Shown here piece by piece: positions 1 to 64,000 of a stretch of 64,000 nucleotides of DNA. Both the position numbers and the translations under genes were made by a program. The notes below the pieces were generated by a model. The model was given only the letters and a program-made list of their open reading frames with translations. It did not search any database and was not told the DNA's origin. Numbering within the stretch: the first letter of the stretch is position 1; each line of letters opens with the position of its first letter. This DNA comes from Sinohyriopsis cumingii (lineage: Eukaryota; Mollusca; Bivalvia; Unionida; Unionidae). Location: NCBI GenBank assembly GCA_028554795.2, contig CM068824.1, positions 160,511,630 through 160,575,629 on the forward strand, in the 5' to 3' direction.

Positions 1-1137
1 TAAAGTCTGTATCTAAAATCACTCCTTTCCCCAAAAACAACTGTCACGCTCAGTATGGATGGGATTTCTTGGCAGATATTTCTGTTTAACTTCTCTTTCA
101 CGTCAACTAGCTGGATATGTCTGCGACTAAATGAACACAAAATGTCTTCAATTAATTTTCTTGCGAATTTTGAGTTTCACTTTTTGGAAAATCTCATCTT
201 ATATATCATAACTGCAGTGAGTTTGAAGAAATTATAATATTATTTTTTTATCGCTAACCATGCATACTCAAAAATGTGAATAAGAAAGAAACTGATATGG
301 TACCATGTATAACTGTTTTTGTCGAAAAACGAATTTAACTGTAAGAGAGCAAAAACAAAAATCGATAATCTCAATAATCTCAAAGATTTGGCTTTTTGTC
401 TAAATATTAAAGTTTTTCAAAACAATATTTGATACAAAAGATACAACTTTACCAGAAAAGGTATTACACGATCAGTCAGTTTTCTCAGCAAGTTCTATGT
501 TCCTTGAGATGTATGGTCACATGTGTCAGAATGACAACTTGAGATTCAGGAAGGTTCTAACATCCGTGCAGAAAGAATTAAAAGCTGTCGATTGGACGTA
601 GTTTTGCTTTTTTTCCCTGTGAATTAAACCAATCCGGTCTAAGCAGGTTTTAACCGCAACTTGGGGACATTTTATATAATCAGGTTGAACAAGTACATTA
701 CAAAAATTAGCATCAGTCTCCTAACACAAGGGAGATAAATGTAGCTCGTAGACACCCTTGTAACGTTGACACCTTGCAGAGTGTAAAACAAATACACGAA
801 GAAATAAATATTCAGAATAAAAGCTATCAATCAAATAGGTGTTATTCGTTTCTTAGTTTTGCTTATTTCTTATCGACCGTTCGAACACCTTTAAAGTATT
901 CGATTAGTGTCAACTCCATTATCGTGCTCTTAGATCACTGTTGTTTTATCTATGTCGAGGATTGTACCATCAAGAGAAAATTCAAGAAAAGGACAATGAA
1001 CGCAACTACCTTAATGAATAAAGTCTTTGAAATCTGAGTGAAAACTATCGATACGAAAAAATAAAAAAAAATAAACTATTATGAATAACGAATATTGATT
1101 TGTTTATCATATAATAATCTTTGAATTTTAATAGTGT
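1..1137. other. AT-rich non-coding stretch
   Basis: I see no gene, RNA gene or recognisable repeat here. The open frames are short, with no conserved motif or codon bias. Confidence 0.6.
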
Positions 1138-1145
1138 TACCAGAT

Positions 1146-1412
1146 CAGGGGTCTCAAACTCAAAACACCCCGAGGGCCACATGAGGACAAGTACATTAGT
1201 CCGAGGGCCGCATCACTGAAACATTTTCAAACAGCGAATAGCAACGCATATAAAAGACAGCCATCTGTAACGTTGGAAACAAGAAGTAGACGATGTAACA
1301 ATCAAATTTTTATCAAAGTTTGCTACCTCTGACGAAAATAATTGTATTATTAATTATTTTACAAATGCCGGCCGCAATAAATAACTCCAAAGGCAACACA
1401 TTTAGGACCCTG
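1146..1412. mobile_element. hAT-like MITE (candidate)
   Basis: The segment starts CAGGGGTCTCAAACTC and ends with GGACCCTG, a short imperfect terminal inverted repeat of the CAGGGG type common in hAT MITEs. Internal 'GAGGGCC' blocks (GAGGGCCACATGAGGAC, GAGGGCCGCATC) are typical of this class. The flanking octamers TACCAGAT and ATCTAGAT match at 5 of 8 positions, so the target duplication is decayed or the boundary slightly off. No coding capacity. Confidence 0.45.
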
Positions 1413-1614
1413 ATCTAGATACAATGTTTGACAGTGTGTTAGTGTGCAGGTGAACAGAACGCATATGTGTTCTTAGACATCATTTGTATGTAGCACTGCA
1501 CATTCAGAATCATACATACCTGTATGGTTGTCGGTTTGTTGACATGTATTAAACCTATATATTGTATATGTTTATTCTTGCACCTGTTGACCACTAATGT
1601 TAAGTTTTATTTGA

Positions 1615-1615
<1 letters not shown>

Positions 1616-1657
<42 letters not shown>

Positions 1658-1680
1658 CGCGTGTGTGTGTACGTGTGTAC
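1616..1680. repeat. (GT)n microsatellite
   Basis: About 17 GT units followed by an impure GTGCGC/GTGTAC stretch. Confidence 0.95.
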
Positions 1681-3060
<1,380 letters not shown>

Positions 3061-3114
3061 AAAATGGATGATTTAACCATTTCTTACAAGTATATATTCA
3101 GGGTTGTGACGGAA

Positions 3115-3235
3115 TACCTGAGGGGAAGATGCACTATTTGCGTAAGATGTCCAGACTACCTGAGGGGAATGTGTTCTATTTGCGTCAGATGTCCAGACTA
3201 CCTGAGGGGGAATGTGTTCTATTTGCGTCAGATGC
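3115..3235. repeat. 42-bp minisatellite, three copies
   Basis: Three direct copies begin TACCTGAGGGG and contain CTATTTGCGT and AGATGTCCAGAC. The unit is 42 bp, so the open frame at 3064-3276 passes through it and would encode a 14-residue repeat (YLRG..CTICVRCPD). The frame is a by-product of unit length. No promoter or conserved domain supports a protein. Confidence 0.8.
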
Positions 3236-3341
3236 ATACAATTAAGGTCATACCAACACTCGTTCTAAAACTTTAACACATGTAGACTTTTTGTGTGCTT
3301 CCGCATTCCGAACCACAGGCTGATGATGTCACCTCAGTCAG

Positions 3342-3535
3342 ATCCTGATTGTGCTTAACCATTGTAACATTGCTCCTCATCCGTTCTGTGCATGCACTCC
3401 TTTCTTGCCGCAGCGACAGGAACAAATTGCTATGAATCAAAATAGAATCCTGGTTGTGCTTATTCACTGTGAATTTTCTTTTCATCCGTTCTGCGCATGC
3501 AATCCTTTCCGCAGCGACAGATACAAGTTGTAATG
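3342..3535. repeat. Two ~95-bp direct repeats
   Basis: Copies at about 3342-3440 and 3446-3535 share CCTG(A/G)TTGTGCTTA, CATCCGTTCTG(T/C)GCATGCA and CCGCAGCGACAG. This is an old tandem duplication of unknown origin. Confidence 0.75.
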
Positions 3536-3750
3536 AAGCGATAAAGAAAACTATCCCTTCAAAACAAATCTGAACTATAAAATCATTAAGTTGTTGATAG
3601 TCTAAAATAGAGTGGTTTCTGTCCCAAAACGTGTATTAGTTTCAGAATTTTTGTAGCTCTCCATTTAACTTCCTATTAATGTTCTACCTCAATAATAACC
3701 CTTATGTGCTTCATACCACTGTACCAGAAAATGCAATAAAAATTCCAAGA

Positions 3751-3802
3751 TGATGATGATGATGATGACAGTGATAATACTACTTCTGTTGTTGTTTTTG
3801 TT

Positions 3803-3842
<40 letters not shown>

Positions 3843-3887
3843 GTAATAATAATAATAATAGCAATAATAATAGTAATAATAATAATG

Positions 3888-3985
<98 letters not shown>
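3751..3985. repeat. (GAT)n and (AAT)n microsatellites
   Basis: A short GAT run at about 3751-3770 is followed, after a CTGTTGTTG-rich spacer, by an impure AAT array with occasional G or C substitutions. Open frames encode poly-Ile or poly-Leu and are not genes. Confidence 0.95.
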
Positions 3986-4064
3986 TTATGTTATTACTTT
4001 ATAATGGATGTCATCCTTGCCGTAAACAAGACTTGGTGACAATGATAATGATGATGCTTTCACT

Positions 4065-4401
4065 ACTTATTCACTACTATTACTGCAAATACTACTAATA
4101 CTACTATTACTATTACTGCAAATACTACTAATACTACTATTACTATTACTGCAAATACTACTATACTACTATTACTATTACTGCAAATACTACTAATACT
4201 ACTATTACTATTACTGCAAATACTACTATACTACTATTACTATTACTGCAAATACTACTAATACTACTATTACTATTACTGCAAATACTACTATTACTAT
4301 TACTGCAAATACTACTATACTACTATTACTATTACTGCAAATACTACTAATACTACTATTACTATTACTGCAAATACTACTACTACTACTACTACTACTA
4401 C

Positions 4402-4430
<29 letters not shown>
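4065..4430. repeat. ~30-bp minisatellite ending in (TAC)n(TTA)n
   Basis: At least eight copies of a unit built from TACTATTACTATTACTGCAAA and TACTACTAA, with length variants, collapsing at the right into TAC and then TTA repeats. Confidence 0.9.
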
Positions 4431-4433
<3 letters not shown>

Positions 4434-4944
4434 GGGGATGCTAACTAGACTCAAAACCGATTTGAAGAGCTTAAAAAATCAAAGAATATATCTTTAAGAA
4501 AAAACAAATCTTACAGAAAGGAAGGAAGGAGGATAGATTTTAAGAAATGAATTATAAAAATGAGCTTTTTTAATTCATACATGATATTTTATTGCCACAA
4601 TGACTGTATATATCTCTTAATAGCAAATGTTTGCAAATCACAAAGGTAATATGAATGAGATATAGAAACAAATTCGAATTGCGTTGGGGATTTCTGTTTG
4701 GACAACCACATAATTTTGTTTAATAGTCAACAATTTTAAGTTTTCAACACATGTTGTAAATATGAACCACCCTTTTCTTGTTGTTTTTTTTAATTTAAAA
4801 TTGAATTGCAAAGTTATATATTCGAATGTGTATGCAATAAATTGTCAGTTAGTTATTATATAAAAGGCGGGAAAGGATACATTAAAACTAAATTATAAGC
4901 ATTTAGTATATTCCATACAAATATAGCCGCTTCCGTTACACCAG

Positions 4945-5110
4945 CAGTGCCGGATTAAACCCCGTAGAGGCCCTTAAGTCCTTAGGCAGTCGAAATCTTG
5001 GGGCTCCCTAGCAAATTATCTCCTAATACGTTTTATCAATACTATTTTGATCCGTTGTCGCGGGGCCTCTAGGCCGGTGCCTACTCTGCCTATTTGGTAA
5101 TCCGGCACTG
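4945..5110. mobile_element. hAT-like MITE
   Basis: Begins CAGTGCCGGATTA and ends with its near-inverse (TAATCCGGCACTG), a 13-bp terminal inverted repeat. Interior is rich in GGGGC and AGGCC blocks. Flanking octamers TACACCAG and CACACATG match 5 of 8, so an 8-bp target duplication is only weakly supported. Non-coding and non-autonomous. Confidence 0.65.
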
Positions 5111-5118
5111 CACACATG

Positions 5119-8030
5119 GCACTCTAAAGTAAGTAATATGAGAGAACGTGCAAAGTAAGATGTTTTTGTATCTGCATCTGACATAGAAGATGCAAAATCA
5201 TTAAAAATTGAAACTGAAAGCTACTAGGCAAGAAATACTAAAATAAAATAACGAAATGTCGTCTGCTACTAATGTAACATAAAGTTTATAGGACGTTTGA
5301 TGTAAGCGTAAGACAGGAATTCGGAGCAATAAATTTGTTGTTCGAAACTCGCAATAGAAGAACACAAATGTTTTTACAAAACATTACTTGTTAGAAACGT
5401 CTAGAAATTCGTCAGTTAGTCTGAAACGAGATGTCCCATATAACTCTGGAAAAACGTCATTTTGTTTCTAAATTATATATGTCAGCTCTGTCCGGAAATG
5501 TGAGGCCATTAATGTTTGTATTATTAATTAAACGATGACGTCAATGAGCTAAAAATGATGACATATGATAATTTTTTTACAAGCCATAAACAATGGCATC
5601 ATATAACATTCTAGTTAGTTTAGCAGTTTTCAGATCGGCGATTTAAATATTGAACATCGAAGCAACAGTGTCAATATCGAGAGATAATGTCTGTTTCTTT
5701 ATAAGTTTGGACGAGATAAGTGTGCTCAAAATGTGTGTTGTTTTTTGTTTTTCTTTTGTTTTGAGGAATAATACTCTTTAAAATAGATCAGTTAATTGAT
5801 GGTTTCAGTCATCATAAAAATATACTGCAATGTTTAAGATAACATTTAATGGTAATAACACGTGGGGAAAAACTTGATCAGCTTTTATAGTACCATGGTC
5901 AAAGCAAACAGTATGAAAAAGAAATAAATTACGTATTGGATGTGCGTAACTATACACAACTCTGATTTAGTTTAAATTCACATCACACTTGGAGATTTTG
6001 AAAGCTTAACAAGGTCAACATATCATTAATCAACAAATACAGAGACAGAATTAGTGGAAAGCAAAGGTAGATTTCAAACAACACCTGTTGACTCAATATA
6101 TGAAGTATATGCTTTTCAATCAACCATACAATCGACAAATTTTACTAAGTCCAAACATCACGTATGCCTTTGGAGGATTTGTTTTCTGAAGATAAGCCCT
6201 GTTGGAAAAGCATTAAATAAAATACATATTTAGACGGTCTTCCAGTGTCATGTTGATAATTTATCAAACATAAAATATTCCCTCACATTTGATGCCTTTT
6301 TAATCCCCTACAAAAACAAGATTGAAATATCTTTACCATGACTTTTCAAGTCAGGTTACTGACACAAAAATGATTGATTATTGGAACACATTAAATGGCA
6401 CACGAGAGAAAAGGCTTCCTTGCACACACAAAAAACACATTTATATCAATCACATAGATGGCCATACATGCAAACGAAAAAAGCAGCACTGGATACAATT
6501 ATATTTTGACAGTGATACATATCTGCTCAAAATACTCTTCGGCTGAGTATGTAAACACGTGAAGTGAGACGATATACACACTGTTTTTAAATAAATCTGA
6601 AAGGAGAGAAAACCTAAATAGGTTGACAGGGGGAAAAGTTTTATCAAACATTGCATATTTTTTCAACTTACTCAAACGAAATAAATCTGTTGTGGAAAGG
6701 ACGAATAGGAGCTCAATGATCAGAATGTCCAAGCAATTCAACCAGAGTGAATCAGAACACCGCTTGACCTTTCCCAATGATAACTCAAAGATGTAATCTC
6801 ACACTTCAGAGATCAACAAAAATATCTGCAGTTGTAGAAAGGAAGAATTAAAACAGATCAAAAGTACAGATCAATTTATTTGGTCACCTGAAAACATACA
6901 TTTGGGACTCTTGAATGTGTAATCGGTGAAGCAGTTTCAAAATGCAAAACAATTTTTTAAAAGTCTTACCTTCTAACTTTACATAGGAAATACTTAGACT
7001 TGGACAAGTATATTTGGGCGATAGTGTCGTTCAGAGACGGAAAAATAGTAATCTCTAAACGACAGAGAAAACGAAATATAAACTTGTTATATGTTTTAAA
7101 ACCAAAGAATGTAAAATTTAAAGGACCCGATGAAATTGTTTATCAGTTGGAAACAGGTTGAAAAGATTATACCATTAAATAAATAGCATACTTCCCCTCA
7201 GAGATGAACGATGGAAAGTAGATAGATTGAGATAAAAATAGAACATGACAACTTTGAGTTTACAAAGATAATGGGTTTATAGAATGTGATAGATGAAGAC
7301 AAACAACGCGTTATAAGGAGCTCAGATATCCACAGAATGAGACCAGATGCTGATCACGAAACCGGGCGGGGGGGGGGGGGGAGAAATTACGTGCAAACAT
7401 GTCGTGAGTAAGTAAAAACACGGAACACATGAAAACAGAATCTGGCATCTACAATGCAGTCATTGTCTAAGCTAGGTAATAATTGAAATTACAAATGAAA
7501 TGAAAAGGTAACATCAAAAAATATAAGCTCATCCAAACTACACCTCACAAGGATAAAAATCTCAGATAATATAAAAGACTACAGGCTAGTCGATGAGATC
7601 GTAAAAGAAACAAAATACTAATGAAAATAGCATCAAGAGTTATGCAAGCCACCGCATCCAATCAAAATTGTATTGTTCAAATTTGAACACTGTTCCTACG
7701 TGATCGAGACAAGAGCAGCACACAGCTTGAACGGACTGATAAATAAGCAATTTTCCAGTATGGGTACGTGTTTGCACAAATACATTTCACTCAAATCAAC
7801 ACGAAATGGCTTTTCTCTGGTACATAGGCATAATTTCGATGTCAAACTTACAAAGTATCCTTTTTAGGTAAATTGCAATCACCGTTTTCGGCGGATGTAC
7901 AATGCACCACGCTCTTGGTTAGTTGGCATTATATACACATGAAATCCAATAGATGTCGCTAGAACAAAGCACCAATATATCTGTGCAATCCGCCAAGGTG
8001 TAGATTGGGTTATCGGAACCTTGGCTAGCG
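5119..8030. other. Long non-coding AT-rich stretch
   Basis: Nothing recognisable except a run of 14 G at 7368-7381. Open frames up to 92 codons (minus, 6499-6777) have no conserved features. A TGACGTCA palindrome near 5535 is unremarkable alone. Confidence 0.55.
7368..7381. repeat. G14 homopolymer
   Basis: Fourteen consecutive G, preceded by GGGC. Such a run could form a G-quadruplex or be an assembly or polymerase-slippage hot spot. Confidence 0.95.
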
Positions 8031-8108
8031 AAGACGGGTGTCAGGATAATGTAACTGGGTGGGACACATGCTATAGGTCTGCGGCATAATGCCGCAGTGT
8101 TAGACATC
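8030..8108 (+). mobile_element. tRNA-derived SINE, left part (split)
   Basis: GTGTCAGGATAATG, GACTGGGTGGGAC-like text, CTATAGGTCTGCGGCAT and GTTAGACATC match the copies at 23,070 and (inverted) 58,085 and 10,555. The SINE stops exactly where a Polinton terminus starts and resumes at 9931, so it was split by that insertion. Confidence 0.85.
8103..8108. repeat. Target-site duplication, left (GACATC)
   Basis: GACATC lies immediately before the element terminus at 8109 and is repeated at 9931-9936. In the intact SINE at 23,240 this hexamer occurs once, as TAGACATCAGTATAAAC, proving duplication on insertion. Confidence 0.92.
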
Positions 8109-8435
8109 AGTAGTTAAGTGGGCCACCATAGGGACAATGGGACTTAGCATTAAAAACACCCCTGGGCAACTCTAGGGACAATGGAAATTTAACATGGAGA
8201 AAAACGCTGGGCCACTTTAGGGACAATGGGAATTTAACATAGAGTTTGGGCTTGTCTAGGGACAAGGGGAATTGAACATGGGAATAGAGTTTGGGCTTGT
8301 CTAGGGACAAGGGGAATTTAACATGGGAATAAATCGTGGGACTGTCTAGCGTCAAGGGGAATTGAATATGGAGAAAAATCGTGGGACTGTCTAGCGTCAA
8401 GAGAAATTGAACATGGTGGGATTGTCTAGGGACAA
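8109..8435. repeat. Polinton-type terminal region with internal ~45-60-bp repeats
   Basis: Units combine 'AGGGACAA(T/G)GGGAATT(T/G)AACATGG' with a short variable link. They differ from the 17-kb element mainly at the outer end, where that copy has TATACGTACAATGG instead of TAGGGACAATGG. Confidence 0.85.
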
Positions 8436-8794
8436 TGATGGTAGAGGGTCAAACACAACAGAGACAGAGACATACATACACTAGTACAAGCGTGAGATTT
8501 ATATATAAAGCATTACCAAGACCTGAAATCTTGCTGGGGTGTTCAAAAATTTGCATAATTGTAATGATGCTATAAATAGCTATAATGAAGGAAATGCTCA
8601 ACGACAAAATGGATGTGACTAAAAGTAACGTTAAAATGACGAAATTGTCCCAGAATTTAAAGGAAAATAAACATATCCCCGAAAATTAAGTTACAATGGT
8701 TTAGACTAAAATGGATAAAATTAGTAACTACTTACAATATCAACTTCTGTGACGATCGTGGATAAATACCTATGTATCTATAATCAGCTGAAAT

Positions 8795-8985
8795 TCCTAT
8801 GAAATCCCACTATCTATTTATAGCTCCAACTTGTGGGTTTTTCCTTTGGAAAATCCCACTATCTTTTTATAGCCTCAGCTTGAGTGACGTTCCTGTTTAT
8901 GAATTCTAGTATATATGTATAGCTACAAAATGTGGAAATCCCCAAGTCGATATTTATAGTCTCAAAATTTCCAGCGTCAGTGACG
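8795..8985. repeat. Four degenerate ~56-bp repeats with TATA-like cores
   Basis: Cores read CTATTTATAGCTCC, CTTTTTATAGCCTC, TATATGTATAGCTAC and ATATTTATAGTCTC, two of them preceded by AATCCCACTAT. Read on the minus strand each contains TATAAA or a variant. Located between the terminal repeat and the minisatellite of the non-autonomous element; could be relics of promoters. Confidence 0.6.
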
Positions 8986-9120
8986 TCACTGTACTGAACA
9001 CTAGGGGATAAATGGCAACAGTGTTGCAAGTGGCTGACCTGAATACGCGCTACTGTAGGTAGGTAGGTAGAGTGTATCTGATAGGGATAAAGTGAGTTTT
9101 ATAGGGACAAACAGAGACCA

Positions 9121-9277
9121 ATACACACACACACACACACAACATACGCGCGCAGACTCACACACACACACACACACACAGAGGGAAGAGGAAAAAACAA
9201 ACCCCAAAATATACTATCCACACTCGGGAGGAAGAAAAAAAAACAACCAAATACACGATCTACACAACGTACGCGAA

Positions 9278-9312
<35 letters not shown>

Positions 9313-9445
9313 CATACGCGCGCAGACTCACACACACACACACACACAGAGGGAAGAGGAAAAAACAAACCCCAAAATATACTATCCACACTCGGGAGGA
9401 AAAAAAAAAACCAACCAAATATACGATCAACACAACGTACGCGAA

Positions 9446-9482
<37 letters not shown>

Positions 9483-9609
9483 CATACGCGCGCAGACTCA
9501 CACACACACACAGAGGGAAGAGGAAAAAACAAACCCCAAAATATACTATCCACACTCGGGAGGAAGAAAAAAAAACAACCAAATATACGATCTACACAAC
9601 GTACGCGAA

Positions 9610-9648
<39 letters not shown>

Positions 9649-9664
9649 CATACGCGCGTAGACT

Positions 9665-9695
<31 letters not shown>

Positions 9696-9800
9696 GGAAG
9701 AGGAAAAAACAAACCCCAAAATATACTATCCACACTCGGGAGGAAGAAAAAAAAAACAACCAAATATACGATCTACACAACGTACATGAACAAACACACA
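9121..9800. repeat. ~170-bp minisatellite with (CA)n blocks
   Basis: Four units at about 9140, 9311, 9481 and 9647 each carry (CA)n, AACATACGCGCG(C/T)AGACTC, GAGGGAAGAGGAAAAAAC, CCCCAAAATATACTATCC, ACACTCGGGAGGA and CAACGTACGCGAACAAAC. Open frames of up to 189 codons run through on both strands only because the units lack stops. They are not genes. Confidence 0.93.
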
Positions 9801-9805
9801 CACAC

Positions 9806-9930
9806 TTGTATGCGTTCGCGTACGTTTGTGTGGATAGTTTATTTGGGGTTTGTATTATCTCCCTTCTGTGTTGATAGTATATTTGGGGTTTGTATGCGTT
9901 CGCGTACGTTTGTGTGGATAGTTAACTACT
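9806..9930. repeat. Inverted minisatellite fragment and right terminus
   Basis: GTATGCGTTCGCGTACG, GTGTGGATAGTTTAT and TTTGGGGTTTG are the reverse complement of the preceding minisatellite. They occur twice and run into the right terminus GTTAACTACT. Confidence 0.8.
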
Positions 9931-10027
9931 GACATCACTATAAACGGTCACTCTGAGACATCGTAGTGATATGACTGAATAATTGTCAAAGCTACGTTAA
10001 AAATCCAACACACACACACACACACAC
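9931..10027 (+). mobile_element. tRNA-derived SINE, right part (split)
   Basis: After the duplicated GACATC the SINE resumes with ACTATAAAC, GACATCGTAGTGATATGACT and AAAGCTACGTTAAAAATCC, ending in (CA)n as in the copy at 23,070. Confidence 0.88.
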
Positions 10028-10188
10028 ACGAGGAAACACAACAGAATACATAAAGCTACGGCCGTCCCAATGGTTTATGGGCGTCCTCGGTGAACTAAGA
10101 CTTTGGCAACTTCCTAATGAAAAATTTTTTTACTTCCGTCTAATTTAGCGCAACTGAAATGCTTGCATCCAATGCGCCGGTCAAGTTC

Positions 10189-10401
10189 GCCTATTACAGG
10201 GGTGCATAACCTTTTTTCGGACAAGGGTCAGATTGCATTTTCCATGACCACTCGAGGGCCGCAAACACAAATTTCTTTAACATAATTGCTGTTCACGGGC
10301 CAGATTTCTATGTTGTTTTAATTTGCCATGATGGCGAACAGAACACGTTCGCAGGCCGGATCCGGCCCGCGGGCCGGGGATTGTGCACCCCAGGCCTATA
10401 T
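10189..10401. mobile_element. hAT-like MITE with 8-bp target duplication
   Basis: The element is 10,197-10,393. Ends are CAGGGGTGCATAAC and the inverse of CTGGGGTGCACAAT. It is flanked by GCCTATTA on the left and GCCTATAT on the right (6 of 8 identical), the 8-bp size expected for hAT. The interior has GAGGGCCGC and GGCCGGATCCGGCC. No coding capacity. Confidence 0.75.
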
Positions 10402-10554
10402 GGTCGGCCGGCCATAAATTACACCTTAATCCGGCACATCTTTGTATTACATGCACACCTAGTCGTATTAAATTTAAATAAAATATATAGTGGCAATGTG
10501 TGTTCGTGTGTCTATGTGTGATTTAGATTTTTGAGGTAGTTTTAAAACATTACA

Positions 10555-10760
10555 GTGACATCGCTACGATGTCTGCAGTGACATCGCTACGATGTCTGCA
10601 GTGACATCGCTACGATGTCTGCAGTGTGGCAGTCTAGCTGGGTCATCATGCCGTAGACATGGAGCATCAGGTCCCGCCCAGTCATATTCTCCTGACACCA
10701 GGCCGACCGGTCCTAACACTAACCTCTTAATGCTGAGCGCCAATTGAGGCAACTGCTAGT
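10555..10760 (-). mobile_element. tRNA-derived SINE with internal triplication
   Basis: Inverted relative to the 23,070 copy. It contains GCCGTAGACATGGAGCATCA, CCTGACACCAGGCCGACC and AATGCTGAGCGCCAA. The segment GTGACATCGCTACGATGTC plus TGCA (23 bp) is repeated three times in tandem at 10,555-10,623, an internal expansion absent from the other copies. Confidence 0.82.
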
Positions 10761-12080
<1,320 letters not shown>

Positions 12081-12503
12081 GCTTTTTTTCTGTATCTTGC
12101 ATGACACACCACAGCAATTGCACAAAGGTGTTTTTTTTTGGTACTTTTTATATCTTTGTCTGTTGATTTAATGTTCATGTTCCTTGCATAGCTTTTACCG
12201 TGCTCTTTGAAATATCCTTGATGTACACGACTGTTAGGGTGCACATTTCTGTCGATCTATGAAGAACACATCAACTTGGGGCCAGAGAACAATTAATTAG
12301 ATTTATGGGGACATGTGCTTGTTAAATCGCTATCCTGCAATGATTTCTAATGTCTGTGACGGGAGATGAAGTGATTCTTAATTAAGCCTTCGTTTACTTA
12401 ACCGTTAGACGACTTGAAAAGGGAAGGGTACCTTTGATTTTATATCTGTTGTTTGTAATTACATAAGTCATGCTGACCGCAATTTTGGCACCGTCTCCAG
12501 CAT

Positions 12504-13172
12504 GTGTTTGTCATTCATGATACAGCCTTAATGTGGTTCAAGTTCTACTTGGTCAGCAGGACACAAATTGTGTCCGCAAATGGAATACACTCCAGCCCAG
12601 TTAATATATGTTGTGGTGTTCCACAGGGGTCTGTTCTTGGACCTGTTCTCTTCATTATATACACTCAGCTACTCTCCGGTGTCATAGATCATCATCCAGT
12701 GTCTCACCAATTGTACACTGATGACACCCAAATATACAAATCTAGCCACCCAACTGAAGTTGATGCTACCATCCAAGATGTAGAGAGGTGTATTTCTGAT
12801 GTGAAATCATGGATGACATGTAACAAGCTGCAGATGAATGATGATAAAACTGAGGCCCTTCTGATCACAACACAAAGACTTTCTCATTCACATCCTTTAC
12901 CTCAAACAATAAATATCAGTTACACCAACATTAAATTCACACAATCAGTAAGAAACATAGGTGTTACTCTGGACAGTACTCTCACATTTCACCAACATGT
13001 CATGAACATATGCAAGGCTGCATATCTTGAGCTGAGATGCATCAGCTCCATTCACAAATATATTTCAGTTGATGGCACTAAAACACTTGTGTGTTCATTA
13101 GTACTTTCAAGACTGGACTATTGTAACTCAGTTATGTCTGGTTCATCTCAAAATCTACTCCAAAATACTTAG
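12504..13172 (+). pseudogene. LINE reverse transcriptase, palm C-terminal part
   Basis: The reading frame gives WFKFYL, then CGVPQGSVLGPVLF (RT motif 4/B) and YTDDTQIY (motif 5/C, the usual Y/F-A-D-D with Thr for Ala), followed by a thumb region with LQMNDDKTEALL, IGVTLDSTLTF and SRLDYCNSV. These are hallmarks of non-LTR RT of the Jockey/CR1 superclade; the clade is not decided here. There is no start of its own: the frame simply opens at the truncation point near 12,500. It ends at a stop after a small deletion with frame change near 13,172. Confidence 0.9.
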
Positions 13173-13176
13173 AGTA

Positions 13177-13533
13177 CCACGATCAGAGCACATCTCCCCG
13201 CTGCTCTGTACCCTACACTGGCAATCCATTCGATTCAGAATCAAACACAAAATGTGTTCTCTGTGCTACGTTTCACTGACGGACTCCAGTCCAACATACC
13301 TATCCGACCTCACCCAAGTGTACACACCAGCAAGTTACTTACGCTCCTCTTCTAAGACTCGTATACTCATATTTCCTACTATGAAAACAAAGTCATATGG
13401 ACAGCGTTCTTTTGCAAACCAGGGCCCAGCAACATGGAATGAATTGCCTACTGAACTTAGACACAAAGACACAGTGATCCCATTCAAGGGTGCTATTAAA
13501 ACTCACTTATTTCGACTGCAAGAAAAAACTTAA
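13177..13533 (+). pseudogene. LINE ORF2 C-terminal domain, frameshifted
   Basis: The continuation in another frame reads RSEHISPLLCTLHW, then YLSDLTQVYTP, LRSSSKTRI and RSFANQGPATWNELP before a stop. These are the conserved C-terminal blocks of the same LINE polyprotein. About ten expected codons and the reading frame are lost at the junction with the RT fragment. Confidence 0.85.
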
Positions 13534-13707
13534 AGACCTAAACATGTTTCCTACCTTCAATATTTTCAGCATGTTTTTTTTATGTTTTCTAATTTTATGG
13601 TGCTTGTTTTTGTAATCAGATCATTATATATGTTTTTTATGTTATAGGTGTTGTCTAATGTTGTAAAGCGCTTAGAGCTTCTAAAGATTATGCGCTATAC
13701 AAAGTCC

Positions 13708-13755
<48 letters not shown>

Positions 13756-13756
<1 letters not shown>

Positions 13757-15404
13757 CTATTTAATACTGATTAGTTACGCTAAAGAAGTGGCCGGCTCCC
13801 ACACGAAAATTTCTGGGGGTTAAATTGCCCTCATCGAAAGAAATCTAGTCAGGCTGTAATTTTCATGCAAGAATGAAAATATAAGGGACTCCGAGACTGA
13901 ATTTGGAAGAAATTCTCTCGCAAAACATTGGTCAAGGGGACCGAATGTCTGGAAAATCAACGGACACAATTTTGATGGTCGACGCGAACAAAGCTTGAAA
14001 GCACAAGGTATTTGCGTCAATTTCATGTAGTTCGTTGATGCCAATATAATTTTTTGCTTGAATTTAGTTGTTTATATTTGCATGAATTTATTTGTTTAAA
14101 TCCGTTGATCAATTCTCTTGTAACTGTGTTTGGGTTAATCTATCTGAATGCGTACAAAGATATTCTTTATATCCGTTTGACGAATTGTTTGAATTTGTCG
14201 TCTTGATTGTTATAAGAATCTAAGAATTTCATGCATTACTATAGTTGATATGAGTTACGAGAATCCGTTTGAATTCACTGATCTTATATGATTTCACGTA
14301 TGTTAAAGACTTGAATTTGTGTATTCACTGAAAATCACATAGTTAAGACGTGTAATCAATTTCATTCATTCATTTGTGTAATTGAAACGAGAACGGAACT
14401 GTTATGTCTCGTGTACTGTTAATGGGAATCAGCGACGAAATAGCCATTGAAAAGTACATTAATCTCGTGAAATTAGGTTTGTTTATGGTCTGTCATGTTT
14501 AGCTTGACCAGACAGCCTTTGGTATATGTTTGAATTCCGACAGAATGATATCTGACATAACGAGAGAAGAGTAATGATCTGTTCCCAGTAGGACAACTGA
14601 CGGAATATTTAGGTTGCTTCTGTTTATTTTGAAAGGGGAAATAGCTCCACGGACGTATCCACATAAGTCTCCACTGACGTATCCACGTACCTACTTATCC
14701 AAGTATCTACGTACTTACGTATCCTCCTACCCACACAAAGATTGAGGGCCGAAAAGAGGCGAGACAGTATGGAGGTCGGAAAAGGGAAAAAGTGAAAGAA
14801 ATTTGAGGAACCACGATAGTGTAGTTGGAGTGGAAAGGAATAAGCAGGTGATGAAGTTGTACTAGGCAATGACTTCGATCGTTCACTCGATTATATGATG
14901 AACTAATTCTATAATTTAAAACAGATCGGCTATTTATATAAATATATTTTTGTTTGAAATTCGGTGAAAGATTTTTTTCATAAACAAGTGTATCTTTCTA
15001 ATGTAATGTATTATCCCAGTTGTTTATGTAATTGATTAAAATTTTGTTTTTCCAGGTACGGGGGCTCGTGTCATTCTCTATATCTGCTCTGATCTCTATT
15101 TATTCCATCTATAATTTCACACTTCCTTTTAATGTTTACTTGATCAGGCAACAATACAGAGTGTGATCACCCTCTAGATAACGATAGCCAAATAAAGCGG
15201 ACGCCTTGTAAGAAGGTACAACCTCATAATACCACACCACCAGTAGCAACAGCTACAACGACAATACTTTTTGTTGTGTTCCACCTGACAACCGTTAGAT
15301 TGCGTTCGCTTCTTGTTGGACTAATTTAATTGGTTCATCCCAAGGTACTTAGGACGTTGTTCGGTATGGTGATGGTATCATTTAAATCCTATGACTATAC
15401 GCTT
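13756..15404. other. Non-coding stretch
   Basis: No gene. A degenerate CGTATCCAC-type repeat is at 14,650-14,715. GTACGGGGGCTCGTG near 15,057 superficially resembles a primer-binding site, but I see no LTR beside it. Confidence 0.5.
14650..14715. repeat. Degenerate CGTATCCAC short repeats
   Basis: Variants of (A)CGTATCCAC / CGTATCCTCC / AAGTATCTACG spaced by 7-15 bases. Confidence 0.6.
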
Positions 15405-15408
15405 CTGT

Positions 15409-15955
15409 GGTGACGTTATCGATAGGGTAAGGTTTTGCGTATGTAATTACGTTATCGATAGGGTAAGGTTTTGCATTTTGTAGTGACGTTACCGATATGG
15501 TAAAACTTTGGTGTCTGTAGTGACGTTTTCGACAGGTAAAGCTTTTGCTTCCGCGGTGACGTTTTCAATAGGTTTACTTCTATAGTGACGTTATCGATAG
15601 GGTTAAGCTTTTGCTTCAGCAGTGACGTTATCGATAGGTTTACTCGTTAAGTTATCGATAAGTTGAAGCTTTCGCTTCTGCAGTGACATTATTATCGATA
15701 GGGAAGCTTTTGTTTTGTGGTAATGTTATCAACATGGCGACGCTTTTGCTTCTGTGGACGTTATCAATAGGATATATCTTTTGCGTTTGTGTTGACGTTA
15801 TGGATAGAGTAAATCTATGAACAGAGTAAATATTTTGCGTCTGTAGTGACGTTGAGGTTATCATTGGGGTAAATCTTTTGTTTCTATACTGACGCTCTCA
15901 ATAGGATAAAGCTTTTGCTTTTGTTTTGACGTTATCGATAGGGTGATGCTTCTCG
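15409..15955. repeat. ~38-bp minisatellite with TATCGATA and TGACGTTA
   Basis: About fourteen degenerate units with consensus GTGACGTTATCGATAGGG followed by TAAAGCTTTTGCTTCTGTA. Many units keep the palindrome TATCGATA, the recognition sequence of the insect factor DREF/BEAF, next to the CRE-like TGACGT. The array is non-coding. Confidence 0.88.
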
Positions 15956-16253
15956 TAGTATGCAGACTAGGAAATGTTGTAATGTTGTATAACTCATGGT
16001 GATACGATCACAATTAAGTAATTTCTAGTACTTCTCTGTTTTGTTCATTAAAGAAATCATTCTACATTTCAGACTTTGGATTAGTTTATCACAATAAATA
16101 TGTCATTTTCATCTATGTCAGTTTTAAAGAAATAGATCATAAAATTCTCCTTCAACAACTGCTCTAATTTAATCCAAATGTCTATACATTTTCATACTCA
16201 AATAATAAATTTATAATTGACTATTCTTCAGTTCACAATATCTATATTTATTA

Positions 16254-16299
<46 letters not shown>

Positions 16300-16700
16300 T
16301 AATTTTAAATATAAATCCATTCATTTCCTATTATCAACCTACGCGGAGAGAAAAATAACACCATTTTTTCTGAATCTATAATATCAAATTTTTTTAATTC
16401 TGGTATAAACTCGTATTCAACAAAGTATGCATCCTCTCTTATTTCAAAAAATGAATTATAAATATGCATTATAAATTACTACAAAATCTATTTTTTTATT
16501 CTTGGATTGTCACCTTTTCATTTCCAAATAAATCTTTTCAATTTTGAGGAATTTGTATCACTAACATTTAATCTAAACTAGTTCGTTTTAATATATGCAC
16601 ATATTTTAATTTTTAAAAAAGCATTCGTCACCATAAGAATTTAGGAAAATTCACAAAGTTACATAATATTTTTTAACTTTTAATTTATGAATATTTCAAA
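15956..16700. other. Very AT-rich non-coding stretch
   Basis: Contains a (TTA)n microsatellite at about 16,250-16,297. No gene. Confidence 0.6.
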
Positions 16701-16759
16701 AATATATTTTATCAACCTGGATTGTGTTACATAAATCGTTGATCTTGATCTAAAAAGAA

Positions 16760-17405
16760 AACGAAAATCATCAATGATGTTGTCAAAATGTACTGAGACA
16801 TTATGTAGTCCGGACATCAGTAAGTCGATGAGTCGGGCGAAACTGGCGGGTGCCGTTTTCATACTGGAGAGAATGACGTTAAATTTATAGAGCCCGAACG
16901 GAGTCACAAATGCAAAGGTTTGCCTCGATTCTTCCGCTAGAGGAACTTGCCAGTAACCCTTAGTTAGATCTATCTGACTCAAGTAACTTCCATAACCAAT
17001 CTTTTCAAATAGATCGTCCATTCGTGGGACTGGATACGCGTCGAATACGGTGATATTATTAAGCTTGTGGTAATCTATAAATAGCCAAAGAGTTCCAGCT
17101 TTCTTGTCAACTAATACACAAGGCGATCTCCATGGACTGATTGAGGGTCAAATAAGGCATTGCTATAGCATTTCATCCAATATTGTTTTCACCTCTTTCC
17201 GTTGCGCGAAAAGTATTCTATATGGCCCTTTTTAATTGGTGTCTCCGAAGTTATCTTGATACTGTGAGTTAAGATGTTTGTTCGACCACTCCTTGTTGTT
17301 AGAACATCCTGAAATTCGTTGCAAAGATTTCTAATATCCTCTCGTTGCTCCTTCGACAAGGTGACTCCCAGCTTAACATCAGCATCACCTTCACCTGCTC
17401 TTGGA
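16760..17405 (-). pseudogene. gypsy-1 reverse transcriptase, N-terminal half
   Basis: Begins in the same frame block as the integrase C-terminus: LSKEQREDIRNLC and FQDVLTTRSGRTN, then HSIKIT, the usual entry to the RT domain. A second frame gives PRMDDLFEKIG, YLSQIDLTKGYWQVPL (motif A, catalytic Asp present) and FGLYKFNVILSSMKTAPASF. The YxDD box is degraded to HFDNIIDD near 16,770. RNase H is missing. The intervening DNA at 17,022-17,188 still carries RT-like text but is frame-broken. Confidence 0.85.
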
Positions 17406-17459
17406 GGAAAATCAATATCCGCACATTCGTTCTCGTCTGCCTGCATCGCCAGCAACACA

Positions 17460-18468
17460 GCACACTTGTATCCTCTCAGTAACTTTACATGATAGGTTGC
17501 CGTACCGCGTCTACCCGGTAAAGATACCTGGTAGTTAACATCGTTTACCTTTCGGACCACACGCTAAGGTCTCTGCCATTGTGCCTCCATCTTGGACGAA
17601 CTTGATGACAAGAGAATAAGGCCTTCATTTCCTGGACTAAATTCTTTTGTTTTCTTGTGACGGTCATACAATACTTGGATTGTCTTTTGGCGATCCAAAA
17701 GATTATCTTTGACAAGAGTCCCGATGTCAGCCAACTTCTCACGCATTTTCACAACATGCTCCACAGTTGACTTCCTTACTTTCTCCACTCCCGTAAACAA
17801 GTTTTGTAAAATCTGCATTTGCCCCCTAACTAGCAAACCATACAACATCTCAAAGTGTGCAAATCCAGTTTCCTCATGTTGGACTTCGCGGTCCGCAAAA
17901 CACAAATATGGTAACATCTCATCCCATCCATTCTTGTTGTCTGTATAGAACTTCCACAACACTAACTTCATCGTCCCATTAAAACGTTCTACCTTTCAAT
18001 CAGTTTGTGGGTGATAAGGTGGTGTTGTAACTCTACGGAAACCTAATAGCTCATACAACTGTTTCAATAAGGTGCTAGTGAAGGTGGTTTCTTTGTCTGT
18101 TAATATGACCCTTGGAAAACCTACACGGCTAAACAACTCAATCAGTGCTCTAGCTACACACGTTACCTCCATATCCTTTGAGGAAAAGCTTCGGGATACC
18201 TCGTTGCATCATCTACAACCGTCAGAATGTATTTGTGTCCAGACTTCGTTCTAGATAACGGTTCTACAATATCCATTACAAGTTTTGATAACGGTTCTGT
18301 TATCACCGGTGGGTAAACCGTTGGAGATTTCCCACCTGTAGCCCGTTTTGCTGTCAGTTGACATTCATGACATGATGTACAATATCTTTTTACACCTGAA
18401 AACATTCCAAGACAAAAGAACGATTGGAGAATTCTCTCTTGTTTTCTCCAAACACAAGTGACCTGCAA
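17460..18468 (-). pseudogene. gypsy-1 integrase
   Basis: An HHCC zinc-binding motif is visible (CTSCHECQ, about 18,360), then the core with VMDIVEPL and YILTVVDDATRYPEAF (first Asp), LTDKETTF (second Asp, about 18,110) and VERFNG (Glu, about 17,985). A stop codon interrupts just before that Glu block. The C-terminal part continues with MLPYLCFADREVQHEETGF and ends in YQVSLPGRRGTATYHV at about 17,500, the usual C-terminal module of this group. Several frames are needed to read it. Confidence 0.85.
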
Positions 18469-18565
18469 GGGGTCGATCGTGTGCCAGCTCCATTACCATA
18501 TTTCGTAATCCTGCTGGTACAACAATTTGCTCCCCTCCAAGCAAACCATCACCAGGTTGCCATTT

Positions 18566-19201
18566 CTACAGCAAAATATCATTCTCCCAGAAGAATGCCG
18601 TTGGCTTCTCATCTACCTCCTCACGAGCAGCAAAGGACTTCTCTCTAATATCTTGCAGTGAAATATCCGCAGTCTGTAGTTTGGACAACATGTCCGCGTG
18701 CATTGCTAAAATTTTGTCATCTTCAATGTCGTCACGCTGATCAATATCTGCTCTCTCATTCCTGTTGTTGACTTCATTATTATCCTCATCCTTACATTGG
18801 TCAGTATTTTCCACAGTCCTTTCATAATCAAGTCCTCTTACCATCGACCTCGTAACAACAAATGACCCCTTCTTGCTTTGTATATCCATGCCCAATAGGG
18901 GTCCAACGGCTAAATTTGAAACAAGATCAACTTGCGCTGGTCCCTTATAATGCGGAGTGTCGATATTTACCACAGCCAACTGTGCGGCAAATGGCTGACC
19001 CACTGTTGTGTTTAATGTCACTTTGTGACCCTCCAGCTTGCAACTCTCGTCAAGGAGGTGTTCTCTTATCAAGGTCAAATTTGAGCAAGTGTCCTTCACA
19101 AACATGATCTCGCGCCCATTTACACATCCTGTTTCCGAAATAAGCCTTTCATCAATTGTTGACCTAACAAAAGAAGTTGCTGGGTTGCCACGATGTTTCA
19201 T
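18566..19201 (-). pseudogene. gypsy-1 protease region
   Basis: The 211-codon frame includes VNGREIMFVKDTCSNLTLI, where the catalytic D-T/S-G of retroviral-type aspartic proteases is replaced by D-T-C, then GPLLGMDI, the C-terminal flap/helix signature (LLG.D). The remainder is an acidic linker to integrase. It begins right after the gag zinc knuckle remnant. Confidence 0.75.
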
Positions 19202-19202
19202 A

Positions 19203-20031
19203 TCATCTGTTGGACAATACCTTGCAATATGTCCTCATTGCTTGCATCGATAATACTGCCTGTTTGGACTGGTCATTCGTCGATGTTAGTATCGCTTGAT
19301 GCTGTAAGTTCTGAATATTCATCTTGTTACTATTTACAATTATATTTTGACGAAACTTTTTCTTCTGCCCTTGCTCTTGTACATTGGTGGGAATATAATC
19401 TTCTGCAACCTCTACAACCGGACTAGAGCCATTGTTCCTCCTAATCCACTGTGTTTGATCTTGTGACAAGGATTTAAAAAAAAATTCCTCACGAAGACAA
19501 ATAATTGGGTCACGGTCATCCAAGAAACGCTTTATGTGTTGATCAGTCCTGGCCATCAGACCACGATACGTCTCGGTGCTTTCCTTCTTCATGCTCACCA
19601 ACGCAGTGAAAAGTTCATGCGGTCTCTTTCCAAAGCGATCAATCAGTCCTTTCCTGAGTTCCAGGTAATCGCCACAAGTTTGAGTTGCAACATATCTAGC
19701 CTCACCTCTCAAAAGAGTTCTTAGCTGTAATACTTTCAACTCGTCAGACCACTCAGCATGTTTTGCAATCGATTCAAACGCTGCTAGGAAAGTCACAATA
19801 TCTTCTCGTACATGGTCATATGCCTGAAGCTCTACCTTAAATGGCATTGAAGATGTGTTTCCGTCGCATTTCTTGATGTCTTACTCTTTCTAACTCAATT
19901 TCACAACGCTTCATTTGTAATCTTAATTTCTCTCTTTCCAGCTCCCATTCAAACTCCTTCTGTGTTTACTCCAGTTCACTTTCACTCTTCTTTGCGCTAG
20001 GTTTTCGCTTTGTTTTCTTGGGTGGTTGCAT
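19203..20031 (-). pseudogene. gypsy-1 gag
   Basis: The main frame 19,847-19,203 contains FLAAFESIAKHAEWSDE and LLRGEARYVATQ, then YLELRKGLIDRFG, the capsid-like region of Ty3/gypsy gag. A broken CCHC zinc knuckle lies at about 19,215-19,250 (the second Cys is lost to a stop; GHIARYC remains). An upstream coiled-coil segment rich in Glu/Lys runs from an ATG at about 20,031 but has a stop and frameshift. Confidence 0.8.
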
Positions 20032-20439
20032 GTGCTCAAGGAAAAGTACTACTTTCATTCTCCGGAATCTCAGTATATTTAAATTCCATAAAATTCTGTA
20101 CTGACGCTTTTCTTCGTGGTCATCCTGAAGCAATTGTTACTCCCTAAACGTAGACGTCACAAGTAACCGACATACTGACAAACTATATGCACGTGCTGTA
20201 AGTTCTATCAATGGACTAGCTTTTCTTATCTACGAGTTTCTGGTCTTATACGTGTACACTCGTTACAGTAATACACATTTTGCACTTAGCAATCAACAAC
20301 TGTACTTTATACACTCAGTACAACCAGTCGCTGCTAATATCACACACAGATTTACTGAATTAACAGCTTTCAGAATTGACGAATACAATTCCAAAGTATT
20401 GAACAATTCCAAATAATTCACAAAGAATTATCGGAATCA

Positions 20440-20457
20440 GTACCGCTGCCACCAAAA
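20440..20457 (-). promoter_or_regulatory. Primer-binding site, gypsy-1
   Basis: On the minus strand TGGTGGCAGCGG follows the LTR end after a few bases. TGG is the complement of the tRNA CCA end. The tRNA species is not certain. Confidence 0.6.
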
Positions 20458-20825
20458 TGTTACATTCGGGTTCAAAGCACACACAAATACCAAGTAAGGG
20501 TCCTACAAACTAAAAGCGTATAAAAACCAGTGTTGCGAACAGTACCAAGCCCAGCTACATAACTGCCTGCTCTCCCATTCTGCTCTTGTTTTAGTAAGGG
20601 TTAGAGATAATACAGTATTTTAATTCATTTAACATTTGTGCCTTATCCAATGGCATGAACTGGTCCAGGCTCAGTTAGCCATGGGAAGATAAACAACAGA
20701 ACCGAACCTGTTGACAGTCTCTGGTATCAAATATCCAGAATTCTGGGATTAATGTTCTGGCCAACTGTCACTACTAACAACAAGAATCTGATACAGGCGC
20801 TGAGAGTGAAATCATACTGATAACA
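20458..20825 (-). repeat. LTR of gypsy-1 (approximate)
   Basis: On the minus strand the 3' boundary is well placed, ending TGTAACA just before the primer-binding site. The 5' boundary is either TGTTAG (about 20,779) or TGTTAT (about 20,825), both giving the TGTTA...TAACA ends seen in the neighbouring element. No second LTR was found for comparison. Confidence 0.55.
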
Positions 20826-21011
20826 ATGTGATAAAAAATTACACAAGATGAAATCTTATTAATGACACAAAGTATATATGAAACAATACAATATTACTAT
20901 ACACGTGAAAGTCCAACTGCTAAAAATTGTCTTTTTCATTAATTTGACTAATGTCAGTATTGTATTCCTGAAACATCAAGCTTCATATTAATAATCTCTG
21001 ATATTTGTTTT

Positions 21012-21639
21012 TCATCTTGTCAATGAAAATAAGGGAGTTGTGATCACTAAAAACAATAATCGGAGAGGAACTGAACTAATATAGACTTCAAATTGTTGGA
21101 ATGCCAATATTAAAGCCAAACTTTCCTGCTCGAGTATGGAATGATTTCTCTGGTGCTTATTTATTTTCTTAGAAAAATAGCAAACTGCATGATCTATACC
21201 ATTTCTGTCTTCTTGAACTAATAATACACCAACGATAACATCATTTGCATCAACAGCTATTTTAAATGATTGACTCAAATTTGAAACTCAAAGAACTGGT
21301 GCACTCTCAAGTATGACCTTTAACTCATCACAAGACTTCTGACATTTTTCAGACCAATAAAACTTGGTTTTCCCGCACTGGATGATCTATACCATTTCTG
21401 TCTTCTTGAACCAATAATACACCAACCATAACATCATTTGCATCAACAGCTATTTTAAATGATTGACACAAATTTGGAGCTGAAGGAACCGGTGCACTCT
21501 CAAGTATGACCTTTAACTTATCACAAGCTTCCTGACATTTTTCAGACCAATGAAACTTGGTTTTCCTGCACAACAAATTTGTGAGTGATTCAGGAATTAT
21601 GGAAACATGGGAACGAAATTTCAGACAGTATCCAGCCAT
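21012..21639 (-). pseudogene. gypsy-2 RT connection and RNase H, with internal duplication
   Basis: FKIAVDANDV(I/M)VGVLLVQ, the first RNase H block with the catalytic Asp, appears twice because about 186 bp (21,190-21,374 and 21,383-21,568) are tandemly duplicated. The copy nearest 21,012 goes on to CYFSKKINKHQRNHS and EQESLALILAFQQFEVY, normal RNase H sequence. Broken by a frameshift at the duplication junction. Confidence 0.85.
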
Positions 21640-21804
21640 ACCCGAAAATCGCGTTGCTTTTTACTGACATGTACATGGAATTCAGATATAGCCTTAGCAT
21701 CTATAAGTTTAACTTGCCCCACGATATGTCAGAGAAATATAACACAAGCACGAAAAAAACCACTTTTGCATAAATTAATTGTCAAGTTTGCATCAGTGAG
21801 TCTG

Positions 21805-22296
21805 TCAAAGAATTTCCGAATTATATAAGTGATCTTTCCAGGTGTCGTTGTAGATGATGACATCATCGATATAAGCTTGATACTTATCTAGACCAGATGT
21901 ACTCATGTTCAGTAAACGTTGAAAAGTACAAAGCGAACCTTTTGTCCGAAATGGCACTACTTTATACTGCCAAAATCCATATGTAGTCACGAATGCCGAA
22001 ATTTCATTTGCCCTTTCGGTCAGTGGAATTTGCCAGAATCCTTTCACAAGGTCGCATTTGGTGACAAACTTGGCATTTCCAATTTTATCAATGCAGTCAT
22101 CGATTATTAGCAATGGAAATGAATCTGTTTTGGTGACAATGTTCACCTTTATATAGTCTGTGCACATGCAGAAAGTATTATCTGGTTTTGGTACAAGTTT
22201 ACTTGGTTCTATGAAATCATTCTCCAGCAAATACTGAATTTCCTTTTTCAAACATTCCTGTTTGAGAGGGTTCATCCTGTACGGACGCTGTTTCAC
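21805..22296 (-). pseudogene. gypsy-2 reverse transcriptase
   Basis: A 163-codon open frame covers the RT fingers and palm: QRPYRMNPLK, FVTKCDLVKGFWQIPLT (motif A Asp), and YQAYIDDVIIYNDTW, in which the catalytic Y-I-D-D is intact. Residues usually invariant between them are altered (FRTKGSLCTFQRLL instead of FGMKNAPATFQRLM), a sign of decay. Confidence 0.9.
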
Positions 22297-22604
22297 AGGT
22301 GTGGAATCGATAATTTCAACGTCAAGGTAAATTTTATTTGTTCTTGTGGAACATCTGGAAACAAGTGCTCATATTCAAGTCAATCCTTTTTTTAGTTCGT
22401 TCTTATATTGCTGCTGCAGATGTGAAAGTTTCTGGTTCAGATTATTCATAATCTCTAAATTCCGAAGATTGGTTACTTAAAAATCACTAGAGTTCAAATG
22501 CATTCCATAGCTTAAATCCTCACTGTGTGGAACAGGTGCAACTAAATGGTTTGTATGATTAACCTGGCTATCTCTATCAACATACCGTTACTCCTTTAAT
22601 ATAT

Positions 22605-23322
22605 TTACATCCTATGAGTAATAATCTTGTGATTTAAATCACTCATTTTCTTCTTGATTTTATAAGGACCATAATACCTAATCTGAAGAAAATTTCGAAG
22701 AATGAGCAAGAGAGACAGAATTCTATTACTAGACTGAAATGTTCTCTCCTCTGTATTTTCATCATACCTTAATTTCATGCTTGACTGAGTAGAGTGCAGA
22801 TTAGTTCTTGCAACCTCACAAGCATTTGATAGAGTGTACTTAAAATTCAAAACAGACTCAAGAAGATTAATTTCTGTATCTTCACTTGAAAGAAGTTTCT
22901 CTTTTGACAACTTCAATGGTTCACGAACAGTACGTCCAAAAACAAGTTCAAAAAGACTCAATCCTAAAGATTGCTGAACTGTTTCGCTAACAGCAAACAA
23001 ACGTAAATGAACACATTTGTCCTAATCTTTTCCAGTATCAAAACAATATGACCGAATCATATTTTTCAAGGTGTGAACCCCAGCTGAGTCATACCAAAGA
23101 CTTATAAAAATGGTACTAACAACTGCCTCGCTTGGCGCTCTGCATTAAGAGGTTAGTGTTAGGACTGGTCGGCCTGGTGTCAGGATAATGTGACTGGGTG
23201 GGACATCGTGCTATATGTCTGCAACATGATGCCCCAGTGCTAGACATCAGTATAAACTGCCACACTGCAGACTTCGTAGCGATATGACTGAAACATTGTT
23301 ACAGCTCTGTTAAAAATCATAA

Positions 23323-23378
<56 letters not shown>

Positions 23379-24186
23379 TTTGATGAAATCTTTCTAAAGC
23401 CCCTTAGCTTTCAAGGTGATAGGCAGAATACTTGAATTGTTGGATGCCTAATTCATGCATTACTTGCTGGAAATTTCCAGACATAAAATTTGACCCTTGA
23501 TCATATTGGACAGATTTGGGAAGGCCATATTGAGCAAACAGCATACCAAAGCTTTTACTACTGTTTTAGTTGTAATATTCCCCAAAGCAATTGCCTCTTG
23601 AAATCTTGTTGACGCACACATTATGGTCAATAATATTGGTTGCCTGACTTGGTCTTAGGTAAGGGACCGACACAGTCTGCCATTATTCTGCTAAATGGTT
23701 CGTCTAATGCAGATATAGGCTGCAGATGAGCCTTAGGTATCTTCTAAATGGGATTCCTACCATTTGACAAGTGTGACAAGATCTACTGTACTTACAAACA
23801 CATAACTTTTAATTTTTGGACAATAAAAGTTATTCAAGATTGTCTGATAAGTCTTGTTGATCCTTAAATGACCAGCTAAAGGAGTTTCATCGGCCAAACG
23901 AAGAATTTCCTGTCTATACGATTTTGGAACTACAATTCGATAGTTCATCGACCACTAGTCAACACCATGTACCTCAGTTGGTCTCAAAAAGACCCCATTT
24001 TAACAAAATAACAAGCAGGTAATTCTGTGGCTTCAGTTTCACTAATGGCATCTGAAATAAACATGTGATCCCAGGATCTTTTTCCTGTTTGACGAAAAGT
24101 GATTGTCGTTTGTCACCCTGATTAGAATAAAGAGAATGAGTAGTTAAGAGATGATCAGTGTGATCAATACCCTTTAACTGACCCAA
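22605..24186 (-). pseudogene. gypsy-2 integrase
   Basis: Pieces in order: GDKRQSLFVKQEKDPG (24,100), then VVPKSYRQEILRLADETPLAGHL with KTYQTILNNFYCPKI (zinc-binding region, 23,948-23,757), core remnants at 23,400-23,700 and the C-terminal part 23,000-22,605 (LSLFELVFGRTVREPLK, RYYGPYKIKKKM). A SINE of about 300 bp interrupts it at 23,070-23,376. Its position upstream of RT is direct evidence for the INT-RT order. Confidence 0.85.
23070..23376 (+). mobile_element. tRNA-derived SINE inside gypsy-2 integrase
   Basis: Starts in the tRNA-like head (GTGAACCCCAGC, a B-box remnant), then CATACCAAAGACTTATAAAAATGG, CTGCCTCGCTTGGCGCTC, GGTCGGCCTGGTGTCAGGAT, GCTAGACATCAGTATAAAC and CGTAGCGATATGACTGAA, and ends in (CA)n of about 45 bp. 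This copy shows the uninterrupted sequence around the hexamer GACATC targeted at 8.1 kb. Confidence 0.9.
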
Positions 24187-24203
24187 AAGAGGCGTAAAAT
24201 TGA

Positions 24204-25105
24204 TGTTATGTATATTTGATTTAATTTATATTTGATTTAATTTAATTGACTAAATTTTAAAATCATTTTTTAAATTTTATTACATGTCAATGTAGTGCAA
24301 TTTTGTTTACTAGGAATTTGATAATTTTCCAGAAACTAGTTTGTCCTAAGAGTTAGTTGTAAATACCGAACTTTGTATATTATGCTGACCCAGTTCCCAG
24401 CCTTGATTGAGGGTCAAGTAAACAACTTTTGTAGTCATTTTTTAATGTAAGAATGATAATTGTGGAATCGAGGCTGTATTGGTTTACGTACCATTAGATT
24501 TGTAGATTCTTTCCAAGCCTTTCTAGAATGTGATCACGTGACCCTCGCCTGGGACTCTGTTTACGTCTCAAGTTATTGTATAACCTTTGTTTATAGAGAT
24601 ATTTCTCAGTTGGGGTTCTAAACACTGGTACGTAAAGATGTTCGTTTTGTTGTAACAGTTTGGAGTTATAATTTCATTCAAATTATCTGGATTCTAAAAG
24701 GTGAATTCTTTTTCCTGGAAATATTTGAGTGCTGGTACAGAATTCTTGGACAAAGACATTTATTTAAATTTTATTCGAAATTCAAACACTGGAATATCGT
24801 TTTCTGTAGTTCACAAAGGACTACACATCACCTCTATACTGACTACAGTATATGTCATCGCCTTCCATTTTAGAAATTTCGCCTAGACTCGAACGTGAAT
24901 TCATTAGAACATTACTAGGTCTTCTAAAATTTAATTCGTGGATTATTGTTGGATTATTTTTGGAGTTGAGTCTTAAAACCGTAAGTTATTTTTTTCATTT
25001 CTGTTGTGTTTTACCAGGGAAATAAAATATTTGTTAAATTTTTCAAAGCTTTTTGTTTTCATTATCTTTTTTTTTTACTGTTTATTCGAGCCTAAACACG
25101 TAACA
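24204..25105 (+). repeat. 5' LTR of gypsy-3
   Basis: The segment begins TGTTATG and ends CGTAACA, giving perfect TGTTA...TAACA termini, and is followed after seven bases by a primer-binding site. Length is about 900 bp. The right part includes AATAAA at about 25,020. No second LTR is present downstream, so the boundary rests on termini and primer-binding site only. Confidence 0.75.
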
Positions 25106-25112
25106 TAAGAAT

Positions 25113-25130
25113 TGGGTGGCTCGTCCGGGA
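25113..25130 (+). promoter_or_regulatory. Primer-binding site resembling tRNA-Pro type
   Basis: TGGGTGGCTCGTCCGGGA differs by one inserted base from the classic tRNA-Pro primer-binding site used by gammaretroviruses. It lies just after the LTR. Confidence 0.75.
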
Positions 25131-25232
25131 TTTATGAATTTTTGGCTAAAATATTTCAGAAAACATTGTTTTTTGAAATTTGGATTCACCTAGCTTTTGA
25201 CATTTTTAGTTAAATCGGCAAGCTTTTTTCAA

Positions 25233-26510
25233 AATGTCATCAAAAGTGTAAAACTTTCTTTCCAGTCCTACCCAGGACCAATTAGACCTTTTCAAAAAAG
25301 ATGAATTAATTCAACTTGCCAGAAAATATGAGCTTTCTGGGGTAAAGGCTTCCTTAACGAAGCAATAAATAAAAAAAATATTGTGGTCCAGTACTTGGTA
25401 GAAAAGAATGTTTTGGATAAAAGTGCTTTGGTCTCGATCAGTAAGTCTGTATCAGACTCTGACATAAAGGAAAAAGAAGTAGAATTAAAATACAAGATGG
25501 AATTGGAGTTGAGGAGGCTGGAACATCAGAAAGATAAAGAAGAAAAACAAATGCAAATGCAGTCACAAGAAAAACAAATGCAGTTACAATTTGAGAAAGA
25601 GGAGAAAGAGAGACCGGAAAGATAGAAAGAAAAACAAATGCAGTTACAAGAAAAACAAATGCAATTAGATAAGGAAGATAGAGAGAAAGAGAGAGAATAT
25701 AAATTTAGAATGAAAGAAATGGAGCTGGCAAGTGAAACGCATATTTCCACTTTAAATTTCGATGTTGCAAAGAATATTAGGTTAGAACCCCCTTTTAGAG
25801 AAAAAGATGTAGACAAATATTTTCCTCATTTTGGAAAAGTTGCTGAAAATTTTAAATGGCCAAGGGGGCATTGGGCTCAATTATTACAATGTGTACTTCT
25901 GGCAAAACTAGTGATATTCACCGTTCACTGTCAGTTCAACAAAGTGGTGACTATGATATGGTTAAAGAACGCATCTTAAGGGGTTATGAGTTAGTCCCTG
26001 AAGCTTATCGGCAAAAATTCAGAAACTATAAAAAAAAAAAAACAGAAGCTGGACAAACTCATGTCAAATTTGCTAGAGAAAAAGAGCAGTTATTTGATAG
26101 ATGATGCTTAGAAAAGAAAATTGAACAACATGAAAGTCTCAAACAACTTGTGTTACTTGAAGAGTTCAAGAACTGTGTCTGTAGTGACATTAAGACCTAT
26201 CATGACGAGCATCAGATCCAAACCTTGGAAAATGCTGCTCGTGCAGCTGATAAGTATTCTTTAACTAATAAAGTTCCTTTTGGAAATAAGACTTCTACTC
26301 AACAGTCTTCTGGCGGAAAAGTATTTCAGCCTAATTCAAGCCCTTCTAAAACTTAAACTGGCACAAGTCCTAAAAATCAAGCTTCAGATAAGCTTGTCTC
26401 AAGTTCCTTGCATCTTCCTACATGTACTTATTGCAAGAAGAAAGGACACGTTATTTCTGGTTGCTACAAATTGAAAAATAGGCATCAGAATCAAGACAGA
26501 CCTATTCCAA
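25233..26510 (+). pseudogene. gypsy-3 gag with CCHC zinc knuckle
   Basis: From the ATG at 25,233 a stop appears after five codons. Further frames give LDLFKKDELIQLARKYELSG (N-terminal gag helix), a long Gln/Glu/Lys coiled coil (25,440-25,720), the capsid-like region (PPFREKDVDKYFPHFGKVAE; ILRGYELVPEAYRQKFR) and a CCHC knuckle, CTYCKKKGHVISGC (about 26,425), intact. A run of 12 A near 26,030 and several stops break it. Confidence 0.85.
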
Positions 26511-26616
26511 ATGAACTTATTTCTAAGACGTCAAGGCCACTGTCATGTATTGAAAACAATACAATTGATGGGTCTAATAAACCCCAGTCTGACTTTATTA
26601 TGGAGATGAACCATTC

Positions 26617-27114
26617 ATGTGGAACGTTTCTATATCACTCTTAGGTAATTCGGCCAATCATATCCCTATTAAAAGTTTAGGGGACACAGGAGCTTTTCAG
26701 AGTCTTTTATTGCCAGGTACTTTTTATGAGAAGTCTTCTTCTAATGAGAGTGTTCTTATTCAAGGAGTAGAGTACGGCTTTGTTAATTTTCCTTTCCTTT
26801 GGGTAAATTTATCATCAGACTTAGTCTCAGGACCCGTGACAGTAGGAAAAGTCTGTGTTTTACCCGTTGAGGGCATTCATTTATTACTAGGCAACTACCG
26901 AGCTGGAGACAAGGCTGTGGATCAGAAAGTCAATCCAATCGAAAATGTATTCACTGATTTATTCCCAGCTTGTGTAGTTACCAGAGCTATGGCAAAGAAA
27001 GCTCTTGAGAATGATGTTGAAAAGGAAACTATTCCTTTAGCTGACACATGTATCGGTCAGGCTTTCGATGAGGTCACTTTTCACTCCTTGTTTGGATCAA
27101 TCAGAAGGTATTGA
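26617..27114 (+). pseudogene. gypsy-3 protease region
   Basis: The 165-codon frame has IPIKSLGDTGAFQSLLLPG, an aspartic-protease active site with D-T-G-A intact, and IHLLLGNYRAGDK, the second conserved block with Asp replaced by Asn. Ends shortly before the integrase. Confidence 0.8.
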
Positions 27115-27119
27115 TCACA

Positions 27120-27912
27120 GTGATCCTCTTTTAACTAATCATTATCTTTATTCTAATCAGGGTGATAAACGACAATCACTTGTTGTCAGACAGGAAAAAG
27201 ATCCTTAGATCTCCTGATTGTTTCAAACGGCCATTAGTGAAACTGAAACTACTGAAGTTCTTGTCTGTTACTTCATTAAAAATGAATTATTATGAGAAAA
27301 TGGAGAAATCCCGAGGTACCTGCTGGTAATGAGAGGTCAGTGAACTATCAAATTGTAGTTCCAAAACCTTACAGACAGGAAATAATGTAGATCTTGTCAT
27401 ACCTGTCAAATAGTAGGAAAACCAAATCAGAAAATTCCCAAGGCTCATCTACAACCTATTCCTGTCTCTGACGAACCATTTACTAGAATTATGGAAGACT
27501 GTGTTGGTCCCTTACCTAAGACCAAGTTAGGTAACCAATACCTGTTGACCATTATGTGTGCGTCAACAAGGTTTCCAGAGGCAATTCCTTTGCGGAATAT
27601 TAAAACTTTGATAACGTTTTTTTGTTTACTCAATTTGACCTTCCCAAATCTATCCAATCGGGCCAAGGGTCAAATTTTAGGTCTGGAACTTTCCAGCCTA
27701 TTATGCTTGAATTTGGCATCCAGGAATTCAAGTCAAAAGTGAAATTATGGTTTGACAGAACTTCAATGGAGAGAACTTTTGAGTCTGATAATAGAGTTCG
27801 GTCTCCCTTGCTCATTCTTCAACTTATTCTTCAGTTTAGTCATTACGGCCCTTACAAAGTTAAGAAGAAAATGAATGAGTTAAATTACAATATTAGTGCT
27901 CCTGGGATCTAA
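27120..27912 (+). pseudogene. gypsy-3 integrase
   Basis: Blocks from several frames: SNQGDKRQSL-like text at 27,150, the zinc region at about 27,360-27,480 (frame-broken), MEDCVGPLPKTKLGNQYLLTI (core, first Asp), FTQFDLPKSIQSGQGSNF (second Asp region; Asp to Gly) and HYGPYKVKKKMNELNY (C-terminal module). Roughly 200 bp of the core after 27,720 appear deleted. Confidence 0.8.
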
Positions 27913-28270
27913 ATAAAGTTTAGGAGTACCAGTATAATGAAAGATATATCCAGGTTAAACATGCAATTAATTTAGTTGTACCTGTCCCACTCAGCGAAGA
28001 TTTAAGTGAAGGAATACCATCGGATTCTACTGATACTGGAGTGACTAATCATCGAAATTCAGAAATTATGAAATATCTGGATCAGAAACTTTCACATTTG
28101 CAAGAGCAAGAAAGAAATGAACTTAAAACAGTTATTAATTGAATATGAACACTTTTTTCCAGATGTTCCTACAAGAACAAACAAAATTTCCATGACACTG
28201 AAATTGTAAATTCCAAACCTGTTAAACAACAGCCCATATGAACTTCTGGACACAACAATAATACAAATTA

Positions 28271-29498
28271 ATTCTGCTAGTTCTTAAAGCATGAATGAAT
28301 AATCTTTCCAGTCATAAGATTATGTAACCCTGTACTTGTTAACAAGTGTCCACGCAAGCAATATTCACGAGGAAAGTGGCTGGCCCCGCTCTTAGAAAGA
28401 AGAAACTCTCACAAAATTCTCTCAGAAAGAATAAAATCTCACAAAATTCTGCATTTGTCATGGATTATATATAATGATTAACCAAACGATTTTAATTAAC
28501 TGCCCCCTCCCCCCGACGTGCGAGAAACATCATTATATAAAAAAAAATCTCTGTATTAAATGCCAGAATTAAAATAACATTTTCAAAAATGTCCCTAACT
28601 CTTCTATTTTCATTTGGAATACCCTAACTGAAAATGTCGAATCATAAAGCGATTTCTTAAAATTAAAAAAGTATACTACCCTTTCGTTCCTTCTTAGTAT
28701 AGTTCTGGTGACAGCAAATACTTTATATGTTCATACTAGGATCAGAAACCAACTGCGCAACCTCAAAACAGATCAGTACGACAATCACCCAAGAGACAAT
28801 CTCTTATATAAGTTTCGTATAGAAGCGCAAAATGCATATCGTTATATTCTCATTTGTACTCAAAGGTAAAATATAATACTAAGTCTTTACGTAATGACTG
28901 TATTGGTCTCTACAAACACCCTACTATCTGGAACACCGGAATTTGACGCCGTGTAAAATTTGAACACCTTTAAGTTCTTTCAAAAGTACATTAATGATAC
29001 ATCGCGTTTTAACTAATGTTTCTTCCTTAGCTTATAAGTATAAAGAAAATCTTGTTATTATTAATATTACTCTTCCTACTGTCTAATGACCAATTGATTG
29101 TAATGTAGGTATTAATCATAATTCCTTCCTAGGTCTGGTAACGTCATTCCTAAATTTGCCTTGTATCTCTCTCTCTCTCTTTCTTTCCTAAGTTTTATCC
29201 TTTAACTATTAGCACACCTAATTTTGTGTTGTTCTTTTCTGTATTTTCCCATGTCGCTTGTCAAGTTTGGTTAATTTTGTATCACTTATTCGTATGGGGA
29301 AGGTATTATCTAATGTTATGAGAACTTGTAGCCGGGTCCCTTTAGCATAATTTAGCAAACACAATTTTCAACTATGTTAACAGTGTGTCTGTAACGTAAA
29401 AGACACTGCCCACGCTGGTTATTTTTAAGTATGATGTCATTACGCGTTGCGTCACCTAATCCATAAACCGGCTCTATGTGGCATTTCTATGGTAAGTG
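28271..29498. other. AT-rich non-coding stretch
   Basis: Nothing beyond a short (CT)n at 29,170-29,190. It forms the left flank of the Polinton. Confidence 0.6.
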
Positions 29499-29504
29499 GA
29501 CGTC
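29499..29504. repeat. Target-site duplication of the Polinton, left (GACGTC)
   Basis: GACGTC precedes the terminus AGTAGTTAAG and recurs directly after the right terminus at 46,941-46,946. Six bases is the standard Polinton duplication. Because it is palindromic it looks like part of the inverted repeat. Confidence 0.92.
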
Positions 29505-29936
29505 AGTAGTTAAGTGGGATACTATACGTACAATGGGAATTAGCATTACGGAGACCCCTGGGACAATATACGTACAATGGAAATTTAACATGGCGAAAAA
29601 TCGTGGGTCAATATACGTACAAGGGGATTTAACATGGAGAAAAATCGTGGGACAATATACGTACAATGGAAATTTAACATGGAGAAAAACGCTGGGCCAC
29701 TTTAGGGACAATGGGAATTTAACATAGAGTTTGGGTCTGTCTAGGGACAAGGGAAATTAACATGGGAATAGAGTTTGGGTTTGTCTAGAGACAAGGGGAA
29801 TTGAATATGGGATTTTTTTTTTTTTTAAAGTTTTTTTAAATTTAAATTTAAATTTAAATTTAGAAAAGGGGTAGGCAATGGAAAGGCTATCTCTTTTCGA
29901 GAAATATGGCTGGCCCTGAAAAGGGCCTTTGGGTTT
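29505..29936 (+). repeat. Left terminal inverted repeat
   Basis: Matches 46,510-46,940 in inverse orientation, almost identical over about 430 bp. The outer two-thirds are tandem variants of a block with AATTTAACATGGAGAAAAA and either TATACGTACAA or TAGGGACAA. The inner third has an AT-rich (AAATTT)n stretch at about 29,838-29,862 and a histone-type stem-loop (minus strand). Confidence 0.96.
29912..29927 (-). terminator. Histone-type mRNA 3' stem-loop after gene 29,947-30,336
   Basis: Minus strand GGCCCTTTTCAGGGCC: six-base-pair stem with the TTTC loop, preceded by AAA and followed by AGCCA. A purine-rich element CTCGAAAAGAG (29,901-29,891) follows. The stem-loop starts 19 bases after the stop codon. 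Identical copy in the right terminal repeat. Confidence 0.85.
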
Positions 29937-29946
29937 TCTTCTGCTT

Positions 29947-30336
29947 CTAGTTTCTTCTTTTTCTCCACCAAGTTCTTATTTTATCTCCAACACTCTTTCT
30001 CTTCTTTTCTTTCTTTTTTTTCTCCTGCTCTTCTTTCTTCTTCTCTTCCTCCTCTTCTTTCCTCCTCTTCTTATTTTCTTCTTCTTTTTCAATCTTTTCG
30101 TTCCATTTGCTTATTCTTATTCTTTCCTCTTCATCCTCCTTCTCCTCCTTTATCTCTTTCATGACACCACTAATCTTGTCCTTTACCTTTTTTAAGTTAT
30201 TAATTTCCATCTTTACACGATGGGGACTATAGGAATAATGGTCTTCAACCAGTCTTATCAACATCTGCTCCATCATTCCTAAGTTGTCTAAAACGTCTTG
30301 TAATGTTTGTATTTTGTCCATTTGGTTAGAAGCCAT
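29947..30336 (-). CDS. Accessory protein A1 (helical, very Lys/Glu rich)
   Basis: A 129-aa protein I cannot assign to a family. Residues 1-50 look like an amphipathic helical region (QTLQDVLDNLGMMEQMLIRL). Residues 55-125 are a continuous charged coiled coil of Glu and Lys ending in a basic KRKSVGDKIRTWWRKRRN tail. The ATG is about 52 bp downstream of a TATA box (30,394-30,388) and of two copies of the accessory promoter motif. Its stop is 19 bases before a histone-type stem-loop in the left terminal repeat, so its mRNA is predicted to end without a poly(A) tail. The N-terminal region resembles those of A2 and A3, suggesting paralogues. Function unknown; a nuclear or nucleoprotein role is only a guess. 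Confidence 0.75.
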   Translation of the reverse strand: MASNQMDKIQTLQDVLDNLGMMEQMLIRLVEDHYSYSPHRVKMEINNLKKVKDKISGVMKEIKEEKEDEEERIRISKWNEKIEKEEENKKRRKEEEEEKKKEEQEKKKKEKKRKSVGDKIRTWWRKRRN

Positions 30337-30387
30337 CTTCTTTTTTTATTCTTTGCAGAATGGTTTGAACGACGAATACTGTGGGTT

Positions 30388-30495
30388 CTTATACTTAAAG
30401 CGCGTACGTGAAGGAAAACATCCCCCTAAAACGTAAAATTGACCTTACCTAGATCATGACCAAACAACGCGCGGACGTGAAGGAAAACATCCCCC
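30388..30495 (-). promoter_or_regulatory. Accessory promoter cassette of A1 (two motif copies plus TATA)
   Basis: On the minus strand the motif begins GGGGGATGTTTTCC and continues into TTCACGTCCGCGC. Copies lie at 30,495-30,467 and 30,426-30,397 (the latter CACGTACGCG). They are separated by a spacer containing ATCATGAC and AATTGACC that recurs upstream of A2. A TATAAG box follows the proximal copy at 30,394-30,388. The start codon is 52 bp further. Confidence 0.85.
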
Positions 30496-30517
30496 TACTT
30501 TTTCATTTCATATAATA

Positions 30518-31270
30518 AAACCCAAACTATACTCTCCACATACGCTAAGAAACAATAAACAAATCCATAATCTACTATCCACACAATCGTACGTGAGCGG
30601 GTACAAACACAAACACACAAACACAAACACACAAACACATACGCTAAGAAACAATAAACAAAATCCATAATCTACTATCCTCACAATCGTACGTGAGCGC
30701 TTACAAAACCCAAACTATACTCTCCACATACGCTAAGAAACAATAAACAAATCCATAATCTACTATCCACACAATCGTACGTGAGCGGGTACAAACACAA
30801 ACACACAAACACATACGCTAAGAAACAATAAACAAAATCCATAATCTACTATCCTCACAATCGTACGTGAGCGCTTACAAAACCCAAACTATACTCTTCA
30901 CATACGCTAAGAAACAATAAACAAATCCATAATCTACTATCCACACAATCGTACGTGAGCGCTTACAAAACCCAAACTATACTCTTCACATACGCTAAGA
31001 AACAATAAACAAATCCATAATCTACTATCCACACAATCGTACGTGAGCGGGTACAAACACAAACACAAACACACAAACACATACGCTAAGAAACAATAAA
31101 CAAATCCATAATCTACTATCCACACAATCGTACGTGAGCAGGTACAAACACAAACACACAAACACAAACACACAAACACAAACGCTAAGAAACAATAAAC
31201 AAATCCATAATCTACTATCCACACAATCGTACGTGAGCGGGTACAAACACAAACACACAAACACATACCC
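30518..31270. repeat. ~90-bp minisatellite inside the Polinton
   Basis: Eight units anchored by CATACGCTAAGAAACAATAA (about 30,539, 30,637, 30,728, 30,812, 30,900, 30,989, 31,080, 31,181). Each continues with ATCCATAATCTACTATCC, CACAATCGTACGTGAGCG and a variable (ACAAAC)n tail. Open frames on the minus strand (to 109 codons) reflect unit length and are not genes. Lies between the A1 promoter and the A2 3' end. Confidence 0.93.
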
Positions 31271-31365
31271 TCACACTATCTTTAAAAAGAGGTAGTGTTT
31301 ATATTCACACTACTCTACCTACACATTGGCAAATTGATGGTTATTTCTTTTCTAGAGTATTGGGT

Positions 31366-31381
31366 AGCCCTGAAAAGGGCT
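31366..31381 (-). terminator. Histone-type mRNA 3' stem-loop after gene 31,410-31,796
   Basis: Minus strand AGCCCTTTTCAGGGCT followed by ACCCA, with CTAGAAAAGAAAT (31,354-31,342) downstream like a histone downstream element. It starts 28 bases after the stop. The outer stem pair is A-T rather than G-C. Confidence 0.83.
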
Positions 31382-31409
31382 GTTTTTTTGGAACTTCATG
31401 GACACCTGG

Positions 31410-31796
31410 TTAATGGTGGCACCTTCCAGGCCTGGCGCCACATACACATCTTATCCCCCAGTTACTTTTTACTTTTTTGGGGGAGAGAGCAGAGGCAGGA
31501 TATGTCGCTTCAGAATCCCAATTTTCGCTCTCTGGGATTCTGAAATTTATTCTTCTTCTCTTCTTTTCCTTCTCCTCCTCCTCTTCTTTGTTTCTTCTCT
31601 CCTCCTCTTTGTATCTTCTTTCCTCTTCTTCTTCTTCTTTATATCTTCTCTCCTCCTCTTCTTTTTTTCTTCTTTCCTCCTCCTCTCTTATCCTTCCCTC
31701 CTCCACAATGGCTTCCGCGGCCAGTTCATTCAACAGGCGCCTGGCATATTCCAGATGCACATGAAGTTCCAACAGTTTAGACAGTCTCGTGTTCAT
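31410..31796 (-). CDS. Accessory protein A2 (coiled coil)
   Basis: A 128-aa protein of unknown family. Residues 1-32 form a hydrophobic helix (RLSKLLELHVHLEYARRLLNEL). Residues 33-85 are an uninterrupted Glu/Arg/Lys coiled coil with EEERRYKEEE repeats. The C-terminus is Cys/His containing (CVCGARPGRCHH). TATAAA lies at 31,854-31,849 just before the promoter motif, and the ATG is 53 bp below it. A histone-type stem-loop begins 28 bases after the stop. The layout, size and N-terminal helix parallel A1 and A3. The low-complexity coiled coil could expand by slippage, so its length may vary between copies. Confidence 0.72.
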   Translation of the reverse strand: MNTRLSKLLELHVHLEYARRLLNELAAEAIVEEGRIREEEERRKKEEEERRYKEEEEEERRYKEEERRNKEEEEEKEKKRRRINFRIPESENWDSEATYPASALSPKKVKSNWGIRCVCGARPGRCHH

Positions 31797-31848
31797 TTTT
31801 GGTGTTGATCAATCAACAAGGGTAGCTAGACTGCCCAGCGAGTTTCAA

Positions 31849-31960
31849 TTTATAGTGAAAGCGCGGACGTGAAGGAAAACATCCCCCTAAAAAAACATAA
31901 AATTGATGTTACCTACATCATGAACAAAAACAACAACGCGCGGACCTAAGAGAAACACTC
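31849..31960 (-). promoter_or_regulatory. Accessory promoter cassette of A2
   Basis: Proximal motif at 31,887-31,858 (GGGGGATG...CACGTCCGCGC), followed by TATAAA. A degenerate distal copy lies near 31,934-31,960 (GGTCCGCGC). The spacer with ATCATG... and AACATCAATT matches the A1 spacer, so the whole ~100-bp cassette is duplicated between genes. Confidence 0.83.
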
Positions 31961-32240
31961 ACTCACTTTTTTATGCTACCCATCACTATTTTAAATTTTT
32001 TTATAAATCACTTCATTAGACTATCCACATACGCAAAGCAATCCAATCTAACTCCAAATATACACCTCAAACACCAAAAAAACATGATTTTAATCTACTA
32101 TTCATACCAACTTACTTAAGCACTTACTAACACACAAACACATACCCTCACATTTTTAAAAAAGAGTTAGTGTTTATTTTCACACTACTCTACCTACACA
32201 CATTGGCAAATCGATCGTTATTTCTTTTCTAGAGTATTGG
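31961..32240. other. Spacer between A2 promoter and A3 3' end
   Basis: Carries ACACACAAACACATACCCTCAC and an AAAAAGAG(G/T)TAGTGTTTAT segment that also occurs before the A2 stem-loop (about 31,262-31,300). So the region below each accessory gene is duplicated too. An AATAAA on the minus strand near 32,178-32,173 could act as a backup poly(A) signal. Confidence 0.6.
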
Positions 32241-32243
32241 GGT

Positions 32244-32259
32244 AGCCATGAAAAGGGCT
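32244..32259 (-). terminator. Histone-type mRNA 3' stem-loop after gene 32,289-32,678
   Basis: Minus strand AGCCCTTTTCATGGCT followed by ACCCC; one stem pair is mismatched compared with the A2 copy. CTAGAAAAGAAAT follows. Starts 29 bases after the stop. Confidence 0.75.
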
Positions 32260-32288
32260 GTTTTTTTGTTTGCTATGGCATTCTTTTT

Positions 32289-32678
32289 TTAGTTTCTAAG
32301 AATGCGATGTCCTCTGAGGATAGACTTTCTGGCGATAGGTCTGCTTCTTCGGAAAGAAAAGAAGAACTCTTTGGTGTCGATACGGCAATCGACAAAGCCT
32401 CTGTCAGGTTCAGGTTGCTGCTGCTGCTGTTGTTGTTGTTGTTGCTGCTGTTGCTGCTGTCTCTGAAGTCTGTACTTCTCTGTCCATTCTTCTTTCTCCC
32501 TGTTCATTTCTTCTCTGAAGAGCTCTTCTATCAGGTCTTCAGTGACTTTTAACATTCTCACATTCTCTATTACTTCTGGCTTCGGTATCAGACTGTGTCT
32601 GACCCTATGCAAATTCACGTAGGCTTCGTTGAGTTTAGCTAGTTTGGAACACATCTTCTTAGGAGGATGAGTCGACAA
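32289..32678 (-). CDS. Accessory protein A3 (poly-Gln)
   Basis: A 129-aa protein of unknown family. Residues 8-32 contain a helix (KLAKLNEAYVNLHRVRHSLI) alignable by eye with the start of A1 and A2. Residues 40-70 are a Glu-rich helix, then a run of about 15 Gln (73-90) and a basic tail (RRSRPIARKSILRGHR). The promoter motif (32,746-32,717) and a weak TTAAAG box lie directly upstream. The stem-loop is 29 bases downstream. Probably a paralogue of A1 and A2. The Gln tract is CAG/CAA mixed, so it is not a pure triplet repeat. Confidence 0.75.
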   Translation of the reverse strand: MSTHPPKKMCSKLAKLNEAYVNLHRVRHSLIPKPEVIENVRMLKVTEDLIEELFREEMNREKEEWTEKYRLQRQQQQQQQQQQQQQQQPEPDRGFVDCRIDTKEFFFSFRRSRPIARKSILRGHRILRN

Positions 32679-32707
32679 TGGATGGTTAGACTGGAAACAA
32701 CCCGGTT

Positions 32708-32746
32708 CTTTAAGTCAAAGCGCGGACGTGAAGGAAAACATCCCCC
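32708..32746 (-). promoter_or_regulatory. Accessory promoter motif of A3
   Basis: The minus-strand motif GGGGGATGTTTTCC plus TTCACGTCCGCGC at 32,746-32,720 is identical over 27 bases to the A2 copy. TTAAAG replaces a true TATA box at 32,713-32,708, about 30 bp before the ATG. Confidence 0.85.
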
Positions 32747-32949
32747 ACACGGTTTTTGAGTCGCAACGTTTAGTGAGTGTCATGAGAGGGATAGTAAGAA
32801 ATGAAAGAGCATCAATCCAACATTCTTATAGCTAAACAAAAGACAAAGGCATTTTTTTCAAAACACAACATTTTTTTCCACAGTCTCATCACATTCCATC
32901 TTTAAAGTTTCTCCACTAGGTAAAGAGGGATAACAGTCTTCCATGGTTT

Positions 32950-34263
32950 CTAGTAATCTAGGATGACTTCTCTCAAACTGTTGATTTCTATGGTATTATC
33001 GAATTCTGCATACAGGATGACGTTCACCGTTTCATCAGGGTCTCGGTCTTTAAACTGAATTTCCACACGAATCTGGCCGGATTTTATAGGGTGGAACTGT
33101 CCCTCGTCGCTGCCTTGGTCTGGAGTGAAATCGAAAGCCCACAAAGCGTAGCCTCCAGCATAATCCTCGTACGTAATACCGTGACTGGTATTGGTTCCTA
33201 ACTGTCCGGTGGCTTCGTACAGGGACAAGTATGATCTCAAGTAATTCTTCTTGGTAAAGTCAGGTTCGAAAGGTCGGGTACATAAGGTCTTGCCATCGCG
33301 ACTGACTTCGATTTTGGACACGCCAAAGTGTTGAAAGTAGAAAGGATTTTTTTCGGCAGCTCCGTTGAAGGCTGTATTCTCGACAATACCAACGATCAAA
33401 CGTTTGGGTAACTGTCCTTGGAACAGATGATCTTCGATCATGGATCGCTGTCCCTTGGGAATGGTGAAGGTTTTCACTTCCACGCGTCGTATGGGATACT
33501 TGGCGGTCGTTCTGCTCAACGTCTGACTGATGTCGTTTCCCACTTTAGGTAACACTTCCACACGGCGTACGTAGAGTCTGGCTTCTAGGATTTTGGTTTT
33601 GTAACCGTCACTATCAGCCATCAAATGGAAAGCGGCACTGCTACGATTCAGTCTCAGGCGGACATCCACCCCGTTCAGCAAATACTTTTCTTGCAACCAC
33701 ATGTCCAAATGCAAACGATCCATCAGTTCTAAACTTGTGTCGGCTCCCGTGATTCTCTTTCTTCGTTCTACAAATCCATCATTGTTGTCTTTCTTTTCAT
33801 CAGTTTTCAATATTTCAAACTTGGTAGGTTCGTGAGCTTCCCATACCACACAGGCATTGAGATGAGTGTTCTTGGCATCTATTCCGTACGTCAAGAGATT
33901 TTCCAGGTAGGCACGATAAGGGTAAGTATCCATGCTGCTACTGACCAGTTTGTTATTCAAGTACAAGTCCACTCCACTGAACAAGGAATGCATGAAATTG
34001 TTGACGGGAGCTACTGCTTCATCGTCTATAGCACCTCCAGTCTTATCTAGAATTTTGACTTTCAGGTACAAGTAACTGCTATTCAGATCGATGTAATCTT
34101 CGGGCTGTCCTTTGATTTCAAACTCGATGGGAGCGGAATCGGTCAGTGAGGAGACGGGGTGAAATTCCACCCACTGGGATTCTTGCATGGTCATCATGGT
34201 AGGGGGCATGGCAAACAGATCCAGTTCCGTCTTGGAACAAGCGCAAGATTCTCGGTGCATCAT
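32950..34263 (-). CDS. Major capsid protein, double jelly-roll (F54H12.2-like)
   Basis: A 437-aa open frame, the expected size of the Polinton major capsid protein. Recognisable blocks are SCACSKTELDLFAMPPT, WVEFHPVSSLTDSAPIEFEI (first jelly-roll start), VNNFMHSLFSGVDLYLNNKL and TYPYRAYLENLLTYG, followed by a second half with WLQEKYLLNGVDVRLRLNRS and FTIPKGQRSMIEDHLFQGQL. Homologues are widely annotated in animal genomes as 'F54H12.2-like'. Structure comparison in the literature assigns this family (PY) to trimeric double-jelly-roll capsomers. No stop or frameshift interrupts it. TATAAG at 34,346-34,341 may drive it. Last gene of the core block. Confidence 0.93.
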   Translation of the reverse strand: MMHRESCACSKTELDLFAMPPTMMTMQESQWVEFHPVSSLTDSAPIEFEIKGQPEDYIDLNSSYLYLKVKILDKTGGAIDDEAVAPVNNFMHSLFSGVDLYLNNKLVSSSMDTYPYRAYLENLLTYGIDAKNTHLNACVVWEAHEPTKFEILKTDEKKDNNDGFVERRKRITGADTSLELMDRLHLDMWLQEKYLLNGVDVRLRLNRSSAAFHLMADSDGYKTKILEARLYVRRVEVLPKVGNDISQTLSRTTAKYPIRRVEVKTFTIPKGQRSMIEDHLFQGQLPKRLIVGIVENTAFNGAAEKNPFYFQHFGVSKIEVSRDGKTLCTRPFEPDFTKKNYLRSYLSLYEATGQLGTNTSHGITYEDYAGGYALWAFDFTPDQGSDEGQFHPIKSGQIRVEIQFKDRDPDETVNVILYAEFDNTIEINSLREVILDY

Positions 34264-34341
34264 TTTTTTTTTTTGTCTCTTTTCTCAATAATCGAAACCG
34301 TCTAAGTCTCGAACGGTTCTTCTTTTCTTGGCCTTTCTCGC

Positions 34342-34701
34342 TTATAGTCTGGTGAAAGTGTGTTTTCTTCGTCGTCTCTTTCTGCCTTGTCCTTGCTGAA
34401 TGCCTGACTCGGTAGCGTGCAGGGCATTTATAGGTGTTTCTCGTTGGCCTAAAATGTCTTTGCCCGTTTGCAGCAAGACATTTTTGCCTGCCCTCATGAA
34501 GGCTTCTTTAGGGTTTTGTTTGTCGATGATGACATTTTGGAGAAATTCTTTGCCTTGCGTCAGTGCCGCATCTTTCAAGGCGTGCAATCCGCGTGTCACC
34601 ATCGGTTTCAACACCGGGGCCACCGAACGAAAGGCCGATTTTAACATGTCTCCTAAGCCGTGTCCTCGCTGTCGAGCAACCCCTCGGTACACTGGATACA
34701 T
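34342..34701 (-). CDS. Small basic virion-type protein (119 aa)
   Basis: Conserved in position between capsid genes. N-terminus is Gly/Arg rich (VARQRGHGLGDMLKSAF), then two amphipathic helices, then a very basic C-terminal tract (GQGRKRRRRKHTF). The composition resembles adenovirus-like core or membrane-active cement proteins (pVI/pX type), but I see no motif that decides this. It begins 4 bases after the stop of the upstream capsid gene. TATAAAAG at 34,798-34,793, inside that gene, lies about 92 bp upstream. Frame intact. Confidence 0.78.
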   Translation of the reverse strand: MYPVYRGVARQRGHGLGDMLKSAFRSVAPVLKPMVTRGLHALKDAALTQGKEFLQNVIIDKQNPKEAFMRAGKNVLLQTGKDILGQRETPINALHATESGIQQGQGRKRRRRKHTFTRL

Positions 34702-34704
34702 GAC

Positions 34705-35628
34705 TTAAGAGTCGTGAGAGAACCGTTTTCGAAAATGGAGTTTCACCGTGACTTTTCCTTTGGTGAATGGAATATTTTGTCCCAAATCTCCTTTTATAGC
34801 AATGTTGACCGTGTCCAAATACGACTTGCTGACCGGCAAATAGTGAGGATGGACAAATTCGCGGTGGACGTGGTAAGTGTTTCCACCTTCCTCGTCAGTG
34901 TTCGTGGCAGAATCAACTTTGAAAGGAATGACACGCAGTAACGGTACGGAGGTGTGTCCCACCACGTTGTACTCCACCACATCGGAATACACGAACATCA
35001 AATTCAGTCCTTGGTTCAGTTCTACCGGGGCACGAAATAACTTGCTAAAAGACTCGTTGTCGTAAACGATGGGTAATTCGTTTTTCTTCATCATGGTCTT
35101 TCTCATGTTCATGTCTCCGCCCAACATGTCATACAATTCAGGACAAAATAAAATGGACAGGATTTTACTCCGTTCAAATTTCATCAAGAAGCGACGAGCT
35201 GCTTTGTGGTACTCCATGGTGACATTTTTGTTGACATGCTCCAAAGCTTTCAGAAACACGACATTAAACCTGGAGGTTATGGTGCTGACCAAATGTTGAC
35301 CACTAAAATAATAGCCTGGGGGAATGAACAAGTGATAGGTGGTGTACTTTTGTGTACGGGTTTTCTTGTCATATTTGACATTGCTATCCATCCACTGTTG
35401 CATTTGCTCGTCATGAACTTCCACATCAAAAAAATTTTGATTGGGAAGGACATTGAGGACTTGGGTCGGGTGAATCATTTCTACTAAAGCCACTTCCCAA
35501 TGGGCTTCGTGATCTAACTGGATGGCCTGAGGTAATTTGGCCGTGTAACAGCACAACGTGTTCTTGGGAAACACCTCCACAGAACTGTCACTGGGTAAAG
35601 TCAAGTAAAATTGGTTTTGGTGACTCAT
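34705..35628 (-). CDS. Minor capsid (penton-like) protein candidate
   Basis: A 307-aa protein with the N-terminal signature FYLTLPSDSSVEVFPKNTL and WEVALVEMIHPTQVLNV, found in Polinton proteins next to the major capsid gene. Literature assigns the corresponding family (PX) to a single jelly-roll minor capsid or penton protein; assignment here is by that N-terminal block, length and synteny. Further blocks are YTTYHLFIPPGYYFSGQHL and FKVDSATNTDEEGGNTYHV. The ATG overlaps the stop of the upstream membrane gene by 4 bases (ATGA). Intact. Confidence 0.85.
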   Translation of the reverse strand: MSHQNQFYLTLPSDSSVEVFPKNTLCCYTAKLPQAIQLDHEAHWEVALVEMIHPTQVLNVLPNQNFFDVEVHDEQMQQWMDSNVKYDKKTRTQKYTTYHLFIPPGYYFSGQHLVSTITSRFNVVFLKALEHVNKNVTMEYHKAARRFLMKFERSKILSILFCPELYDMLGGDMNMRKTMMKKNELPIVYDNESFSKLFRAPVELNQGLNLMFVYSDVVEYNVVGHTSVPLLRVIPFKVDSATNTDEEGGNTYHVHREFVHPHYLPVSKSYLDTVNIAIKGDLGQNIPFTKGKVTVKLHFRKRFSHDS

Positions 35629-36050
35629 AATTCCAGAGTTCTGTGGCTGTCCGAGGGGTTACTGGACGTCAGAGGCGTGTCTCCGTCTAAAATGGGGTTC
35701 TGGTTGTGATTGAAGTGGTGACTGGCACTGGCACTGGACACAAGGTTCCCGGGGTTCCCGTTCGAGGTGAATTTCAGGGAGGGATTAGGAAGCAGGTAAC
35801 CGATGCAACTGCTCAATAAAATGGTCCACAATTGTTTGTCTCCTTGTTGCAAACTGAAATTGGCGATGGCTGCCCCGATGACACAATACACCACGAAGAT
35901 TTGGCAGAAAAAGACGATTTGCGTTTTAGGCACACGTTCTCCACACCACACCCACAAGGGTTGTTTTTGTAAATCTTGCACAGAAGAACTAGGTGAAGGA
36001 GGAGTGGTCGACGTAGCTGCGTCTGCTGTGTGAAAGGGCATGATGGTCAC
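35625..36050 (-). CDS. Two-TM membrane protein of the capsid block
   Basis: A 141-aa protein. Residues 45-66 (VFFCQIFVVYCVIGAAIANF) form a transmembrane segment, and residues 72-90 (LWTILLSSCIGYLLPNPSL) a second hydrophobic segment. The YLLPNP end followed by a short polar tail is shared, as far as I recall, with small proteins at this locus in other animal Polintons. N-terminal 30 residues are Ser/Pro/Thr rich. Start overlaps the integrase stop and stop overlaps the minor capsid start, both by 4 bases, so these genes are tightly packed. Role unknown; a virion membrane component is plausible. Confidence 0.78.
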   Translation of the reverse strand: MTIMPFHTADAATSTTPPSPSSSVQDLQKQPLWVWCGERVPKTQIVFFCQIFVVYCVIGAAIANFSLQQGDKQLWTILLSSCIGYLLPNPSLKFTSNGNPGNLVSSASASHHFNHNQNPILDGDTPLTSSNPSDSHRTLEL

Positions 36051-37255
36051 TTCTTTTTATAGTCGATGACTTGCGAAGCGTCGATCCAAGAATCGAAACT
36101 GGGTGGATATCCTTTCCAACGTACTTTGACTTCTTTGACACGTCGTTTGCCCACTTTACGGGTTCTGCGTTCGAGAATGCTTTCGATGTCGTACACGTCG
36201 TCTTCTTTTTTGGTCACACGTTGTAACTCAGGCAAATAAAACGTTCCTTTGAGCACTTCTCCGTTCATGTCTTCCAATTTATAGACGGTAGGATGACGGC
36301 CATGCACTCGTCCAGTGACGCGAAACAATTCGGTCGTCCAGTTAGGTAAGTAACCTTTGTCGAAAGTGCGTGTGGTTTTGCCAATGCGCACCCAATCTCC
36401 TACGACCAACATTCCACTTTTCTCGGGGACAGCCCTCGTCGGGGACGTACCAAACAGACGCTGAAACACCAACACTTCGTTGTCAGGAGTCACGTCTTGC
36501 GGGGCACGTCCGATGCTTCGATGGTAAGACTGGTTGTACGCTTGCACCAGGTGCGGTAAGATGTCGATGTACTTCAGAGTGTGGTGATGCGTAAAATATT
36601 TCCACATGCGTTCTTTCAAAGTGCGTTGAAAACGTTCCACGATGCTGGCTTTGGTTTCGGGATTCTCGGTGGTAAAAAAATGAATGTCACGTTTCTTTAA
36701 TTCTTTTTGGAAAGCTTGGTTCAGAAATTCGGTGCCTTTGTCCGTTTGCCATCGAAGAGGGTGACGACCGCTTTGTTTCAACACCCGTTGCAGGGCTCGC
36801 ACTAACTCGCTGCTGGATTTGGAAGTCAAGGGCACGACCCAGGCAAATTTGGAAAAGACGTCGATGACACAAAACAAATATTTGTAGCCACGATTGTAGC
36901 TGGCCAAATGAGAGACATCGGCTAAATCGGCTTGCCATTGATGATCGATGCCTTCCACTCGGGTGCGACTTCTGGCAAACTTGCGTCGAATGGGTTTGTG
37001 TAAAGTGTAGGTAGCTTGTTCTTGTAACCATCGTTGCACTTGAGGTAAACGGAGACTTTTCAGTCGCGTTTTGGCAGCACGATACAATTTTTGAACTCCT
37101 GCGTAACCTGCAGGATGGGAGGGATCGTAGTAAATGCTAAGACTTTTTCCATTTTTTGTTTGTTTGTTAATAAGACACCCACTCTTGGAGGATGCTACTC
37201 TTTTTCTCTTGGGGTATTTTCTTGGATTGCAATGCTTTGCGTGTGCGGCCAGCAA
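36047..37255 (-). CDS. Retroviral-type integrase with chromodomain
   Basis: The open frame is 402 aa, but its first ~36 residues overlap the preceding gene and are probably not native. The family-typical start, SLSIYYDPSHPAG, begins near residue 38. The DDE catalytic triad is D110 (HQWQADLADV), D172 (WQTDKGTEF) and E207 (SIVERFQRTLKERM). A C-terminal chromodomain occupies about residues 347-397 (YDIESILERR, VKVRWKGYPPSFDSWI), which in related elements targets insertion through histone marks. An ATG at 37,153 directly after the upstream stop is one base out of frame, beside a run of A. Catalytic residues are intact. Confidence 0.95.
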   Translation of the reverse strand: MLAAHAKHCNPRKYPKRKRVASSKSGCLINKQTKNGKSLSIYYDPSHPAGYAGVQKLYRAAKTRLKSLRLPQVQRWLQEQATYTLHKPIRRKFARSRTRVEGIDHQWQADLADVSHLASYNRGYKYLFCVIDVFSKFAWVVPLTSKSSSELVRALQRVLKQSGRHPLRWQTDKGTEFLNQAFQKELKKRDIHFFTTENPETKASIVERFQRTLKERMWKYFTHHHTLKYIDILPHLVQAYNQSYHRSIGRAPQDVTPDNEVLVFQRLFGTSPTRAVPEKSGMLVVGDWVRIGKTTRTFDKGYLPNWTTELFRVTGRVHGRHPTVYKLEDMNGEVLKGTFYLPELQRVTKKEDDVYDIESILERRTRKVGKRRVKEVKVRWKGYPPSFDSWIDASQVIDYKKK

Positions 37256-37814
37256 TAGGTGTCGAAGAGGAGAAGGATGTCTGAGCGGGGGATATCGGTT
37301 CTTGTTTCACTTCTGTCTTCACTTCTGTCTTCATTTTCTTTTTCTCTTGTGATGAAGAAGGGGTGGCCATCATCTTTTTAATCCATCCAATTCTGGAGGT
37401 AGGTGGTGTTGTTAACTTGCGTACTTTTTCGGGTGGAGTTTGAAACCCTTCCTCTTCTCCTTTTTCTGTCTTGGTCACGGGTACTGGTGGTACTGGTACT
37501 GGTACTGGTACTGGTACTGGTGATGGTGCTGGACTTTTCATCAAGGTCTTAAAATCTTTCCGAGTGGGTAGAGCTGTTTCGTCTAAAGCTTTCTGGTGAA
37601 AGAGTTGCAGTCGTTGCAAGAGTTGACCGTACTTTTGCGATTTTTCTGTTTCGGACAAATCTTGGCGATCCATCAAGGACTGCAATTCGTGTTGTAACTG
37701 GGACATCTCGCTCAAATGGGGATTGGGAGGTAAATGCGGGGTGTGTTGTTCTTGCCACCGATGGTAATCCATCCATCGTTTGTAAGGCACTAAAGCTAGT
37801 TTTCGTCCTTCCAT
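37167..37814 (-). CDS. Polinton protein of unknown function, Pro/Lys rich (215 aa)
   Basis: Residues 1-20 contain LALVPYKRWMDYHRWQ. Residues 36-75 form a predicted helical pair (LQHELQSLMDRQDLSETEK, YGQLLQRLQL). Residues 95-115 are a (Pro-Val)n stretch. The rest is Lys/Ser rich with putative nuclear-localisation-like clusters. This type of protein sits just before integrase in other Polintons as far as I recall, but I cannot name its role. GATAAAAA at 37,866-37,859 is about 48 bp above the ATG. Intact. Confidence 0.8.
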   Translation of the reverse strand: MEGRKLALVPYKRWMDYHRWQEQHTPHLPPNPHLSEMSQLQHELQSLMDRQDLSETEKSQKYGQLLQRLQLFHQKALDETALPTRKDFKTLMKSPAPSPVPVPVPVPVPPVPVTKTEKGEEEGFQTPPEKVRKLTTPPTSRIGWIKKMMATPSSSQEKKKMKTEVKTEVKQEPISPAQTSFSSSTPIAGRTRKALQSKKIPQEKKSSILQEWVSY

Positions 37815-37862
37815 GGGGTTGTCAGGGGTCGATTCTGAGATCTTGGAACTTCCCAGGCCTTT

Positions 37863-38246
37863 TTATCTTGCTCCCACCAGTCCTCCCAACATGGTTCCCA
37901 AGACTCCTTTCAGTATGGGGCCTAACAAGAGAGGTAAAATACCTCCACGTTGCACTAACATCTTTTTTTGACGAATGGGAATTTTCTTTTGAACCATTTG
38001 GCGAAGAACGTGACGATGTTTGCCTAAGCATTGTTTCTGGTGTTTGGACAAAGGGATCGTGCCTTTCAAAACGTTCAAACAACATTCGCACACGGTATCG
38101 ATGACCTCTTTGGAGGCTGTTTGAATGAGTTTTTTTCGTAGGGGTGGAAAAGCTTTGGACAGGACAGATAACATGTCCCCATGTTTGGCTAAACGTGGTG
38201 GCAGTCCTTTCCTTTTCTTTCCTTGGGGTTTTCTGGAGGGTGACAT
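37863..38246 (-). CDS. Conserved small Polinton protein with hydrophobic C-terminus (127 aa)
   Basis: A basic N-terminus (PSRKPQGKKRKGLPP) is followed by an amphipathic middle (NVLKGTIPLSKHQKQCLGKH, LRQMVQKKIPIRQKKMLVQR) and a Gly/Leu-rich hydrophobic end (GGILPLLLGPILKGVLGTML). The block 'IPLS..QK..L......LR.....K.....KK.LVQRGG' recurs in many invertebrate Polintons in my memory. The fold suggests a small DNA-binding or membrane-active virion protein. TATAAAAAAG at 38,310-38,303 is about 59 bp above the ATG. Intact. Confidence 0.85.
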   Translation of the reverse strand: MSPSRKPQGKKRKGLPPRLAKHGDMLSVLSKAFPPLRKKLIQTASKEVIDTVCECCLNVLKGTIPLSKHQKQCLGKHRHVLRQMVQKKIPIRQKKMLVQRGGILPLLLGPILKGVLGTMLGGLVGAR

Positions 38247-38305
38247 CTTTGAGTCTTCAGGAGCACCAAAAAAACACTGATACCCGACTTGGTCACAGGC
38301 CTTTT

Positions 38306-39226
38306 TTATACTGGAACGCGTCGCCGCTGATTGTCTTTACGTCGTATCAGTTTGAAGACAGGCATGACACGTCGTGCAGGGGTACGTAACGGACTAAATC
38401 GAGCCAGTTCTTGCTTGGACAAATCCAGTAAACTTTGTAACATGCCCGATCTTTCTTGAACTTTGATTTTGCGAGAAGGTACTTTGTGAGCAGCAGCCAC
38501 TGCCACTAAATTGGAAGGTCCTGCCACTGGGGAAGTTCTTTTGGGGGTCATCAACGGAGAAGTTCTTGGTGTGATCAACGTCTCCAAGTACTCTTCAGTT
38601 CTGGGTGTCATTAACAGAGAAGTGGACAAACGTGAAGCTGCCGCAGACGCAGTCACCGCAGTGGCAGGTCGTAGTTTGCGAGTGTAAGGTTGCGTCCTGG
38701 CCGAAGTGCCTCTCTTGCGACTAGTTTTCTGTGGACTTTTCTTTTTCTGGGGGCTTCTTTTCTTTTTCCGGGGTGGTGGTGGTGTCTGGTCAGAGGAGGG
38801 TCCTGCCACTGGAGAAGTTCTCCTTGGGGACCTGGTCTTTTTCTTCTTGGGGCTTCGTTGGACTTTTGTCTTGGGTATAACTTTGGGGGCATTAGGATCC
38901 CATCTTAAGAGTGAGCGAATGATGACCCCTCTGAGAGTACCGCTCCCTCCAGGTTTCAAAATGATTTGTTTTTTGGTTTGAGTGTCGATGCGGGGATCGG
39001 CCAGTTGGACCAAAGCGACTTTGTTTCGATCGAAAAAGCGTTTGGTTTGATGAGGAATCTGAATGATTCCTTGGAGTAATTGACGTGCCGTCACCGTGAA
39101 CCATCGTAAGACTTCTTTGAGACTAGCTTCTAAAACACGAGCTCGTGTTTGTGGATCTTTTTCTCGACTGATGCCATACAAGGCACGAATCAATTTGACG
39201 GGAAGATGCGACTGAAGGGACGTCAT
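38306..39226 (-). CDS. Lys/Arg/Pro-rich protein, N-terminal helical domain (306 aa)
   Basis: The open frame extends to 39,346, but I choose the internal ATG at 39,226 because the longer version would run into the ATPase gene, and an ATAAAAAA box lies about 55 bp above this ATG. Residues 1-110 are helical (SLQSHLPVKLIRALYG, EVLRWFTVTARQLLQGI, ending GGSGTLRGVIIRSLL). The remainder is highly basic with two TSPVAGPS repeats and SPKKKK/SPQKKK clusters, like chromatin or virion-core proteins. No enzyme motif. Intact. Confidence 0.75.
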   Translation of the reverse strand: MTSLQSHLPVKLIRALYGISREKDPQTRARVLEASLKEVLRWFTVTARQLLQGIIQIPHQTKRFFDRNKVALVQLADPRIDTQTKKQIILKPGGSGTLRGVIIRSLLRWDPNAPKVIPKTKVQRSPKKKKTRSPRRTSPVAGPSSDQTPPPPRKKKRSPQKKKSPQKTSRKRGTSARTQPYTRKLRPATAVTASAAASRLSTSLLMTPRTEEYLETLITPRTSPLMTPKRTSPVAGPSNLVAVAAAHKVPSRKIKVQERSGMLQSLLDLSKQELARFSPLRTPARRVMPVFKLIRRKDNQRRRVPV

Positions 39227-39282
39227 GTTCGCACTGAGAGTGAGACAGACGAAAAAGGGTCTGAGGTTTTTACAGATTTTTT

Positions 39283-40026
39283 TTATGTGGAGTGAAATGA
39301 AGTCGAGGACGGAGACGTGTACAGGACAGGCCCTCCGTCTTGGCACCAGTGGTGAAACAAGTGGGTACGAAATCGCAAATCCTCAGGAGTCGTAGGTTTC
39401 AAATCGACGAGTAAATAGGCGTGTGGCGTTTGAGTGGCATCGTCGTACGCCTGAGTCAGCCAAGGCGTTCCTAACTGTTTGGCTAAGACTTGCACTTGCG
39501 ATTTATCTCGAGGGCTTTTAAACAAGACCACGTAATGCGCATTGAGACTGATGGTGCGATGGGCTTTACTTTGTTGAAACAAATTTTGGGTGATGTAAAC
39601 GACACTGGCATTACGGTGATGCCCTTTGCGCGTGAACCACAGTTTAATTTCTTCTTCGTCTTCTCCTAACATGTCGTCGAAAATGACCAAATGGGTTAGA
39701 CGGGAGTCAGAGACGATGCCATCGTCTTCTTTAGGAATGCCTTCCACAAACACGATGGAATCGCCTTGACTTTCTCGCTAGAGGCTGTACGCCGATTGCC
39801 ACTCTTTGTAACACCACACGATTCGTTGAGGGGGTCGATCGATCAAATGATGTTTATGTTCGATCAAACGTTTGACGAATTCGGTTTTGCCTGAACCGCT
39901 AGGTCCAGCAATGAGCATGTTAAAGGGATGGCGAAGATACAAAGCCTCCCAACTGGCACGATCTAAGTGTTCGTCGATGACTTTGACAGTAGAGGAAGAG
40001 GGAGCTGAGACAGCAGAGGTAGCCAT
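39283..40026 (-). pseudogene. Packaging ATPase (FtsK/HerA, A32 type), one in-frame stop
   Basis: The Walker A loop is MLIAGPSGSGKTEF (about 39,920). Walker B is LVIFDDMLGE (about 39,690), and a downstream sensor-like VVYITQNLF fits the A32/FtsK packaging ATPases of Polintons. The two halves are in the same frame, separated by a single TAG at 39,778-39,780. About 248 codons in all, near the usual family size. I take the ATG at 40,026 as start because TATATAAA (40,081-40,074) is 48 bp above it. Readthrough is possible but nothing supports it; a nonsense mutation is simpler. Confidence 0.9.
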
Positions 40027-40073
40027 GGTGTGAGAAATGTCACTTGTGACACGAAAAACAAACAAGACAAGAG

Positions 40074-40081
40074 TTTATATA
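40074..40081 (-). promoter_or_regulatory. TATA box of the packaging ATPase gene
   Basis: Minus-strand TATATAAA, 48 bp upstream of the chosen ATG. Confidence 0.7.
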
Positions 40082-40096
40082 CTTTTTCAGAACACG

Positions 40097-40102
40097 TTTA
40101 TT
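40097..40102 (-). terminator. Poly(A) signal downstream of the polymerase block
   Basis: Minus-strand AATAAA, about 145 bp after the stop of the 89-aa ORF. No histone-type stem-loop is found here, in contrast to the accessory genes. Confidence 0.55.
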
Positions 40103-40246
40103 GAATGTTTCAAACATGAATACGAAAGACAAAAATGCATAAAAGCCAAAGGCTTAAGTACAAGAATAAAAGGCACATGATAACCATGAACGTGGAATAA
40201 ACACAAGTGTCTGTACAACATGTTTTGGGTAAAGTTCTAACCAGTT

Positions 40247-40516
40247 CTATAGTAGGGGTAAGGTCACACAAGTGTCCTCCCGAAAGGGTCTTTCAGGCCT
40301 GTCCACGACAGTCCTGTCCTGGGTGACGGGTTCTTCTGGCACCGTCACTAACACAGGTTGAAAAGTAACTTTTTTCCTTGAATAACTCTCGTGCATACTG
40401 GGCCACCTCTTGTGTCCAAGCCTCAAAACCCTGGTCTCGGTGATGTCCAACATTTGACTCCTAACCAATCTGGTTTCTTCTTCGTCAACGACATGGTAAG
40501 TTACTTCAATGAACAA
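40247..40516 (-). CDS. Unknown 89-aa protein after polymerase
   Basis: Starts 4 bases after the polymerase stop, with MFIEVTYHVVDEEETRLVRS. No domain recognised. The Pro/Val-rich C-terminal half (FQPVLVTVPEEPVTQDRTVV) may be disordered. Tight coupling to the polymerase and its own position before a poly(A) signal suggest it is real, but it could be a chance frame. No TATA box of its own. Confidence 0.5.
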   Translation of the reverse strand: MFIEVTYHVVDEEETRLVRSQMLDITETRVLRLGHKRWPSMHESYSRKKVTFQPVLVTVPEEPVTQDRTVVDRPERPFREDTCVTLPLL

Positions 40517-40520
40517 TGAA

Positions 40521-43500
40521 CTATCGATCTTGCCTAGGGTTCCTTTTCATATACAGACCAATACCAACGTGACCGTACGGTAGGGTAAAGTGATTGGGAA
40601 GTCGCACTCGCTTCTGGTATACAATTTGATAGACTTTTTCCAAGGGTCGACTGACGATGTGGTGAGTGGGTAAACGTACAATCTTGTTCGGTTGATAGGT
40701 GGTCACTTTAAAGTTTCCATCCTCTCCCGATTGCAAGGCTTCTTTCAATACCCCAAAGTTGACCACTCGACTGGTACGATGATTCAGAGTCAGTCCTTTC
40801 ACTTTGCACGTCGTGTGCACTTCTCCTTGTTTGTCCCGGTATTCGTAGCCGTAATTTTTGGGACCACCACTGACGAAACTTAGAATCTTGTCGTCGGGAT
40901 GCTCGTCTGTCCAGGCTCCTAAACGGTCTCCTTCGATGTCAGGGTGCTGTTGAATCGGGTGATGGATGTAAATGCAACTGTCCGTGTCAAAGTACAGGAC
41001 GCGTTCTTCTAACAGTTCTAAAGCTTCGTACAATTTTAAGCGAGCATGAGCTGTCACGTAAGCCGCAATGATGACGTTTCCAAAAGGATCGTCTTGTACA
41101 AAGTCCAGATCTTCTTCGTAATTGACCAAGATCAAACCCTCTCGAACGACGTCCACGTGTTTCATGTATTTGGTTTTGTCGTGAATCATCTGGAAGTAGC
41201 GGGAAGGTTCTGTCAAATATTCCGTCTTGGGTAAACACGGTCGTTGTGCCATTTTACCCCACAAGCAATTTAACATCACTTTGGCAAACGATCGCCTGCC
41301 TTCGTTTTTTTCGATGTGGTCTAAAGAGATGCCTTCTTGTGCGTAGTATTTCTCTTTGAATTGTATTTGGTCTTCGGGAGTGTGACACCAGGAAGGATAG
41401 CCGCTGGCTTCTTGTTTCATTTTCAAAAAGGCATCCACGTAGTCGGCGAAAATGACTTTCTGAGTAGGGTCACCCTTGTGGTACTGTTGTGTCTTGGGAA
41501 AGTGGCAAATTTCGTACACTTCTAACAGTTGGTATCCCATGTCCAGAGCTTTGAACAATTCCACGCTGACCCAGGTTCCCGTCAAGGCACGTTCTTCCTG
41601 GCTGTGATGGCAAGGTTGGTCCTGGTTGCACGTTTCGGCACAAGTACGGCACAAGGGAAACATCAGTTTGCCTTGACAATGGTGAGGTAAGACGGGATGG
41701 TATAGGTTCGTGGGAGGCAAAACTTTACACTTGATCAAGCCTTCGTATTGTCGAATGTTTTTCAGGTCGATGTGTTCCGTGAACAATTGCGGGTGCCCTA
41801 CAGGAAAGCGACAATATTTGCACACGTAGGGATACAGCGAACACACGTCCAAGTATTTGATTTCTTCTCCTTTCTCTTCGTCGGCTTGGTACAGCAAACA
41901 GGTGGCATTGGTCCTTCCTCCGTACAAACTATCCCTCGGGTTCAGCGGGTCCATGAACTGGTAACTTTCCACGAGGCGTTTAAACTCGGGATCGGTTTTC
42001 AAACGGTGATCGTACTCGTGTTCCCACATTTCCACCACTTGGTATCCTTGCTGTTCTAACTTTAGGCGTCGCTGACAAGTGTCCTGGTACAAGTCTTCCA
42101 TGGTTCGTTGCAAAAACTGATTTTTAGTGTCACGGTCAGGGTAACAGACGGGACATCCGTGAAATAAGCATCCGTTAAACTCGTACACAATCTTGGGGTT
42201 TTCTAAGTCCCAGCCATCTACCGAATACGTTCCGATGGTCTTTTCACCCCCTCCGTTGCGGGCATGCTGAATCCATTTGTGTTCCTTGTCGCACAAGTAA
42301 TGTAACCAACGTAGGGCTTTGACCGAGTATTGACGCTTGACATAGTGGGTCGTTTGAGGACTGATGACAGCCACGGTGTTTTCAGGCATGAATCGTTGGC
42401 GGTACACTAAGGAACACGCTTTGGCAATGGTGCAAGCTTCTTTCAAAGGATCGACCCCTCCGTGTTCCATGAACAGTTCTCGAAATTTTCCACAGCAACG
42501 CCGTAAAATGTCCACGTCGGAACGACAATACTTTAACATTTCTTCCTGAAAGTCGAAAGGGTCCGAGTCGTGAGCTTGGTGCCAAGCGTAGAAAGCTTCT
42601 CGTTGTTCGGTACGCATGTTGTCGGGGTCGTAATAGTGAGCCTCAGGCAAATGGTGTAGAACAGCATGTTGATTGGCTTCCGTATTGAAAAAGTGTGGAA
42701 AGTACCCTTTAGCCATTTCTGTCATTCCAAACGTTTTAGGCATTCGGCTCAAAGGCATGGCCAAGTAACTTATCGAATCTTGAAACTGTACTTGTCCCAC
42801 TTGCATGAAAATGATTTTGGCTCCGTTCAAAATCACTTTAGGACGTTCGGTGCCATGTTCCGTATAGTACCTCAAAAGAAACTGTCCATCGTATCCGGAG
42901 AAATTGTGAGTCATCACCGTGGCATGACGATGACAATCTCCGTAACGTTCGATGTCCTCTTGCTCCACGTCTTGTCGATGGGGTCTAAGACCCATTGGGC
43001 AAAATCGGCTAACGTGTTTGGTCCCCGAAAGATTTTTTCACGTCCTCCAGGAATCTTGCTGCAGTGAGGGCAATGACTGAAGATAGGTTCTTGAATGCAC
43101 TTCTCGCACGCTTGATGTGCCACGCAGAAATTAGGGATGTGAATGCCAGTCTCTTGCATGCATTCGAAATCGAAAAAGATGAAATTGCCTTTCTTCTTGT
43201 GACCGTCCTCTTTCTCTGGTGGGGGTTGGTATTTTTGCACGTAACATTCGTGTTCCAAGTCCACGATGTGGTGACAAATGTGACATTTTTTCTTTCCTCG
43301 ACATACGTGTGCCTTGGCATTGTTGGTAAGTATGCCTTGTCCACACGTAGGGCACAATCTCAGGAATTGACAAGCACATTTCTTCTGTGAACCTTGTGTT
43401 TTCAAATGTTGCTGGTAACAGGTAGGGCTGACAAACGTGCGCAGACAAGTCGAACAAGGCACTGGTTCTTCGCTCAGACAGGGTGGAGAGGCCAAACATC

Positions 43501-44584
43501 CTGGGCATTTCAATCCACAATGCTTGTGTTGCTCTCGATTGTTATAACCATACTCACATTTCTCACAATAATAACCGTATCCCAGGAATCCGGTGATACT
43601 GGTAATGGTATCGAAATGGTCATCGTGATAATAAAGGTGAATGTATTTTCCGTCCTTAAAATCCTGGCCTCGAAACAACAGAGACCCGCGCATTTCTTGA
43701 GGGTGCACTTTCAAGGTGTAGCGTGGAGCTAGGGCATCTTGCAATTTTTGCATCTCAGGAATGCCACAGGGTGTGTCTTTGGACAGGCCAGCTTGTTACA
43801 ACAGGAGTTCTGCTTCGTTTCGTTGTTTGGCTCGATCGGATCGTTGAATAGTGTTCCAGGTTCTTTTCCATTCTGTCGTGTCGTTCTTGTTGGCATAGGT
43901 TCGTCCCACCACGATGGCACGGGCTAAACACATCTGGTCATGAGGATTGTGAATTTGGACAAGACTACGCTTAATGCTGCGAAGCTCGTTCACCAATAAC
44001 ATCTTTTTGCGTCCTGTCCCTTGAGGAAGAGAGACGTGGGCCATTTTCAGTGTGGCTTTACCATCGGTGATGTCAAACTGGTCATTAGATTGTTGTACGT
44101 GTTGAATCTTGTCCATGATTTTGGAAGGGATTAGTTCTGCAGGTCTGCTAAACTCGATCCAAACAGGGGATTTCAAACCGTCGTGATCTATGGATAGTGT
44201 CAAGCAATCGTCTTCTTTGGGTTGACATTGTCGCTTGAGTGCGGTGAGCAAAGAATCCCACATCTCGGTGATGAACCCTTCTGCTTTCTCCAACGGTACG
44301 TCGGACTTGAAATCTTTAAACTTCACCGTGTAGGTGTAAGCCGTGGTTCTAAATTTTCTAGAGGAGCGCTTTTCCGTCTCTCGAATGGAATAGTATTTTT
44401 CAGGGTTGACTAAGGGTGACGAACTTGGTTTAGAGGTTTCAAATTCTGGTTCACTCATGTCCTCTTCAAAATCACTGGCATGAATCTGTGCCAAGATTTC
44501 AGCCCTGGTACGAGGCGATAGATCACGTTTCTGCCTCTTACTTTCTTCTTCTTCTTTCTTCTCGAATGAATGGGATCGTTTCAT
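40521..44584 (-). pseudogene. Protein-primed family B DNA polymerase, one stop and one frameshift
   Basis: Three open pieces: 44,584-43,796 (N-terminal 262 codons, ending at a TAA at 43,796-43,798), 43,753 onwards in the same frame, and 42,995-40,521 in another frame; the shift lies between 42,914 and 42,995. The N-terminal piece ends with MCLARAIVVGRTYANKN, typical of Polinton polymerase preludes. A Cys-rich region at 43,600-43,280 may bind zinc. Exonuclease motifs are FFDFEC (43,170), HNFSGYDGQF and YCRSDVDIL. Polymerase motifs are YLDVCSLYPY (A), KVMLNCLWGK (B) and YFDTDS (C). All catalytic Asp are kept. About 1,354 codons in total. TATAAA at 44,638-44,633 is about 50 bp upstream. Confidence 0.95.
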
Positions 44585-44719
44585 CTTGAGTGCAAAACGT
44601 CAAATGACTCAAGTTTAAACACCATAGACTAATTTATAGTCTTGGCAAACCAGCGTATATAAAAAGGGTGTGTGTCTTGTCCTTTCACTATTCATTTCAC
44701 TCTCAAGCTGAGCACAACG
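44585..44719. promoter_or_regulatory. Divergent promoter, polymerase / zinc-knuckle gene
   Basis: The 135-bp spacer holds TATAAA on the minus strand (44,638-44,633) and TATATAAA on the plus strand (44,656-44,663), back to back with 17 bases between. Each is 50-60 bp from its ATG. Confidence 0.8.
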
Positions 44720-45192
44720 ATGGAAGAGACTACCCAGATGGAACGTTTCGTCAGAGCTTTGCGAGGGGTCATTAGAAAATTCTCTTGAGACCAGCCGACG
44801 GACTACTCTCCTTCCTTTCGAGATAAAAGTCAAGATACTTGCTATATCTGTAAGAAGAAAGGGCATTGGTCTTCAGAGTGTCCAGACCGTCAAAAAAGAA
44901 AAAAAAAACAGGGGCTAAAAAAGACAAAAGTCAAGATACCTGTTATTATTGTAAAGAAAAAGGACATTGGTCTCCAGATTGCCCAAAAAAGAAACAAGAG
45001 GAGTCAGAAGAAAAGAAGGATTCTTCAGAAGAAGAGAGGGATTCTTCGGAATAAGAGAGGGATTCTTCAGAGGAAGAAGAGGAAGAAAGAAGACAATTCT
45101 ATTTAAAAGAGGCAAAGAAACAGGAGAAGAAAAGAAGAAGGGAAGAAAATGAGGAAAAAACGGTGAAGAAATTCAAAAAACAGAGAGACTAA
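44720..45192 (+). pseudogene. Tandem CCHC zinc-knuckle protein, decayed
   Basis: A plus-strand gene with a good TATA box and an ATG at 44,720. Its frame meets a TGA at 44,786-44,788, then shows a CCHC knuckle (CYICKKKGHWSSEC). After an A-rich run at about 44,890-44,908 the frame shifts, and a second, nearly identical knuckle appears (CYYCKEKGHWSPDC). A Glu/Ser-rich acidic tail follows, with a TAA at about 45,052, continuing open to 45,192. Both knuckles have the C-x2-C-x4-H-x4-C spacing of retroviral nucleocapsid. The two units (each preceded by DKSQDTCY) look like an internal duplication. Single-stranded nucleic acid binding is the expected activity. Not a standard Polinton gene; could have been captured from a retroelement gag. 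Confidence 0.8.
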
Positions 45193-45438
45193 ACAAGGAG
45201 AAAGAAGAAGTTTACGAACTTTTTAAAGTGTTCTGTGGTGAATTGTGAATTGGATTGTAAAAAATGGATAAAAGAATACATGAATGATATAAGGTAAGTG
45301 TCTTTGAGTTTTGATTTTAAAATAAGAAGCTACACTCACGCACTCATACACAGACACGTACTATAAGGCTAAAATGGGTGGGGTTTATTTTTGAGTTATT
45401 GGCAAATTGAAATTGTATTTCTTTTCGAGAAATGTGGG
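45193..45438. other. Spacer, Polinton
   Basis: AT-rich, no gene. TTATTGGCAAATTGA at about 45,397-45,411 also occurs below the A2 and A3 stem-loops. Minus-strand AATAAA at 45,389-45,384. Confidence 0.6.
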
Positions 45439-45439
45439 T

Positions 45440-45455
45440 GGCCCTGAAAAGGGCC
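45440..45455 (-). terminator. Histone-type mRNA 3' stem-loop after gene 45,481-46,041
   Basis: Minus strand GGCCCTTTTCAGGGCC followed by ACCCACA, matching the animal histone consensus at every position, with AAA upstream and CTCGAAAAGAAAT (45,429-45,417) about 10 bases downstream. It starts 25 bases after the stop. An AATAAA about 50 bases further on could be a backup signal. Confidence 0.9.
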
Positions 45456-45480
45456 TTTTTATTTTGGTGTAGGGGTGAGT

Positions 45481-46041
45481 TTAACCAATCAACTTTAACT
45501 GCCTTAAGCCTTTGCCACGGCCAAGGCCTACTTCTGATGATTGGGTTGAAATCACTAAGGGTGGTACGACAGGCTTAGTCACAGGGTTGGCGTGTTTAGC
45601 TCGGGAAGGTCGTATTCTCTTCGGTCGTGATAAAGAAGTCTGATACATTTGTTTCAGACTTCTTAACTCCGCTAAAATGTCCAACAGTACCGTAGCCGTT
45701 TGATTTTCACCCTCTTGTTTCTTTGCTGCTACTTCTTCTTGCTGTTGTTGCTGTTGTTTTTTTCTTACCTCTTCTTGTTGCTGTTGCTGTTGCTGTAGGA
45801 GAAAAGCTTGTTCCGCTTCCTTTTGTCGTTGCATAAATTTCTCCAATTCTTCTTTCTGTCTCTGTCTAAAATTCTCCACTTGCGGTAATGAAGAAGGTAA
45901 CGAAGGTTCCGGAACAAATTCTTGCGAGGTAAGAAAATCCACAAAATCCCAATGTACCTCTTCTGAAAGTAAGTCCGGGTTCCCTTGGGCAGTCTCCCCT
46001 GCTGGTGCACCCCAATGGATCGTTTTCTGAGTTTCCGTCAT
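45481..46041 (-). CDS. Accessory protein A4 (Gln-rich coiled coil)
   Basis: A 186-aa protein with no family I recognise. Residues 1-50 are acidic (SEEVHWDFVDFLTSQEF). Residues 55-110 form a Gln/Glu/Lys coiled coil (RQRQKEELEKFMQRQKEAEQ and poly-Gln blocks). Residues 115-135 are a leucine-rich helix (VLLDILAELRSLKQMY). The rest is basic and Pro-rich (RPKRIRPSRAKHANP). TATATAG lies at 46,096-46,089 and two CCAAT boxes and a CRE further up. A perfect histone-type stem-loop follows the stop. Divergent to A5. Unlike A1-A3 it lacks the GGGGGATG motif. Confidence 0.78.
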   Translation of the reverse strand: MTETQKTIHWGAPAGETAQGNPDLLSEEVHWDFVDFLTSQEFVPEPSLPSSLPQVENFRQRQKEELEKFMQRQKEAEQAFLLQQQQQQQEEVRKKQQQQQQEEVAAKKQEGENQTATVLLDILAELRSLKQMYQTSLSRPKRIRPSRAKHANPVTKPVVPPLVISTQSSEVGLGRGKGLRQLKLIG

Positions 46042-46260
46042 GTTGAATCACTGTCGCATAGATTGACTACACACAAGCGCTAGCGAATCTATATAGACCA
46101 ACTGACGTCACAGACTACTCTCTTCGGATTGGATGCGGGCTGACTGAATTTTGTAACGCGTGTTTGGATTGGTGAATGAACTCAATCCGTTTCAATCCTG
46201 CCTCTACCTATAAATAAGCGCAGTTCAGTGCATTGATTCACCTGTTCTCGTCGCTTCAAG
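46042..46260. promoter_or_regulatory. Divergent promoter A4 / A5 with CRE, CCAAT and two TATA boxes
   Basis: Minus-strand side: TATATAG (46,096-46,089), perfect CRE TGACGTCA (46,103-46,110), CCAAT at 46,132-46,128 and 46,172-46,168. Plus-strand side: TATAAATA (46,209-46,216), 45 bp before the first ATG at 46,261. CCAAT plus TATA between divergent genes resembles replication-dependent histone gene pairs. Confidence 0.8.
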
Positions 46261-46494
46261 ATGTGGACCGATGTGTAATCTTCTACGCTTGTGTCTTCCA
46301 TGATGTTCCGGACGGACATACCCATGTATGTCCGATCCAAGTGGGCCGTTGTCCACAGGACAAACACCAGCCTGTGGATACGTAGGATCTACGTAGAAAG
46401 ACAAGGATGCCTGAAAAGAGTGCTGATTTACGGACCAACAGTGAGACGTAGCCTAAGGACAAGAAGAAGACCAATGCGGTACCATTTATGTTAA
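46261..46494 (+). pseudogene. Accessory gene A5 (small Arg-rich protein), early stop
   Basis: The first ATG below the TATA box is 46,261, but a TAA follows five codons later (46,276-46,278). The same frame stays open from there to 46,494. A second start, ATGATG at 46,300, would give 64 aa containing FRTDIPMYVRSKWAVVHR and a very basic end (RRSLRTRRRPMRYHLC), with about 15 Arg. Either the gene has a nonsense mutation or translation starts at 46,300. A histone-type stem-loop in the right terminal repeat begins 24 bases after the stop. It is the only plus-strand accessory gene and points outward like A1 at the other end. Family unknown; protamine- or core-like composition. Confidence 0.65.
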
Positions 46495-46509
46495 TGAATA
46501 CATTAACAT

Positions 46510-46940
46510 AAACCCAAAGGCCCTTTTCAGGGCCAGCCATATTTCTCGAAAAGAGATAGCCTTTCCATTGCCTACCCCTTTTCTAAATTTAAATTTAAAT
46601 TTAAAAAAAACTTTTTAAAAAGAAAAAAAAAATCCCATATTCAATTCCCCTTGCCCCTAGACAAACCCAAACTCTATTCCCATGTTAATTTCCCTTGTCC
46701 CTAGACAGACCCAAACTCTATGTTAAATTCCCATTGTCCCTAAAATGGCCCAGCGTTTTTCTCCATGTTAAATTTCCACTGTACGTGTATTGTCCCACGA
46801 TTTTTCTCCATGTTAAATCCCCTTGTACGTATATTGACCCACGATTTTTCGCCATGTTAAATTTCCATTGTACGTATATTGTCCCAGGGGTCTCCGTAAT
46901 GCTAATTCCCATTGTACGTATAGTATCCCACTTAACTACT
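46510..46940 (-). repeat. Right terminal inverted repeat
   Basis: Inverse of 29,505-29,936. Small differences: CTAAAATGG versus CTAAAGTGG and GTGTATTG versus CGTATATTG in the outer units, and slightly different A/T tract lengths at about 46,590-46,632. Confidence 0.96.
46519..46534 (+). terminator. Histone-type mRNA 3' stem-loop after gene A5
   Basis: Plus strand GGCCCTTTTCAGGGCC followed by AGCCA and CTCGAAAAGAG (46,545-46,555). Starts 24 bases after the stop at 46,494. Same sequence as in the left terminal repeat. Confidence 0.85.
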
Positions 46941-46946
46941 GACGTC
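46941..46946. repeat. Target-site duplication of the Polinton, right (GACGTC)
   Basis: Matches 29,499-29,504; see the element entry. Confidence 0.92.
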
Positions 46947-48719
46947 GGTTGTGGGTTACAAAACCACGTATTAAACTGGCCCCAATTTCAAAATAGATCT
47001 TACGTTCACACTCAACGTTGTCTTGATTCAAGCGATCGGATTGGATAAAATCATAATTTCAAAACAAATCGCTAAATTTCCATATTTGAGTAATGCAAGA
47101 AACTTAAAATGGATAGTAAAATCCCGGGCCAGCCTAGCTGTAAATTAGAAGGTGACAGGATCGAACCAGACTGGCTCTCGTCGAATGGCGTCTTTTATTA
47201 TTATCCAAATAAATGTTAAGTATAAATACAAGTAAAACGTTTACACTTGTAATTTTTATTTAAATGCATGCTGGTGTTGATGGTGTAAAACCTAGTGGGG
47301 TAAGAACATGTGTTTCTGAATACTGTCTGTTTGAAGCATTTGTTGAGCTGCATTTATAATGAGTCAGGAGAAAAACACTCGAAAAAAAAGAAAGCATGAA
47401 AATATGCAGCATGTCATAAACCGTTTCATGGGAATGAGCATCCAATGATGCACATATGGTTCCATTTTATCGAAACTAATGTATTTAATATAGAAATATA
47501 AAAATTACATCTAAAGACATTTTGCCCTTATAATTTGGGAAACTTTTGTTTTATCGACGCTCACTTTAAAAACGCATTATCTGCATGATTTTCAAAGTGA
47601 CTCCATTACTGGCATCAAAGAGTTTTATCATGAGATAGAAATACTATATTTTATTTCCATCTAGTGCATATGTACACGGATTAGTCAGGGAGGCAATCTT
47701 TCGTACAATAAATATTCTGTCCCCAAACGTCTTTGGGTCAAATATATGCAATCTAGATATAATGTCTTAATCTTATGGTAAAAATACCCCTTCGCCATAA
47801 AAGTGTCTCCAATGTAAAACGTGCCCATATCGTTCCTCCTATACAAATTACAACCGAGCACTGACATAATAAAGTTATTAGATCTAAAGTACAGTATTAT
47901 AAATCTGAACAAAGAACATTAATAAAAACCGAAACAAAAATAACATATATCAAACAGGAATAAACACATCGTTTTCATGGACTGACTTGGCTTTCGGGAT
48001 TGAAGCAAACTATGATATGGACCCTGGAAACGGCCATTTTCCTTTCAATTATCCATCAAGCATCAGATAGATTCGACTATCCACAATGCAAATTATCGAC
48101 TATGATTCAAATATACTACTGAATATGAAAATATGGGTTTGGTTTTCTGGGCGTATCACAGGGTATTTGCGATGCTGATTTATTTATTCGTTGATTTAGG
48201 CAATCGTTAATGGATTGTAACTTGCAAGAGAGGCACAGAGCAGTAAATGGAACAACGCTTTAATAAATTATAAAAGTCATATAGAATGTGAAAAATACTT
48301 TTATGTTGAAAACAATGAATTAAGACATTTGTACACTCTCTTTATATTAGGAGAATTTCCTATTAATAAAGTTACTTGCAGACGAAAAATGTTGAAAGGG
48401 CATATATATATATTATGTTATTTACATGACAGTGGGGCAATTGAAGATGAATAATACAAAAAATACTCAGAATTAAGATGTATGTTTCTTCCAAAATACT
48501 ATTAAGAATACTCGTCTTAGGACATATTTTGAAAGTTACTTGGTAATAAATTTGATAATATAATCAGAAAAACATTAAACATGTAATGTATTCATTTGAA
48601 AATGGTGATTATGGTACGTCTGAAATGCACGAATACTGGGTATACTGGATAAATGAATCAAAGACAGATCTGGTAAAGCACTGAGTATACAAAATGTGAT
48701 GGCCAGCAATACACACTAA

Positions 48720-48754
<35 letters not shown>

Positions 48755-49604
48755 GAGAGAGAGAGAGACACACACAGAGATAGATACATACAAGGACAGA
48801 AATTTAAAGAAAATATTTTAAGTTGGTTAAATATTTGCCAGTTATGGTTTTGCAATTACAACCTCTGATGGCAACAGTTATGGATGATGATCATTTTAAG
48901 AAATATCACAGTCAAGCAATCTCACTATCTGTGTCCAACCGACTGAATATAATCTCACTGTCTGTGTCCAACTGACTGAAAATTATTCCACTGTCTGTCC
49001 AAATGACAGAATAAATGAGATCATATAATTTCTTGAATAAAAATTAAAGTGTAAAGTTTGCTTTGCAGAGCAGTTCCAAGATTTGCGCAAACTCCATGTT
49101 ACAACATGATTGTTTACATCTTTGCTAGAAGACTAAAATGAAGATGAATACGTCATCTCCTGAGTTAATGACGTCAGCATGATCGGCGAAACGTGTATCT
49201 GCAAATATAAAAAACTTCATATATAAAAATCACATCTCTCTCTCTCTCTCTCTCTCTCTAGATCTAGATTAAGATCTCCGGTGTTTAAACCAAAAGATCC
49301 ACTTTCCTAAAATAGAACATAAAGTAAGACCAAACAATCAATATTAAAATCACTGATTGGAAAATTGCTTCATATCATCTACCTAGACAAAGATACTACA
49401 ACTGGACTTTGGAATAAATAATGAAAAAATGATCTATGATTTTAGGACATACACGATATGATTCCGATACAAGTTGTCAATATATGAAAAGACCTAACCC
49501 ACTGACCATATATGTCCATTGACCCCGGTGTATGACCCAAGGGCAGGAATGGTACAGGAAATAAGGGAAGTATGATGTTCGTGCTTGTTCTAAATAAAGT
49601 GTTG
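46947..49604. other. AT-rich non-coding stretch
   Basis: No gene. Microsatellites (GT)n at 48,721-48,752 with a GA block to 48,768, and (CT)n at 49,229-49,259. Confidence 0.6.
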
Positions 49605-49710
49605 TTGTTGTTGTTGTGGGTTTAACGCCACTTTTCAGCACATGATAAGTTATACATGGCGGTGGAGGACGAACTCGGGTAATTCCCAGAAGGAACCACC
49701 AACCCATGGG
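49605..49710 (-). mobile_element. SINE fragment with GGCGTTAAACCC tail
   Basis: Inverted: the right side reads (on the minus strand) AGTGGCGTTAAACCCACAAC followed by (CAA)n. CCGCCATGTATAACTTATCATG precedes it. The tail type is widespread in molluscs. Similar copies lie at 50,145 and 56,805. Confidence 0.75.
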
Positions 49711-51229
49711 ATAAATGAGATGTCAACTGGATTTTAGAAAGTACTATAACCAGAAAACCCCAAAAGTTTCATACTTTTTTTACTTAATGATCTCATCTAA
49801 GAATATAAACCAAGAACAGGAATGGTGAACTGTGATAGATAAGAACTTGAATGGGATGCTGTTTTCTTACAATTAATAATACTGATCGTGATCATCATCA
49901 ACAAAAATAACTGTACTACTTCATAACCCTGTGACAACAGTGGTATCGGGGATAGTGCGGTATGGGATGACATAATTTTTCAACAGTTATGTGAAATGAG
50001 TGTGGGATTTTTTTTACATTAGAGAGAAAGAATGGAAAAAATAACCAAAATGTGTTCAGATTTCTTGACCGCCAGGACCCATCTTAGTATGTAACCCGGG
50101 AAACAACAGCAGTACAGGAAGAAGGGTGTTATATTCTAAATTTGCTGCTGTTGGTGTTGTTTTGGGTTTAACGCCATTTTTCAGCGCATGAAAGGCTATA
50201 CATGGTGGTCAGTATATTTGGTGGACAAAGAACCCGGGCAAATCTCCGTCAGAACCATTGACCCACGCGAATCTACTGGCAAGCTTACCCACATAAGGAA
50301 GGCAGAACGGAGGGCCATAGTAATGCTGATATAAGAGGAACGTGTAATTATATTATATTCCAAATATACATTGAAATGGGTACGGGGTTACAGAAATATC
50401 AATAAAAACTATCAAAAAAAATTTAACAAAATATATCCCCAAAATAATTATTGACCACATCACCCCACCGAGGGGCAGGAGTGGCACTAATAGAATGGGG
50501 TATGTGGTGCTATTATGTTCCAAATATGGCATCAATACAGAACGTGATTGCAGAAAATATATATAAAAAACACTTTTACCAAAAACTTGAACTAAAATGT
50601 GGCTCCAGAAGAATTCGTTATTCAGTTGCTCCAAGCAGGATTAGGGGTGGTACTAAGTGATCATACTGTATTCCAAATATGAAAAAAATCGGGTAATGTT
50701 ACCGAGAGAAAAAGGGAAGAAGAAAACCCAAACTATCATCATAACTCTTCCCCATATTCATTTCTGACATTACTGTGGCACTCAGAGGAATGAGTAGAAC
50801 TATGAGAAGTAGAAATTCATGATGATATTATATTCCAAATACGAAGAGATTCGGACAAGAGGCTCTGATATAGAACTGATGGCAGGGCCGGGTCAGGGCA
50901 AGTAGAGGGTGAGGGGTTTACAAACTTTCAAAAGGGCCCCGACTTTCCTCGAAATTACACCAAAGAAAAAGTATGTGTCTATTTACTCAAAGTGTGCATA
51001 ATACCTCGCGTTAACATTCCACTCTTGTCTGGCTCTAACCGTTAACCAGCTGAGTCCTAATTAAAGTTTAATTCATGCAACAAGCAGATGTTAATTATTA
51101 CTGTCTATCAAGTTTATTGGCAGGCTAATCCATACGTCAGTCTTAATTTGTAGGTGGCACGTTGACCGCGAAAGACTGTACTGTACTGTGAAATACTCTA
51201 CAAAATTGTCCACCCTTACTTGAAGTTAC
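49711..51229. other. Non-coding stretch between and after the SINEs
   Basis: Beyond the SINE at 50,145, diverged partial repeats of a ~200-bp unit occur: a phrase like GGAATGAGTAGAACTATGA or GGCAGGAGTGGCACTAATAG followed by ATTATATTCCAAATA recurs near 49,545, 50,115, 50,335, 50,480, 50,650 and 50,780. Confidence 0.5.
50145..50300 (-). mobile_element. SINE of the same family
   Basis: Minus strand contains CCACCATGTATAGCCTTTCATG, AAATGGCGTTAAACCC and a (CAA)-rich end. The upstream part (GAACCCGGGCAAATCTCC on the plus strand) extends further than the 49,605 copy. Confidence 0.75.
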
Positions 51230-51255
51230 AGTTGGTTGGTTGGTTGGTTGGTTCT
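51230..51255. repeat. (GGTT)n microsatellite
   Basis: Six GGTT units. Confidence 0.9.
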
Positions 51256-51309
51256 TAATGGTACATTCAACACATTATTGTCTATATCATGCCAAAGAAA
51301 CGACAGCTT

Positions 51310-51385
51310 TATGCCATTCTAAAGAACGCACAGAGGCTTACAAGTCTGATGCTCTACCGTCTTAGCTACTGCAGATCCCCCACCC
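51310..51385 (-). repeat. tRNA-like fragment (SINE head?)
   Basis: On the minus strand TAGCTAAGACGGTAGAGCATC (D-arm/A-box-like) leads into AGACTTGTAAGCC, like a tRNA-Thr anticodon arm, but no T-arm or acceptor pairing follows. Probably a SINE head or decayed tRNA pseudogene. Confidence 0.35.
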
Positions 51386-51730
51386 CCACCCTCATTGAGG
51401 GATGGGCAGAACACAGTGCAGATGCCATCATTACTGGTCCCCCTATGGAGGGATGGGCAGGACAAAATGCAGACGTCCTCATTTCAAGCAATAGGGGCAT
51501 AAAAGGTTACAGTACACCGCCAGAATAATTTTATACCATATATAATATACCGGTTGATGAGAGGTTAAGTACACTGATGAAACAAGGATAAGGGAGATTC
51601 AGACCATGGCTATAATGTTATTCTGGGTCACAAAACATTTGTCTAAAAACTAGAACTGAAAATGACTTACCTACCTTATTTCGAAACAAATTTTTATTAA
51701 ACTAATGACCCATTAAGCTTTGTGTTTGTG

Positions 51731-51816
<86 letters not shown>
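51731..51816. repeat. (TA)n microsatellite
   Basis: About 43 TA units. Confidence 0.97.
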
Positions 51817-51818
<2 letters not shown>

Positions 51819-52094
51819 CTCAATGGTCTTAAACTACATAACAAAAAAAGGCATAATCAAAAAGTTTTGTATAATTTAAAAATATAATTGAGTGCCCTAA
51901 ATACAAAGTGAAAGAATTCAAAATAAAAGAGTTTGGTGAATGAATTCCTAAAATCCTAAAAGTTATATCAATACCAATAGTTCAAAGTAATCCAAATTGG
52001 TTCCAGAGGTATTCCAAATGACATCATTACTGTACTAATGTGTCAATAGTACAGAAGAAATCACTGATATAATCCCAAAACTTCTTTAAATGAA

Positions 52095-52098
<4 letters not shown>

Positions 52099-52183
<85 letters not shown>
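52099..52183. repeat. (TA)n microsatellite
   Basis: About 42 TA units. Confidence 0.97.
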
Positions 52184-52186
<3 letters not shown>

Positions 52187-53535
52187 CCTCCCATTATTAT
52201 CTCACATGTATTTTGTTTTCTTAAAACCATCATTAATAAAGCTATATTGTTTGTTTTCAAGGTAAAAATAATTATCCTTACCTCATTAGTGTTTTTGTAC
52301 CACCTCTGAAATTTCTTTTCATTCTGGAAACCATAATGCTCATCAATTACTATAGAAATTGCCCTACATACCCACTGTTCAATTTTATTACATGCTTAAT
52401 ATATCACATTTATAATATATGTTGTTAATCAATTTACTGGTAATTTATGTCATGTATAATATATATTGGTAATCAAATTTCACATATATTTACCAGTAAT
52501 TTATTGGAAAGATTGTATCTTGGTCAAGCATGAGCCATTCTTTAAGGTGTTCTACTTAGCAGACTGAAAGAAACCTGACTATTTATTTCCAAACCATATG
52601 ATATAATCTGAAGGTTTAAAACATACATTTTGATTGATATATTTATGTGTGAATTATTCTGGTTTCTCTTGCTAGGTGATGCTGCAGTCATTGAAAAAAA
52701 GAAGTAATTATGATTTAACTTCTAAATCTACAAGTGAAGCATGAAACCACTAGACTGTAACACATCCTTCAATATTGTTAATTGGTACAAATAATAAGTC
52801 TCTGACAGCAACACCTCACTGCAAGCAAGCAGTGACAATCCCATGACCTGTCAACAGCTGGTACAAACTGTTGATAGAGTAGTCATATAATCCTGTCAAA
52901 GTTGATCTATATTTGTATATGTATGTACCTGTTTATAAAACACCTTTTTAACACTTGTATATAATACATAAAGTGCACAAAAAAGAGAAAGGTGTTTGAA
53001 CCAGGTCCAAGCTTTGGAGCTTGATATAATTCAAGATAAGTCTCAGATTTAAAAATGCTAATTTTATTTGCCAGCATGATTCTAATTTAGGAATTTCCAC
53101 ATAAACAATAAAATTACAAATAAACAAAGCAGAGAGTCGCAATACCAGATGACCAGAATTACTGCAAAGAAAATTACTTTCACGTATGTAGGGAGGAACA
53201 GTGCATCAGCACAATAATGGCTAAATGATTCAGATTAATATTCAAGTTATTTAAATAAAAATATAAAACACCTCCCACTTAAACATTAGGAAGATAACTC
53301 TTCCAACTGTAAATGTAGTAACACAGGATAAAATGTGGAAAAGATGCTAAAATTAAGACAAATATAATAAACATAAAATTCTTTTAAGACAGGATGATGC
53401 AGCATTTTACTTACTGAAAACAGTCTATGTGTCATACATGTTGGACCAAGGTAAGACAAACTGAACAATCCAGTTGCTGCCACAAATAATTCACACATAG
53501 CTGGGAAAAATGGTCAACAATGGTCTACAATAATT
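52184..53535. other. AT-rich non-coding stretch
   Basis: No gene. Tandem-like AT text near 52,420-52,500 (ATATATGTTGTTAATCAA / ATATATTGGTAATCAAAT). Confidence 0.55.
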
Positions 53536-53539
53536 ACAA

Positions 53540-53812
53540 ACTTGCCATGGTTGATTGCCTTCTAGTGGCAGAGGGATAAGGTCAAGAGACTGTCATCTGT
53601 AGAATCTAGGATAATCTTGGTGAGCCAAATTAAATATCTGCCAAGACTGACTGACTTCTAATGGCTGATGGGTAGAGCCTAGACTCATCAACTGTAATAT
53701 CTGGTAAAATCCTTTTCAGCCCAATGAAAGATTTGCTGTGATTAAGTGCCCCGTGCCCCCAGCAGATGTAGTATACAGCTAACCTAGACCCTTGTCAACT
53801 GTAGCATCTGGA
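53540..53812. repeat. Three degenerate ~95-bp tandem repeats
   Basis: Units starting near 53,540, 53,633 and 53,727 share TGCC(A/G)TG-GTTGA or TGCCAAGACTGACTG, CTTCTA(G/A)TGGC, AGAGACTGTCATCTGTAG or ACTCATCAACTGTAAT, and ATCTGG. A fourth diverged unit may lie at about 54,195. Confidence 0.6.
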
Positions 53813-53993
53813 ACAGTAAAACCTTTCTCTTGAAAGACCACTGCTGTGAGAGACAACCTGTCTTGAGAGACCAGATACTCAATACACAGATTTACTGAAT
53901 ATATAGTATTAAGATCTGTCACGAGAGACCACCTTTCTTGAGAGACCATTATCTTTTAGCAAATGTGGTGGTCTTTCAAGACTGGTTCTACTG
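53813..53993. mobile_element. MITE-like element with ~25-bp inverted ends
   Basis: Left end CAGTAAAACCTTTCTCTTGA; the right end reads, inverted, CAGTAGAACCAGTCTTGAAA. Repeated GAGAGACC(A/C)(C/A) blocks lie inside. Palindromic elements of this style are common MITEs; superfamily not determined. Confidence 0.6.
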
Positions 53994-54004
53994 CATGAGC
54001 TTAT

Positions 54005-54190
54005 TCACAGAGATGCAGTATCTTGGTAGAGCACTGAACTCATAATCTAAGGGTTGTGGGTTCAATACCTGCCCAGGCTGCCTGATTATGTCTTTGGGAA
54101 TGCACTTAGCTCCCATATTTTTTGCATGATATAGCCAATAATGTGTTTAAAGTACATTATAAACCAACAAGAATAGAACAACAGCCCCAT
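54005..54190 (+). mobile_element. tRNA-derived SINE (Met-tRNA-like head)
   Basis: TCTTGGTAGAGCACTGAACTC (A box and anticodon arm) and GGGTTCAATACC (B box) are in tRNA spacing with CAT at the anticodon position. An unrelated tail to about 54,190 follows. Not a functional tRNA: acceptor stem absent. Confidence 0.6.
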
Positions 54191-54328
54191 GATAGATTTG
54201 CCAGAGTTAACTGACCACAGTAGTGAGGGGAAGAGCTATGAAACTCAAAACCGAACAACTGTGGAAATAAATCCTGAATCCGTCCATACTGGAGATAATT
54301 TTCCAAAACCTAATATATACAGAATCTA

Positions 54329-54431
54329 TGTTGGGGTTTGGACCGAGACAAGGAAATCGTGTCTTGTGGGGAGACATATAATGTAACCCCGTGACTGGGA
54401 TTTCCTTGTCTCAGTCCAAACACCAACGTAC
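54329..54431. repeat. Near-perfect inverted repeat, ~31-bp arms
   Basis: Left arm ATGTTGGGGTTTGGACCGAG plus ACAAGGAAATC; the right arm is its inverse with three changes. The loop is about 40 bases and itself contains GTGGGG/CCCCGTG pairing. Could be a very short MITE. Confidence 0.8.
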
Positions 54432-55355
54432 ATTATTTTCCTCACCCAATATTTTCTTTTAAAGTAAAAAGAACTCTTCACCAGTGTAATATAGTTCACA
54501 TGCAAATGTTTACATGTGGCTCATTAATACAAATATGTTAATGAGGGCTGTGATGTGACCATTGCATCCGAAGTACAGTTAAACATGTGAGCAAAGAAAA
54601 AAAAAAACAACATAAGACATCGCATAGTAATGAGGTATTATCACATTTAATATACTTTATATGAAATTGCCACTAAATAATTAATACACTGTTTCATTTT
54701 CATCAGTTCCAATTTTGAAAAGTTATACTGTAAATAATGAAACGATACAGGGTACTCAGCTCTACTGTAGTTATACTTAGTACAAGCTGTAATGAAGAGT
54801 AACATGTTGCATTAGATTATTCATGGGTAATTAGAGACCTGTGTCACTATCGTATATAGCTCTCCTTTCCTATGGAGGAGGTGAAACTGTTTGTGACTTA
54901 CGTGTGTTGTCCTTAATATTAATTGTAAAATTACCCCCTGTATAAAAGACCCTCCAGACAGGGACCCTGGCGGATAACCATGTGCTAAACTTTCAAGTTC
55001 ACAGATTCTTTGAAAAATTATGTTTTTGTCTTTGTTTTTGTCTTAATGTGTTAACAAAAATAACAACAGAACAAAACTGTCGGGTGATGTGTCTTACGTT
55101 GTAGAACTAGCACAGCAGAAAACAAATGTTTTTTGTTGGGTTTTTTAAAGTAGTTCTGAGGGTGTGGACACATTGAAGGGGACGACTGGTCTGAGATGAC
55201 TAGACTGAGATAGAAAAGTAAGGTTTGCAAAACAGCAAGATTTCTCTGTCGCATGGGTGAGAAATTATAAACAATAAAGCAGTAATCTGTAGACCAGGTT
55301 TGGAATACCTTTTGTACCTCAACACGTTGCACCACGGTCCACTCCCGATGAAAGG
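54432..55355. other. Non-coding stretch, possible 3' UTR of the 55.4-kb gene
   Basis: No ORF of note. AT-rich left half, less so at 54,880-55,000. Confidence 0.45.
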
Positions 55356-55520
55356 TTAAGAGCCAAATATTTCATCTTCCGCTCGTTTGGCCATATCCTT
55401 GAAGAAATTTCTCTTCCTTTTCAAATAGTTCATTCTAAAAGCTTTCAGTCTGTAACCGACATACACACCAGCAATAAATGCTATTCCTGCCACAACAATA
55501 AGTTCCGTAGACTTATTCAT
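55356..55520 (-). CDS. Mitoregulin-like mitochondrial microprotein (candidate)
   Basis: The open frame runs from 55,571, but I start at the internal ATG 55,520 (context ACAACATGA), giving 54 aa, close to the about 56 aa of the animal family. Residues 5-22 (ELIVVAGIAFIAGVYVGY) are one transmembrane helix with a Gly-x-x-x-Gly-like face. Residues 24-45 are strongly basic with RMNYLKRKRNFFKDMAKR, then a short acidic end. Mitoregulin (MTLN) is an inner-membrane microprotein with the same layout: short polar N-terminus, helix ending Gly-x-x, then Arg/Lys-rich tail with Tyr-Leu. The match is by eye on a very short protein, so other small single-pass proteins remain possible. It would be the only host gene in the window. 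No intron is needed within the frame. Confidence 0.55.
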   Translation of the reverse strand: MNKSTELIVVAGIAFIAGVYVGYRLKAFRMNYLKRKRNFFKDMAKRAEDEIFGS

Positions 55521-56804
55521 GTTGTACGAAAATAGGTAACAATTCTTGTTTGCGTTTACTATAGAATTCACCCAAAGGAATCAAGTACGCAAAGTCGTAC
55601 TTCGCGTCATCAATTCCTGCAGTGAGAATGAGACCATTTCATTATTAAAATATTCGTTTTTACTGAAAACCATTGTTAAAGGTAGCAAACGTGTACCAGC
55701 GGAAAAACCATCGTTCCTAATGGATTTTATTTCATCAACGATCCACATTCAAGACCCTGTGGAAAATAATGCAAATTTAATAATAATAGAAACATTTTAA
55801 GATCTGTTACAATTTATAAGCTGTCAAAAATGAACTGGCTATACTATATAACATAACAAGATATCAAATAAAGTTATCAGATATCTGAATAAATTCTGTT
55901 CATATGATATAAAATAAATTTATAAGATATATTTTAACCTTTAAGAGATATCGTGTAACCTTTTTCATATATCTTACAACCAGTAAGAGACATAATATAA
56001 TTTTTTAAGACAGATAATAAACTTAATTATGTAACTTTTGATCATTTGTTACGTATCTTGTAAATTTAATTAATTTTTTTTCATTAAATAGGATATATCA
56101 TAAAGATTTATTAAATATCTTGTTAAATATATTAGATATCTGTTAAACATGTTCAATTTTGATACCTTATAAACTTGGTGAAAAATGTTACGAACTTTAG
56201 AAGATATATCTTATAAACGTTATCAGACATCTTATATCCATTTCAAGACATCTCAATTATTATTTCGTTTAAACGTGAACGAAAAAAATCTCATAAATTT
56301 TATTAAGCAGTGGTTTCCAACCATTCCGAGTATGTCACAGACCACCACATGCTAATTGTTGTATTTATGGGTTACCTTAACTGAGAAAATATATAATGAC
56401 AAAAAAACAATAAACTCAGTAGCTAACTGTTGTAAATGAATTCCCATTTTATTTATTACAACAACAAATAAACACATTTGAAGAATAATAGTATTTGCGA
56501 GACATACGATCTAGGCAGTCAGTCGCACTATCTCAAACTTTACCAGATATCTTATAAACTTTATAAAACATCTGAACTGAACGTCTTTATCATATATCAT
56601 AGAAAGTTTACATGATATTACTTTACATATATTTTAACATTAACTGTAACACTGGTAAGAAACAAAAAAAGCAAATGCTCCTCAATATTTATTAAATTTT
56701 ATAACATTTCAGTTGTGGAAAAGAGGGACTCTCTCCTCTCTTTCTCTCACACACACACACACACTTAATACAGATTTGAACACATACACTGTTCTTACTG
56801 AATG
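55521..56804. other. Upstream and AT-rich non-coding stretch with ATATCTTATAAA repeats
   Basis: Variants of (A)GATATCTTATAAACTTTAT in both orientations occur about every 30-60 bases between 55,855 and 56,240 and again at 56,540-56,650. No gene. Confidence 0.6.
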
Positions 56805-56960
56805 CGTTAATGTTGTTTAGGGTTTTGCGCCATTTCTCAGCACATGATAGACTATACATGGCAGTCAGTATAACTGATGGAGAAAGAACCCAGAACCACC
56901 CACCCATTGGAAACTTCTGGCAAATTTTCTCACATACCCACAATGGCCGAGCCCGAGACT
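56805..56960 (-). mobile_element. SINE of the 49,605 family
   Basis: Minus strand contains TGCCATGTATAGTCTATCATG, AAATGGCGCAAAACCC and a matching upstream part with GGTTCTGGGTTCTTTCTCC. Confidence 0.72.
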
Positions 56961-58012
56961 ACAACCAACGGGGACAGAGTTAGATGGCAATGATGGACAC
57001 AAAGGGTCCATGATGGACACAAAGGGTCCTTTGAATGAGATAAAGGTTAATTAACAGTACAGAAAAATTACTTCTCATTTATCTGCTGACGAAAACCATG
57101 AAATTTTTTTCTTTAAAGATTTTCCTCCATGAGATGTATGTATGTATGTCTGTGTATGTGTGTATGTATGTATGTATGTATGTATGTATGTATGTATGTG
57201 TGTGTGTGTGCGTGTGTGTGTATGTATGTATGTATGTAATTCCAATAGCTATGTACATGTATGTACTGACTAGGGATTAGATAATATTTTCTACAATATG
57301 ATGCAATTACTTCTGATAAAATACCTAATTATATTAATGAAAAATACAGAAACTGACTGGCTTTCATTTTGACCAAGCCACAAGAAAGAGAACTATTCAT
57401 GTGGCAGCTGAAATGACCATGACAAAATTTATATTGATTCACCAACCATGATGTCAAAAGGAGTTTTGATACTCTGTAAAGATACATGATAGAAAAAATT
57501 TCATGGAAAGTGTTTGATTTCAGTAATAGAAAAAATAATTATTTATGTAGACGGATTATCAGATATTTTTTAATTCACAGGAATATAACTTAAATGAACA
57601 ATTTACAGAAGCAACAAAAGAAACACTGTTATTTCGTTTAACATTTTATTGTTTAATGCGTATTTCACGTTTCCTTTGACACTTGCCTGTTCCATTAATG
57701 TCTCATTTGTTTTATTTGAGTATTGATTTGATCGTTTTAAATACCATTTATTTTATTGAGCATTTGCTTGTTCCATTCATATTTTGTTTGTTTCTGTGTA
57801 CATAGTCTGTGCCTCATTAGTTCCATTCGAGTATTGATCTTATTGTCTGAGATTTAATATTTTTTATTTTACAAGAAGTCTGTTTTATTTCAGTTTTTCT
57901 TGGTTTACTTTGAGGTTACCTATATTGTTTTCATTTCATATTTTTGGCAACGATGGCTTTCTGTAACATAGTTTTGTAGTAGTTGGTAATTATATGCTTC
58001 CATCCAACACTT
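56961..58012. other. Non-coding stretch
   Basis: (GTAT)n microsatellite with a GT core at 57,133-57,240; otherwise AT-rich with no gene. Confidence 0.6.
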
Positions 58013-58014
58013 TA

Positions 58015-58062
<48 letters not shown>
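58013..58062. repeat. (GT)n(GA)n microsatellite
   Basis: Compound dinucleotide repeat just before the SINE. Confidence 0.95.
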
Positions 58063-58068
<6 letters not shown>

Positions 58069-58084
58069 TTGGAATTTTAACATA

Positions 58085-58345
58085 GCTTTACAAATTTTCA
58101 ATCATATCGCCACCATGTCTGCAGTGTGACAGTTTATAGTGATGTCTAGCACTGGGGCATCATGCCATAGATATATGTAGCATGATATCCCACCCAGTTA
58201 CACTATCCTGACACCAGGCCGACCAGTCCTAAGAGGTTATCTTAATGCTGAGCGCCAAGCGAGGCAGTGGTTAGTACCATTTTTATAAGTCTTTGGTATA
58301 ACTCGGCCGGGGTTCGAACCCACGACCTCCCGCATCTGAGGTGGC
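58085..58345 (-). mobile_element. tRNA-derived SINE, most complete copy
   Basis: On the minus strand the head has GATGCGGGAGGTCGTGG and the B box GGTTCGAACCC (58,321-58,311), then CCAAAGACTTATAAAAATGG, CTCGCTTGGCGCTCAGC, CGGCCTGGTGTCAGGATAG and GACATCACTATAAACTGTC. It serves as reference for the copies at 8,030/9,931, 10,555 and 23,070. Confidence 0.88.
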
Positions 58346-59094
58346 ACTAATGGTAAAGAAATGTAATTAAGATTAAAAAGAAGATAGAGTTATCTATTTG
58401 TGCATGAAAATCATTTTAAACAGTCTAAATTAGTTCCAGAGGTATTCCAAATGACATCATTACTGATATATATTGATTTGTGAATAAGATTGGTTAATTT
58501 GTATGGTCGTAATGATAATAATCCCGACGTCTTTAAGAATCTAAGATAAGGCAAGGTATTGTGCTCCATAATTCATATATTATCATTAGTGGTTACATAT
58601 TCAGGACATGGAACTTGATACACATATTATTCATGATAGAAATTAGAACAACCTAGGGTATCAGGTATGAACAAGATTTGCTGGAGTCATGGAGAGGAGT
58701 CAGTCCGGATGCTGTATTATTTACCTGGAGACAGCACAGTTCTATAAAACAAAGCATATGAGATTATTTCCTGATTCCTGAGGATATGGTTTCATATTTC
58801 ACAGATTCATCTATTGCTTTTGAGTATATAACATACCATGCTGCTATGATTTTAACTTGCATATAATTTACACTTCCCTTTGTTTATGCTACTGGAAATA
58901 TACTGCAAGACTTATGAAAAGGGGAATATATTAATACAATTAAAAGTGCATTTTAAATAATATCAACGATTATCAACTTGAGGGTGATAAAAAATGCTTT
59001 ATTATAAGAAAAGCTAACATGTAACAATCAGCTCTATTTTGGAAATCTTAGGCTCCAACGAAATTTGCAGATCAGGAAGATAATGAGTAATTTT
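58346..59094. other. Non-coding stretch
   Basis: Starts with the dispersed repeat shared with 2,010-2,060. No gene. Confidence 0.5.
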
Positions 59095-60090
59095 AAAAGC
59101 AACTGCAGAGCTTGTTTGAGAGAGTATCAATGAAGGCTGTCACACTTGTGATGGGTGCCATGAATGCAAAAATGGGCAGCAACTGCATCGGACTGGAAGT
59201 TATCATGTGGAAAGATGGCCGAGGAGAGATGAAAGACAATGGAGAGCTCTTTGTAGACTCCTTTTTAATTGATGGGGCAGTTTATCCCCCTTGTAGGATC
59301 CACAAAGTTGCATGGAAATCCTCAGGTTCAGTAACAGAGAATGAGATCGACCATATGCTGTTAGCTGCATATGGAAGACTTGGATGGATACGAGACCCTG
59401 TAGAGGAGCCAACGTTGGCTTAGACCATGTGGTGGAGATGGCTTATCCAAAGACCAGAATAAAGAACAAAGAACTGCCGAAACACACACAATGAGATAAC
59501 CTCCTGGCTCCCGACTGTTGAGATACAACAGGAGTTTGCCCAGCTCACAACTGTTGATAAGCAACTGGAGTTTGCCATTTCCTGCTTCAACTGATTTCAC
59601 TCTTGCTGACCTTCATGATGGGTTACATAGAGAAGAAGTTGAAACGAGTCAGAGTCAAGTTCACATCAACCTGTTAGGAGATTCAGAAAGAACATCCTGG
59701 AACGATAACAGCTGCCTGAAAACAATGTTGAGACTTAAACTCCAACCATTGCTGATCTATGTAGCAGATACATGGGGACACAAAGAATTTGGAACGTAAT
59801 CAACAGATCATTGTCAATACTCATCTCCAACAGATCTGTCACATCAGATGCACACAGAATCTTCAACCAGGAGTTTTGGCTGAGGACATAACCATTATTG
59901 AACACCATCAAGGAATGAGTGGAGATGGATTGGACATATCTTTCGAACAGACCAGCACAACATTGCTCACCATGCCCTGGACTAATAACTTATGCAATCC
60001 ACATGCCCTGTAGGAAGGCAAAACAGATAGCCCAAGACCGTGACAAATAGTGAGTTGCAGTAAAGGCCCTATGTTCCAGAGGGAATGAAG
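59095..60090 (+). mobile_element. RTE-like LINE remnant with internal deletion
   Basis: The endonuclease half (59,112-59,423) is joined to a C-terminal end (59,810-60,090), with the reverse transcriptase missing. The end reads KAKQIAQDRDK, two stops, then VAVKALCSRGNEEG, and matches the C-terminus of RTE/BovB-type polyproteins. Confidence 0.8.
59112..59423 (+). pseudogene. LINE apurinic-type endonuclease fragment
   Basis: The frame shows VTLVMGAMNAKMGSN (normally GDFNAK.G; the catalytic Asp is Ala here), GRGEMKDNGELFVDSF and ENEIDHMLL (the I-D-H/Y block). The arrangement is that of the APE endonuclease domain in RTE-like LINEs. Too short and altered to be active. Confidence 0.85.
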
Positions 60091-63000
60091 AGGGATGACG
60101 ATGACTTACTTTTGACAAGGAAATAAAGAGCTACTAATAGAGCATAATGTTAACACTCCTAACTTTCGAATTGAAGAAAAAAAATTGTTAATTGAAAATG
60201 TATTAGTGTTAGTTGAGTTTTGTATTTTGCAGTACATCAACACTTTAAAGGTTTTATCCTGCAGAGGAAAGTAAAGTACCTTACACAAAGACACTATGGT
60301 GGCCAAAGTAATGGTGGAGTAGAATCCACTCTTCCATTCCAGTCACAATGATTTTACGACTGAACCACCACAACTATGGAGTTTTAATTTAGGGGTGGGG
60401 AGGTGGTCGAAGCCGATAGCTACTGGGTTATCTCCATTCCAAACCTTTTCTTTTCTACTGACTTTCACTTCTTTACGCAAGATATATATATAAAATAAAA
60501 ATATATTTTCAACGAGATCTGATTAGCAACCAAGTACTCCAAACAGGTGTGCTCACTTCAATATAAAATAGTATGACAAGTTAAATGACTATGTCAATAC
60601 TGTGCACCTCAAACCGTTTCTATTATCATATAAACATTCCAAGACATTTTATACAATTTAGTGGCTATCTTAAATACTTTGTCTTATAAACTATACATAA
60701 GACACTTTATAAGATATCTTGTACACAAATTTTAATTCAGACATTTTACACTGTTTACATGTTTATGTTAGGGGACATGTGTGAACAAATATAGCTTTTG
60801 GTAGCAAACCTTCCCTGTTGTTCATACTCTAGTTTTCCAACGATCTGTACTGGCGCCTATTAAATCTTCTGGAGCCCTGGTGCTCACCTATACGCACAAA
60901 ATACAATAATTGCTCCTTTAGCCGCCTTTAGTTTTATTGTTGGAGCCATGGAAAGACTTTTTCTGGGCCTTCAACAACTATTATACTTGTCAGGTTATTA
61001 TCTTGTTGCTCTTAGGACATACCCATCAGAATGTTGAATCTGCTCAGTTTCAACTATTATATGTACCAGGTACAGCATGATCCATCACATCTTAAGAGTC
61101 TATCGATAACCGGACTCTCAATATGGCAATGCTTCTCATAACAGTCGACTTGAGATGCAGTACTCTGCACCACTGTTGCTAAGTGAGTGACTGTTATCTA
61201 GTTATTTACAATCTAGTTTTGGATATTATCCCTTTGCCATCCAACTTAGTGCATGCACATGTTAATTTGGACTAGGTAAAATTCTTCATAAAAATGTGCA
61301 AAGTCTGTGTTGAGGAAAATCTTTCCCAATCTCACTGGAGCACTTCCATTGTTAAATCTTAAGTTTTGGAGGTGCGTAGATCTTGCACATTGTCAAGCTC
61401 TTCAATCTCTTTGCAAGTAAATCCTGCATCCCATAATAGATGTGATCAGTTTTGAAAAACACTGGAATTTATCAAGTTTGAAGATAATGGGTAAAATTGC
61501 TAAAATAGCTTCAAAGGTTTATGAGATCTTAGAAACCATGTTAGATAACTTTATTTGGTTCATAAGACATATACCACATTTATACTTTATCTAAAAAAGT
61601 TTAAAAGGTATCTTATTAAGTTTGCAAGGTATCTCACATACTTTGAGTGTATGCAAGATCTATGCAGAATTGTCAGTAATAATGAATATATACAGCAAAA
61701 CTTCCTTAACTAGACACTGCTAGGCCCAAACATTTTGTCTATTTTATAGATTGCCAGGATATAGAGGTTCTATTAGTATTTGCCGAACTCTCCCTCTTGG
61801 AACTGGGTTATACAGACAGACATGCATCCTACATTAGAGTCATCACCAATTGCAACTAAGGACTATAAAACAAAAATCAATGGAATCGAATGGGCAACAA
61901 CTTTACTTGAAGAAGCACCACCAAACTTGTTTATGTCAAAGACCTTTAATACTCAAGTTTGTAGCCAAATTATGTGTCACACAGAAATGGAAAAAGTGCT
62001 TTCAACACATGCATTTTGAAACGGGGCATTTAACAAGATACCTGTATACAGGTAGAGATATACAAGGAATGCTAGATTATGGACATGTATTTTTATTAAT
62101 CAAATCATCAGTTCCATTATTTCACTGATGGAAGGTTTTAGGGAGAGAACTTCAACGCAAAAATTTAAAGATGTTTCAAACAATCTGGCAGGCTTAGAAT
62201 AAGTATTGAAAATTTATCTTCCAGTTTACCTATAGCCACTGCAGATATTTTCAAACAGTACAAATAAATTTGTTCTGTTTCTTGCACTAGCCAAGATATA
62301 CTGTTCCAGTTTAGGAAAAAAAATTGCATTATAGATTTTGTGTGTGTGTGTGTGTGTTTGTGTGTTCCTCAAAAATTTAAATGAAGACAGAATAATGTTT
62401 AATTCCTCAAGACAGACTTAGATATATCGTCTTTGATAATGTCCACCTGCACTTCAGTATTACCCATTTGAAAATTTGAGTGGAACAAATTTAGCATTCA
62501 TGAATACAAGTCTATAACACAAAATTTGTAAGATGATGGTTCAATTCAATTAGATAACCCAGAGGAGTGACCACTTGAGTTCAAATTTAAAATAATTGAT
62601 GGAAAACAAAATGGCATCTTCTATTTATCTAATAAATGTCACAAAAATGTGATTATCAACAATATCTTAAATTTCTTCCAAGGGCTATATAATCAAGATG
62701 CACATTTTCTAAATTTTTTAAAATTGGGTCATGAACTTGGAGGAGGAAGATTTAATGACATCAAAAACATTAATAATGGAACACATTAAACTGAACACAA
62801 TATAAACTAACTACATAAAAAAGCAAGTATTTCAATTATTTTTATTGTGCTAAATAATTTCACAAATAATTTACTTCATGAACTAGTAGTATCTGATACT
62901 TCTTGCGATGTTGTCTTGCCACTATCATATAAACAAGCACCATAAGGAAATTACCAGTTCTCTTGAAGTATGAGCGTAAACTGCAATTCACATACATACC

Positions 63001-64000
63001 ATAAAGCACAAGATTTTTGCAAGAATACAAATTCTGGGAATTAAGCAAATGACACCAATTTTGTAAAAATATTTTTCCTAGGAAAGGTTGTGATCCAAGA
63101 TAAAGAACATGTAGCCATTATGTATTAGTGAAAATTGTTTTACAAATCGAATAACAAAATTTGGCAAAAAACCTTATATTTCAGAAATAATAAGCTGACA
63201 GTGCCTTAATGAAGAAATAGGATAGTCAAGATTAGCTGAAACAAGAACATGTGGTACAAAGATGGGCTTACAAATGAGGAATTTGTACAAGTGCAAAAAT
63301 TAAACTTCAACATAATAATATACATTTGCCGACTCATTCATCAAGAAATGTAGAATAGAAAGATGCTCTAAACAGTAGACAGTGGCATTTGCAATACAAT
63401 GTGTAGGGTACCAACATTCTTACAGAAAAAAAATATAGGTGTACACAGCTCAGCCCAATAAGTGTGCATTGCAATAAAAATAGCATACTGTGTATTTATT
63501 CTATGCTGTCACTATCACAACAAACTAAGTTTAAAGATCCCAAATACTAAAATATCTGTGGAAACCTTAGGGTCCACATCCTCAAATCTTGATTTAAAGT
63601 ACAAAAAATGTTTTCTGCAAAATCAAGAAAACGTATCCTAACAAAAATAGGGTGAATTCACAGTAATTTGTTGAAAACCAATTTCTCCCTCATTTTGGCA
63701 TTGTATACTTTTTATCATGACTGTTTAAGTGTAAAACAAAAACAGTTTAATGTCAAGTTGTCAAATCTTTAAATTCACTTTCTTAATCATTCCCACTCAA
63801 TGTACTGAGAACAGCAATGGCATTGAGGGATGAAATGATAACATACTAAAAGGAAAAGTGGGAAGAACAAGGAGTAGAGTCACATATTAAAAATGATGTT
63901 ATTGTAGAAAGGCACGAAAATGCCTATATTGCCCCAAATTAATCCAAATTTGTTCTAAATTTATACTTTATCCATAAAAAAGTATTAAAACATAAATAAA
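60091..64000. other. AT-rich non-coding stretch
   Basis: No gene recognised. ATATCTTATAAA-type repeats recur at 60,640-60,750 and 61,490-61,660. A (GT)n is at 62,338-62,362. Open frames (largest 92 codons at 61,850-62,128) have no conserved feature. Confidence 0.55.

Follow-up and report, generated by a model that had tools for sequence, protein, structure and literature searches.

A Polinton-like element in the window, the 64,000-nucleotide stretch of DNA analysed here, whose host is probably clam-like, probably carries multiplied copies of a 3′-end module of the replication-dependent histone type, set behind its small open reading frames (ORFs). Histone-type ends distinguish the only major group of animal mRNAs known to lack poly(A), and this RNA 3′ signal is normally kept for histone genes in animals. 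We propose that an animal Polinton lineage may run small accessory genes on the host histone mRNA machinery, as poly(A)-less, SLBP-bound mRNAs mainly during host DNA replication, with the signal built into its terminal inverted repeats (TIRs) to finish outward transcripts at both ends. We give this reading a probability of roughly 0.45.

Small ORFs of a Polinton-like element are followed by a shared stem-loop module

The element occupies 29505..46940, with both ends located and the 6-bp target duplication GACGTC on each side. Its left TIR (29505..29936, plus strand) and right TIR (46510..46940, minus strand) are identical over their inner 96 bp. The major capsid protein (437 aa; 32950..34263, minus) has 1020 homologues, and its structure model (pTM 0.83) resembles double-jelly-roll capsid proteins, matching those of iridovirus, Sputnik, PBCV-1 and mavirus at TM 0.5-0.65 in Foldseek. 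An integrase with a chromodomain is encoded at 36047..37255 (minus; PF00665, 3.4e-14; PF00385, 1.4e-7), and the larger family B DNA polymerase ORF at 40521..42995 (minus; PF03175, 9.7e-44). The ORF at 39283-39753, which has no Pfam match at E ≤ 0.01, is taken for the packaging ATPase by position. The element shares with Polintons and adintoviruses its family B polymerase, its rve integrase and chromodomain, its double-jelly-roll capsid protein, its TIRs and its 6-bp duplication.

Five stem-loop modules, which we call A to E, each lie downstream of a small ORF. Module A (29889..29927, minus; stem-loop at 29912-29927) is within the left TIR, 3′ of g129, an ORF call of 129 aa (29947..30336, minus) that is charged and rich in lysine and glutamate. 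Module B (31343..31381, minus; stem-loop at 31366-31381) follows g128 (31410..31796, minus), an ORF call of 128 aa rich in arginine and glutamate, and module C (32220..32259, minus; stem-loop at 32244-32259) follows g121 (32289..32654, minus), an ORF call of 121 aa with a glutamine run. Module D (45417..45455, minus; stem-loop at 45440-45455) lies 3′ of g186 (45481..46041, minus), an accessory gene of 186 aa conserved in an alignment with 20 homologues, with a predicted long helix at residues 53-137 and a basic patch, PKRIRPSRAK; its structure model is one long helix of low overall confidence (pTM 0.26). Module E (46519..46557, plus; stem-loop at 46519-46534) has the same sequence as A and is within the right TIR, 3′ of g64 (46300..46494, plus), a putative gene called as an ORF of 64 aa, very basic (pI 11.8), for which a homologue search found none. 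Pfam gave no histone match for g186 and, by reading, g129, g128, g121 and g64 do not look like histones.

In each module, ~40-50 nt long, an A-rich 5′ flank leads into a stem of 6 bp with a UUUC loop, which is followed by ACCCA or a variant and, past a spacer, by GAAAAGARAU. The first-pass annotation had described five TTTC-loop stem-loops at these positions, three of them identical, and this is what we find: A, D and E share GGCCCTTTTCAGGGCC, B has AGCCCTTTTCAGGGCT and C has AGCCCTTTTCATGGCT. The six-pair stem that it ascribed to all five is intact, together with the TTTC loop, in A, B, D and E, but in C pair 5 is broken. Its spacing of 19-29 nt between stop codon and stem-loop is confirmed (A 19, B 28, C 29, D 25 and E 24 nt, all in sense); as a chance background, 3.6% (minus) and 2.0% (plus) of element positions lie 15-35 nt past a stop codon that closes an ATG-initiated ORF of at least 60 aa. 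GAAAAGA(A/G)AT is likewise present downstream of all five stem-loops, starting 13 nt past them in A, B, D and E and 14 nt in C, and reads GAAAAGAGAT in A and GAAAAGAAAT in B, C and D. AAAAGAG is complementary to CUCUUUU of human U7 snRNA.

Could these be chance hairpins, or ordinary terminator-like ones? A stem-loop scan allowing up to 2 mismatches gave 4 matches against 0.02 expected, and 0 of 100 shuffles reached 4. As a control, we listed every six-pair hairpin of the window (G-T allowed) whose loop is TTTC, TTTA or TTTT. There are 22, of which 4 are module sites; in none of the other 18 do the 35 nt examined contain both ACC and GAAAAGA. What speaks for a terminator is that the bare 18-mer AAGGCYCTTTTCAGRGCC occurs in 18 IMG/VR stretches, whose contexts we read as phage-like. 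However, none of the 10 of these 18 that were run through Rfam scored with Histone3, and where IMG/VR has the hairpin with ACC (20 stretches), 19 are without GAAAAGA in the 45 nt examined and one is cut off. The full combination of hairpin, ACCCA and GAAAAGA was found in 0 IMG/VR stretches. Given the shuffles, the window hairpin control and the IMG/VR and Rfam results, we rejected a chance hairpin or phage-type terminator, to which we assign a negligible probability.

Covariance scoring supports a histone-type 3′ element

Scoring with an Rfam covariance model had been suggested in the first-pass annotation as a check, and we applied Histone3 (RF00032), whose gathering score is 34 bits. With this as the cut-off, a search of the whole window gave three matches, D at 41.2 bits (E 9.6e-9) and A and E at 35.6 bits each (E 1.2e-6 for both). 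Over 29000-47200 at E ≤ 5 there were two further ones, both below the gathering score, B at 31.0 bits (E 1.8e-5) and C at 19.1 bits (E 0.51), and none beyond the five modules. By the covariance model, the reading of the modules as histone-type 3′ elements is supported.

When the modules were folded alone, the hairpin was present in the minimum-energy structure of A, B, D and E and absent for C. In the minimum-energy folds of A, D and E the purine element sits in a second small hairpin, which would need to be opened for U7 pairing. Pair 1 of the stem is G-C in A and D and A-U in B and C; stem covariation, at one pair in four sequences, is not beyond that of shuffles (87 of 500 as high). What the modules have in common with the metazoan replication-dependent histone 3′ end (RF00032; SLBP, U7 snRNP) is a 6-bp stem capped by a UUUC loop and preceded by an A-rich flank, a cleavage region like ACCCA, a purine element 13-14 nt past the stem-loop and a short distance to the stop. 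The difference is that the element's ORFs do not appear to be histone genes.

The module is a conserved island among its copies and recurs in a g186 homologue

A and E are 100% identical over 96 bp between the TIRs, so there are four distinct module copies, not five. B and C share 71 nt more downstream at 82% identity, which marks them as a local duplicate pair and thus says little about constraint. Since A and E represent a single feature of the TIRs, and B and C such a pair, we rejected the idea of five independent sites. The earlier statement that the stem-loops end 'all five accessory genes' stands insofar as the modules follow ORFs in sense, but it counted one TIR feature twice and included g64, for which no homologue was found.

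In all six copy pairs, a block of 25 nt that starts with the stem-loop is 72-92% identical. Identity in the remaining blocks around the modules, except the block right after the 25 nt, is 8-52%, with a mean near 30%, and the flanks of A and D no longer align to B, though the module block is conserved. Such an island argues against a passive relic, that is, a host histone 3′ end captured once and copied with the small genes, whose mRNAs are now polyadenylated from nearby AATAAA. A relic would fit the decay of copy C (19.1 bits, a broken pair, no hairpin in the fold), and it would fit the AATAAA found 17 and 91 nt past the g186 stop and 110 nt past the g121 stop, close to D and C, which make ordinary polyadenylation possible there. 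Capture of host sequence is also discussed as a possibility in passages of the paper on the nematode Tm1-HH transposons (PMC3169594). The module nevertheless persists after a homologue that is 62% identical in protein (see below), and we consider a relic improbable.

The conserved block might instead work as DNA, for example as a binding site. TTCnnGAA, which we take to resemble a heat-shock element, coincides in part with the purine element of A, D and E, where TTCGAGAA stands on the opposite strand, and the TIR location would suit such a site. However, B and C have TTCTAGAG at that place, and every copy of the block lies in sense behind a stop and keeps the hairpin, the ACC and the spacing of the RNA element, so we regard a DNA site as very improbable.

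The homologue in question, P0133, is encoded on another contig and is 62% identical to g186 in protein. Its reading continues past the usual stop, and the tail translates the same module. Over 48 nt, the tail differs by 5 substitutions from module D, by 7 from A and E and by 10 from B, whereas the best unrelated of 127,904 placements has 14. By tblastn in the window, the five best matches of the tail are the five modules.

More distant relatives gave a different result. We examined seven contigs in bacterial MAGs that have a related capsid gene (MCP 25-45% identical) and that we take for animal DNA within those assemblies. Contigs L019-L023 had no Histone3 match at E ≤ 5. We also built our own model, R1, from the four window copies, on which it reaches 79.5-91.2 bits by construction; over the contig parts covered, none of the seven had an R1 match above 16.3 bits (E 0.55), and the best was an AT-rich stretch of L020 without a hairpin. 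This absence is partial evidence: L019 ends ~1.3 kb past the capsid ORF, and inverted repeats of at least 60 nt were found in none of L019, L020 and L023. In IMG/VR, capsid and polymerase queries brought up no relative with the module, nor did the g186 family. Absence from related Polintons, which the first-pass annotation had named as counting against its idea, is thus a mixed outcome: the module is missing from all seven distant relatives where covered, but the closer g186 homologue has it.

A possible use of the host histone mRNA machinery

Under the proposed histone-type processing, the module would have been multiplied and now stands behind four ORFs or more (g129, g128, g121 and g186, the conserved one), and the copies at the inner edges of the TIRs would close any outward transcript at either end. 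Once host SLBP had bound the stem-loop and U7 snRNP had paired with the purine element, the cleavage complex of histone mRNAs would cut just past the hairpin. The resulting mRNAs would be short and free of poly(A), and their stabilisation and translation by the host would fall mainly in S phase. Cleavage at the TIR copies would also remove the TIR from the transcript, and the AATAAA near C and D would permit an alternative polyadenylated end. The modules suggest that the mRNAs of the small genes end without poly(A), and these mRNAs may be tied to the time of host DNA copying.

One mobile-element precedent outside histone genes came to light in our searches, and it is non-coding in the passages concerned. 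These describe Tm1-HH transposons of root-knot nematodes as having inverted-repeat ends and a histone hairpin near the transcript 3′ end (PMC3169594), which is where the likeness to our element lies. As characterised there, Tm1-HH is of the Mutator/Foldback type, non-autonomous and without obvious coding potential, and its hairpin is between the TIRs (PMC3169594); the element described here, in contrast, is a Polinton with several modules, each after an ORF, a copy inside each TIR and the purine element present. Histone genes with alternative ends offer another parallel: in PMC9756948, human H2AC18 has a poly(A) signal close to its stem-loop and downstream element, and human H4 is said to carry a poly(A) signal upstream of the stem-loop, as module D likewise does. 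H2AC18, however, is a host histone gene whose end switch was shown by experiment (PMC9756948). Our literature search, whose scope was papers other than the founding adintovirus one, found no histone-type mRNA end described for Polintons, and the word 'stem-loop' is absent from the word-searched text of PMC11071296 and PMC11071308.

If the proposed processing is true, we would have here a virus-like element in which the type of mRNA 3′ end times a class of genes. The use of such ends on several genes by a coding virus-like element would be a new way to couple expression to host DNA replication, and it would explain transcripts missing from poly(A)-selected RNA libraries.

Core genes and the scope of the modules

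No Histone3 match lies directly 3′ of any core gene (29000-47200, E ≤ 5), in agreement with the first-pass annotation, which had gone on to posit a separate gene class coupled to host S phase. That further step is unsupported. AATAAA or ATTAAA, the two signals counted, is present within 150 nt past the stop in 0 of 12 core ORFs, and the listed core ORFs are all on the minus strand, reading towards the same stem-loops in C, B and A; a separate class therefore lacks support. Both observations favour the view that the modules are real histone-type ends serving all minus-strand transcripts, core and capsid included, as a shared terminator at 32.2, 31.4 and 29.9 kb with no separate S-phase class, which differs from our main reading in scope and not in biochemistry. 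Against it, motif comparison revealed a shared 30-nt motif upstream of g129 (30397..30426, minus, one base different), g128 (31858..31887, minus) and g121 (32717..32746, minus). As it sits 60-62 nt ahead of each ATG, the three ORFs each seem to own a promoter. In addition, module D is ahead of the core block and so cannot serve it, and the poly(A) count covers canonical AATAAA and ATTAAA only. We think a terminator for all transcripts rather unlikely.

We also looked for a transcriptional link to S phase. E2F consensus sites number 0 in the element against 1.6 expected from 200 simple shuffles, an expectation so low that zero is no significant lack, and the accessory ORFs contain no LXCXE. A single LXCXE is present in the ORF at 34705-35628.

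Histone-type modules in a Polinton

The element at 29505-46940 belongs to the adintovirus-type Polintons. It is flanked on both sides by a 6-bp duplication (GACGTC) and ends in terminal inverted repeats (TIRs) of about 430 bp each (29505-29936 and 46510-46940). Among its products are a family B polymerase (PF03175, 9.7e-44), an integrase with a chromodomain (PF00665, PF00385) and a capsid protein whose model matches the double-jelly-roll capsid proteins of an iridovirus, Sputnik, PBCV-1 and mavirus. A search with this capsid protein gave 1020 homologues at E<=0.001; among the 120 listed, bivalves are the majority of those with an organism name, identity is 52-53% in Mercenaria and 44-47% in oysters, and one match is a bacterial MAG protein. 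This distribution makes a molluscan host probable. Genes that we take to encode a penton and an ATPase carry these labels without Pfam support.

The first-pass annotation had reported five TTTC-loop hairpins, and all were found: modules A (29912-29927), B (31366-31381), C (32244-32259) and D (45440-45455) on the minus strand and E (46519-46534) on the plus strand. With the Rfam covariance model Histone3 (gathering score 34 bits), D scored 41.2 bits (45416-45460), A and E 35.6 bits each (29887-29932 and 46514-46559), B 31.0 bits (31341-31386) and C 19.1 bits (32220-32264). There was no further match in 29000-47200 (E<=5) or in the left flank (E<=1), and no additional one at the gathering score in the whole window. 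The six-pair stem claimed for every site holds for four modules but not for C, where one pair is broken; in the predicted fold the hairpin of C is not formed. As had been described, each stem lies 19-29 nt past the stop codon of a same-sense ORF (5/5), and GAAAAGA(A/G)AT begins 13 or 14 nt past the stem in all five. The lowest-energy folds of A, D and E also pair this purine element with the sequence preceding it, so U7 pairing would require this additional hairpin to open.

Although five hairpins exist, the distinct copies number four, since A and E are one sequence, identical over 96 bp, at the inner edge of both TIRs. B and C form a local pair: they match at 80% over 69 nt, and at 82% over an additional 71 nt. 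As the identical part of the TIRs begins 9 nt ahead of the stem-loop, an outward transcript cut past the hairpin would retain it and lose the remaining TIR.

Conservation among copies and relatives

The four copies were compared without gaps in 25-nt blocks, giving six pairs. Identity was 72-92% in the block starting at the stem-loop. In the following block the three pairs lacking C reached 68-80% and the three including it 32-40%, as a one-base insertion in C shifts the alignment. The remaining 16 blocks per pair gave 8 to 52%, with a mean near 30%. At the first stem pair, A and D have G-C where B and C have A-U, a covariation not beyond that of shuffles (87/500; four sequences). B, C and D also share ATTTGCCAAT, 8-9 nt past the purine element (31325-31334, 32202-32211 and 45398-45407, minus strand).

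A search with g186, the 186-residue protein preceding D, gave 20 homologues at E<=1, and for 17 of these the E-value was below 1e-39. Sixteen were aligned, and among them P0133 (62% identical by BLASTP) extends beyond the usual end with a tail, IQWPISGPPTSLEKRY, which corresponds to the translated module. Compared over 48 nt, 5 substitutions are needed to derive this tail from D, 7 to derive it from A or E, 10 from B and 14 from C; among 127,904 placements, the best unrelated one also requires 14. Hairpin and purine element thus follow a g186 homologue in another element, where the module is known from the protein alone and its closing stem pair (A against an unspecified base) is not readable. 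No other protein of the 16 contains such a translation, and these are uninformative on the module. The first-pass annotation had named absence from related Polintons as a result that would count against its claim. No module was seen in seven contigs whose capsid gene is related (25-45% identical; five examined by Rfam, all seven by a model built from our four copies), which span the accessory region in part only, but the module does follow P0133. Another protein, P0140, appears by reading to join a g186-family start to a piece resembling ORF 43796-44584, as an internal deletion within a relative of this element could produce. In the IMG/VR contig L017, two matches to type II hammerhead ribozymes exceed the gathering score (13-80 and 5897-5960).

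Likely function of the modules

In histone pre-mRNA processing, a stem-loop and a downstream element direct cleavage without polyadenylation. Passages of one account describe this same outcome (PMC9756948). Cleavage without polyadenylation is the most likely function of the modules, with a probability of roughly 70% in our analysis. Coupling to S phase would be a further step, taken solely from the pathway's role for histone genes. Polyadenylated ends are also possible: in D an AATAAA lies 17 nt past the g186 stop, ahead of the stem-loop, with a second at 91 nt, and in C one lies 110 nt past the stop. Some histone genes, according to the same passages, use such signals and yield polyadenylated mRNA instead (PMC9756948), so the element may have both end types.

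The annotation had proposed that the accessory genes form a separate class. As it had stated, the core genes lack Histone3 matches of their own, but AATAAA or ATTAAA occurs within 150 nt of the stop in 0/12 core ORFs, and core ORFs read toward C, B and A; core transcripts may therefore end at the same modules.

We found no paper linking a Polinton with a histone stem-loop or histone mRNA, in keeping with the annotation, and recognised no virus with histone-type mRNA ends among titles and abstract openings of the open-licence literature. Nematode Tm1-HH elements are a precedent for such an end in a mobile element, and the authors of that paper state that, prior to their Cg-1, histone genes were the sole known source of the motif (PMC3169594). 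Within this open-licence scope, the novelty of histone-type ends in a Polinton is provisional.

Accessory genes and other features

The genes preceding A, B and C (g129, g128 and g121) have in common a 30-nt motif ending 60-62 nt upstream of the ATG; the g129 copy differs at one base. Together, motif, gene and 3' module resemble a one-gene cassette, about as large as a histone gene, that has been repeated. Upstream of the ATG, TATA-like sites begin at 58 nt (g128), 54 nt (g186) and 91 nt (g64, preceding E); a strict TATA pattern fitted nowhere before g129 or g121. The conserved g186 is predicted to form one long helix, and its almost invariant PKR-RPSRAK patch may be a nuclear signal. The very basic g64 (pI 11.8) returned no homologue in searches and may not be a gene.

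The polymerase region (40521-43753, minus strand) comprises two overlapping ORFs in different frames, with the Pfam polymerase match in 40521-42995 and none in 42914-43753; given this split, the present copy may be disabled. Reverse transcriptase pieces lie in the left flank, in keeping with an animal genome. Both TIRs consist of 44-45-nt repeats (29514-29802 and 46643-46931), and between g129 and g128 a tandem array (30429-31302; units of roughly 88 and 174 nt) has AATAAA on the plus strand in many units. The sole core-side feature noticed on the plus strand, at 44720-45192, contains by reading two CCHC zinc-knuckle-like motifs without a long open frame.
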